A program made the position numbers and the translations under genes. 64,000 nucleotides of DNA, taken from NCBI GenBank assembly GCA_028622995.1, contig JAJQJQ010000021.1:1798001-1862000 (forward strand). The letters are read 5' to 3'. Each line of letters opens with the position of its first letter. Positions within the stretch are counted from its first letter, which is position 1. This document shows, piece after piece, positions 1 through 64,000 of this stretch. This DNA is from Panagrolaimus kolymaensis. Taxonomy: Eukaryota > Nematoda > Chromadorea > Rhabditida > Panagrolaimidae. The notes beneath the pieces are model-generated. The model made no database searches, had not been told where the DNA came from, and saw only the letters and a list, made by a program, of their open reading frames with translations.

Positions 1-3000
1 TTAATCCAATTTGCACGATTTTACTTATGAACAGTTATCGAAGAGTTATATTCAATAAATTTGTTGCAAAACATCCATCAAAAATATCAAAAATTTCTGT
101 TATCCCCAAACCTACAACTAATCCTATTATTTTAGTTAATACCCATTAATGATTTTGTGAAATTATTTTTTGTTATATTTTTTTGAATAAAAACGGGGTT
201 GATTCTAAATTCATTTCAATTGTGAAAAGCTTCATTTAAAGAAAACTATAGTTGGGGTAATTGGTTTTTTCTTCAGCCTTCAGCTAATTCATCTCTAAAA
301 TAGACTGAAAAAGCGGGTAAATCACGAAAAAAACTGTAAAAGTTCAGCAAGGATTTGGATTGTCTATTCACATATTTTTGCGTGCAAAATTTATTTAATG
401 AAAAAAATTAAACTGCAGCGGCTGAACATAACTGGTAAATAATAGTTTGAAGTTTTTATTAAATATTTAAAAAAATGCTTTGGTGCTTTATAGATTTTTC
501 TTAATCTATCTAAAATTCACAAGGGGAAAAAAACACAAAGAAAAATAAAACAAAATATTCAACAAAAAAAGAGAAATATTGTTTGTTTAGTGGGATAAAA
601 AAATAACTGCGATCTCCAATGCTAATCATTTTTTTTTGTTATATAAACTGCGTTTCGTATCATTATTTGTACGCCATACACATCACTTTTTTTAATACTT
701 TTTATGTTTAACGTTAACTGGAAAGTTTTGTCATAAAAGAAAAACTTTTTCTAAACTGCAGTTGTTTATCATCTTGATTTTTTAAAAGGATTTCTTAAAA
801 CTGAATTTGCTCGAAAATCCTTTTTCAAATGTTGTGCAATTTTTTTATTTTTTTGCTTTTTTTAAAAATAATTGGAATGAAGACTTGACTACCGATAACA
901 CGACATTTTAAAGGGAATGTAAACTGCATTTAAAATCGCTAAATGTTTAAAATTTGCATAGGATAAGCAAATTATGAAATTAACTGTCGTATAAAATCAT
1001 GACAAATAAAATTGACGAACTGGAAAAAAAAAATAAAACAAAAAACTGAATAACGTTCATATTTAGGAAAGCAATTTGACAAAAAATTTAAGATTGATTG
1101 GTCAAATTGGAATCTTGTTTTTTTCTTAATTTAACTATCGATAATTGTTTGACTGGTTTTTAATAATAAAAAACTGTACCAATGCTTGTTTGAAGAATTT
1201 TAAAAATAATTCAAAAACTTATTTGCTAGGATAAAAAATTGCGATCATTAAAATGATCACTTTAAAAACTGCATTGGAAATGGTAGACTTTCCAAAAAAT
1301 TTCTTTCATTTATCGATGAAACACACAATTCCCCCATTCGCATAAGTTTTTATAAACAAAATTTATTTAATGAAAAAAATTAAACTAAAAAAACTGAACA
1401 GGGACCAAATTCATCATAGAAAAGCTTAAAATTTGATATTAAAAAAGAATATTTCTTTATTTTTTTAACGGCTTTTAAAATTTTAAATTAATGAACATAA
1501 AAAACCAATAAACAAAAATGAAATATTCAAAAAAAAAACTGTTAATGTCTTTGTTGGACGGGAAAAGATTAATTGTTTAGCACCATCATGTAATGTTCTG
1601 CTTTTAATTTACGATTCAGGGATAAAAAAAAATAATAAGTTGCGTTCGCAGCAGTAACAAAATTTGAAGAATAAATCACTTTTTGGAGCTTTAATCGATA
1701 TATTGTTTTAAACATGGATTTATACAATGTTAAACTGAATTTGGATTCATTCTTGCTAATATTAAAAAATTTTAACTGATAATTGGCATGGGCTTGTTTA
1801 CAACTTTCAAAACAGGTTTAATAAATTTTTGTTTGATTTTAAAAAATCTGTATTCTACAAATAAAATACAAATGATTTTATAAAAATTAATATTTAAAAC
1901 TGCATAAAACGGAGGCTATTTGCATATTTATAAATTTTAGGTGAACTTGCTCTTTTTATCCAGCGATATAGTAAAAAAACTGATAACAATAAATCAACGC
2001 AGCTCTTTTTAACCAGTAATTATAATTAAAAAATTCGTAAAAAAATGTCGATATGGCGCGCTTGGGTATTAATACACATTTTAGGATTTTAACTGACAAC
2101 GAGTAAATTGTGAATGAGATTACATGAGTTTAACGGCATCGCGTTATCCATTATAAAAAAGTTTTAACTGAATATGATTAATTCTGTAGTTAATAATTTT
2201 CGTTAATGTTTGAGTCCTTATTTGACTTAAACAACATTTAAAAAAAACTGTAACTTGTTCTAATGATACTAAAAATAATTTTAAAATATTATAATCAAAA
2301 CTGTAGCAAAAATAGCTACTCTTTTTTCGGGGTTTAGCTGCAATTGTTTTTAAATTTCGTTTAAAATAAATCCCTTAAAAAACTGGTTTATGTTGATTGT
2401 TGCGGCGGCATTTAAATTATGGCGATTTGTTGGAAAATTTAGTAAAAATTAACTGACTTCACTAACACACTTTTGTAAAACTTTAACTGGCATCAGCTAT
2501 GTTTAATGGATTTTTACATAAAAAAAATTATGTTAATAAGAAAAAATAATAGAAAAAAGATAACTGAATGGATGAATATTCCCTGGAGAGGTTTTTATAG
2601 TTTGGTATAAACAAATTTTACTGTGGTTTAACCGAGAATTTTTTTGTTGCGTTAAACTTTTGTTGGAATTGAGAAAATTTTTTTTATCACAGATAATTTT
2701 ACAAAATAAACTGTCATGTAGTTTTTTATGTTTTGGTTGAATAAAAATTTTATTTAAATTTAATTTAATTTTTAACTGAAATTTATTGGAATGGTTTCCA
2801 AATTTTTTGAATAATTTTTCCCCACTTTTTTACATTATTTTGAAGGTAAAAAAATTCATAAGAAAATCTGTACTTGTTTGCAGCCACTACATATAAAAAA
2901 TTGCCGTAATAAATTCAAAATAATTTGAAATTTGAAATTTGCGACCAGGAGGATCACATACATCATGGAGGGTTGTAACAGAGTTTCAATAATTTTAGTT

Positions 3001-4101
3001 TTTAATTATATTTTCAACTTTACATTTTAAAAAAATAAACTGTTTTAATACATTTCTGGTGATTTTTGAATAAAAATAACATAAGCAAATAACGATGAGT
3101 ATTAAAAATTTAAAAATACATTGTTTTTTAAATTTAAAACAAACTGGGACGATCAAAAAATCTTTATAAAATTATATTTTTAAAAAATGTGTTAAAATGA
3201 GTTTCATTTGTTTTTTTTGTAAACTGAGTTGAATATCTTATTTGCCAAACAAAAAATATTCCAAATGAAAACTGTTAACGTGTTTGTTTCGAGGGAAAGG
3301 GGCCTATCACTATCTGCTTTTTTGAAGTAGCTCGTCCAAACTTTGATTAACTAATTATAGCATTTTCAAGATTGGTCAATCATTTTTTTTGTTGTTGGAT
3401 AAACTGAGTTTCTTTTTGTACCAATTTATGCATACATATTTCTTTTACACTTTTATAAAACATTTTTTTGTTCATTGATAACTGTAATAGATTTGATGTG
3501 TGACGCCAATAAGAAAAAAATAATATTAAAAAAGTTCACAAAAAGTGTCAAAGATTTCTTAAAGTTATTTTTGAATTTTATAAAACTGGATATTTGAAAT
3601 TCATTTTATTAAATGTTTCTCTTTTTTTTTTTAAAATAATTTTTTAACTGTTATTTATTAATTAATGTTGAATAATTTATTATTTTTCCTTCATTTTCAG
3701 AACATATTCGTTTAGAATATACCTAACTTACTTCTTTCGGCTTTCGGCATCGATGAGAAAGAATAATTAAATAAGCTAGCTTACCAAAAAGATTACTGAT
3801 TTTATTGTTAGTTTTAAATTTTAAAAACTGGAAGTTTCAAACATTATTCATTTTTGTGCTCTCTATTTTTTGTTGTAACTGGCTACTTTGAATATTTTGT
3901 TAATTAAAATTTATTGTATTGCTTTTTTCCACAACTCTTTGGTTTACAATTAAAAATGAAAAATTTACAAAAACTAAAAAAAAGATTCAAAACATTCAAT
4001 CAAAAACAAAAATTTACATATAAATTTAAGAAATATGACACGCTTTTCGAAGAAAAAAAAACTGAATTTATTTGAGATCACATAATTATTATTTATTTAT
4101 T
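1..4101 (-). repeat. Oriented AAACTG/CAGTTT motif array, 3' side of the GPCR gene
   Basis: No gene is seen here. The stretch is AT-rich and carries the AAACTG/AACTG motif on the plus strand dozens of times, for example near 333, 411, 648, 754, 799, 921, 1045, 1172, 1267, 1393, 1538 and 1734. Each is preceded by A/T runs and followed by 20-25 nt of more mixed sequence. The reverse reading CAGTTT is nearly absent. Parts are diverged direct duplications: about 625-700 resembles about 3384-3450, and about 1520-1570 resembles about 3255-3310. AATAAA-type polyadenylation hexamers on the minus strand sit right after the GPCR stop codon (about 4089-4101). Confidence 0.8.
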
Positions 4102-7100
4102 TTATTCGTCATCATCATCTTCTATGGAATTTTTCGTTGTTATTATTTCATCTTTTAAAAGGGTTACAATAACTGAAGGAACATTGGAATCCATGCTATT
4201 GTTAGAATCCATAGTATTTTTTCTTTCAATCGAAGAATTATTTGTTGTGAGAATACTCACGGGCGTGGCTGAACGCGAGGATAACGTTTGAGGATTATCT
4301 GACATTCGCCTTTGATCAATAATATTCAGAGATTTGGCTGGGGTGCTTGGAGTTGGAGTAGATTGTTGTCGATATGATTTTACTTGAGCCGTTGTTGTTG
4401 ATTGCTGGGATTTTGTTAGAGTTGTTTTTCCATTATTCGATCTTTTTTCTAATAAACTTGGTGAAAATGATCTCGTCGATCCACTGGTAGCCAAAATTTC
4501 TTTTCGATTTTGTAATGCACTTTGTGGCAAAGAAGATGAATTTTGACCCGTTGTCGTTGTAACAAAATTTGATGGAGATAATTTATTGTTTTTATTGTGG
4601 CTGTGGTTGCTGCTCGATGACGACGATGAAGCTCCATTGGTTGGTGAACGCTTAATTCGTTCATTATATTCTGATGCAGCTCTTTCATTTCGACAAATAG
4701 GTCGAAGGAAAAGTTCTTGAGAACTTGAATGTTTCATTTGGCATGAATCTCGTAGGGAATTTCGATATATTGAAGAATTAACCCGAATGGAATGGGTTCT
4801 CGATGCAAGGGAATTATATTTGACGTCTTTTGGAAATGTGACACAGCAACCACTGAAAAAAAAATTAAGAAATTAGTTTAGGATAAAAACTGACGAAAAA
4901 GATTTGGGAATGGCACAAATTTTATGGTAATTTGCAAAAGATACTTTAACTATAAAAAACCTTTAATTTTGGATTAAATTTTGTAAAGCAAATATAAAAC
5001 TGTGTTGGCGATTGGATATTATCACCAATGTCTCAAATTTTCCCGATAATGGTGTTTTTTATTCCATTCATAATTAAAACTGTAAAATAAAGTTTTAAAA
5101 GGATTCCATCCTTATTTTATTTTTTAATAATTAAATATTAGGATTTTATAAAACAGCTTTTCATGTACACATTTAAAAGTCGATCAAAAAACAATAAAAA
5201 ATAATAATTTTAAATTAAAATATTTATTATTTTAAACTAAATTACAAGGGTCTTCCTTGAACACATCTGAAATGTATTCACTTTTTTTTACAAATTGACG
5301 ATTGAATAAGAAAATTCTAAACTGCGTTTTTATATCATTAATCAATAAATTTATGGTAATTTAATAACTGTTTTGATCCGAAAAATGGATAAAAAAAACT
5401 GATGATTATAAAAATAGTGTATTTGCAAAACAAAATGTTTATTTGGGCCTAATATACAAGGTTTTTGAAACTGTGAATGGCTAATAGTTTTCGAGCTTCC
5501 TGGCAGGATAGAAAAAAACTGGCACGTTTTATAAAAACTTAAAAGATAACCTTATGCTTTAAAAAAACTGTTGACAGTTATTTATTAAAACTTTTTATTT
5601 ATTAGTTAGATTTTTTTAAGAGGACTATTAAATCATCAGCAAAAATTTTAAACTGTTATTGATAATATCACGAATTTTTTTTTAATATTTAACTGCCCAT
5701 TGGAAACATCATCTAAAATGTATTAAACATTTTCTCACGGTGACTCATAAATATAAAAAAGAAATTTAATTTAAACTGCATATTTTTCTTCTCACGGTAA
5801 ACATCAATTATAAGAAAGCGTTTTTATATTCTCTCTTAAAGCAAACTTAAAGTGCCTTCATTAAACTATGTATGTATGTGACCGCGTTTTACTTTACTTA
5901 CTTATGCACTTTCTTTTTTCGCCCCTACAATTTTTTTTTAAAATTCGTTTAAAAGTAATTATCTATTTAATTTATTTTATGGGGAAAAAAGTGATGCGCG
6001 CATTTCTTTTCTTTCAAAGTACGTATGAAAAAAAGAAAAAAAAATTAGATATTAGCAATCTTTTATTTTTTCGCGGGGTTTATAGTCATTATTTAATAGT
6101 AAATATCAAAGTACTACAACAATATTTACACCTAATTAAATGCTGCTTGTTTTACTTCCTTTTTAAACTTTTATAATTTCCTAAACTTTTTTTCTTTTCT
6201 TTTTGTAATAGTTGGGTTTGTGTAAAAGTAACTGGATATGAAAATGTGATCGTACGAAGAAGCACTGAAAAAAAAACCCTTATTTTTTGAGTGAAAAACC
6301 CTCAAATCGTGGGGTATTTAGCAACAACTTTTTGCCCTAAAGGGCTCATCAACCCTCATTCCAAAATGAGGGTTATGCAATAGTTTTAAAACGGTAAAAC
6401 CCTCAAATAACGAGGGTTTAACCCCATTCGGGCATGGTACAAAAAAAAGATATTTTCCAAAATTTATTTAAAAGTTACTGTAATGATGCCAGAAAGACTG
6501 ACTACTATCCAAAATTTTAATGCTATGGCAAAACCAAAGCTTATTTAGGGTGAATGCATAAGCAAACCCTTTCTTTATGTTAATATAGTTCAGAGCTATT
6601 GCTACTGAATCTATCTTAACTATCTCTAGTTCAATATTCATCAGATGGAGTTACGCACGTCTATGCCGCCACCCTCAGAAAATGAACCGAAGATTAACCA
6701 AAAAATCAACCGAAGCTTTGCTTCTTTATTTCTGAGGCTAAAAATATATTGCATGAATCTAAAAGCGTGCAGACTATAAAAGAGAGACAATTTAGGGGGT
6801 TAAAACACTCATATATTAAACATGGGTGAAATACCCTTTGTTTTAAACGAGGGTTGACCAACCACCAAAAAAACTGTGGGAAAACACTCAAAATATAGTG
6901 GTTTTACTTCAAAAAATGAATGAGGGTTTTACAACAAACGGGTTTTTTTTTCAGTGAGAAAGTATGCCGCACAAAAGTGCTTTTTTTTATAAACTGTGGC
7001 GTTAGAATGGATTGGGTCTCAAATCTCATAATTTTAATTATAACTGGAGACAATTCATGGTTTTTGAATTAAAAAATAAGGTTTAAAACTGAGTAACTGC

Positions 7101-9146
7101 AAGGAGCGATGCAAAAAAAGCTTGTCTAAATCAAAAAAAAAACTGCATTTTTTAATAAACTGTTCTGCGAATTGTAAATTTTAACTAAACCAAGAGAATC
7201 TAATTTTTAAAGGAATTTTATTTAAACTTAAAAGTTAGGTTAAAAACTGACCGAGAGTATGACGACTCGTGGCTAAAAAAAAGTACTCGAAAAAGGCGCA
7301 ATTTTAATAAACTAGTTTTCCTAGATTTAGAGGGGCAAGGCGCAAAAAGTTTAATTAAAACTGGATAGTTATGAACATTATTCATTTTTTATAAACTGTA
7401 TTTTAAAATACATTGAATGTTGGGTTAAAAACTGGGTTGAGCGAAAAAAGGTTATCAAAAGGAAATTTTTAATAAACTGTTCCTGGCGATGTTATTTTGA
7501 TTAAGTCTCTAAATTTTATTTTTTTAACTGTATTAAAAATTATGCTTTCCTTTTAAACTGTGAAAAGCAACTCTTGGTGTTTAAGTTAAAAACTGGGTCC
7601 CTTGTTCTGATACGGAAAAAAGCCCATCAAAAAACTATTTTTAATAAACTGTTTTTCAGGTTTAAAATGCTAAAAATATTAAATTAAAACTGAGTTGCAC
7701 AATCTTGTGATTTTTAGAAACTGTTGAATGTCGGCAAAGCGAAAAACTTACAATAAAAATCTCATCGCTGTTTGACGATATTTCTCACTAAATGCCAAAT
7801 AAATAATAAAAGTTGTTGAAGAATTAAATACCACAAGTAAATTAGATAAATCATTTAATTGATATGCATACCATTGAGTGGATTCATCATTAAATAAATT
7901 AGTTTTAAAACATTCTGCTAAATTTAATAAAAATGGAAGAGTGTTTGAAATTGCAAAAATTAGTGTCACTATTAACAACATCATCGTGGTGGATTGTTCG
8001 CGTTGTTGTTGACGCGTTAACATTTCTCTTGCTCGTCGAAGTTTTATAATCGATTTACACACATGTCCATTCATAATTATTATGACCCCAAAAGGAATAA
8101 GGAAATGTGTTAGAAGATATAAAACCGTAAAATATCCAATCATATAATATGGATGAGTTTCAAAATTGCGGAGATGTCTATCATAAATATATCCATGAAT
8201 GGTCCAATTCATGGAATATTCCCAAAATCGAACTAAATTATATGCAACAGCAAAAAGCACGATGATGCCCAATCCTGTTCGAGATGTTCGTGGAGTACAC
8301 CAAATTCGAACTTGCAATGGTCGACATACAGCTGTCCAACGTTCCATAGTAATTAAAACCATAATATAAATGGAACATGTTTGCATAATTAAATTTACTG
8401 GATATACGAAATTTAACATATATGTATAGTAGACATGAGCAGAATAGGAGTTTGGGTCTTCACTCCTAAAAAAGAATTTTTTTATTTTATTAAAAACTGA
8501 ATATCAATTTCCAATTTGGAATTTTCTCATTTATATAAAACTGTTTTGTTGAATGTGGGGGGCTTGAGTTAAAGAAAACAAAAAGTAAAAAGGGAAACTT
8601 TCTTCTTCTCAAAACTGGTCGAAAATTTGGAATTTTGCAATTTTTTGATTTTTGTAAAATGATTATTTACTTTTTTTATTGGTACCAAAAAAGCGAGTTA
8701 AAAAAAACAAATAAAAAAAGTGAAAAGAAAATTTTTTATATGAAAAACTGAGGCAACACGTTTGTTGTTGAAAATCTTTAAACCTTTTTATATAAAACTG
8801 CATTCAAATTTTTTTTAGTAAAATGAAAATAAGAAAAAACTGGGTTTTATAATTAATTTTTGATAAATTTTTATTTTATATAAAACTGAGTATTTATTAT
8901 GTGGAGGAAAAAACTGTAGTTCCAATTAAATCTTTTAACTTACCATAAACCCAAATGAGGTAAAACAAATACAGGCACGGCAAACAATAGCAAACATAAA
9001 TCCACAAATGAAAGAGCTGCCAATAAAGTATTAACGGCGGTTAAATGATTTAAAAATGCTACCAAAGATAATAAATTTCCAAGGCATCCAATTATTATAA
9101 TTGCCAATGTTACAGCAGCCACATAATTTTGTAATGATTCGAACAT
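4102..9146 (-). CDS. FMRFamide-receptor-like class A GPCR, three coding exons
   Basis: I join exons 9146..8944, 8465..7752 and 4852..4102; donors are GTAAGT and acceptors TTTTTTAG and TTTTCAG, and the phases fit to give 555 residues. The product is a plasma-membrane seven-helix receptor, probably for a neuropeptide. Seen: TM1 at about 9-32 with Gly-Asn at 23-24; TM2 at 38-62; TM3 ending in ERW (109-111) in place of DRY, followed by a CRPLQVR..CT stretch typical of FMRFamide receptors; TM4 at 130-150; an N-W-T glycosylation site (154-156) in loop 2; TM5 at 173-199; TM6 at 227-253; TM7 with FNSSTTFIIY (281-290) in place of NPxxY. After the helices come a CC pair (possible palmitoylation) and a Ser/Asn/Thr-rich tail of about 260 residues ending in an acidic run. 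The N-terminus before TM1 is only about 8 residues, so an upstream exon may be missing. Both introns are packed with the CAGTTT motif (sense strand). The receptor class is well supported; the ligand is unknown. Confidence 0.88.
6263..6956. mobile_element. Foldback DNA element with CACTG inverted ends, 694 bp
   Basis: The ends are perfect 17-bp inverted repeats: CACTG, nine A, CCC on the left, and its complement on the right. Weaker inverted similarity continues inward, where GAGGGTT/AACCCTC motifs recur on both sides. CACTG termini with following A runs recall the CMC (Chapaev-type) DNA transposons, but no transposase is encoded, so this would be a non-autonomous copy. Only a 2-bp AG match is visible as a possible target-site duplication. 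It sits inside GPCR intron 2, and the AAACTG motif is nearly missing inside it, consistent with a later insertion into the array. Confidence 0.75.
7080..7690 (-). repeat. Four diverged tandem units of about 150-170 bp, each with two motif copies
   Basis: Within GPCR intron 2 the pattern TTAAAACTG - about 50-80 nt - TTTTTAATAAACTG recurs four times. The second motif lies near 7155, 7306, 7471 and 7643, giving spacings of about 151, 165 and 172 bp. The third AACTG position reads AACTAG in the second unit. The sequence between the motifs differs strongly between units while the motif and its AT-rich flank are kept. Confidence 0.65.
8466..8943 (-). repeat. GPCR intron 1 with dense motif
   Basis: This 478-bp intron holds about eight AAACTG copies (near 8493, 8540, 8613, 8746, 8799, 8838, 8884 and 8912), whereas the 714-bp exon beside it holds none. 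The contrast is the clearest local view of motif exclusion from coding sequence. Confidence 0.8.
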
Positions 9147-10213
9147 TCTGGCTTTTTGAGATTTTTTAAAAATTTAAATAAAACTGAATATTGGGTATAA
9201 TTTTTTGGAATAAAACTGTGTCGCTTTTTATGATCGGGGAATAAAATTTTAATAAAAATATAAAATAATTAAAGCCAACTACCACAAATAATAATATTCT
9301 CTTTATTTTTTTATGTCATATGGACGAAAAACATACAAAACTGAAAATATAAAAATAATGAAAATGAAAATTCATAAGTAAGTTTTTAATAATTAAAAAA
9401 AAAGTTATATTTTCTCAGGCTTTCACAATTCATAAAAAACTTTCTTATTTTTTTTGTGGCAAAAAAAAGGCGTGTCACGAAACGCGAAACGCGAAAGAAT
9501 GAACGAACAAAAAATAAAAATAAATATTAATGCACTCATATTCTATGAATAAAGGGATGCATGGATACACACACAACACACACGTAAGTAACTTTTTTTA
9601 ACTTTGGTTTTGTTTAATAAATTAATAATATAAAAAACTGTAAAAATAAAAAAATAATATAATGTCAAAAAGCTTTTTTTAATGGGCATTTTTGCAAAAA
9701 AATAAAGAATAAGAAAAATTTTAGAAGAAAAAAAGCAAAAAAGTAATATTAAAAACTTTTTTTCTTCTTTTAAAAAGGTCAAACGAAGAACGTGGGTTGG
9801 GTTTGTGCGGTTGAGCTTTTTATTTTTACCATTTATGAATGGAAGTAAAAAACTGAAGTGACGCTTTTTTTATTTTTGACAATATTAAAAATATTGTAGG
9901 GAAAAAGTTTAAAAATATGGCAAAACAAATATAAAATATAAAAAAAAACTGTTGTTGGGAAATTGTTTGTAAGAATTTTTTTTAATAATATTAATTATAT
10001 ACTGTAAAAATATAAATCAAAACTGGCATAACACTGACATATAAGAAACGAACAGGATTTCATTACGATACATTTATTAAATATAAAACTGCACCAGGAG
10101 TATAAGTTTCGAAGCTAAAGCTAAGGTTTTACATTTTTAAAAACTGTTTCGAATATAATGAGCGATAAGTATTTTTGTTCTAAAAATTTTTTATAGACAT
10201 TATTCTTAATTAA

Positions 10214-10457
10214 AGGGAGTGTCCCAAACGATGAGAAAACCCTTACAGCGGGTGTTCCTAGCCCGAAAGTTTTTCTTCACTGTCTCAAAGTCTTACAAAG
10301 TTTTACAAAGTTTTTTCAAAAGCTTACGAAATTTTCTCAAAATGCTACAAAAAGCTACAAAAATTCGTAGCACTTTGTAAGCTTTTGAGACAATGAAACT
10401 TTCGGGCTAGGAACACCCGTCGTAGTAAAATTATTCTCATCGTTTGGGACACTCCCT
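10214..10457. mobile_element. Foldback MITE with TTAA target duplication, 244 bp
   Basis: The termini read AGGGAGTGTCCCAAACGATG on the left and the inverse complement on the right. The arms extend, with small gaps, for about 90-100 bp, including a shared block around GTTCCTAGCCCGAAAGTTT. TTAA flanks both ends (10210-10213 and 10458-10461). The TTAA duplication suggests mobilisation by a piggyBac-type transposase; this is inferred from the duplication alone, since no coding sequence is present. It interrupts the AAACTG array. Confidence 0.82.
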
Positions 10458-13400
10458 TTAAAGAATGTTTTATAAAATAAAAAGGTTAAAAAAAACTGTC
10501 CAACCATATGAAAATAAAGAAAAAAAATAAAAAAATTTTTTGGGTGATTACATAACAATTTTCTAATCTTGATCGCTGTAATACATAAGAGATAGTTAGA
10601 AGTTTTAGAAAACTGCGAGTTTGAGTTTGCTTTGTCTTTCTTCGAAAAACTTTTTCTACAAATAATTCTTTTTATATAAAAAGAACGTTCCATAAAATAA
10701 ACATACATGGAAGTAATTTGTCACAAAAAAAACCCCAACCATGACATGATGTATCTATCATGTCGTTGCCGGAAAGTTTATCCAAATAAATCCGGAAATG
10801 GGTAAAAAAAGACAAATGGAGGAGAAGAAGAAGAAAAAAAGTTGAAGAAGGAGGGAGAAAAGAAAATGAAATAGGGAAGTAAGTGATTATTATTATGATC
10901 CTTAAAAAATATATATAAAGGAGCCCCAAGAAAAAAAAAATAAGTATGACAAAAAAGAAAATCCCAGAAACCATGAACTCCAACAACCACATTCATCCAT
11001 TAATTCAATGGCCAAAGCGCAAAAGAAAGTATAAAAGCGAGGAAAAATTTTTTTTGAATGAATGAAAAGAACCTAATTAATAAAGAAAACTGGCTACGAA
11101 GGTTCGTATTGGTGGTGGGGTGACTAAAAATATAATCAGTTTTTTTTATATTCTTTCTTTCTCTCCCAAGCTTTTTTATTTTCTTTATTTTCTTTCTTAA
11201 CAACCGACGTATTACTTTATTAAAGCTTTAAGAAGAAGAAAACTGAAAAGGCACGGAAAACAAATGATGACAAAAACAATTTTTTTATTATTTAATAATT
11301 GGTTAAATGGAAACCAGGCATGCAGGCAGAGAAGCAGCATCTCAACACGACGACACAAAGAAACATATTTTTATGAAAAAATATTTAAATTACCACCGCA
11401 CGCAATAATACAATGTTTTTGAAAATGTGTATGTACTTAGGTTTTTTAAATTTTAAATAATGCTAACCAATTATTTTCTGTTCTAAGAAACAAAAAACCA
11501 AACAAAAGAAATAAATAAAATCTAAGAAACTGAAGTTAAACATTTTTTTCATCTTTTATTTTTTCAAACTTTTTTTTCTTTAATTTGGAAGATGCTCTTT
11601 CTCGTTCTTCCGCTCTTTTTTTTATTTTTGATTCGACGTTGCCGAGAAAGCCAGTAAGTGGTTTGACTCCAAAAAAGTCAAAGAAATGAAAAAAGAAATA
11701 AACCGTTTTTAGATAGAAGAAAAAAACGAAGAAGTTTTAATGACGCGACTTCTTTTTTTCTATGTGAAGCTTCTTCTTTATTTTTAAATATTCCTTAAGG
11801 GCAATTTTCTTTTCTCTTTTTATCAAAAAGCTTATCTCAACTTTTTTAAATTTTTTTTTATTTCCAATTTGTTCAAATGTTTTTTAGAAAATGGAAAAAA
11901 GATGGATGGAAGAAAAAAAAGGAAAATGGCTAACTGATGGGAAGTTTTTTAAAGAAAAAAAGGCGTTCTTCCACCAATTTTAAATATAAGAAAACTGAAG
12001 ACAAATATAGACGAAGGGGTTAAAGAAAAACTCCCACATCTATTAACTTTTTGGTTTCATGCTATTTATTTTTTTGGTTTTATCGGGACAACAGAATCTT
12101 AAATAAAGAAAACATGAATTATAAATGGATATACGAAAAATGGGAGGAAAAAATCAAAGTTTAAACTTAAAATTTAACTGAACAGTTATTTGCTCTGTGG
12201 ATGCGGTTAAGCTAAAGTAAAAATTTCATTTGGGATTCAATAATAAACTGTCAAATTCAATGCAATTCGTACATTTACGACAAAAAAAAAACATTAAGCT
12301 CTAGTTCTTCCCTTTTGTCTACAAAAAACTGATAACATTTTTATTTAACAAATGAAACAATTTTTTTAAAAACTGCATGAAATGACATTTAATTTTAATA
12401 AAGAGTTGCAAACTGGCTGTCTTTTCATTATGTTTCTTTTTGGAATAAAAACTGATGCTTGCTGAGTAAGAATAAGTTTTTTATTACTTTAAATTTGCTG
12501 ACGTTTTAGGAGGAAGGCTATTATCATTTTTTATTACTTTTAGAAAAATGTATTTCACTTAAACTGATTATAATAAAGTTTCATTTTAATAAAAAGTTTT
12601 AAAAACTGTGGTTTTATAGCAATTTTGATAGCAAAAACTGATCAGTACTTCAAACACGGTCAATTATTAATTCATTGAAAAAACTGAGCAACACAATACA
12701 AAGCAGGGGAAAAGATAATTATTTTAAAAGTGTCTCTTTAAGGAATAAAATTATCCCAAAAATTTGGTCCATTATCGTATCTTTTGCTAGAAAAACTATG
12801 TTAAAAGACAAAAGATTTTTTTTATTCATTAAACTGGGTGGGCTTTATCAAGAATCGTCATTTTCGCGATAATTAATTTAATTATTTTACTTTATCTTTT
12901 ATAAAATTAAAAAACGTTTGAATATTAAATTCATTCAACAGCGAAACTGAGTGCCAGTCTGGTGGTTAAAAATAATGAGAAAGCTTTTTTTATAATTGAT
13001 TTAAAAAATTGGAGCTATTATATAAAAAAAAGAAGAAAGAAGTCAAAGAAAAAAAGAAGAAAAAGAATAAAGAGAAAAATCAAGTTTTAGCTTTTAGTTT
13101 TCCAACCCAAAATTTTTTTCTTTATTTGGACTTTTGTGTATAAAATTTTTTTTGGGGGAAAATAAAAAGGAAATGGAAATGACGCATGGAAATGAGGAAA
13201 CATTAGTATTTAAGCCAATGTCGTCTCCGCTAAAACACAATTTTTTTTTTAGGGCTGTTTTTGATGCGCCTCTTGTCATAAACAGGGAGAGCATGTGGGG
13301 ATGAGTGTTACTCATTTAATATTTAGTTAATTTTATTATTACTTGTATATTTTTGACAAACTGTCGCTTCTTAATTAGGGAAGGAAGGAAAAATTAGGGT

Positions 13401-16400
13401 CGATGTTATTATTGTCGCGAAAAAATATAAATATAGCTGGAACTTGGAGAGAAGCGTTCATTAATTTTTTATGGTAAAACTAAAACTGTTAATTGCTGTT
13501 TTTGAATCACAGAAGCATGTATTTTTATTTTTAAAATTACTTCCATTTTTTTAAACTTTTAAAAAAAACTGGTTCTTCTTTTCAACCGAAAATTTTAAAA
13601 GAAAATGCGATAGAGGCTTTGGGAAGACGAAGTTTTTGGTAAATGACATTGTTAAAACTGTCTTTTCCATAAATGAGAAAATTAAGAAGAAGAAAACTGT
13701 TTGCTTTTCAATAACCTTGTTTCATTATTCATAAAGACCTTAAAAAACTGAACTTACCTTTAATAATTTATTAAGATATTTTTATAACATATTTCTCAAA
13801 AAGATAACTGTAACTTGAAAAGACAGTCATCATTTTTTAAATTAAAACTGTTGAATGCTTAAACAGGTTAAATCTTTCTTTTTTTTATTACTTAATTAGA
13901 AAAAAATTTAAACTGTGTTGCGTAATATCCATTTAACTTTCATAAATTTAAAACATTCTTAAATTTTCTCAAGAATGTATTATGCAAAAACTGAAAAAAA
14001 GAGCATCCATGGTGCTTTAAGAAAGAAACTACTAAATGTAAAAAATTATATATATCTTTTTTTTAAATTAAAATTAGGCTATTTTAAACTGAATCCTTGG
14101 TTATTGTTCTTGGTAAATAAAATAAACTTAAAAAAAAGTCATACTGATGAGACTTGGTTTGGTAAAAATTATGTAAAAACTGCATTCAAACAAAACAAAT
14201 AGAATAAAACTAAATAAAAGTTTTACAAGCGTTGGTTAATAATTCATAAAACATTAAAAAACTGTATCCCCCTATTTCATTCTTACTCCATATTTTCCCC
14301 TTTTTCCTTTCCTTTTCCAATTATTACCCATTTTATTTATTTCAAGAAAATATTAAAAAGAAGAAAAAAATATTTAAATTTTGTATTTTTCCATTCATTT
14401 ATTTTTTTCTTTTTACAAAACAAAATTTAAAGAATTAAAAGGTTAATAAACAAAGTATGATCACATTGTTGCCTGATTCAAAGTGCAAAAGAATAAAAAA
14501 GGAAAAAATACCACGCGGCGGATGTTGTTGGTTTTCTTCGCGTCAAAAAGAAAAATTAAACCTTTCTTCTTTTCACGAAATTTTTTTGTTCTCAGGAATT
14601 CTATAATTTTTTGTTTAAAAATTTTTGTGATAAAAGGCTTGGGTTACAATTTTTTTATGAATGGCAAAGAAAAATAAAATTTGATATTAAGGTCTTTTCC
14701 GGTGCTGCTGCTGCAATGGAAATAACAGACTTTTGAGGTCAAAACAAATTTTTTAAAATTTCGTTGAAAACTGAGGCAAACAATGCTTAGAGGGCAATGA
14801 AAAAAAGTTTAATTTAAACAATGCAAACAAACATATACAAATAAATGAAATTTAAGAAGACATTGTGTTTACAAAAATGGTTTAAATTTTTTTGTGGTGT
14901 TTTTATAAACAATTTAAAATTTGGGGAATTTAAAAAACTGTGATATGTTGTTTTTGAAAAAGAAAAAAAATATGTTCAAAAATAGTTTCAAATACAAAAT
15001 AACCAAAACTTGATTACATTTAAAAATATTTTTCAAATAAACTGGAGTTTGATTTAAAGAAGAAGAAAAAACTGTTGCTAGTTGAATCTTCACAAGCAAA
15101 TTATTTTCCATTTCAAAACAAAAATCATCTGAAATGAAGATAAACAGTTGTGAATAAAAACAAATCTATTTATTCATTCAAAAAAACTGCTAGAACTAAT
15201 CATTCTGGTTTGGCATAAACAATTAACTTATAAATAAAGAATTAATTATAAAACTGGATAGAAGTCTGGGGCGAGGAACCACGAAAAGAAGAATACTTTT
15301 TTAAATTACACAAAAAAAACTGAATCTTTATAGTTTTTGAGCTTTTTCATCCAAAAACATTTTTTAAAATAATTTTGATTATTGCTCACAGAGAAGAAAA
15401 ATAAAACTGTTTCAAAATATGCTTAGTTGGCACCTTTTCCAACTTCACGTTTCATATCCTTATAAAAAAGCCATCCATTGAAGGACATAAAAAATAAAAA
15501 ACATTAATAAAAGCCTAACTAAAATAAAAATTTATGAATTAATAAATGAGTAAAAAAAGGGAACAAGCAAACAACACGGAAGGAGAATAACTAAAAAGGT
15601 TTTGTTGAGTTATTTATATTTTTTTAACCATTTTTAAAACTTGCTCTCATCTTTTTTTTTCGATGGCCTTTGTCGCTGCCAGTCAAAAATAGCATTTTTT
15701 TTTCTTTTGCGCAGAAAAATTGCATCATAGCTAGAGTTTAAATTTGTCGGGAATATAAACTGAATGTAACAAAGAAGAAAAGGAAAACGTTAGAGTTTTA
15801 ATACTATTATCTATAATTTTCTCGCAGACCAACAACGAACAGAGAGGAGAGAAATGGCTAATATTTAATTTTAATTTTATACTTTAAAAAATGAAACATC
15901 TGCGTACTTCCATGAGAGTATTTAAGTCTCAGTTTGGTTTTGTCTATTACAAACGTATGTAGTATTCAAAGGAAGTTCAAATTGTCTGAGTTAAAACAAA
16001 AAAAATAAAATAATTATATATGTAAATGATTTCATTTGGGGGAGGTTTTAAATTTATAAAGTTTAACTTATAATTAATGGATTATTTTTAAAAACTGATG
16101 AAAAGCAATTTAAATGGAAAAGGTTTTAAATAAAGGGATGGTTTTCATAAATGTAAGAAATTTAAAAAAAAACTGTTTAAATATAATCATGGGGGCTATA
16201 ACTTTAAAAAAAGAAAAGTACATATTTTACTTATATAAAAAAATAGTATCTTACAGAAAAAACTGAGAAGTAGTTTGAGAAGAAATTTTACGGAATAAAC
16301 TGTATTACTTATCGAATTTCTTAATTTAAAAAATATATAAAACTGGCGTTTTTTGAGTTTATACATTTGCTTTCAAAATAAAAGAAAATTTTCAATAGAT

Positions 16401-19400
16401 ATTTTGGGAAAAATTTTTAACTGCCACCAATGTACGTTTTAGCTATTATAAAATATAAAGACATAACTGTGAAGCCACTCGAAACAAAAATTATAGAAAA
16501 TAAACTGTTGTTGGTAGATTCGATTGCACGTATTTAATTTTCAAAAAAGAACTGACTTTCTCCTTGCCATAATAGAAATAATTATTGGCAATTAAGTGGT
16601 AGATCAAATAAAACTGAAGAGCGTAAAAATATATCAAACTGAATTTTTTTTGAGTATCGGTATTTTTGATAACGAAAGTGATGAAACAAAGTTTCCAATA
16701 ACCATTTTTAAAAATTTAAACTGAGTTCGGAATGGTTATTACAAAATAAAAAAGAAACTGTGTTCATAGCAGAAATTTTAGAAGAATAAGAAAACTGTCA
16801 GTATTGATACAAATAATCATTGGAAAAATAAGAATGCAACAAAAATGGAAGAAAAAAAGAAGAAATGAATCTTTATTTCTTTAAAATCGTACAAATGTTT
16901 TAAAGAAATTAAAAAATTTTTAAAAATAAATATGAATTTTAACTGAATCTGGCAATAACATTATAAAATAACTGTGCGTTCCATAAATTTTAAAATTTTC
17001 CAGAAATTAAAATAAGGATTTAAAACTGAAGTTTAGAGAAACTTTGATTAAAAGAAAATTTAAAACTGAATTTTCTGTCATGCTACGGTGAGGTTATTAT
17101 AAAACTGTGTTTCTTTAAATGACGAAAAAATTTTGTTAAAGAAACGTTACAACGTTTTCAGTAAACAATTTTGCAAATTTTAACTGCAAACCTTTGATAA
17201 CACTGGAGGCTAGCTTGCTTTTACTTCTTTAAAACTGCCAACAGTTTTTCTTCTCGACTTAAAATGGGTATTAAAAAATGCAAAAGTTAAAAACTGAAAA
17301 CTGCCGTCGCTTTTTTAAAGATGCAAATTCGCGACTTTAAATTAAAAAAGCTTAAAAAAACTGAAGTTTTTTACTGTTGAAGATGGTGATGATATTTGAC
17401 TGTCTCGTACCATCACCATTTAAATGAACTTATGCTCTTTTATTAATCCTTTAAATTACCTTCCAAGAAAATTAACAACAAAAAAAAGAAAGAAAAAATT
17501 AAGCTGCGTTTAAATACAAGCAATTAACTTTTTTGATCAAATAATTAAAAAGAAAATGGTTAGGTGGTTTAACTCAATTCATAATTATTAACTGGATGCA
17601 ATCTCGTTTGTAGTCAATTATCAAATTCGTTATTTAAGAATAATAAAAAAACTGTAAAATCGTTTGGCTCTGGCAAAAAACAAAACTGGAAAAAAAATCT
17701 CCACATTAAAAAAAAGTTTGTCACGTAGTCCCCAATAAAAAAAATATAAATAAATTAATCTACCCTTTTTTTATTTTGAAAAAAAGAAGCCGAAACAAAA
17801 AAAAGTATTTCGTGCAAAAAATGAATCTTTTTTTAAATTATTTTCACTAATTTTTTGTTTCTATCTCGCATCATCGACATTTGCTTAAACGTTTTTTAAC
17901 TGAAAAGTGGATTCTCTTGAGAGAGAAAGAAAGATGGAACAAAGGTATTTTTAAGTTTAAAGAGAAAATAAATAAAAAGAAAGAAACACGCAATTAACAT
18001 GGGACTTAATAAACAAGCAAGAAAAAAAGAGAGGATGAGGAAACGAAAGCGCGTAGACTAAACCAAATATAGTCAAAACATTTATGTTTCAATAAATTTT
18101 TTTTGATAGTTTTAACTGTCGAGAAATGAACCCGTGGGAGAAAATAAATAAAATTTTTAACTTATTAAAATAAAACTGGATCCTTCAAGATTCGGATTTT
18201 TCTCTTTTTTTAAAACTGCGTTGGAATAACATAATTATAAACTTAATTTTTTTTATTACAATGCATAATTAAATGTTGGTTTTTAGACTCATAAAAAACT
18301 GAAACCTTCATTATAAAAAAATTATGAAACTGGGAATATTCTTGTGAGGGGGAAATTATTCTCACGAATTAAAACAATAAAATTTAAAAGTTAAAAAACT
18401 GTGATACACTTTCTTGACAATTTTTTACGATTTAATTTTTTAAAGATTTTATGGTAAAAATACTAATGTAACTTTAAATTAGCTATGCATATAACTGGAA
18501 TGAGAAAACATTTGCGATTAAAGAGACACTGAAATCAAAAAACCCTTTCTGGAAATTTTTTAAAGTTGCTTTTGAAAAATAAAACTTTTTTATTCGTTAC
18601 TTTATAAATCCATTACAAACTGATATTAAACTCTCCAACAATTTAGCGATAGTTTGCGTTGATATTACTTTTTTAAATCTATTAATAAAAGATACTAAAC
18701 TGAGTGATACTTTAATAGATGAGTTTTAGTTTACAAGAAAACACATTTGCGTTTTTTACGACATTTCAAAAAAAAAGATAATATAAAACTGAAGGGAACC
18801 ATTTTAACAATAATTATGAATATTAAACTATATTCATCAAAAAAATAAAAATGTCAGGAAAGAAAGAAGTAACAAAGCTAACATAAATTCTAATTGCTCG
18901 AAACAAGACACACTGAGAAAAAGAAAACTGAAGGGTAAATATAGAAACAACAACAAAAAATGTGACGGGTAATTCATTCATTTTTTGTGGTGTAAAAAAA
19001 CTGAAAGTATAAAGAATAGAAAGAAATTATAGCGGAAATATGGGAAATATGGAAAAAAGAAAGAAAAGGGCACACACCATATTTTTTGGCATTTGGGATA
19101 GTTCTTTGAATAAATAAATATTATGAAGGGAGAAAAAAAGGGTTTTTAAGCATGAATGATAATTTTTGAGAAAATTAAGAATAATTAGAAATTATTTTTC
19201 TATGGAAAATGAGAGAAATTAATTAGTTATTACTAATATGTTCTTTTTATAGCCAAGCATATGGTATAATGTCTTTGGGTTAAATGAAGAAAAAAAACTG
19301 GTAAAGAGGTAGAATTTTTAAAATTAAAAACTGGGTGTAATAGCGCTTGTTGGGTTAAATCTTAAAAAACTGACATGAGTATCATCAGCAAAAATATTTT

Positions 19401-19553
19401 AAATAAAAAGGGAAAACGTTTTTTGGATTGAAAGAGAAAAAAACTGAGATGATTTGGGCAAAAAATGTGTGAATAGAAAATTGGAGTTGGTTCTTGACCC
19501 AAGCTTAATTTTAAAACTGAATTCATTCCTACTTTGAGGCCCAAATTAATTAT

Positions 19554-19676
19554 GGGTCTCAGTATTTTCCGCTCCCGCTCCCTTTTTTTTTTACGTGCAA
19601 AAATATTTTTTCTTTCGTTTTCTAACCAAAATTGCACGCAAAAAAAAGGGAGCGGGAGCGGAAAATACTGAGACCC
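19554..19676. mobile_element. Long perfect hairpin / small foldback element, 123 bp
   Basis: GGGTCTCAGTATTTTCCGCT starts the left arm and its complement ends the right arm. The arms are about 37 bp, unusually GC-rich (CCGCTCCCGCTCCC) for this window, with a loop of about 45 bp that itself contains ACGTGCAA/TTGCACG. CCCAAATTA-like sequence lies near both outer ends (about 19540 and 19677) but is not an exact target-site duplication. It is probably a MITE; a structured RNA is possible. Confidence 0.65.
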
Positions 19677-22600
19677 CCAAATTATTCAATGATAAAGAAA
19701 ACGTAAAACAACTTATTTTACATTTGGGCGTTAAAATTAACTGAATTTCTTTTTTTCAGCTTTTTTTTATAAAAAAATTAATAAAATAAAAATTTTTACA
19801 TAAACTGTGAAAAATTATAGTTGTTCGAAATATTGAACGGATATTAATTTTTTTTTTAAATAATTTTTTCATTAACTGCTCTCACTTATTTAATAATGAA
19901 ATATAAAACTGGGTTTCTTGAAGCTATGTTGGACTAGCAAAAAAAAAATAAAGACACCTTTGTTTTTTTCAAAAAAAATTATTTTTAGAAAATTAAAACA
20001 AAACTGCAAAAAACGTTTTTAATCGGCAAACTACTATTTTTAAATTTTTTTGCAATTGACGTAACCTTTTTTTTTTTTTTTGTGTAAACAAAAAAAAAAT
20101 GAAAATACTCAATAATTAACTTCGTAAACGCGAATGCGAGAGAAAAATACTTTTTTCTTAAAATATTCAAACGTGTGTAGTGAAAGAATGAATGAGTCAT
20201 ATTCATCCTTTTTGGGATAATTGAAGAAGTACATAGTACATATAAACTGAATTTAATTTGGAAGAGAAAGTTTGTTACGAAAAATTTAAAGGAAAAAAAC
20301 TGACGACGAGAATAGGTTTATAAAAGTGAACATACGAAGCAAAACAAATATAAAAATAAAACTGCATATGCGAGGTCTCTTCAATGTCATCGCACTCACA
20401 GAAATTATTACAATAGCACAAAAGAAAAACTATTTTCCAAAATCAAGATTTAGCAAACTTTGTTTTAAATAATTTGATGAAACTAAAAAAACTGATGAAG
20501 TTTACCGTAGAATAAAAAAGTTTACAAATTTCATTAATTAAATCCCGAAAGAAAAAAACTTCTAATGTTAAGTTTTATTTGCAAAACAAAATTGCCGATT
20601 CAAAAAATTTGGTTTAAGAAAAACTGGTCTTGAATATTTTTGACTGTATTTAAGTAAAAACTAAGTTCACCAAATATGCTCAACTAAAAATCGTTATGAT
20701 TTATTTTTTGAAAAAAGAAACTGGCCTCTATGATGTTGCGCAGATTGAAATAACTATGAAGCAAGAACATCTTAAAATATTTTCTTTTTTTTTTGCCTCA
20801 TTTTTTATTGTTTTTCTTCTACGCATATTTTATTAACAGCAAACAACTAAAAAAGGCACCAATAAAACTCAGAAACATATTAATTAAATAGTCAAACAAA
20901 AAACAGTTTGTTTTTATAACCCAAAAAAAGAATTTGCAAAAAAAAACGATGGGAACATCTCAAACAAACAAACGAGTAAGAAATTACTTAAATATTATTA
21001 TCCTTCTCTCCACATTTTTTTTTCTATCCCATTCACTCAAAAAAGGAGAGAAAAAAGAAACAAAGTTATTTTTTGTTGTTTGTTTTTTTATTTTTCAATT
21101 TGGGTATTTGTTATTTTTAATTTTATTTTTTTCAAACAATGAAAAAAATAAATTAATCGTTAGCTTTTTTTAATTATTTGTTTCTTATTTTTTTTATTTT
21201 CGAAACATTATAAATAAAGGCGAGGGATTATTATTATTAATAAATGTTTCATGTATCTGTTTTTTTAATCTCAAAAAAATAGGGAATAATTTATAATTTT
21301 AAAATGCCATAAAAAATATATTAAAAAAGTATGTAAACATCTTTAAAATTTATTTTTAAACTGAGCTGGAATATGGCAGCATACATATACGATTGGAAAA
21401 TGTGGGGAGGCTTAAATGAAGCAAAAAAAACTTTAGAATAAAATTAAAGCTTTAAATATTTTAGTGGAAACTGAAAATTGTTAATATTCAACATCAAAGC
21501 TTGCTTTGAATTTGATAGAATGGGGCGTAATAAAAAAAATGTGCACGTAAGATATTCTTGGATTAATTAGAGACACCGAGGGAAATCTATAAAACTGGAG
21601 GTGTTAAAAATGATGTCGTTCGATTTCATTTATGAAAAAACCGAACTTTCATAAAAAACATCAAAATAAAAACTATTTAAAAACTTAAATATTTTTTAAT
21701 TCAAAAACAAAACTGTGTGAACTTCAGTGCAGATATTAAATTTAAACTGGTATTGACTGATGGTTTTTTTTTTCAAAAATTTTTCATTAATTCTTTTTTG
21801 ATCCTTATGGAAGATGATAGTTAAGAGCAAGAAATTATGAACAAAAAAACTGTTATCAACTAAATACGTATGGAACAACTAATAGTTGGTTAAAACTGAG
21901 TTGTTTGATAATATACGCCTTGCGATAAAATCTAATTAAAAACTGTACAATTTTTTTTTGATTTCTACGAAAAAAAGAGTTAAAAAATCTATTTTATCAA
22001 GATTAAATAAAAAATGAATATTATTCGAAATTTTAAATGAAAATATTATTTTTATAACCTGTTGGTCCCAAATTTAACTAAACTTTAGTATCAAAGAAGA
22101 ATAAAACTAGTAAACTGTTTAATATCGCCCATTTGGGACAAAAAAAGGTTAAGGTAGATTGAACTCATTATAAAAAAACTGTGGAGGATCTTCAGTGTGA
22201 CGTTGACGTATTTTTCAATCCAAAACTAATATTTTATAAATTTAAACTGAGTGTTGTAAATGGTTCTTCTAGGAAAATGTAAAAAAATATAAAAACTGAA
22301 TGTAAATAACCAAAAAAACGATAAAAAAAGAGTCTTCATTTGCATCCAAAAATAAAAACATTTAATCAAGCATAAACGCTTACGGCAGAATTTAATAATT
22401 AGTCATTAATTTTTTTAAATATTAAATTTTGCGTATTTCTTTTTTTATTAATTAAAGATACACAAGCTACAACTGAAAACAATTATGAAATCTCGACAGA
22501 CAACAACAAAAAAAAAGTTTTTGATTAAAAGTTGAAAAAGAAAAAAGGATAATTAAATTTTGTGTGTTTGTACACGAAAAAAAATATTTTGTTAATTAAA

Positions 22601-25600
22601 AAAACTGCTTTTCATGAAAAAAAAATACACAAGAAAATCTCGGAATGAAAACTGGTGGACTAGGAAATACTTTGTTGAATTTTTTGAAGTGATTTCAATT
22701 TGTATTTTTCTTTCCAAAACTGACGACTACAAATAAAGTTAATATAAGGTATTAAACTGAAATATATTATTAAATAGTGTTAAGAAAATAAAATTTAAAA
22801 AAAACTGAAGAGCCCTTTATATAGGCGTTTATTAATTTGTTTTTAAACTGTATTTGCAAAGTACATACTTAAAAAAATGCGTGTGCTTCGATAAAAGAAA
22901 TAAAAACTTGAACATGTTGTATTATTATTCAGAGATTATTAAAAGATCAAACCATTTGGCTTTTTTGCAACAAAAAAAACTGAAGACTTTGGCCCCTTGT
23001 AAAACTGGAAAATTCAAGAAACATAAACAATGATGAAAAAAACTGAATACGATGAAGTGGCAAAGATTTCCTTTTATTTTTGGAACTAAAAAATAATTAA
23101 ATAAACTGCAGCGAAAGTTGCAAAGATAAAATATTATTTTGCATGATTCAAAAAAAAACTGAGACAAAAAGAAAACGTTTGGAAAGTATTGATAACGAGC
23201 TTTTTTTTATTTTCAAACGAAAATAAAAAATATTTTCTAATTAATTAGTTTTAATTCAAGAACCCGGGTTAAATAAAGACAAAAAAAAGTTAAATTAAAC
23301 TAACTGAATATGTGTAAATTTGTTGAAAAATTTTCATCACACACAAAATCATAAAAAATAAATAATCCAAAAAAAGATGTGTTGCAAAAACAAACATACA
23401 CATACACCCATGATTTCTTTTATTTTTCCCATTGTGTTGTTTAAACTTTTAAGTAAGTTACTTTAATCGCCCCATGGATTAACAAAAAAAAAATATAAAG
23501 GAATGAAAAAAATAAAAGCGTTCCCACGCGCTATATTACTGCTTTTCACACTTTTAAAAGAAGAAAAAAAAGATGGATAAAATTCGTTTTTTCTTGTTTC
23601 CTTTTTTGTTTAATTTTGTTTTTCCCAAAATGAAAAAATGAAAAAAATGACATGGGTTTTACATAGAAAAAAATAATGAAAAACTGAATTGACGAAAGGC
23701 CTCCAAAAAATTTTAGTCTTAAAATTAATTAACTGTAAAACATTTTGTAACGCTTAAATTTGGGAAAAATGAAACTGCAACAGACTGTTCAAATGTTTGA
23801 GAAAAAAATAAAACTGTTGCAAGAAAATCAAAAGAACGACTTAAGCTTTTTTTAAACTGTGATAAAATGACGACTGGGATACAATACCTAAAATTTTATC
23901 AAAAATTTTTAATTAATAAAATGAAAAATAGGTTATTTTACTTACTTGAAAAAAAAACTGATCAATCCATCCACGCAATAAAATATTTTTTAATTGCCAA
24001 AAATTTTGAAAAAGCATTAATAAAAAAGAATGTAAAAAAAACTGGTGAAAAGTTTGCATGTCGGAATTTGTTTTTTTAAATTTAATAAAACTGTAATAAG
24101 ATAATACACTACGAATTTGGGTATATCAATCTTTAGAAGAAAAAAAACAAGTGTGTAAATTTTCAAATTGCACAGAGTGCATACTTTTCTAAAAGCATGT
24201 TGTTCTTTAAAACAAAGGAATCTCCCATTTTTAGAGGATAAAAGAAAACATAAACAATAATATATTTTATTTCTGCAAGTATGGCAGAAAAGATTTATCA
24301 AGCATAAATGTATTGGATTAATTTCCTTTTTATTTAAAGGAAAATTAATTGCAAAATATTATAAGAAAGAAAAATAAAACAAACACGAGGTTTTTAATTT
24401 ATTTTCATTGACGAAAGTTAAAACTGTAGAAGCACTTTCATTCTCTAATAAAAAATTTGGGTGCATTCAAGAGAAAATTTACATGTATGACGTATATCGT
24501 ATTTTTAACTATCTTCCACTAATAAGAATTTTTATAATTCAAATAAGAATTTTAAACTGTTGTGATAAAACCCAAAAAAGGAACAGAAATAAAAAAAATT
24601 ATTTCAAGTTTAAATAATATTTATTTTAATTAAGTTAACTGCGTTGGCTTATTTTTTTTGAAGCAAAAATGATTTGTTAAAAAAAAAGTTAAAAAGAACA
24701 ATTTTAAACTTTTCTGTTTTTATATTTTTGCAAAATTATTATAAAGAATCATGAATTTTCGTAAAAAATATAATTTAACTGTTCTTCATTATTCACGGCT
24801 AAAATTTAAAACTGCCATCATCATTTTTTTAGAACCTCAGTTTTAAAATATTAATAAACTGCGCACCAGTATCTTGATCGCAAATAAAAAATATGATGTA
24901 AGAGAAAAACTGTTCTTTAATGATCAATTTGGGTGTTTCAGGGTTCTAACAGCCAAAGTAAGTAGTTATTGTCTTAAAACTGGGGTACCGTAGGGGGTAG
25001 CAAACATTACTTGCAGGATAAATTAATTACAAAGGTTTATATTTTATTAAATTTTTAACTGAGGAAATTGTGGATTATTTCTAACACAAATCTTTAATTT
25101 TTCTAATCTATCATTATTTTTTAACTGTTCCGCAAATAACCACAAAGAAAAACTTTGATATGTTTCATGTCATAAAAGTTTATGAAGACCCCAAAAATTT
25201 AAAACTGGTAAAAGTAAAAAATGGTTCCATTTTTATGTGCAAAGACAAAAAAAAGGTTTGTGTATTTAAAAAAAAAATAATAATAAAATAATGGACATTA
25301 TGGGATGAGTTGGAAAGATATTTATTAGTTATTCAAGAAACTTTTTTTATTTTTTTCTCTATGCTTTTTTATTTGGAATTTATTTTTCGATTCAATGCGG
25401 AAGGAAGAATTGCGTAAGCAAAGTTAGAAAAAAAAAAGCAAATGCATTCATTAAGTTGAATAATGAATGGGTCTTCTTTATCCATTCTTTATCTTTTTAA
25501 CTGTCCAACAAGACTTATTTTTTTTTCAAAAACCCAATATAAAGATTGAATCTTTTCCAGACGGAAAACAACAAAAAAATAAAATAAAAGTTAAACTGAA

Positions 25601-25980
25601 TATTTAAAAAAAGGAAGACGGGAATTTTATAGGGAAAAAAGATTTAAAAAAATAATACAAAAAGTATGAAGTTAGTGGCTAGAAAATATTAGAAATAAAA
25701 TAAAACTGCATCATTAATGGTATGAGGATCTTTAAAAAAAATCAAACTGAACACATTTTAGATAGGTGTTTCACTCGTTGTAAGGGACATCAATCAAATT
25801 GTCTTCCTTTATAATAGAAACATTATAGCAATTTAAATTTGATGCGAAAATAAACTGGATTCAGAAGAATTTAGTGTTTAACAAAAAATTTTTTTTTATA
25901 AAACTGTTGTTCCGTTTTCAATAATCGCTTGAATTTTATATCAAGTTAATCATAACATGGTTAGAAACTGTAAACAAACA

Positions 25981-26297
25981 ACAAGTAATTTTCTTTTCCC
26001 CAAAAAAAGAAATTATTAAAAACATGAGCGAAAAAAAAATAAAAAGAGGCAAACAAGATTTTGTTTGCAACCATCAAAAAAAAACAGCGAAGAAAAAAAG
26101 AAGAGAAATTCTAAAATCTTTGCACTCTCCTTTTTCGAAAACTTTCAAACAACATTGAGAAAGAAGAAAATCAAGGAAAATTTTTTCTTCATTTTTTTAG
26201 CTTTTTTTCGAGAGCTTGCTTGGTGTAAAACAGAAATGTGAAACATCCATGTAAAATGAAAAAAGAAATAGATACATCATCATCATACAAACGTTGG
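25981..26297. other. Orientation-switch interval between the two motif arrays
   Basis: The last AAACTG copy is at 25,967 and the first CAGTTT copy is at 26,298. The roughly 320 bp between hold no motif, A-rich tracts, and a small inverted repeat (GCAAACAA..TTGTTTGC near 26,048). The position would suit a divergent promoter serving minus-strand transcription to the left and plus-strand transcription to the right. That is inference; no promoter element is recognisable. Confidence 0.4.
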
Positions 26298-29200
26298 CAG
26301 TTTTTTTAAAAATAAAATGAATGTTTTCTAAACTTTGAATTTTTTTTCTGGCATCATTTATTTTCTATTGTTGCTTTCTTATTTTTTTTTTGGGAGGGTG
26401 AAAAAGCATTGACTTTTACGCCAAATTTTTTTAACAAACTAAAAAAGGGCATTCAAAAATGAATTATAAAAGTTTACATATGTATGGAAATTTCCGGTGG
26501 CAGTTTAAAATTATATTTAACCATGTAAGACAGTTTAATCTTTAAAATTTAAAAATTTCAAATGGACAAAGATAAACAGTTTATTATTTTCCCTTGTTTT
26601 CAATTTTTCTACAGTTTTTTAATTTACTTTTGTTTGCTATAAAAAAGATGCTAAACTTCCTCTCAGTTTTTTTAACCATATTCAAAAAAAAAATAAAACA
26701 TACCAGTTTCAATAAAAGATTATTTTGTGCTAGCTGTGGTCCAGTTTTTTTAAATTTAAGTGAAAATAAAAATAATTTCCTTTGATATCCGAGTCAATAT
26801 TTATTTATTTTTTGGCTTCTTAAATGGCTTACAAAATGATCCTAGTTTAACAAAAAAGAATTAAAACTAAAAACGCTAAGTTTTTTTTATGTTTAAGTTT
26901 ATAGAAAACTCAAAGATACAGTCACTAAATCTTCGCTAACAATTAAAATTCAAGAAAATCTTATCCAAATTACACAGTTTATAAACCCATTAAAAAAACC
27001 AACCTGCTTTGTGCTACCAAAAAAGCCCAAAATAAATATTTAAACAAAGAATGTTGTAGTTATTAATAATTTTTTTCTTCAAAAAATTATTTATGAACTA
27101 AATTAAGAAATTTTTCATTCATACTTCTTTTTTTTTTACGCCTCCTCTCTTTTTTTTCTAAAAATAATTAAATAAGGTTGTTTGCATGTTTTCGTGTATT
27201 CCTCCAATTCTTCCGTGTTCGCGTGAAAAATATTTGGTGGGTAATAATAAACTTAATTAAATTTTTATTTTTACAAATAAAGAAAAAATAATTTTTCACG
27301 CAAGATTAAATACATTTTTAAGAAATTTTGCAGCTGCTAAGAGAAAATAAAATTAGCACCTACGAAATAAAGAAAAAAAGAAAAAAAGCGAACGAACAGC
27401 GTAAATGCTTTTTCGTTTTAGCATTTTTTACATTTTGCGTGTTTTTCTAATTTTGACTTCAAACTTTCTTTTTTTATTTTTTTTATTTTTTTTATTTTTT
27501 TTATTTACCAAATGAATTTTTGCTTTTGCTTTTTGGCAGCTTTTTCTTAGAGAAAATTTTAAGAAAAATAAAACTATTTTTGGCATTATTTCTTGATAAA
27601 CATTATTTGTATGTACGTTTTTTAGTCGAATATAAAAAAAGTTTAAATTTTTTTCTCTTATTTTCTTAGCTATTTTTAAGCTGTCATGGATTCAAACAGT
27701 TTTTTTTTCTCATTAATTTAGCAAAATAAAAATTGCACATCTGTTTGTTAACTTTTAAAAAATTTCAAAGATAAAAAAGTGTTTTTGTTTCTCATGTCAG
27801 TTTAAGCAATCAAAAAATGAACTATGTTATCAAAATGCATTTTTTTTGGTTTGAAAATTAAAAGAAAAATTTTCATCTTTCTTGACAGTTTTATAAATTA
27901 TTATTAACTCGTAACCTCAAACGATTCGTCGCAGTTAAAATCATAAAAAATAAAAATTTCTTCTGATTGAAATAATTCTTATACTATAGTGAAAAAAATT
28001 CAATCTAATTATTGAGCAAGAAATTGTTCTAGAATCACAGTTTTAAACAATAACAAAAAATAAAGAATGCTTATTATATTCTGAATTACAGTTTTTCCAT
28101 AACAATTTTTTACAAAAGCGCTGATCACACTCACTCGCTTCCAGTTTAATCAATAAATTATAAAATAGCCCGAATCATTAAATGCTTATATCAGTTAAAT
28201 AAAAAAACCCTTTAAATTTTAATGCTCTTTCATAAACTTTAAGTTATGATAATTTTTTAAACGTTAGTTATCAAACATAGTGCTCAGTTAAAAGTTCTTT
28301 TTTGATGTTTCTAATATTTCCAATGTTTAGAAAAAAATCATAAAGAACACGTCTTCACAGTTTTTTTTAAATTTATAAACCAAATTGTGGATTCAATTTG
28401 TTATAAAAAATAAACCCTTTTTTTCTTCAACTTTTCCAAACTATTATCAGTGGTCTTAATTTGACAAAATCATTCATGGGTTTCAATAAAAGTTTACTTT
28501 TTTTTCTTCTTCTTTTTGGTTAATCCAATCTCAAAAACTCGTTCCAGTTTTATAAATTATAATAAACATCAATAAAAAGCCAAGTAATTCTCTGTTTACA
28601 GCTAAAATAAAATAAAAATTGAATTCAACAAGCTGAAGATTAAAATTTTTTCATTTATTTTAATTATTAGAAACAAAAGGGATCGCGTTTCTGTACAGTT
28701 TTATAAAAATAAATAAAAAAAAGCTCAAAATTAACCCAAAAAATCAAATACATAAGTATTTTACGAAAAATATCAAGGAAAATACCATCCTCATGGATTC
28801 ACAGTTAAAAATAAATCTATAACAAACATTATAGAATTATAATATAATACAGTTTAAAAAAATTAAATTTAAATATCCAATAAGCATTCAGTTATGATAA
28901 TTATTAAAAAAAAAGTTAGTTTTCCAAAAAGATGGCAGTCAGTTTAAAATTTCTTGGAAAAAAAAAATATTTTTTATTTTGGAAATATGTAAAAGACACG
29001 ATTTCGATGGTCCTCAGTTATTTTTTTGTTTTAAAATTAAAATTAATAATAAACTTTTTCTTTAATTATATATTATGAAAAAAACCGTAGAATTCAGTTT
29101 TCAAGAGCTATTCTTGTCAATCAAAAGTGAACGAAAATCGATGGCTTTAATTATCAGTTAGTTTATTTTTCTCTCTTTGATAAATCCCTACAACAAAAGT

Positions 29201-29356
29201 TTCGCACAGTTTTCTTATAAAATTTTTGATATTAAAAATTAACGTAAAGTTCCTTGCACAGTTTTAAAATATGAAATAAAATTTGTTTTTTTTATTTATT
29301 ATGTTTAAAGAAAAAATCCGTAATGCATGTTCCCTTCATTTTTAGATTTTTTCATT

Positions 29357-29442
29357 CCAGCCATAGCTCAGTTGGTAGAGCGGAAGACTGTAGTTTGAAT
29401 ATGGCCATCTTTAGGTCGCTGGTTCGAATCCGGCTGGCTGGA
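29357..29442 (+). tRNA. tRNA-Tyr (GTA) with 13-nt intron
   Basis: The cloverleaf is complete: acceptor CCAGCCA pairs with TGGCTGG, followed by discriminator A; D arm GCTC/GAGC; anticodon stem GAAGA/TCTTT with loop C-T-G-T-A-G; T arm GCTGG-TTCGAAT-CCGGC. A 13-nt intron (tttgaatatggcc) sits after position 37, the usual place and common in eukaryotic tRNA-Tyr genes. A run of six T follows at about 29448, fitting Pol III termination. It supplies tyrosine tRNA after intron removal. Confidence 0.96.
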
Positions 29443-29539
29443 AATTCTTTTTTCACTTATCTTTTCAATTTTTTAACTTTAATTGTATCGTTTTGTGCAG
29501 TTTGATTTTTTTAAAGAATATAACATTTTTGCTAAAAAC

Positions 29540-29585
29540 AGGGACATAAAATAGAACCAAATTAAACATGCATGTTTATGTCCCT
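29540..29585. repeat. Short inverted repeat downstream of tRNA-Tyr
   Basis: AGGGACATAAA at 29540 pairs with TTTATGTCCCT ending at 29585, and the interior holds a second palindrome (AAACATGCATGTTT). A second, looser inverted repeat, GTGTCGTCT (29671-29679) with AGACGACAC (29734-29742), follows. The function is unknown; these could be hairpin RNAs or small insertion relics. Confidence 0.5.
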
Positions 29586-32264
29586 TTTGGTTGTTGTAGT
29601 TTTTATAAGCTCCATTCAACCGATGCACAAGACTTTTATATTCTTTTTATGTATGTGTAAGTCAGGGAGTGTGTCGTCTTCTTATTTCAATGAAAAAAAA
29701 ATTAACAAAGCATAAATAACAACGCACAAACATAGACGACACTACCGAAACGAATTGGAGACACTCTCACACTATTTTATCTTTTTTTTTTCACGAACAA
29801 ACGAATGAAAAATTAGACCACAAAAAAAAGACGGAAGGAAAGAAAGTTTTCGTCGTCGCTGTCTTTTGAAGAAAAAAAAATGAGAGGCAAATCGCTTGCT
29901 TGCTTCAGCTATATAACTTTTGCCTATTGGGCCTGGCTTGTTCGTTCTCCTGCTTGCTTGTGTTGTGTGTTGCTTTTTGGTTGGTTGTTTGCGAGTGTTT
30001 GTTGTTTATTTCTTCACATTTTTGTTGTTGAGAGATATCTTTCTTGTTTTTTTTCTTCTTCTTGATGTTGTTTATTTTTTTTTATTTTTGCTATTTATTT
30101 CTTTAATATTAATATTACTAAAAGCTTGAGGCAAAAAAAAGTTTTAAAAAGTTGTTAATTTTTATTATTGATTCCTATAACCTTTCTTCTTACTCAGTTT
30201 TTATGATTCTTTTAAGAGTATTTAATTTTTTTTTGTGTTTGTGACTTCATTTGTGTTTTATCAAATTTAAACAAAACACACAAAAAAATTAAAGTCTCAA
30301 CTTGTCTCTCTCAGTTTTCTCACAAAAAAAATATTTAAAAAAATTCCTTTTGGAAATCAGTTTTTTTCTCTTTCATTTGTTTGTTTGTTGCTCGGTGTTT
30401 TTGACATTTTTCTGTAATTGTCTTCAATTTTATAGAACTGTCAAAATGTCGTCTAAAAAATATATACTTTTGTCTTATGTGTGTGTTTCTTTATTTTTTT
30501 CCGATGCATTGATTTAATTCTTTTTTGTTCTTGCTCAACAACAACACAGTTTTTATTTCAAAAAAATTTTTAAACGTGACTTTAAATTTAATTAGCGTTT
30601 CTTGTATTATTTTTTGTGTCAGTTTAAAAGTTTTAAATTGTAATTTCACAAATGTGATTAACAGAATAAAGTTTAAAAAAATACTGAAAAAGAACTTGAA
30701 CAGTTTTTTGATGATTATAGTTTTTATTGGATTAAAATATATTTTAAATGCACTAATTTTTTCCCATCTTCTCAGTTTTATCTTTACCAAGGTCCTTTAA
30801 CTTCTCCAGTTTAATGCTATTTTTATGCCTCTTTAAATGGATCCTTCAAATGTCGTTGTTTACGTAAACATGCTTTACAGTTTTGAAACTTATATTATAA
30901 TTTTAACAAATTTCCTAGAATTTTTTTTTCGGTGTCGTGCATTTAAAAAATTCTTAATAACTTAATTTTCCTAAAATCCAGCTCGTATGAAACAACAGTT
31001 AAAAAATTGTTATAAACAAAAATAAAACCCTTAATTTTAATAACAACAACTTTTACAACTTCTCAGTTTTATCGTTTGTAAATTTTATTATTTTAAGTCA
31101 CTAATATTTTTCCTTCAAAAATTATTTTTCGTAATAATCGATTTGCATTTTTTTTATCCTTTCTAAAAAAACAACAACAAATTTAAGCGAACAACACCTT
31201 TCAAATGAAGCTTATTTTGCTGAGCTATTGCTTATTTTTATATATAAAAAAAACATACATTTTGTTGCTGTTTTTTTTCTTTCTTTGTTGTTGCATTTTG
31301 AAAAGCAAACAAACATAACCCTTTTTTGCCTTCCCTATATTTCCAGTCATCAGTTTTTTTTGTTTTTGTTGACTATCATCTCCCATTTAAACTCTAGAAA
31401 AATTTTTAAACCCTAGTAAAACTTTTATTTATTTTTGTTTTTTTAATTAACGAAGAAAAAAGAAAGTTTTTTTTCTTCATTAATTTGGCTTAAAAATTTT
31501 TTATTTTGTTTTTCTCAAAAAAATAAGTAAAAAATGAGCAAAGAACAGAAAGTGTTTGGTTTTTGACCACAAATCGAATGGAGGAGAGTTGTTGTTGTTT
31601 TATTTTTATTTTTCTTATTTTTTTTTTGTCTTTGATATTGATTTTTGAAAAACCAAATATGTTCAGAATCCACCAGTTTATAATATAACAAAAATTTTAA
31701 ATCTAGAAAAGTCTGTCCGATATTTTGATGTAAGATTCACACAGTTTAAAATTAAATTTTTTTAAAAGATAAATTAAAAATATCAACACAACCAGCATAC
31801 GTTGATTCTTTGCAGTTTTATATATAATTTTTGCGATAATTTTCAAATAAAATTTTCTAAAGATAGTTTGCATAAACGAAATTCACATCCCCTCAACTAT
31901 GACAGTTTTTTCTTTAATTTGAGCCAAAAATTATTTTTTAACAAACTTTCTAAAATTTTCTTCAGCATCTATTTTAGCTCGGATTCATGATTTTTTATTT
32001 TCTTGACTTACTAAGTCATCGTACAGTTTATCTTTTTGAGATCTTTCAGTCATCTTGTTTTACAGTTTTATGCTTTATTTTCAAAGATGCCTCAAATTTT
32101 CCCCATGCCAAGGATTCATACAGTTTTTCTCTCGCTATTTTGCTTTTTTGGATTAAATATTTTTTGTTATATTCTCCTCCAATCGAATTATTCGTGTTAT
32201 AAACAACTTCTTGCTTCATCAACATGTACTAAAATGATTACAAATTTTCAGACAACAAAAAAAT

Positions 32265-33540
32265 ATGGGTTTATTCGAAATATTCACTGCCGAATTAATG
32301 GCCTTTTCAGTATTTTTTACTTTTTTGCCAATGGTTTTGATTAAACAATGGAAGGAACGTGGAACAGCTGAAGGATTTACATCCGTTAATTTTGTTTTAC
32401 CTATGATGATGTTAGTTTTCTTTCATTTTTAAATAATGGAAATATATATATTTTACTTTTTTAAAGGCAAGCATGTTGGTTCCGTCATGGTTGGATGACA
32501 AATGATAAAGTTAATATTTATCTTAATGGTTTCAATTTAATCGTATTTGCATTTTATATTGCTGCATTTGCTTATTATCAACCTCGGCGAGTAAGTTAAT
32601 TTTCTGTTTGCATACGATGATATTGCCATCATTGACAGTTTTTGAATAATTGAGTGGAAGTTAGTATATATATGACATCATTTTGGTCCAGTTTGTAGTT
32701 CCATAAAATAGTTGGTTATCGTTTTTAGCAATTTGTTTAAGTTTGTTCGAATAATTTTCAAGCGTGACAGTTTTTTAGTTTTGATTAATTAGTAAACCCC
32801 TGGACCCTCGTTTAATCATCACGACAGTTTTATCACTCATGAACTTGCTCATGCAGTTTTATATATATCCCTAAACTCCAACTAGTCGCACACAGTTTTT
32901 AAACCTTTTTTTTTATTTCAGCAATATCTCATTGGTCAAGTTACTGGTTTACTTGTATCACTTTTCTTCCTATTTTCATATGTCGATCAAGAACCTCAAG
33001 ATGAAAAACGTAAAGAGCTTATGAGTGCAGTAGCTGCAATGACTCAAATCTTTTCACTTCTTGGTGGTATTTACGAAATCGTATGTTATACCCTTAATCA
33101 GTTTTTCAAATTCTTTATCGCCATTTGCTTAATTTTAGAAGCGTGCAATTGATCTTAAAACAACTGAATATATTCCCGCATCCATTCAATATGGTATTTT
33201 CTTACTCGTTTCACAATGGACCTTTTTTGCTTTATTAGTTGGAAATTATCATATGTTTGTAAGTTCATTCAATGATTTTACATTTAGCTGTTAGTCACGG
33301 TTAATGGCAGTTGTCTCTGAACTTGTTACTCGAAATAAAAGTTCTAATTTTCTTGATTTTTGCCATTAGCTACTTTACAACACAGTTTATATTTTTCTTA
33401 AACCTTCCTGCATTTTTTAGCTTGCCAACGTTGCTGGTCTTGCCGTCAATGTCATTACCATCGCTATGTATTTTGTTTATCCACCCCTCAATTGGACCGT
33501 ACCCATTTTCAATATCAAACCACAAAAGAAAAAGGAATAA
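32265..33540 (+). CDS. swt: SWEET-family sugar transporter (SLC50/MtN3), five exons
   Basis: Exons 32265..32410, 32467..32590, 32922..33080, 33139..33258 and 33421..33540 join in phase to encode 222 residues. Donors are GTTAGT, GTAAGT, GTATGT and GTAAGT; acceptors end TTAAAG, TTTCAG, TTTTAG and TTTTAG. SWEETs are seven-helix plasma- or endomembrane facilitators that move mono- and disaccharides down their gradient, built of two three-helix MtN3 repeats. Seen: GTAEGFTSVNFVLP and CWFRHGWMTND in the first repeat; TQIFSLLGGIYEI, TTEYIPASIQ and QWTFFALLVGN in the second; and a C-terminal YFVYPPLNWTVPIFNI block, which I recognise as close to the C. elegans swt family. The length is normal for the family. 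A TTTTCAG acceptor ends 14 nt before the ATG (32251), suitable for cis- or spliced-leader trans-splicing. Introns 2-4 carry CAGTTT motifs. Confidence 0.93.
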
Positions 33541-34340
33541 ATAAATTGTTCCTTTTTCATGAAAGCTGTTTTTCAAAAAATTCATGCTTTTATTTTATTA
33601 TATAACTCTTTCTCGTTTTTTCCTTGTGTTGATATAAAAAATACTTAGCTTAAATTCATTGTCCAAAAGCTTAAAATTGTGCCTTTATTTTTTTCTTTTA
33701 ATTGTAGTTTAAATATTTTGTTTATTAATAAGCGTCAAGCTTGGCTTTGCCGTATTAGTGGTTACGAGGTTTATCTTGCCCATTCAGAAATATTATTATT
33801 ATTATTGTATTTTTTATCTTTGCGGTTATCATTTCAGATTTATTGTAGTTTTTTTAAAGATATGTATATTTAATAAAGATTTTTTATAAAATGACTGACT
33901 ATGTTGTTATGACACTTTCATGTAATTTAAAATATCAACCATTCAAGCAAGTTTTGAAACAAAGTTACAGTTTTCTAAAATAAAAGCAAAGTTACTTATT
34001 AGAACGCAGTTTTTTTCGATATCTTTTAAGAACCTAGCTCGCAATAACTACCACAACATCCATATTAATGGTTTGTTTGCAAATAGCAATGAATTTTCAG
34101 TTTATAGAAAATTTTTTGGGCCATTTTACAGTTTAAATTTTGCTTCAAATATTTTAAAATTTTATATGTCTATCTTTAAAAATCAACAGTTTTTTTGTTT
34201 GTTTCTAGAATAATTTATTGCATTGTTCCAAAATTAAACAACGAATGCTACTTGTCCTTGAAAAACAGAAGCCTGACTTTCTTATCAAAGGGCAATATTT
34301 TTACGTCAGAAGCTAATTATCAGTTATCAGCAGCAGCTAC
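33541..34340 (+). promoter_or_regulatory. SWEET 3' region: polyadenylation signal and tail of the CAGTTT array
   Basis: An AATAAA hexamer at 33872-33877 is the likely polyadenylation signal, about 330 bp past the stop. The stretch 33720-33790 is less AT-rich and may be 3' UTR. CAGTTT motifs resume at about 33967, 34006, 34097, 34127 and 34186 and then stop, marking the right edge of the array. Confidence 0.5.
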
Positions 34341-37184
34341 AACATGCTATGATTTTTTACGTCATTACAGCTTCTCACACGATCGCGATCACCATAATTA
34401 TGAGAGCAAAAGTTAATTGTTGAGAGATAAGTTTATAGACCATATTCGCCTTTGTGTGTGTTTTTGCTATTCTGAACTTTGAAACAAGACAAAAAAAACT
34501 ATGTTCTTTTGTACCTTAAATGAAATGAAAAATGTCAATCTTAAATTTTCACAAAACTTTTCCATTGAAAAAAAATTAAAACAGAAGTGCATCAGCGACC
34601 CGCCTTCTAATAATGATTGATAAACTATAAGCTAAAACTGTTCGTTCATCATCGTCGTCAGCAAAAATGAGGTCACAACAACAAAAGACTATCAACAATC
34701 AACTTTTGGTCATAATTTTTTTTGCATAAAAGCTAAACAAATCTCTTCCATTTTATTGCATTTTATGGTATGCTTTTTTGTTGCTTCAATCTTGTCAGAT
34801 AGGTGGTATTGCTGACATAAAAGTAAAGTAAGCCTTTTGTAAAAGCTGCTTTTTTGGATTCATACTTTCGATAATAAACTTTCATTTTTAAATAAAGAAA
34901 ATCCAGATCTTTTCATGATATCATATTGTTGGTGTTGTTTATTGCTGCTGTGAGGTTAAAGAAACAAAAATAGATTTTTTTATATTTTTAGATTATATAT
35001 ACAAACTTTTAATGAATCTTCTTTTTTTTGTGTGCTCTTTTTCAAATAAACATACAAATGTGATAATTCTCTGGAGAGGGTACAACTAAATTAACCCACA
35101 GCTTTTATTAATAGCTTTATTAATCAAAAATCAAATTAGCGGTTTTTTTAGAGAAGAGACAGACTTAAATTAATAATTTTTACCTTTTTTTAAAAAAAGC
35201 GTAGACTTCTTTTTTCTTTCTTTTTCTTTTTTTTTGCAAACGGTTTTTTTTTAATTTTAGCTTTTCAAGTGCTTCAAAAAAAATCCTTTCAATGCCCATT
35301 TCAAGAGTCTTTAGTCTTCAGCAAGAAGAGAAAAAAACGGCAAACATCTATTTATTGCATGTACTTGACGTTTTTTTTAAAGCTAACAAAAAATATTACT
35401 TTTTGGCCAAAAAAAAATGATTCAACTCTGGCAGGATTCGAATCAACAAGCATCTTCTGCTCCGGTGGCAGCGCTTGCGCTTAGTTATCTATTGCGCCAC
35501 TGAGCTTCTTTTACAAAAAGATCCTAAATATTTTTTTTGCTAATCACATTAAAACAACTTATTTCTAATCTTAAATTTTACCTACAAAAAAAAGTTTACC
35601 CAAAATTCTAATAAGCCATTAAGCCATAAAAAAAGAAAATGAAGATGAAGCAAAAATCCAAACTGCTGCTTAGTTTCACATGGTCGGCAGCAACGCAAAA
35701 AAAAGTAAGAACTGCTCCTCCACCTTCTTTTCTCTCTATCTCTTTAATTTTTTTTTTGCTCCTCTAATATTTTACTACTATGACTTTATTTTTTTTAGCT
35801 TTGAGAAAGAAAAAAAGAGCCACAACATCCAACACTTAAAAAGTCATCATCCTCATCATCAACAAATAATACTAGGTTCAATATTCCCACACTTCTTTCA
35901 TTACTTTTATATAATATTATTTTTCTGCAAACTTTTTCTTACTTTACTTTGAGGAGCAAAAAAAATATTTTCGAGCAACTTTTTTACTTTTGGTCTTTCA
36001 CTAATTTTTTCCCCATTCTCGAAAGTTTAAGCATTAAAACAAATTATTTTATTTTTTTATTTATTGGTTTTGGAAAATATGCAAATCTTTTTTTCATTTT
36101 TCATTTTTTTGCGTAGGAATACTTTTTTGTTTTGTTTGTTACTATTGTAGTTGCTCTATTGCGTCAGAGAAAAACATGTTTTATACCATCAAAGTTTTTT
36201 TTTGATTGAAAAAAATAAAAATTGGTAAAGTTTTGAGGGGGGAAATAAACCAAAAGTTAATCGAGTATCGAGATTATAATCTCTCAAATATATTCACAAC
36301 TTTGACGTTGATGACGCGTGTAATAACTTGTTATTTATTTTTTGAATCTAAAATTTATCTAGATGAGTGTAATGAGGAGCCACGTAGCACGACCTCTAAA
36401 ATAAAATAAAAAAAATCAGTTTTTTTTTACTATTTAAATTGTCAAATACAGAGTCAGTCATTCCACGTTTTATAATTTATCTAAAACCTTAAAATTATTA
36501 ACCCTTTTTTTAAATGAATTTTTTTTGATTGGCAAAAAAAATTTAGTAACTGTAGCCGTAAAGATACAATATAAGCTTCCAGTTTGCATCGATTGTATTC
36601 GACGATGTGAATTTGGAAATCCAACTTTATCATCGTTTTTAAAATTCATTTTAGTTTTAATTAAAATTATTTGCTAACCCGCTATTACATATTGAATTTT
36701 TTAAAACTAACATTTAGTATTAAAAATTTCCCCCTTTTTTATCGTTTAAATGCGAGAGTCAGAATAATGGTTCATGAATCAAAAAAATTTTGGATATTGC
36801 AGTTTTGTTGTTTTTAACTTGACCGAAAAAAATTCCTTCCATTTTTGTTTGAATGTACTTTTGATGTGTTTTTTTTCCTGCGTTTATAGCCTAGATTTAC
36901 CAGCCATCAGGGAAAATTGATTTAATATAATAACAACAATAATTTCGACGACAACGTGCAGTTTGCAAAGTTTTCTCTTCCTTCATTTGAATAATTTTTT
37001 GCATTTTGAGTTTTTTTTTTTCTTCTCGTGGTTATTGAATTTCTCCACTAACATAAGTTTTTACTATTTTTTTGATGCTGCGTATTTTTTTTTTATTTGA
37101 ACACTAAAAAAGCTATAATAATAAAACGTGTCTGTCTTTTGTAGGATTTTTATTCTTTCATCGATTTAATAAAAAAAAAATATT
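34341..37184. other. Noncoding AT-rich region upstream of the EF-hand gene
   Basis: I see no gene apart from the tRNA-like relic near 35.46 kb. CAGTTT occurs only sparsely (about 36417, 36578, 36800 and 36958), so the motif array is essentially over. A TTTTGTAG acceptor-like site at about 37137-37144 could be the splice-leader acceptor or the end of a 5' intron for the downstream gene. Confidence 0.5.
35424..35510 (-). pseudogene. Degenerate tRNA-like sequence (tRNA-Arg-like ends)
   Basis: On the minus strand the A-box-like TGGCGCAATAG and the B-box-like GATTCGAATCC are present, and the 3' side (CCTGCCAGAGT) resembles a tRNA-Arg. But the acceptor strands do not pair, the T stem is mismatched and the anticodon region is longer and does not fold into a normal arm. 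It is a tRNA relic or the head of a tRNA-derived SINE rather than a working gene. Confidence 0.5.
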
Positions 37185-37635
37185 ATGGCTTCCGTTGAAG
37201 AACTTCGTAAGTATTTTAATAATTAATTTTAGTTTTTGTTTCGGCAAAAAAAAGATTAAAAATTACGGATTTTTTGATTTGATTTTATGGCTTCTTTTTG
37301 GAATGTCTGAAAATAATATTATTAATAAAAGATAAATATTTCTTAGGCAAAGTTTACAATGAACACGATGATGATGGAAATGGAGTATTAAGCTTTGAAG
37401 AAGCTGAAGAAGCTATTAAAGCTTTGGGTGATAAAGCTAAAGATCCTGCAAATCTTGCTGAAGATTTTAAAAAATTAGCAAATAAAGATGGAGTTATCAC
37501 TTTTGAAGGTTAGTAGCATTTTAGCTTTTTTTATTATGTTGCTCATCCAAAAAAGATGCTCCATGGTTAACAAAAAATATTTAAATTTAAATTTTTTTTT
37601 TAGAATTCAAGCAACTTTGCAAAATTGCAGCATGA
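37185..37635 (+). CDS. Small EF-hand protein, 71 residues, three exons
   Basis: Exons 37185..37206, 37347..37508 and 37604..37635 join in phase; donors are GTAAGT and GTTAGT and acceptors TTCTTAG and TTTTTAG. The protein is a pair of EF-hands and little else. Loop 1 (residues 15-26, DDDGNGVLSFEE) has all canonical calcium ligands. Loop 2 (about 51-62) keeps N, D, G, I and the final E but begins with Leu, so it is probably a weak or non-binding hand. No signal peptide or membrane segment is seen. Two-hand proteins of this size act as calcium buffers or sensors; I do not recognise a specific family member. A 362-bp foldback element begins 90 bp after the stop, in what is probably the 3' UTR. 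The gene is convergent with the FRMD8-like gene. Confidence 0.88.
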
Positions 37636-37724
37636 TTAATTAATTCTCCAACATTCTTAAAATTCTAAAAGTATTCAACCGAAATACAGTCATTTCACTT
37701 CCAATCTTTTCGCCACTTGTTTTA

Positions 37725-38086
37725 CAATGCCTAACGACGACATTTGTTCTGACCATGGTCAACCATGGTCAAAAAGCATGGCAAGCAATATGCGAAATGT
37801 TGCGAAGGTAAAAAATTTTCAAACTTTGAACTTTTTTTACTGTATTTTTTTGATGAATTTTTATTTATTTTTTAACAGTAACTTATTTTTACTACCTATT
37901 TATGTATTTGATATATCGATTTAGACTCTTTTGAACAAAAATTCAATATTGAAATCAAAAAAAAATACTGTTAAAAAAAGTTCGAAGTTTGAAAATTTTT
38001 TACCTTCGCAACATTTCGCATATTGCTTGCCATGCTTTTTGACCATGGTTGACCATGGTCAGAACAAATGTCGTCGTTAGGCATTG
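37725..38086. mobile_element. Foldback MITE with TA target duplication, 362 bp
   Basis: The element starts CAATGCCTAACGACGACA and ends with its inverse complement, flanked by TA on both sides (37723-37724 and 38087-38088). The arms are about 125 bp and almost identical (only a few differences, such as TTTGAA versus TTCGAA), with a central spacer of about 110 bp. The arms contain a short CCATGGTC-AACCATGGTC palindrome. The TA duplication points to Tc1/mariner-type mobilisation. High arm identity suggests a recent insertion. Any transcript of the EF-hand gene reading through would form a long double-stranded hairpin. Confidence 0.9.
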
Positions 38087-38664
38087 TAACATAAATTAAA
38101 TTTTTTATTGTCTAAAATTAAAATATAAAACTTATTTAACGTTAATTAGTATTAAAGAAAAATAAAATGAAAAAGATTTTAATTTATATTTTATAAATCT
38201 ATTTTATAAATTTGTAACCCATTTTTTGAATGTTTTGTTTACAATAATCAATAAATAAATTTTAAATAATACTCATTTGCTATTCACATTTATTTATTTA
38301 TTCATCAAGACAAATCATTTTTCTTACAAAAAATTGTATTCATACACACATAAAAAAAATTAAAAAATTCAAAAAAATTCAAACAGAGACAAAATTTCAA
38401 AAGTAAATAAAAAGACTGACTGATAATTATCTATAAAGTTAAAGTAGTATGTATATTATTATTGTACCTATTTTGAATTTTTTTCTTCTGCTTTTGCTAC
38501 CCGGATTTAAAGTTTAAATGCAAAATAAAAATAAAGTAAAATAATAAAATTAAGCCGCTTCTGGTTGTTCTCTTCTTTACATCGGCTGCTACTTATAATT
38601 AAATATTCGTTTTAAGGTACAAAGATAAATTTAAAAAAGCTATGTTTTATAATTTAAGAAGAAT
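38087..38664. other. Convergent 3' intergenic region
   Basis: This lies between the EF-hand gene (+) and the FRMD8-like gene (-). AATAAA occurs on the plus strand at about 38250-38255, and TTTATT (AATAAA on the minus strand) at about 38287-38300, so the two 3' ends may overlap. Nothing else is recognised. Confidence 0.5.
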
Positions 38665-41600
38665 TCAATGAACTGGAGAAACAAAAAGCTTCTTTAGAGA
38701 TCCTTGAGCTTCAATGCAACATCCTTTAGGATCAAGAGTTGCAAGGCAAAGCTTAGAAAGTTTATTTCGACATGATGTTGCTTCTAGGCAGCCGCTTCCA
38801 TAATTATTCATGGTTAAACTTGAAGCTCTTGATTGTCGTCGAGGTTGATTATTTGAAATTGAAGAAGAAACATTTGATGGGACTGAGGATGATGTGGTTG
38901 CAGTGGTTTTATATGATTTTGATGAAGCTTTTGAAGATGCTTTAGATGATTTAATAAATTCCTAAAAAAACAAAAAAATTAAATATTTAATAATAATATT
39001 CTCAATTTTAAAAGGCTTCGGCAACTTAAAAAAAAAGATAGGAATTTTTCGAGACGTAATTAAAAATTTAATACTCTATAAACGAAAACTAAATTTTTTT
39101 AATTAAAATTTAATGTTTTCCATAAATTCGTTTCGATAAATCCAAAACTCTTTAACGCTGCCAGTGTCTCATTAATAAATTTTTAAAAATAAATTACCTT
39201 TGATGTTGAATTTTGATGATTAAAATGAGAATATTGTGAATCACTTTCATCTGAAGAAGATAAAACATTTTCTCCATCCGAAGCTGATGCCGATATAATA
39301 GTATGAGATAAATCATGAGCTGAACCTAATTCGCTTACAGCTATTTGATCCAATGAATCCAATAAAGCAACCATCATATATGCTTGTTTGGTAAAAATTT
39401 GAAGTATTTTGCTTGCTGGAGTTTCATTATCATTTTGTTGTTGGATATTATTTTCTAACGTTTCATTTGATGATCGTGGAGTCACAAAATCTGGATCAGG
39501 AAAATGAAGGAAAAATTCGGGATCATTAGAATTGGGGGATTTCAACCAATTACAATCTTCTATTTTCTGGGTAAGTAATATTTCAGATTTTACTGGATCC
39601 ACAATGGTAATATATTTTGATTGAATTCCAATTCGAACACTCATCCTGGCAGTGGGGGTTGAGCCAGTAAAAAATCTTTTTCCAAGTTCAACAAACAATG
39701 GTAAAGTTGAAGAGCGGCGATCGGTTTTACCATTAAAAAATGCTGCACCATAAAACGGAGTTTTACGCAAAATATTTAAATATTCCCTTTTTCGTTCAAA
39801 TTGATTTTGTAAAGCATTGGAAAAATCTTTATAATGTTGAACCACATATTTTTCAAGGCCTTGCTTGCATTCCATAACGGATAAACCAAATAATTGAAAT
39901 GATCGAATTCGAGATAAATATTGAGATGGAACAAATTCGGATAATTTATCACTAAAAAAAATATTTATTTATATCTTCCAAAACCATATTTTTTTTTGTT
40001 GATATAAACTTACTGAACTAAATCCAACGTGGCTTCAGCTTCTTTATCTTTTGTAGCATCATATGGACCATATTCAATTAAAAGTTGTAAAGCAGCAAGT
40101 TCTAAAGCTACATCAATTTCCGAAACTAAATATCTTCCAGTTAGATATTCATCTTTAGCATCAAGATAGAGAATATCGACTATTTTTTCATAGTCTTGTT
40201 CAAACTAAAAAAAATAAGAACGTTTAGTAATTTATTTTTTCCCAAAGTTAAAAAAATTTGGATCTAAGAAAAAAGTTATATATAAAAACTTACCATTCTC
40301 TCAGTTTCAATAGTTAAATTAACATTTCTTCTTAAAATTAATAATGGTTCATCAATAGCAATATCCATTTCGCTTGCATTAGTATACTTTTTTAAAAATG
40401 ATGCCCATTTATTTCTTACTTCATTCGCAACATGATGGGGCTTAAGTTGAACTTCTAATAAAGGCGAAACTAACCATAACGCAAAAACACTATTAACTAC
40501 TTCTTCAGGAATATCCAAATGTTCAGCAATTAAATGAAGTAAATCCGATGATTGAGCTTTACTTCCATCTTCCACAGTAAATTGAATGCATTTTCCATCA
40601 CAAAAAAATATTCTTATATTTAATAATTCTGTTGTGGAAGTGGATTTTTGAATGAATGATTGAGATTGAGAATTCGTGGATCGATCATTAATGGATATCG
40701 AATCCGAGAATTTCATTACTTGTGTAATGGGTGAATATTCATCATCTGATATAAAAGTTGGGGGGAAATTTGGTTGAGCTGATTGGGTTCTCTTCATTTC
40801 AATTATAGGCAAATTAATTCCACGGGATTCGGATAATTTACGAAAAGTTGAATGATTCATTACTGAAAAAAATAAAAGAAAATTATTAAAAAATCACAGA
40901 ATTGTTAAAACCTTTTAAAACTCGAGAAAATTTTATGGTTCTTTACAGTAAAAAATAATTCTTTTAAAAAACGCGAAAAACGTTAACATTTTGTTATGTT
41001 GTGTTTAATCCTCAAATTACATACATACGTAAATAATCCAAATTAAAACCACCAAAAAAATAAAAAAAAAAGAAAAAAACCAGAAAAAAATTAAGATGCG
41101 CGTGAATCAACAAAAAAAGATGCACTTTAGGCTTATAGGTTGCTACCGTATTTTTTCTTCTTCTCGCTATCGACTAAAGTATTTTTACATAAAAAAATAG
41201 CAGTTCGAAAGAGTTCATCGAAAAACAAAACAAAAAAAAATTAAATAAATCGAATCGTGTTTTAAAAAAAATAGAGTCCACTGAGTATTTATTTTTTACA
41301 GTATAAAAAATTTTGGCGGAAGAAAGAGAATGAATGAATCAAGAGGAAATAAACCAAAGCAAAGCCTTAAATATATATGTAGGATGTTAAGGGCCTTTCT
41401 TCCTTTCTTCTTATCAGTAAAAAATAGGCAATAAAACCTTGCAAATAAAATATGGTATAGAAATGAAGCAAGCGCTTCCGGTGAAAAGCAGCAGCTATCT
41501 TTCATGTATGAGATCATGCATTGGTGTTGGTGAAAAAGAGAAACAATAATTTTTCTTTCATGAAAAAAAAATTTATTTGACGATAAACAGATAGTATCGT

Positions 41601-44333
41601 AGCAAAAAATAAAATCTTGAGAGAAAAAAAAGAGAGGAAAGGACTAGAAATTTCTCAAATAAAAAAAGCCGCATGCATGTTTTTTTTTGAAGTAAACATA
41701 AACAAGAAAAAAAAATCTGTTCTAATAAAAACATAAACATCTCACATTTGTATAAATCTTAGTAACTGTAAAAAAAAGCTAAAAATATGCAAAAGAAATA
41801 TTTTTGATGTTTTGTTTTGTCATCATTTGAAATGATGTCATTTTGAGAAGAAAAAAAATAGAGGTTTAATGAAAGATAAAAAAAATGGGAAAACAAATAA
41901 TCGATGATATTCTTTTTTCTTTGGAAGGTTATGTCTTAGAAGCTGAATCATAGAGAATTAAAAAAACCTAAACTATAGTCTCTTCTTCTTTAATTTTCGT
42001 AGATCACAAAAAATAATTTTTTTAAGAAAGAAAAAACGCTGATACTCGAGAAACTAAAAAAGCAAGAAAGCAAAGTAAAAATAAATAATAAAATATGTTT
42101 CAGGAAAAAAAGAATGCTTTCTCAGACATATTTTTTGTTGCGTAACAATTATTTATTGCCAAGGATCAAAAACCAAAAAATAAAGGAAAAACACTCGTGA
42201 TGCATCACGTTTCAAAACAAGCAACCCAATGCAACAAAAATATGTTTCAATATAATATATTCAGAATCCTATGAAGAAAAAAAAAAGATAGATTGCCACG
42301 TAACTTTTTTTTTGGAAATATAATACAGCACCAAAAAATTAGAAAATTTCAATATTAAAATAAAAGTATGTATTTCCATTTTAACATAAGAAAGAAATAT
42401 AACAAAAGTAACGACGATGACTCATCAACCAAAAACAATCCATTGTGATTTTTTACTTGCTTTTTTTTCGACATTCATCTGTCTCTAAGAATCAAAATGG
42501 AAAATAGATGACTTTTTTTTTAAATAAAAAAGTAGCAATTTTTGAATTTTTTTTCAAAAAGAAAAACTAGAATTCAGCCAATTATTTTTTTCTTCTTTCC
42601 AACATCGAAATGACAGTGTTTTTACTTCGAAAAAAGGTCATTTTTTCATTCCTTTAAATAACATCAACAACAATTGCTTTTTTAGCCTCAACCACAAGAA
42701 TCAAACACCCAAAGAAGAAGGAAATCAAGAAACAATCAAGAATAAAAGAAAATCACATGACGACGATAAAAAACGAGGCAACAAGGCTTTAAAAATATTT
42801 ATTGTAAACACGTGAAGAAAAATAAAGTAAAGAGTAAAAAAAGGTGGAAGAAAGGAAAAATCAAGAAATCTTAGATTAGCTTGTTTTTAAAAAATCGCGC
42901 GGGATTCTTTCTCAATGTTTTTTTTTGTTTTCAAAACAAAGCTTTTGAGTTTGAGGATAAGCAAAAATTTCCAAAAAAATAACTTTTTTTATTTTGATTT
43001 TGATTTTCCTTAAATAAATAAATAAATGCGCGGGTGTAAAATAAGAAAAGAAAAAATCACACACACACAAGGAATGATTTGATTTGATTTTCACACATCC
43101 ATACACACACAACTTCCTCCATTTTGGTTTTTGGCGTATCTATAGTTCCTTGCCTCGCCAAAAAAGGAAAGAAAGAAATAAAAATGTCCGTGATCACGAA
43201 GATGGTCGACAACACGACTGCGCAATAAACCTTTTAGATATAGCGCACACATTTGGTGTTGGAGAATCGAAGCAACCAGCAGCAAACATTTTAATAGTTA
43301 AAATAAGAAAAAAGGCAAGGGAAAGAAGAAGAAAACTCGAATGATCGCTGGCTCTTTTTTTTTCCTTCTAAGGAGTAAGAAAAAAAATCAATCAATGATG
43401 AGAAGAAAAAAATGTTTTTTTTTGTGTGGTTTTTTTTCTTCTTCAAGGTTTACTAATGTTTAAAAGGAGCAAAAGAATAGAGGAAATTTCTAGAAGCAAA
43501 TCAGAAAATGAAAACAACAAATATAAAGAATTTACTCAAACAAAAAAATTGGAAGCTTTTGTTTTCTCGGTTTAAATTAAAAAAAAATAACAATGCTTTG
43601 AAAGTTTTTTTTCTTATTCTTTCATTTCAATTTTAAAAGATATTTGCGAAAGCCGGCTACGAAAGTGCTTTTTTTCAAATCCCAGTCTTTTCTTATGCTA
43701 TTGATTTTCTCTCTTTTTTCTTTTTCTTTCATTTAAAAGCGATCATTGATCAATGAAAGGAAAACAAATCTTCCACCTTTCCTTGCCTCAACTTTTATCT
43801 ATGCTTGCTATTTCGAATTGGAGAGCAGCGAGATAATGCTTTGGATAACTTTGAGTCATTGCTTTGCAATTTCATTTCTTTAATTTTGGAAAATCTTACA
43901 AAACAATTATTTTTTATATATTTTTTTGCTTAACAAAAACTTCCAAAAATTTATAAAATTTGAAAAGTTAATTTGCACACTTACCTTTTAATCGATGCAA
44001 ATTTGAATCGGATCCATTTTTAGTTTTATTGTCAACAGCTTGCTCAACTTCTAAAAGCTTTGCCACAACTGCAACATTGGATCCTTCACATGTTCGTCGA
44101 CGTGAAACATCTGACAAACATTGTTGTCGACGACGACGTTGAGAAGAAAATTCATCATCGCTCGAATCTTTTATTTCCTAAAAAAAATATTACAAATTTA
44201 ATTTTTGTAAATAATGGAAATTCAAAAAGAAAAAATTGACAAAAGCTTTTAATTAACATTGACGTAAATGGAATTGAAAAAAAATCGGGGAAACTAAACT
44301 TACATCAAGAAGGGGTTGAGTTGAAGAAATCAT
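38665..44333 (-). CDS. FERM-domain protein, FRMD8/Bili-like, six exons
   Basis: Exons 44333..44304, 44177..43985, 40862..40294, 40204..40014, 39951..39198 and 38961..38665 join in phase to 677 residues; donors are GTAAGT or GTAATT and acceptors TTTTTTAG or TTTTCAG. The N-terminus is basic and Ser-rich with a QRRRRQQ run. The FERM F1 lobe begins about residue 155 and includes SVFALWLVSPLLEVQLKP (199-216), a stretch I recognise as characteristic of FRMD8. F2 follows (MDEP-like DEPLLILRRN, then YEKIVDILYLDAKDEYLTGRY), and the F3 part contains FYGAAFF and a KILQIFTKQAYMMVALLDSL helix. The last 180 or so residues are Ser/Asn-rich and disordered. FRMD8 binds iRhom and stabilises the iRhom-ADAM17 sheddase in mammals; Drosophila Bili dampens Wnt signalling. 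Intron 2 is 3.1 kb. Its introns are nearly free of the AAACTG motif, unlike those of the GPCR. Confidence 0.87.
40863..43984 (-). other. Large intron 2 of the FRMD8-like gene
   Basis: This is AT-rich, with purine-rich and poly-A/poly-T tracts and CA-repeat patches near 43060-43110. Only isolated AACTG matches occur (for example near 41762), in contrast to the GPCR introns. No exon or RNA gene was recognised. Confidence 0.6.
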
Positions 44334-46450
44334 ATTTATGAAGATAAAAAAATTATTTTAATAACTAATTTTTTTTTATAAAATTTTGAATTAAATTTAT
44401 TACACTCAAAGAGCTTGAAGGATTATTGAAACCAAAACATCTCTGAAAAAATAATCAATTTTTACTATTTTTCAAAAAAAATTGGGCACGCGGTAAAATA
44501 ACTCGATGAACGCGCAAATTATTTGTTTTAGGGGTTATTGAAATTTATGATTTCAGAAAAGGGCTATGAAATCGATTAGAATAAAGCAGGGGCGTTATAT
44601 TAGCTCGATTCTCGAACCTTATCATTTTTTATCGCAACCTTATTTTGAAATGGTTGACGTCATTTATTTTTTAAAAACCTATTTTGAAAATTCATAAGCC
44701 TCGTAAGTTATCATCTTCCAGTTTTATTATCATTCACGTTCAATCTCAAATTTACAAATTAAAAAATGGAAGAAAACGTCCAAATAAAACAAAATTGCGT
44801 CAAAAATGGAAAGATTGGAACAGTTTTCTTGATGCACCCAAAAAAAAGCTAGCTTTAAAAAACCCATCATAAATAAGCACAGCAAACATACATCCCACGA
44901 TAGCAATATGAGCACTATCACTCCCTATCATCTATGCTAGCTTGATATATTTATTTTTTTTTAGGGAAAAGAAAAAAGTATTGAATCATAAAATATATTT
45001 TTTATTTTTTGATTTGAGAAGAACGAAAGAACCATCAACAACAAATCGGTGATGACTAACTAACATAAGAGAAAAGCGACGCTGTAAAAATGAAAGTAAG
45101 CAAACCAAGCAATCGAAGACGGTGATATATATTTTTTTCAATTTGAAAGAGCTTTTTTCTTAAATACGTAAATACCGAAGTCTAAAGATTGGACTTTCTG
45201 GTGCATGTTTGCTTCAACCATCAGCCAGCCTATTCTTCAAACATGAACGTTATACAAAAAAGTGGGGATACAGTTTTGTTACAAAAAGACCAGAAAATTT
45301 TATGACTGGTAAAAAAAATACACGTGAAAACCCATAAATTTTTAGGCCACTTTTTCTTCCTCTTAATTTTTTTTCAATGTGTTTCAAGTTTGTATTTTTT
45401 GAAAAAAAAAAAAGAACCTTCACATTTTATAAAATTTGAGGATGGAAGAAAAGTGGACACTTTTATTTTTTCGACTCAAAATAGCAAATTTTTTTCTTTG
45501 TTGCTGACTGTTTCATTTACTAAAAGTGTCTCAGGTTAAAATAAATACATAAATATAAAATTAAAACTTTTTGTTGGATGCTTGAAAAAAAAGATAGGTT
45601 AAATAAAAGATTAAATTCAATCACCTCTTTTTTAAAGAGGCTTGCTTTCGTTTACTTTTTTTTTATTTGTCAGAGGTAAGAAAAGAAATTTAAGAGTTCA
45701 CGTTATTTTTAGGAACAGCAGAAAGAATAAGTCCTTACAGTAATGAAATTGAAAAAAATATTTACTCAAGGACCAATAAAATTGAGGTTTGTGGAAAGCA
45801 AAGAAGAAAAGATGAAAAAAATATTTACGACGAAAAAATCAATGAAATTGCTGTATTATTTTTTTAAAGAAAAAAAATGTTTTTGAAAAATCGGTCGTGT
45901 TGTATCGTTTTTTTTGTTGAGATTAAAAATCGGATAGAAAAAAAATATATTTACATCCTTGTTGATTGTTTATCCTGTTCGTTCGCAGTAGCAATTGATG
46001 AATAATCGTGGCTATAAATTAAAAAACCAAAGACATGAAAAATTTGGAAAAACCCATAAATTTAAAATCAAATCTTAAAAGCAAAAAAAGCCTTTTTTGT
46101 TTCTTCATTGATGAAATAATTTGTGGAAATTTAAAAGAAAATGGCGCCAACATTTTCAAATTTCTGCGGTTACAATAAATAAAGCGGATATTTTCAATTA
46201 AAAAAAACAATAAATCACTACATTCAAGCTTTTGTTTCCAAGGTTTGTTCGTCTTTAAATCTCATTTTGCTTTGGAATTCAAAAAATAATTGAAATCTTT
46301 TTCACAAGTATCAACTAGGAGATCCTGTAAAAAGCTTGCGGTAGAGCTTAATATAAATCGCTTCGCGATTAACGGCTGGGTCTAGTTTTTAATTATGAGC
46401 ATGTAAAAATTTAAAAAAATAAATGAGAATCGGTTTTTTTATAAAAACAT
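44334..46450. other. Noncoding region upstream of the FRMD8-like gene
   Basis: This should contain the FRMD8-like promoter on the minus strand, but no element is recognisable. Near 46352-46366 a small hairpin (AATCGC-TTC-GCGATT) sits within a less AT-rich patch (46320-46390) that resembles the TTCG hairpins elsewhere in the window. Confidence 0.45.
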
Positions 46451-46504
46451 TAATTCTTATGATTATTTTCTTTGATGCAAAGTTTTATAAATTCTTTCTG
46501 GGAT

Positions 46505-47660
46505 ATCTTTGAGAACCGATCATGCCTTTTTTGCCTCAGGCATATTTGGGAGAACCGACCATGCCATTATCCCCTCTGTTTGGAGAACCAATGGTGTCCT
46601 TATCCCCGCTGGCATATTTGGAGAGCCATCATGTACTTATACCCGCTGGCATAACAACCGATCTTGTCTTTATGCCCACATGCATCACACACCTCAAGCT
46701 TACAGACATACCAATATTCCTTCCAAACTTTCATGCATATCGTTGAAAACCGATCACGCCTTTATCCCCGCTGGCATATCTGGGAGAACCGATAATGCCT
46801 TTTTTTGCCAATGGTATATTTCGGAGAACCGATCAGGCCATTATCCCAGCTGGTATCACACACTTCAAGCATAAAGACATACCACTACCCCTTCCATACT
46901 TTTATGCCATTAAGGACATATCGTAATGTATTCAAACCATTTGGATATGCCTTCCACGTAAACATGCCCCAGGGGTTTATCATTTCCTAACTCTAACATG
47001 TCCGTCATGTCTATTTATAGTTCCCTTTCTTAATTTATTGAGAACCGCTCAAGAACCCACTTTTTTTTTAAAAAAAGAACTCCACCATTGGATTCCTCAT
47101 GCAAAAATACAACGGAATTCAAAGATTTATTTGCATTCTTAAAAAATCGGATATATGCATATCCTCTGGCACTTACTATAATCACATACTTATTTTAATC
47201 ACTCAATTTGGTTATGCTTTCAAAACTTTAGTAAAAATTATTCAATCCATTTCAACCCTGGCATATCATGGACAACCGTTGATGCCTCAATGCATTTTTC
47301 CCCGCTTGAATAATATTTAGGAGAATCGATCATGCCTTTATCCTAATTTGGGAGAACCGATAATAAGTTTATGCTAATTTTCCTCGCTGGCATATTTGGG
47401 AAACCAATCATGCTTATATGCAATTTTCCTCTTTGCATAAAAATGAGAATCGATAATGTTTCGCAATTTCCCTACTGGCATATTTCGAAGAATCGATCAA
47501 ACCTATATGCAAATTTTGCCTTTGGCATATATTTGATAATCGAACAGGCCTATGTGTATTTATAACCACTGGCATAATTTTTGATAATCGATCATGTCTT
47601 TTTGAAACATTTCCCCTTTGACAAATTATTTGGAAGAACCGATAATGGCTCCAAACCATC
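46505..47660. repeat. Decayed repeat array, GAGAACCGATCATGCC units
   Basis: About 18 copies of a GAGAACCGATCATGCC-like core lie near 46514, 46551, 46582, 46620, 46657, 46746, 46784, 46824, 47039, 47270, 47321, 47352, 47399, 47445, 47489, 47535, 47583 and 47633, mostly 35-50 bp apart. Many are followed by TTATCCCCGCTGGCATATTT, so ATGCC and GGCAT can pair into a small hairpin in each unit. Copies become more diverged and more widely spaced to the right. Short open frames across it are by-products of the repeat. Confidence 0.8.
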
Positions 47661-47925
47661 TAGTCATTCTCTTAATAGCTCACTCCCTTAAAACCTTATA
47701 ATTTAAAAAATCCATGAAAATTAGTTCAATAATCTCAAAAAAACATAAAAAAATTATATGTTTTTTATTTTTCCTTCAATTGCATAAAAAAATATAAAAA
47801 AATCGATTTTTGTCAAATCTTATAGAAATTTGCATATTCTATATATCGCTAATATTTTTAAAAAACATTAAAAATAATCGAAAACATAATCCTTTGGATA
47901 ATCTCATCAAAATAGGCGAAAAACA

Positions 47926-47992
47926 GCATCGGGGATTCGAACCAACCATCTCCTTTTTCATTGTCAAAAGCCCCACTACGCCAAAGTGAAAA
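47926..47992 (-). pseudogene. Degenerate tRNA-like sequence
   Basis: The minus strand reads TTGGCGTAGTGG (A-box-like), then 29 nt, then GGTTCGAATCC (B-box-like). The T stem pairs only at two positions and no acceptor stem can be formed. It is a tRNA pseudogene or a tRNA-derived repeat. Confidence 0.5.
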
Positions 47993-48102
47993 AATTTGAG
48001 TTAAATTTTGAAAATTTGCATATATCTCGAGATCCATCTTGACTTCCTATTGCTCCGTTAATTTTTCTGAAATCTACGGGTGATTTTACCCCATCCTAGC
48101 TA

Positions 48103-48139
48103 GATAGAAAGATCGGGCCTTCGGCCCGATCTTTCTATC
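48103..48139. repeat. Perfect 17-bp GC-rich hairpin with TTC loop
   Basis: GATAGAAAGATCGGGCC is followed by TTC and its exact complement. As RNA it would close with a C(UUCG)G tetraloop. It is the longest member of the TTCG-hairpin set seen again at 60.6-63.35 kb. A Rho-independent-type terminator reading is unlikely in a nematode nucleus. Confidence 0.7.
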
Positions 48140-48589
48140 GAGCACTATGGCCCTTGTTTTTTTCATATTATAATCAAAAAATGCCATACCAGAGAAAAAA
48201 AAATCAAGTGCATTCTTTTTGACACAAGATTTACAATATCTTGATTCATAGGTACTTCAAATTATGGAACCCATTAAGTTTGCCACAATGACAGCATTCC
48301 AAAAATTTTGTAAAAAAATCTCAACAAAAAATGTGTAAAAATAATAGAAAAACTCAGAGCATTTTTGAGATATTGACAAACCAAACAAAACATTCCTCAA
48401 TTCATACAACATCATCGCCAACCAACTAAAAAACTTTTTAGCAAATAACAAATATACCTTTTTTTCTCTATCTCCATCTCGAAAAACGACGAAGACTTTG
48501 GACGACAAACATTTTGGTATAAAGTAAAAAGTAAATCTTCTTTCCTTTTTCCATTATTTTAATGATTGACTGACTGACTGGCTGCTGCG

Positions 48590-48628
<39 letters not shown>

Positions 48629-48629
48629 A
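48590..48629. repeat. GAAA microsatellite
   Basis: About ten uninterrupted GAAA units, preceded at 48564-48581 by three GACT units. Confidence 0.9.
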
Positions 48630-50046
48630 TACTTGAAAAAGAAAACTTTTTTTCATCTTTTTATTTTTTGGTTTCGGAGAAAATACAAAAATCAAAGAAA
48701 AAAGAAGCGAAATAAAACTTCAAAATCAATCGATTTCAGCGCTTTTCTTTTTCTTTTTTTAGTTCTCTTTTTTCCCTCATTAAAAAAATTAAATTGAACA
48801 ACATAAAATGTCAGTCACACATGAAACCAACAAAAAAAAACGTTCCGGTTTTTGAGGGACATCATGATCGTTTTTATCAAACAAAAGCCCATAAGTGTCC
48901 ATGAAAAACAGAAAATGAACATCAAAAAAAAGAAAAAACAATACTCTATTTTGATGTCAAAATTATATTTTTTTTATGGGCTTTAATCTTCTTGCTTTTA
49001 AGATGTTAGTCTTATCAACAGCAGCAATCACCAATCACCCCTTTTTGATATCGATTTAATGAATGAATGATAAGGATGAATTCCTTTTTTTGGCAGTGCA
49101 CAGCCATGTTTTATGCTTAAATGCTAAATTAATGATGTTGACAATTTTCGCTAGCTTGCAAAAAAATAATCGTTAAAGAAAAAAAGGTCGAACATAAAAA
49201 TGAAAGAAAAAAACAAAGATTAAAGGTTTAAAAGTTTTTTTCTTCTGCAAATCAGTTGACTTTTCAGAAATGAATAAAAAAACAAAAGTAAAGGGTAAAC
49301 ATAAATAAAGTTTTTTTAAAGTTTCTTATTATTTAAAACAAAGAAATGCATTTATGAGGGAGAAATTTTTACTGTTTATAATAACGAAGAGTTCTAGAAA
49401 AAAGATGTCAAAAATCATAGCAAAGTGAAAGGAAAATTAGTCCTAGAAATAACTAAAAAAAATAGCAATCGCAACTTAGGCTTTATGACACCAAATAAAT
49501 TTATATTCTATTATTTTTAAGTCAACCATTTTGCATATTCATAAAATGCTGCTCGAATCATTCCGCTGCTGCTTTTTTCGATTAATCAAGGCTAGGCTCG
49601 ATTTTTTCCTTCATTTTTATTGTATCGGATGTTAGTTACTCGAATTGCAATTTATTAAACATGTGACCATTATAAGAATAGTTTTATTCAATAGCTGTTG
49701 ATACACAATGTAATAATTTTATAAATAATTATTAAACTTTTTATCCTTCCCCCAAATCGACATCAACAAGAAAGCGGATTTTTTTTCATTTTCATCTCTT
49801 TTTTACTGGTCGCTTTATCAATATACTTTAATAATTAATGAAACCCAAAAAATGAAATTTTAATTATAAACATAAATTTCATCAAGTTAGGTTAAAATTA
49901 GTTGCATTTAAATTGTATTTTTTTTGTTCTTATTACTTTCATATTTTTGGCAGCCCCGTTTTTGATGGTTAAATGGAAATTTTGTTTCTAGCATTAAAAA
50001 ACGCTAAAAATAAACTTCTGGAAGTTGAAAAAAAATAAAAATATGT

Positions 50047-50117
50047 CGCATCGACCGGGAATCGAACCCGGAGCACTCGCGTGGGAGGCGAACATCCTAC
50101 CATTAGACCACCGATGC
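50047..50117 (-). tRNA. tRNA-Gly (CCC)
   Basis: On the minus strand acceptor GCATCGG pairs with TCGATGC (one G-T); the anticodon stem is TTCGC/GCGAG with loop C-T-C-C-C-A-C, giving anticodon CCC; the T arm is CCGGG-TTCGATT-CCCGG. The D arm carries the usual GGTCTAATGGTAGGAT. All arms are intact and there is no intron. Confidence 0.94.
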
Positions 50118-50583
50118 GTTGATAAATCCCCGAGGATTTTGGAGCTACTTATCTTCAAAATTCTGGTGGAATTCGCTCACCAAGAGTTATGCGAAAATAG
50201 CTAGCTATTATCTTTGGGAAATCACTGAAAATTACAGACACCTTTAGAAGGACAAAAATTCCAAAAGCAAAAGAAGCATTTTATCGGAGAAAAACAATTG
50301 AATAAAAAATTCTTGAAAGCCGTAATTTTAAAATTATGAAAAAATAAATAATAAAAGCAATATGGGATTTTTATGCTCTATCTATCAAACAAAAAATATA
50401 AAAGCCAATAATAATGTAAAGCAAAAAATTTTTCTCCAATTTATTAAACTTCCATTGCTTTTGCTTTCTTTCGAAAAATTTTATTTTGTCGAGATTTGCT
50501 TTCTTGAATTTAAAAAAGTAATCAGAAACCTTACAAATGGATGATTGAGAAGAAGAAAAAGCTTCAAAAAATTAAAAAAAGAT
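50118..50583. other. Spacer between the two tRNA-Gly genes
   Basis: AT-rich sequence with no motif array and no gene recognised. The two tRNA genes lie in the same direction about 470 bp apart. Confidence 0.5.
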
Positions 50584-50654
50584 TGCATCGACCGGGAATC
50601 GAACCCGGGCCGCCCGCGTGGCAGGCGAGCATTCTACCACTGAACCACCGATGC
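50584..50654 (-). tRNA. tRNA-Gly (GCC)
   Basis: The acceptor is the same as in the neighbouring tRNA-Gly (GCATCGG/TCGATGC); the anticodon stem is CTCGC/GCGGG with loop C-T-G-C-C-A-C, giving anticodon GCC; the T arm is CCGGG-TTCGATT-CCCGG. It is intact with no intron. It differs from the CCC gene mainly in the anticodon arm and variable region, so the pair probably arose by duplication and divergence. Confidence 0.95.
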
Positions 50655-52170
50655 TGGTAAAATAGAAGCTAAATTTTTGAAAGACACCCAAAAACCGAAT
50701 GCGTCTATTTTCTGTATTTGTCTTTTTTGTTTTAAAAATTCATAGAAATAACCAATAAATAATCCCAAGGTCACATTAATCGATAGAATATTGTTTTAAT
50801 CTTTGGTCAATATGGTTTTAAATCGGAGAGATTAAATACAAAAAAGTGACTTCGATTTTTATTTATCCATCGAATCTTTTTCTATTTGCTTTTTATTTTT
50901 CCTTCGTTTCCTCAATGACCTCTTTTCTCCGAAGGTTGCTTTTTTAGTAGGGAAAATATGGCTCAAGTGTCGTTGTCCCTTTATTTTTTTTCAGAAAATT
51001 TTTAGTTGGGCTGGCGTGGCTGATGCATTTTTTTTTGCAGTTAGTTAGTTGCTCAGTCTATTTTTTTTTCTTTTTCTTCTTCCTTTATGCCACGCATATA
51101 CGCACACACCAAATTTCGAAATACTTTTTTTTAAATATATTATTTTCTTGGGAAACAAAAAATTCGTATCTTTATTTTTTCTTAAAAAAATTTACACCTT
51201 AAAAAATTTTCCGTTGCTTCTCTCTTATTTTTTTTTTCTCCATAAAATCATCCATAGAATTAGAAAATAAAAACTATTGATTTTCCTTTTTTTTAATGGG
51301 CAAAAAATTATTTTTTTAAACAAACCAGAATAAATAAAAAATGGGAGGGAAAAGAAAAACAAGCCTTTTTTTTATGGTGACATTTCTTTTTTCTCGTTTC
51401 TCGGTGTTGTTATGTATGTGGTGGTTTTTCTCTTTTCATTCTTTTTTTTTGTTGTTTGTTGCTGGCTGCCCCATTAATCGATAGTTTTTTTTCTTCTTCT
51501 TTTCTTTTTCTTCTTTTCCGACAAGCCAACAACTTTTCTTCTTCTTTTTTTCCCGCTACTTCTTATATTTATGGAAAAAACAAAACTAAACTAATAAAAA
51601 ATAATGGGTAACAACTCTCTCTTATTTTTTCGATCCAATCTAAAACCTTTTTCGAGAAGAACAACGACAGGTGGTTGTTGTTGCTAAGCTATGTGTGTGG
51701 TCTGAGGAAAAAGAAGAAGAAAAAAAAACAGACAGAGAGCATCAACGGTTTTGCTTTATTAATCCCTATTTTTTGAATATTTAAATTTTATTAATATATT
51801 TTTTTATTTTTTTGTAATAAAATCGTTTTTTGGATGGCTTTAAAGCCTCTTAATTAAAGCGAAGGTGAAACAAAAAAATCACATTATTTTGACATTTCCC
51901 TCATAATGTAGCTCTAAATATTTATATGTAGTTTAGTGCTACATTATGAGGTCCTACATTTAATTTGGAAAAAAAAGTTTTTAAGCACCGAACTTGTGCT
52001 ACAGATGGACTATTTCAATAATTATTGAAATAAGTGCGTAGGACACTTAGATCCTACTTCATGAAAATAAAATTAAAATAAAGAGAAAATTAAATTGTTC
52101 AAAAAAAAAATTGAAAGAAAAAAAGAAGAAAGTTTTTAAATTGCTTAGCATTTCAAGGAAATTTAAAAAA
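50655..52170. other. Noncoding region left of the third motif array
   Basis: No gene or motif array. T-rich and CTT-rich tracts dominate. Near the right end are the hairpin at 51899-51951 and the perfect palindrome at 52011-52032, which lie just before the motif array restarts at about 52,174. Confidence 0.5.
51899..51951. repeat. 53-nt imperfect hairpin
   Basis: CCTCATAATGTAGC pairs with GCTACATTATGAGG, then one T-T mismatch, then CTAAA with TTTAG, and a 13-nt loop. The size and single mismatch resemble a short microRNA precursor or a MITE relic. At 52011-52032 there is also a perfect 22-bp palindrome (TATTTCAATA and its complement around AT). Confidence 0.55.
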
Positions 52171-55100
52171 AATTATAAACTGTGCTCGTTTGACAAAAAA
52201 GGTTATTTAACCAAAAAAACAAAAATAAACAAACAAATTTTTAACTGAACATTCTCAGGATAATCCAAGCACAAACTATTATTTTTGTATTACATAAAGA
52301 CGATAAAAAAACTGAGTAACTGGATAAAAAATTTTTAATTCAAAAATAGTGGTTATAGAAAATTAAACTGACGAGTAGTATCCTTTAATTAAAAAACAAA
52401 TATTTTTTGTTTTAAACATAGAATCATTTACTTTTTATGAAAAAAAATATTAAAACTGGTTGATCAAATTGACGAGAGGGCTCTATAATAATAAAAAAAA
52501 TTTGTCACTGAATTACCAGATTAAAAAAATTATAATCACTTTGATTGGTTTTTTTTTTTATCAGAAAGCAAAAGTTTAGAATTTCAATATTTATTACCGA
52601 TCTTGCATTACAAAAAAAATTATTATAACAAAAAAACGCTAAACTGATCGGCAAAGAAAGGGGATAGTTTAAATTGTTTAAATTCATTGATGAGGTTAAG
52701 ATTAAAACTGTCGAAATGATAAAATAATAAAAAATAAGTTTGAGTCTAAATTAAAAAAAGTTAAAGAAAAATTTTAACTGCATCCGTTTTTTTTTGTTCA
52801 GGAAACAAACACTTTGAATTTTAATTTTTTTCTTGTATTTTTTGTCTCCCTAAAAAAGAATTAACTGATAAGCAAGATATATTGCGTATAAAAACTGTCA
52901 TTATGATGATCGACGATCGCTATATCAACATTCATTTTTGTTCTTTTTTTCCACAATCAAAAAACTTTTGTGTAAACTGAGATGAATAAATGTTGACTCA
53001 AAAAAAAATTGGGTCAATAAAATTGTGCTAGCTATAAAAAAAGCGTAGAAATGTTAAAAAATAGTTGAATAAAATTGTTTTTGATGCTTATATATTTGTT
53101 TTGAGGAATATATGCAAAAACTGTAAAATAATATATTAAAAAACTGTCGAAAATGTTTATTAAAATTAACTGAGAAAAACAAAGGAGTCATAATTTTTTA
53201 TAACACAAAGTTGTTCCGCAAATAAAAAAAGGATTAAGGAAATATTTTTTTTATCAAACTGCAATGTCTTTATTTTTTTCTTCACCTTTTATCGGTAACC
53301 TTCTCAGATATGGTTTTAAAAAACTGTAATTTAGAATTCCCATTTGTAAAATTATTCTTTCGAATTCAGAAAAATAATGATTTAATGTTGAATTTTAAAT
53401 AGCTTTGACGATGTTAAGTAAATTACAAACTGTTCTTTAACAAATTAGCAAAAATTCAAAATAAATTTAGTTTTTAATTTATTTTTTCATTATTTTCTTT
53501 TTTTAACTTTAGAAATATTTAAACTCAAGAGAACAAGGAGGAGGAAAAATAATTGCTATTGACTTGTAAGTTAAGCCAGTTTGTGAAATTTTATACTGAT
53601 GTACATATATGTAGAGCTTTTTCAGAGAACAAAGTTTTTATTTATTAAAAAAGGATAAACTGATGGGCGAAGAAACAAAAAAATTTTTTTAATCGTTTGA
53701 TATCTTTGACCAAATTAAAAATTTATAAAACTGTGTCCACTTCAGGATTTTCAACGAAACACCAAAAAACAAAATTTTAACTGCATATTTTGTTAAAACC
53801 TTTTTAATCATTTTTGAATTTAAACAAACTGGAATGTTATGAACCTTGCTTTTCATTTTGTAATGGGAATTTTAAAATGGCGATTTTAATTTTTGTCGGA
53901 ACAAAGTTTCAAATTTTAAAGTTATTTCAAAATTTGTTTGCCATTATATTTATTTTTACGGAAGGCGGATTAAAACTGGATGAGAAAAGGAGGTGGGAGG
54001 CCTAACAAAAAAACTGATTTTAGTTTGTAAAACATAAGCAAGTTTCAAGCTACAAATATAGCCACTTTTTTTTTCTTTAGCAAAAACAAATGTTTTGAAT
54101 TTTTTTTTGTGATTTCGTGCATCATATGTTTTTTTTTATTTAAATAGGGATTTAACTGACAGGAAAGTTATTATGCGTTTAAAACTGACATTATTGATTT
54201 GATTGTTAAAAAAAATCTATTTTTGTTCATTTTTGCGAAAAAAAAGTTTTTTTGTAAACTTGAGTGAACGAACCTTGACTTTAAAAAAACTAAGTCAGCA
54301 AAACTGAGCTTGTTTAAAAATATTTTTTGAAAAAACTGTATTGATACTCACATTTTGTATTGAGGAATTAATGTAAAAACTGTTAAAATAATTTTATCAA
54401 GACAGCAGAAAAAAAATGTTTATTCAAAATTAACTGCAAATAACGTCACGAGTTTTTTTAGTGCAAAAAGCTGCTTTAAAAAAACCTTTAAAGGAATATT
54501 CATTCCTACCAAACTGCTTCAGCGTAACTATTTTTTGCTTTTCTCAGTACCTTTCCAAGATATGGTTTAGAAAAACTGTCTTTGGACCTTAAATTTGTAA
54601 AATTGCTCTTTAGATCAAATAAAAAAATTTGGATTCAAATTACCCAAAATTTAATTTTAAAAATAAAATAAACTGATTTCGTAAATGCTTTCTTACTAAT
54701 CGAAAAAATTATTCTAATTTCTTACTTAAAATTTTTTCCATATTTCTTGAATCAAAAATTTTAAAATCCTCATAATGAAAATTTATAGATTTAGAACACT
54801 GTCGATTAACGATTTTATTTAGCAAGATTAATGAGAAAAAAACTGCGCCATGCAATTCTGTTTTAAATGAAGAAAAAAAGTTATTAAAAATTATTATGAA
54901 TAAAAACTGTATAGATTAAATATTTTAGGAGAATAAATTTAAAACTGTAAAAAAAGTTTAAACTTGGAAGGATTAAATGAAAAGTAAACTAAATTGTGAG
55001 GAGCTTTGTGGATTCTATTGTGACGATAAAGAAAAAATAAGATAAACTGTCGAATAATAATACGAATGTCTCATCTTCTGAATTTACATTCTCATCTTTG

Positions 55101-58100
55101 TCCTCACTTTCATATCATACTTTAATGATGAATTTTTTATAAACTGCCACGATTGCTTTCAAAATTTTTTGTTACAATAATAATATAATAACACGATTAC
55201 TAAATATGAATTAAGAATTTTCTTTTTTATATTTGCAAACATTCAAAATAAAATTAATTTATAATTTGTTTTTTCATTATTATTTTTTTAACTGAAGAAA
55301 AATTTAAACTGAAGAGAAGTAACTGGATAAACTATTTGTTGTTTGAAATTTAAGCCATTTTCAGAATTTTTAAACGACAAATTGCTTTCTCAAAGAACAA
55401 AATTTTTTTATATTAAAAAAGGATTATTAACTGATGGCGATGAACAAAATATTTGATTGTTCATTCGCTTTGACGAGGCTAAAAAAAAATTAGAAACTGA
55501 CCCATCTTGAAAAGGAATCCTTTTTAACCAAACAAAAGAAAAAAGAAAATTTTATCTGCATAGTGTTCTAATAGATATGAATATTTTTGAGGCAAATAAA
55601 CTGAGATGTTTGACATATCCATGTATTTCATTCTTTTATTTAAATTATAAACTCGCGATTTTAATTTTTGTCGGAACAAAGTTTCGAATTTTAAATTTAT
55701 TTCACGGCTTGTAGTCACTATTTATTTTTATGGAAAGACGGATTAAAACTGTATCAGAAAAGGAAGCGGAGGTCTAACACAAATTGAGTTTGAAACATAA
55801 AAAAGATTTTACAAAAAAAAACTGAAGATTGACTATTCCCCAGAAAACAAAAGTTATTTAAATTTATTAGCAATTTTTTATTTATATTTTTACAAAAACA
55901 AAAAAGATTAAAACTGTTTAACACGAAGAAAGACAAAAAGTAACTATGAGTTGTAACTGTTTTTAAATCATACCATGTAATAAGAAAGTTTAAACTGCTA
56001 ATTATCGTTATTATTTAATTAATTAATTTTCCTGAACTTCGCTTTAAACTTTTTTAAATTTAAATTAACTGACAAGTAAAAATATTCATAAGCTTTAAAA
56101 CTGAGCGGTGCTAAGTAAGTATGTGAAATAGACATTCGTTTTTGCTCGTTTTTACGCAAACGAAAAAGCTTTTTGTGAACATGAGAGAGTGAACGTTGAC
56201 TCAACAAAAAAACTGAGTAAGTCGAATTCAGGTTGCTTCAAAAAAAGTGTGTAATAATGGTAAAAAAATTCTTTAAACAAAAACTGGGTTGATGTTTTTT
56301 GGTCTCGAATCCAAGAATTAAAATAAACTGTAAAAATATATTTACTGATGGGAATGTTTCTTCAAATTTAACTGTAAATTTAGGAACCAGATTTTTTCAT
56401 TAAACAATAATTCCGCGCTAGAAAAAAATGTTTATGGAACTATTTGTTTTTAAAAATCTTGCTCCTTTGACATCGTTTTAATTTTTTTTGGAATATTAGT
56501 TATGAGTTTAGAAAACTGCGAAGCGCCATTTAAAAGTGAGTGAGAAATAACTCTTTTGAAAACATGAAAATTATGATAAATGTTTAATTTAAACTGTTCA
56601 ATATCTAATTTTTTGCAAATATAATTAACTGTCATCTATGTCGGTTAGCGGCAAATAGAAAAGATTATTGATTTTTTACAACAAAAAAAACTTTCTAACA
56701 ATTTTTTTGTTTCGTTCAAAAACTGAAAATCATCATAATAAAAATTAAATTATTTTTAAAGCACTGCAAAATTTCATAGTTTTTTGTAAGATTAATAAAA
56801 AAAACTGCGACAAGTAATCACTGTGTGATTAAATGAAAAGTATAAGGTGTTAAAAAGTTTGATAAATAAGAACTGTGTGATCACCATTTTGTTTATTCTA
56901 TGCAATTTATTTTAAAAGTGTAAAACAAATGTGTTCAAAAGGGGTAAAAAATGAAAGTAAACTGTCATACAAAAGAAATGTCATTGTTCGCTTCCGAATC
57001 ACATCGTCAATTTATGCTTTTATCATACTTCAATGATCATTGTTTTAAAACTGTGAACAATCATTTCGAATTTGAAATTATCTGTTGAAAAACAACAAAG
57101 AAAAATTAACGAATGATATTAAAATTACTGTTAAAATTCTTAAAAACTAATGTTTATTTTCAAAAGATAAAATAAACTGAGAACAGCATTAATTCCGAAA
57201 GGATATTAATTTTTTAAATATTGATTTTTAGTGCAGTCATTATTGGCTGCAAAGTTGTTAAAAACTGAGTTATCTCCACCTTAAAGGCCTTTGAAAAAAA
57301 TTCAATTTACTTTTTAATTTCTTGTAATTTATCTATAAACTGGGTGGGATCATATGGAAGGCAATGATGATGGGTTTTTTCTTCACAAATTAATTTTAAC
57401 TGTTTTTTTTTTCAACAAGAAAACCTACAAGATTCATTCAAAACTGTAAATATTTATATATATAATTTTGCAAATTCGAAAAATAGCCAAGCAGAAAATT
57501 ATTTTTGTTAAAAAAACTGCGATATAATGCCTCGTCTTTGATTTGAAATTATTATAATTTGAAAATTTCAAAACTCAAAATCATGCTTGTGAAGAATTAA
57601 CTTAACTGCAAACATTGCACTTTAGCCTAATTTTATATAATTAAAAACTGCACAGCTTTTGTTCGGAGGACATTTTTTTAACACATAACTGAAATAATAA
57701 ATAAAAACAATTTATTAACATTTTTAATATTTTTATTACAAATAAATCCTTTTGCTTTATTTGTTTTTCGATAACTGCCTTTTAATGTGCTGGTCTGAAA
57801 ACTTACTTAATTATCTAAGAAATTTTTTTACAATTAATTTTTAAACTGAGTTAAGCCATTGTATTAGGAGAATAATTTTGTTTTTTATATGTCATAAAAC
57901 TGTGTTAATGTTTTTTTTGTGGTCAAAAAAGGTTTTATGGTTTCAGTCAACAATAAAATATATCTAAGATTCGTAAAACTGAGAATGAAGCCCGATATTC
58001 GTTTTTACGCTTTTTCTTTAGAAAAAAAACCTTACAGATTCATTCAAAACTCTTTAAACTGAAATTCGCATTTTCGGAATATCGCAATTCCAGATATTTT

Positions 58101-60610
58101 TATATTTATATAATTATAAAACTGCATTGATAATAGCGACTACCGCCATGCTTGATAATAATAAGCTTTTAACTATTTCAAAAACTGATAACTAAGAAAA
58201 CATAATATTAAAAAATGGAACAATATCGCTGCCACGAATTTTTTCTTGGTCAATATAAAACTGCATAATGTGATTATTAAGGTAATACATGTTTAAGTTA
58301 TAACTGTAAAAAACATGTTATCAACTTATTTGTTAACATTTCAATAGAATAAGATCGAAAAAACTGTGGGATATTTTATGGGAATATTTTTTTGGTAAAA
58401 AAAAATGAGTTCGACATGTTTAAAAAATGGAACAATTTTTGCTAAGCTATAAACTGTGGATCGCTTTATTTATCAAAATTTTAAATTCTAAATAATTTTA
58501 AATATTTTTCTAAATCAATTTTTAATAATAAACTGTTTTGATAATAATTAATTTTATAGCTGACTTTTTTGGAATTTTGATAGCTTTTAAAACTGTGTTA
58601 TGCTATAAAGCTCTAAAGAAAAAAAAACTGAGTTTCAGAATGTGTACACTTTTAGAAGTAAAAACAGAGAGCTTTGATGCATTCCTTCCCTCCTTCTTTT
58701 AACTTTTTTGAAAACAACAAATTTATTTTGCATGTATATGAATTTGTGCGCCATTTTAATGCCCCATGTCCTTTTAGAACATCATCGTCATCACGAGGAA
58801 AGAGGAGAGAGGGCATTCAAAATACAACGACAACAACAACTACGGCAAAAGCGGCGGCGGCAGCGTTGTTGACTAAAAAAGGAAGCTTTTTCAAAACTGC
58901 ATCTCGGCATAAAATTTTTACTTCAAAGTTGTTTTTTTACAACTAAAAAAAGTTTCTTCATATTTTTTTCTTTTTCTTCGTAACGTAAAATTTTTTGCTT
59001 AAGGCTTTGTTTTATATTTTATTTTTTCTTGAGAAATTTTTTTACGAAATATTTATGTCTGAAAAATAAAGAAAAGCAACAAAAAAAAAATATTTATTTC
59101 AAAATTAAAAGTATATGACTGACTAGATGGGGTGATTCGATTCCGTGTTTTTCTTCTAAAAAACACTTTTATTATCTAAGTGGTTATGATTATGAAGATG
59201 CGGATATGGAAAAAAATAGAGAGGTATATAAATAAAAACTGCAAATGCAGGCGAGAAGCGGAAGAAAGAAAAGTTTTTCAAAGTTTCTTACATTTTTATT
59301 AATAATTTAAAACTGTCATTGAGGAGTGAAGGACCTTCTTTCTGAATTCATGCTTGTTTTTTTTTTCATTTTTAAAACTGGATGTATCTCAAATTTCCTA
59401 TTATGCTTTTTTTTAAATCTAAAAATCAACCCATCTGTTTTTTTATTTTTTGTTTTTTCTTTAAAAAAGATGGTCAGCAACAAATCAAACGCCATCATCA
59501 AAAAACTGAGATTCAGCGTGTTTTTTGTATTTGTTTATTTTTAAAATCTAAAATTTTTAAGAATCAACAAGCAATAACAAAGAAAAAGCATTAGTAATCT
59601 ATTTTTTTTCACTAAGACTTACGTGTTTAACTGTTTTTTGATTTTTTTTGGCCAACGATTCCTTATTATTTCAATATAAAAGGGAGACCTCCATCGGCTT
59701 TGATATTTTATTTCCTTTGTTCTCTTTTTTTTATTATTAAATCACCATTTCATTATGGAATTATCTGATTCAAGTCGCTGCAATTTTAACTCGAATCAAA
59801 AAAGAACTTAATTTTTTTATAATTATAAACTCTTTCTGGCTTTTATTGATAAAAACTTTTTAAGGAAGGAAAATTTTTTTTATATATAACTGAATAAATT
59901 TCTTTTTCACTTTTTTAATAAAGTTTCTTTAAAAAAATTTCTCTTCCCATAGATTTCTGGTATTTTTTTTATAGTAAAACTGTCTTCGTGTTTGGCTGAA
60001 CGGTTTTGATTTTTCTATTAACTATTGTATTTTTTAATAATTTAAGGAAAATTAAACTGTTTCATGTTCAAACAAAAAGTTCTATTTTGCTATTTTTAAA
60101 ACTGCATTTTTTTAATTCTCAAAAGTAACGTGCATTATTTGAAATATGCAAATCTTGGGTTGGTTCAAATTAAACTGGTTGCATATGCATTTGTTCTTTT
60201 TAACTGTCAGAATAAAATGTTGATAGTTAATTAAACTGATCCATTTAATGGAACATGTGTAAAGAAAACTGCCAATTTTTACTTTTCCAGGAAATTTTAG
60301 AAATATTAAAAATTTTTGAGCTTTTATTTAAATTTAATTACTTAAAACTGTAATAATCAGAGTGTTTTTAAAAAAAAAACCATTAATAACTTTACTTCGC
60401 TATAGGTTATGAAGCGCTAGATAAAAAAAATATTCCTCTTTTGGATTTTAAAACTGAGTTGTGTCGATTAAGTGTTTTTCTGATTTATTAACTGCAATAT
60501 ATTTTTTTGGCAATTTCAAAGCCTTATAAATAATTAAAACTGCTGTTTGGGTTGAACAATTCGATAAAAATCTTTTCTTATTTTTTTTCAATTTAAACTG
60601 AATCTTCTTC
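52171..60610 (-). repeat. Third oriented AAACTG motif array
   Basis: The motif reappears on the plus strand from about 52,174 (ataaactgtgc) to about 60,593 (ttaaactgaat), again with AT-rich sequence before AAACTG and mixed sequence after it. It contains at least three diverged tandem duplications (separate entry). No coding exon is convincing. The stretch 58750-58870 is less AT-rich, with ACG/ACA and GCG/GCA triplets, and could be an exon or a triplet repeat of an unseen gene. A motif-poor gap runs from about 58.95 to 59.23 kb. Confidence 0.8.
52200..57180. repeat. Three diverged tandem segmental copies of about 1.3-1.9 kb within the array
   Basis: Anchors line up in the same order. CGATTTTAATTTTTGTCGGA begins at 53881 and 55656 (identical for about 30 bp). 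ACTGAT.GGC.AA lies near 52644, 53658 and 55430. GTTGACT lies near 52992, 54273 (as CTTGACT) and 56194. TTA/TTC-run followed by AACTG lies near 53157, 54419 and 56358. TTCAAAATAAA-TTTTTTCATTATT lies at about 53455 and 55245. The copies share the motif positions but the words beside them have diverged. Confidence 0.72.
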
Positions 60611-60634
60611 AAAATAAAAATAAACAAGAACATT

Positions 60635-60660
60635 GGGGCCTTACCTTCGGTAAGTCCCTC
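60635..60660. repeat. Bipartite TTCG hairpin 1
   Basis: Outer GGGG/CCCTC and inner CTTACC-TTC-GGTAAG pair with a small bulge between them. This is the left-most of the hairpins flanking the minisatellite. Confidence 0.65.
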
Positions 60661-61110
60661 AAACAAAACAAACAATCACACAAAGAAAATCTTCGAAACC
60701 GTTACATTTTTACAATCAAAACAAAACGTGGAGATTGTACACTTTAAGATATTTTTTGAGAAACCTAGAGAGTGAATCTGTTTTAAGGAATTCTAAAAAA
60801 TTATTAAAGGGGAGATTATGTGTTTTTTTGAGGGTGCAAAATTGGGAAAAAAAGAGTACGAAAACATCAATGCGTGTCTACAACAATACAATTAAAATAA
60901 ACAACAGAGTCTAGGGCTTACTTTCCATTTTCATGGTAAATTTTGGAGCCCTGCCTTCGGCAGACCTCCTAAATTTTACAAAAAAATCATCAGGAATATT
61001 CAATGAGTTTTCTGGGTCATGCTTTCCATCTCTCATATTCGGCAACATACATATTAACAACCCCTTCGGGGTCCATTCCTAATCACATTTGGGTTCTTCG
61101 GGTCCCAAAC
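60661..61110. other. Left flank of the minisatellite
   Basis: This has a different texture from the motif array, richer in C and A. It contains a second bipartite hairpin at 60945-60969 (outer GGAG/CTCC, inner CTGCC-TTC-GGCAG, with AAATTT beyond) and CCCC-TTC-GGGG at 61061-61071. No gene recognised. Confidence 0.55.
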
Positions 61111-62860
61111 CGCATTTTAACCCAAACATCATTAAATATCAACCCGAAAACAACATCAAACATTCCACCAAAAACAACTAAATCTCCACCCAAACATCCC
61201 ACCAAAAACAACTAAATCTCCACCCGAAAACCATCTTACATCTCACCAAAAACAACTAAATCTCCACCCGAAAACCATCTTACATCTCACCAAAAACAAC
61301 TAAATCTCCACCCAAACATCCCACCAAAAATAACTAAATCTCCACCCGAAAACCATCTTACATCTCACCAAAAATAACTAAATCTCCACCCAAACATCCC
61401 ACCAAAAACAATTAAATCTTCAGCCGAAAACCATCTTACATCTCACCAAAAACAACTAAATCTCCACCCAAACATCCCACCAAAAATAACTAAATCTCCA
61501 CCCGAAAACCATCTTACATCTCACCAAAAATAACTAAATCTCCACCCAAACATCCCACCAAAAACAATTAAATCTTCAGCCGAAAACCATCTTACATCTC
61601 ACCAAAAATAACTAAACATTCACCCAAAAACCATCTTACATCCCACCAAAAACAACTAAATCTCCACCCGAAAACCATCTTACATCTCACCAAAAATAAC
61701 TAATTCTCCACCCAAACATCCCACCAAAAATAACTAAACATTCACCCAAACATCATCATACATCTCACCAAAAACAACTAAATCTCCACCCAAACATCAT
61801 CTTACATCTCACCAAAAATAACTAAATCTCCACCCGAAAACCATCTTACATCTCACCAAAAATAACTAAATCTCCACCCGAAAACCATCTTACATCTCAC
61901 CAAAAATAACTAAATCTCCACCCGAAAACCATCTTACATCTCACCAAAAATAACTAAATCTCCACCCAAACATCCCACCAAAAACAATTAAATCTTCAGC
62001 CGAAAACCATCTTACATCTCACCAAAAACAACTAAATCTCCACCCAAACATCCCACCAAAAACAATTAAATCTCCACCCGAAAACCATCTTACATCTCAC
62101 CAAAAATAACTAAACATTCACCCAAAAACCATCTTACATCTCACCAAAAATAACTAAATCTCCACCTAAACATCCCACCTAAAATAACTAAACATTCACC
62201 CAAAAACCATCTTACATCTCACCAAAAATAACTAAATCTCCACCTAAACATCCCACCTAAAATAACTAAACATTCACCCAAAAACCATCTTACATCTCAC
62301 CAAAAACAACTAAATCTCCACCCGAAAACCATCTTACATCTCACCAAAAATAACTAAATCTCCACCCGAAAACCATCTTACATCTCACCAAAAATAACTA
62401 AATCTCCACCTAAACATCCCACCTAAAATAACTAAACATTCACCCAAAAACCATCTTACATCTCACCAAAAATAACTAAATCTCCACCTAAACATCCCAC
62501 CTAAAATAACTAAACATTCACCCAAAAACCATCTTACATCTCACCAAAAATAACTAAATCTCCACCTAAACATCCCACCTAAAATAACTAAACATTCACC
62601 CAAAAACCATCTTACATCTCACCAAAAATAACTAAATCTCCACCTAAACATCCCACCTAAAATAACTAAACATTCACCCAAAAACCATCTTACATCTCAC
62701 CAAAAATAACTAAATCTCCACCTAAACATCCCACCTAAAATAACTAAACATTCACCCAAAAACCATCTTACATCTCACCAAAAACAACTAAATCTCCACC
62801 CGAAAACCATCTTACATCTCACCAAAAATAACTAAATCTCCACCCAAAAAAACTAAATAT
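61111..62860. repeat. Minisatellite of 34- and 44-bp units with a 78-bp higher-order repeat
   Basis: Short units read CACCAAAAATAACTAAATCT-CCACCCAAACATC (34 bp). Long units carry GAAAACCATCTTACATC in place of AAACATC (44 bp). The two types alternate irregularly in the left half. From about 62,150 to 62,770 a 34+44 = 78-bp higher-order unit containing CCACCTAAAATAACTAAACA repeats at regular 78-bp steps (for example 62161, 62239, 62404, 62482, 62560, 62638). The strand asymmetry is extreme: G occurs almost only in CCCG. Confidence 0.93.
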
Positions 62861-64000
62861 TAACCCAAACACAATCAAATATCCTACCAAAAACAACTAT
62901 GCAGACAATCAGAGAAAAACAAATTTTTCACTTCCAAAAATGCAACAGAAAAAACACAAAGGGAAACTTTCGTGTCAAGAAAATTTCAAAAAATGCAAAT
63001 TTAAATTGGTCAAAACATGGACATATTTGACTCTCCGAAGCGTGAGACTAACATATTCGGAATCAGCGTAAAAAACTGATCTAGACTATCGGGACAAAAC
63101 AAAACAAAAGCAGAACCGACATACAAACAAACAGACACGACACTCCAAATTAAAAAGGAGGACAAGATATATGAAGGGGCCTGCCTAACGGCAGTCCCCG
63201 CACTTTACATTTATTCAATTTTACAATTTTACATTTAAACATCGGGCCCTTCAGGCCCTCATCTCGTCTTCCATATTCCATTCCACACTTACACCCTTTC
63301 AAATTCAATTCCATTACTGCGATTTAGCAACACAGGCCCTTCGGGCCTCAACTTACATGTCCCTCATTTACAGCTTCTTTATAGCACCTCGTGGTCACCC
63401 TCATTGCCCAGAGTTACATTTTCCAATTTCTCATTTTAATAATTTCATTAAACTTTCTTAAAGTCCATCCTATCAATCCTCATTTAAAAAATCATTTTCC
63501 TTAAACACCCTCCAACAAATCCACACATACATGCATCTCTGCACAACCACCAAATCCACCAAATAAGCATTTTTTCAAAAACCACAATAAAAAAAATCAA
63601 GCAACGAAATCTTCTTCAAAAAGAAAACGAAAAATAGCGCGCTTTTTCTCTTTCATCAAACACAAAGAGAAACATTCGCGTTAAAACTTTTTTCATTATG
63701 CAAATATGCAAATTTTCAAACCTCAATATCATATACATATCTCTTTAGCCGACGCTCGAGACCCACATTTTCGGAATCAGCATACAAAACTACATCGGAC
63801 TGTACAATCACATTTCAAAAAAACAGGGAACAACCCACAGACAAACAGACAAACAAACATAGTCAATTCAATTTATAAGGGTAGATATCTATTTTTAAAA
63901 CAAAAATTTTTTTTGCAATTCTTTTTTTTCCATCGTTTTTTTGCAAAAGAAAAAGACACTTTGAAACTTTTATTTTTAGTATTTTTTTCTATCTTTTCTC
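62861..64000. repeat. Right flank: dispersed repeat in two direct copies plus TTCG hairpins
   Basis: About 62925-63150 and about 63600-63860 align in the same direction. Shared blocks in order are ACACAAAG.GAAAC, ATGCAAAT, TTCGGAATCAGC.TA.AAAACT, and an ACAAACAGAC-rich end. Between them lie hairpins at 63176-63199 (outer GGGG/CCCC, inner CTGCC/GGCAG), 63244-63258 (GGGCC/GGCCC) and 63334-63348 (AGGCCC-TTC-GGGCCT). No coding potential was recognised, so the repeat is probably a degraded non-coding mobile element. Confidence 0.6.

Follow-up and report, generated by a model that had tools for sequence, protein, structure and literature searches.

The window examined here is a 64,000-nucleotide stretch of the Panagrolaimus kolymaensis genome. 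Its minus strand carries a FRPR-18-like receptor gene with an upstream exon at 8943..9140 (tblastn), an exon at 7751..8452 that matched 7TM families and was 88% identical to its nearest protein, from Panagrolaimus, and a likely last coding exon at 4105..4872, an open frame partly covered by tblastn with P0011. This gene lies inside a plus-oriented array of the hexamer WAACTG (W is A or T) and is antisense to it. Open frames of a FERM-type protein were found at 39183-40893, also on the minus strand, with weak SNX17/27/31 and KRIT1/FRMD8 FERM matches that did not reach the curated thresholds. Open frames within the arrays were few (16/126), and Rfam, with regard to an snRNA promoter nearby, gave only tRNAs in 264 kb. 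Tandem Repeats Finder (TRF) returned 53 rows for the window, all of them local repeats apart from a large array at 61-63 kb. A single weak row (22276-22319, 1.9 copies) held AAACTG, and the arrays were not explained by any row; all of the 21-mers compared between units (845/845) were distinct.

The first-pass annotation had described an oriented array of AAACTG, which occurs 276 times on the plus strand and 69 times on the minus strand of the whole window. The enrichment and the orientation were confirmed, but the core is really WAACTG. Counted on both strands, WAACTG was present 427 times, compared with a mean of 89.0 in 100 dinucleotide-preserving shuffles (standard deviation, 7.9); the largest shuffled count was 106. 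Orientation switched only 25 times between adjacent sites; 10,000 permutations of the orientation labels of the window sites averaged 133.8 switches and never gave fewer than 106. From core counts and run limits, a plus-oriented array was placed at 331..25970, extending past the left edge of the window as far as about -4.0 kb, followed by a short gap with an orientation flip (25971..26297) at which the flanking arrays point at each other, a minus-oriented array at 26298..34326, an array-poor block at 34401..52100, and a second plus-oriented array at 52177..60600. The plus and minus counts were 235 and 8 at positions 1-26000, 0 and 64 at 26001-34400, 4 and 10 at 34401-52100, 104 and 1 at 52101-61000, and 1 and 0 at 61001-64000. 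The reverse orientation is indeed nearly missing within each array, as had been proposed, while the block at 34.4-52.1 kb, thought to be devoid of the motif, has 14 scattered sites. The arrays also run on beyond both ends of the window. Across the window and its surroundings single-orientation arrays reach 30 kb, and array-free blocks break up arrays of one orientation.

Within the arrays, exact WAACTG was found 832 times on one strand and 18 times on the other, and one-letter variants of the core showed no comparable strand bias. Core-to-core intervals shorter than 29 bp were rare (27 neighbor pairs), the unit size was approximately 30 bp, and A runs directly preceded many cores. We suspected strong avoidance of the motif outside the arrays but dropped the idea, as the depletion there was mild (0.62 of expectation, rank 463 of 2,905 hexamers). 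Genome-wide, 3,866 WAACTG triplets had the same orientation and 71 were mixed, and 55 of the 71 mixed places were on six contigs. Among the 100 triplets listed, 96 were on contig C3, 3 on C2, and 1 on C1, and one polarity was kept across 0.7 Mb of C3 among the places listed.

Directly 3' of the cores we observed a GC-richer body of 19 to 21 nucleotides, followed by AT-rich DNA. The GC content was about 0.30 in the body, 0.19 ahead of the core, and 0.23 past the body, with the zone boundary (change point) after +26. The core AAACTG at 8494..8499 (plus strand, from the site list), for example, is followed by a body (+6 to +24) at 8500..8518, as delimited by the GC and divergence profiles. Around 845 units no second fixed-distance motif rose above noise, and GTTTC (Ruby type) gave no peak from -130 to -10. 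The base-composition profile around the units had no TATA-like dip near -30, and body positions carried no 5'-U signal besides the T of the core itself. Hairpin (miRNA-like) genes were rejected for lack of a stable precursor (mean fold z, -0.03, for 200 sampled units of 60 nucleotides each versus mononucleotide shuffles), and Pol III units were rejected because T runs were not enriched past the body.

This GC-richer, fast-diverging body, which the first-pass annotation missed, is the most telling feature of the units. Compared with two homeologous copies, cores mismatched at 27 of 924 positions (2.9%), flanks at 655 of 10,282 (6.4%), bodies at 460 of 2,834 (16.2%), and exons at 48 of 1,854. 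The pattern was alike at A/T and G/C positions, and control hexamers did not reproduce it. The ratio of body to local flank mismatch was 2.04 (1.69-2.51) for one copy and 1.89 (1.53-2.34) for the other. The best change point of divergence was after +24, so that U+4 to +24 spans 21 nucleotides. Four-fold sites were mismatched at 33 of 239 positions, compared with 227 of 1,163 in bodies and 214 of 2,903 in flanks; the body thus evolves slightly faster, and the flank slower, than four-fold sites, and the body may simply be unconstrained.

Taken together, these results suggest, somewhat better than evenly in our judgment, that the window is part of an extensive cluster of putative small-RNA genes, each of them tiny and encoded separately, in a panagrolaimid nematode. 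Motif, orientation, unit anatomy, conservation pattern, and clustering were observed directly; from them we infer transcription with its start and end, an RNA product, an Argonaute, and a role. Each unit would consist of an AT-rich lead of about 12 to 15 bp, the exact WAACTG, and the unique body. The core may act as an initiator, with Pol II starting near the second A to give a transcript A-C-U-G-N19, and removal of two nucleotides would make the core U (+4) the 5' end of a predicted 21- to 22-nucleotide product, U+4 to +24/+25. Where the body gives way to AT-rich DNA, at +26/+27, Pol II might pause and stop, leaving a precursor of about 25 nucleotides. The body could vary as a guide while the core and AT-rich frame are kept, and the presumed role would be to survey the genome by way of an Argonaute that does not belong to the Piwi clade. 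The earlier analogy with piRNA loci is partly supported. It fits this anatomy best, with its exact oriented core, unique body of about 20 nucleotides, GC-to-AT step, fast body divergence, and clustering, but there is no upstream Ruby-type motif, the arrays are unidirectional, and no Piwi-clade protein was identified among the matches compared. Nor is the core a piRNA-style element about 40 nucleotides ahead of the RNA; it adjoins or overlaps the putative 5' end.

The strand bias of the exact core and the spacing floor of about 29 bp favor small-RNA units, as do parallels in passages on known systems: a pausing signature with melting temperature (Tm) high from the transcription start to +19 and low from +20 to +40 (PMC6436959), the requirement of PUCH for U at position three with an A/G bias at position one (PMC10567574), and the rapid evolution of 21U RNAs (PMC3597512). 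Against them stand the missing Ruby, second-motif, TATA-like, and body U signals, the A, not Y, ahead of the proposed start, the 33 of 158 cores unmatched in the homeolog, and a report, in passages of PMC4323106, that non-Clade-V nematodes have no 5'-U small RNAs and Panagrellus no piRNAs. Alternatively, each array could be transcribed as one long noncoding RNA and processed at WAACUG, releasing small RNAs that begin with its U or G, nearer to fly and mouse piRNA clusters than to Caenorhabditis elegans 21U loci. The strict polarity, kept for as much as 30 kb and along C3, the convergent flip at 26 kb, and the lack of a promoter-like second motif fit such a precursor, but the AT-rich lead and, at +26/+27, the GC step resemble initiation and termination signals, array-free blocks split arrays of the same orientation, and the receptor gene runs antisense to the plus array; we consider it unlikely. 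Long unidirectional piRNA clusters are described as lacking in C. elegans (passages of PMC3597512), and autonomous units would therefore not need array polarity, a further point against the small-RNA units.

If no RNA is made and the cores are instead sites for a DNA-binding protein that serves chromatin, the pairing of chromosomes, or replication polarity, this would account for a short core that is oriented, dense, conserved, and located on particular contigs. Such sites leave unexplained the 19-nucleotide GC-richer zone with divergence about 2 to 2.5 times that of the flanks and also the spacing floor, unless the footprint is equally long, and this explanation is less probable still. An RNA-dependent RNA polymerase (RdRP) starting opposite the C of CAGUUW on the opposite strand would produce 22-nucleotide RNAs with a 5' G (G+5 to +26), which coincide with the GC zone; the receptor gene is on the template strand, and passages of PMC4323106 report 22G-RNAs and an EGO-1-type RdRP for Clade IV. 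However, RdRP products need neither the AT-rich frame nor WAACT, and with few open frames in the arrays, long template transcripts are not evident, making this origin improbable. Least credible of all, and already contradicted, is that the motif simply follows from AT-rich composition or is a degenerate repeat: the DNA is AT rich and A runs lead many cores, but only the exact core is enriched, the bodies are distinct, control hexamers fail, and the cores are conserved.

According to passages of PMC4323106, PMC6436959, and PMC9071541, Piwi and piRNAs were lost in Clade IV nematodes. Our Piwi_N search gave zero matches, and likewise zero in controls. The best 20 of 143 Piwi-domain matches fell into five groups, with each representative scoring AGO chains best, clearly in one case (L021, 448 versus 60 bits) and narrowly in another (L039, 64.8 versus 59.1). 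Given the absence of the Ruby motif and of any identified Piwi, we did not class the arrays as a 21U-RNA cluster. It is conceivable, at slightly less than even odds, that a piRNA-like repertoire re-evolved, or was kept under another Argonaute, in a lineage without Piwi, with approximately 16,000 to 18,000 units per subgenome, a new initiator-type core, WAACTG, from which the RNA also takes its 5' end, and strictly unidirectional arrays. If true, autonomous guide-RNA mini-gene repertoires are possible without Piwi and without a Ruby/SNAPc motif, and a large motif-defined array has been maintained in a lineage described as lacking both Piwi and piRNAs. With three diverged homeologs per animal, nature also provides a setting in which selection can be measured across thousands of units simultaneously, and the sharp prediction is that RNA 5' ends are in phase with the U or G of WAACTG.

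Several known systems share part of this organization. The periodic A/T clusters (PATCs) of C. elegans, with A/T runs at a period of about 10 bp, are likewise AT-rich noncoding DNA and are not known to have a core plus body; PATCs were rejected because the arrays have no clear 10-bp period (AA/TT autocorrelation was near zero at lag 10, below lags 12 to 16). Fly and mouse piRNA clusters yield long precursors from long unidirectional source regions; the arrays resemble them in being long and unidirectional but differ in the repeated exact core and fixed body zone of each unit. In passages of PMC9203780, the 21-22U piRNA-like RNAs of Strongyloides ratti are described as lacking an upstream motif and forming clusters on both strands; Clade IV membership, clustered loci, AT-rich flanks, and a 21- to 22-nucleotide class (the length here predicted from DNA) are common to both, whereas the exact core and single orientation per array are not. 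Among open-licence papers we found no report of the WAACTG motif or of Panagrolaimus small RNAs. Unlike the type I piRNA (21U-RNA) loci of C. elegans, other Clade V nematodes, and Plectus, the arrays have no GTTTC/Ruby or SNAPc-type motif about 35 to 42 nucleotides upstream, the core adjoins the body, and the arrays are unidirectional over up to 30 kb. With regard to the YRNT initiator of those loci, which starts two nucleotides before the U, the core offers A-C-T (R-N-T) preceded by A and not Y, at a start site that is itself only proposed. With type I loci the arrays share megabase-scale clusters built of smaller ones in a few large genome regions (as the contig spread of the triplets indicates), AT-rich noncoding DNA, a single short motif in every unit, a unique, fast-evolving sequence of about 21 nucleotides, and a high-to-low melting step about 20 nucleotides past the start, which falls here after +26 when GC content stands in for Tm.

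The core motif WAACTG (W = A/T) occurs 427 times in the window, compared with 89.0 ± 7.9 in 100 dinucleotide shuffles, which bears out the excess over chance claimed in the first-pass annotation. AAACTG was found 276 times on the plus strand and 69 times on the minus strand, and orientation switched 25 times between adjacent WAACTG sites, against a mean of 133.8 under permutation. The array borders proposed earlier (plus at 0.3 to 25.98 kb, minus at 26.3 to 34.2 kb, and plus at 52.17 to 60.6 kb) were reproduced to within a few hundred bases, and the block at 34.4 to 52.1 kb, which had been described as lacking the motif, holds 14 scattered WAACTG sites. Three tRNA genes lie at 29357 to 29442 (plus strand, inside the minus array), 50047 to 50117, and 50584 to 50654 (both minus strand), and 61122 to 62899 is occupied by a roughly 1.7-kb tandem array whose nested periods are 22, 44, 78, and 122 bp.

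The window sits on contig 20 of the genome (265.8 Mb, 807 contigs); Panagrolaimus kolymaensis is described as triploid, with 266 Mb in 856 contigs and an N50 of 3.82 Mb (PMC10374039). An FRPR-18-like receptor exon in the window has 88% identity to one Panagrolaimus protein, and a 1.45-kb query found two more long copies, on contigs C5 (94%) and C23 (89%). The window and 100 kb on either side (264 kb) contain ten array runs of 1.6 to 30 kb each, totaling 90 kb and separated by array-poor blocks. By strand, WAACTG in these arrays numbered 832 versus 18; the other one-letter variants of AAACTG, present at low or similar counts, differed in number from their reverse complements by no more than about three-fold. 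Arrays make up 34% of this stretch, and 110 of 126 open frames (at least 90 aa, GC at least 0.33) lie outside them. Open frames rich in T/S/P/Q/R, in near-identical repeated copies (L001 to L010), were found outside the window, roughly 60.7 to 41.2 kb before its first base, in a block nearly without WAACTG.

Across the whole genome, same-orientation AAACTG triplets (gaps of 25 to 54) numbered 3866 versus 314 for the letter-reversed pattern, and mixed-orientation triplets 71 versus 56 for the control pattern. Among the first 100 same-orientation triplets listed in contig order, C1 had 1, C2 had 3, and C3 had 96, the last all plus and at 6.777 to 7.503 Mb; 55 of the 71 mixed-orientation places were on C3, C5, C18, C20, C23, and C42. 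Scaling from one region, where 60 triplets equal 832 units, gives very roughly 49,000 to 54,000 units, or 16,000 to 18,000 per subgenome, an extrapolation that may be far off.

The 264 kb contain 977 WAACTG sites, and unit anatomy was derived from the 845 that have four or more neighbors on the same strand within 750 bp (132 were omitted). An AT-rich lead of about 12 to 15 bp stands before the core; after it, a GC-richer zone extends to +26, where AT-rich DNA resumes. All 845 unit 21-mers are distinct, and 27 same-strand intervals are shorter than 29 bp. The units carry no hairpin or T-run signal; around them, no second motif was found at a fixed distance from the core, and GTTTC shows no upstream peak.

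This anatomy is maintained between homeologs. About 16.5 kb of homeologous DNA within one genome (L042, L043, L045, and L046) gave 158 motif comparisons, partly nonindependent because both copies overlap at some window sites. WAACTG was retained in 125 of them; part of the 33 unmatched sites are alignment shifts, and 22 cores were homeolog only. Exact hexamer identity was 78% for WAACTG (123/158) versus 57% (925/1612) for the remaining hexamers composed of four A/T plus a single C and a single G, although GCAAAA was equally high (17/22). Cores mismatched at 2.9% of positions, flanks at 6.4%, bodies at 16.2%, and exons at 2.6%, and the fast-diverging zone was best fitted by +6 to +24. Body divergence relative to local flank was 2.04 (95% range, 1.69 to 2.51) and 1.89 (1.53 to 2.34) for the two copies, with the excess present at both A/T and G/C positions; six control hexamers, with other units masked, had body mismatches of 0 to 7.7%, three of them at fewer than 10 sites. 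The receptor gene's four-fold sites mismatched at 13.8% (33/239); by that measure, the body in that region is near or somewhat above neutral (227/1163, 19.5%) and the flank below (214/2903, 7.4%). A cautious reading of these sequences is that the core is conserved, the AT-rich frame constrained, and the body free to change. Between window 5373 and 18491, compared with C5 and C23, 40 of 122 bodies had no mismatch and many others carried 4 to 7, a patchiness perhaps due to gene conversion between copies.

The most probable reading, which we hold to be somewhat more likely than not, is that the units are separately transcribed small-RNA genes; their transcription, its start, and their role are inferred. 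In Caenorhabditis elegans, every piRNA is described as its own tiny transcription unit, with rapid sequence evolution (PMC3597512); precursor length is reported to track a high-to-low Tm step (PMC6436959), precursors to prefer A or G at position one, and PUCH, the 5′-end cutter, to depend on a cap and on U as the third nucleotide (PMC10567574). With a putative start at A(+2), the RNA would begin A-C-U-G, and U(+4) would be its third nucleotide; RNA from U(+4) to +24 would be 21 nt, matching the fast-diverging zone, and the GC step, with GC standing in for melting temperature, would fall at +26/+27. Polarity would follow from long precursors carrying WAACUG as a processing signal, but these account less well for the AT-rich lead and the GC step, and we consider them unlikely. 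A DNA-binding-protein array, which likewise explains polarity but leaves the body unexplained, is more doubtful still, and RdRP products from the opposite strand, for which 22 nt from G(+5) would fit but gene-poor arrays do not, are the least probable of these three. Taken jointly, the three small-RNA readings (autonomous units, long-precursor processing, and RdRP) are quite probable.

The Piwi_N model had zero matches in the genome, and likewise none in the controls. The 143 Piwi-domain exon matches suggest a large Argonaute family; the best 20 of the 143 (L021 to L040) form five groups whose representatives match AGO chains best, L039 narrowly (64.8 versus 59.1 bits), and a Piwi gene split over short exons may lie beyond these 20. 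We keep the array out of the piRNA-cluster class because, unlike at piRNA loci, the Ruby motif is absent upstream of the units, because each array keeps to one orientation, whereas long clusters of that kind are said to be missing from C. elegans (PMC3597512), and because Clade IV nematodes are reported to have neither Piwi nor piRNAs (PMC4323106, PMC6436959). The 21-22U RNAs of Strongyloides ratti, as described, differ in another way, being without a motif and clustered on both strands (PMC9203780).
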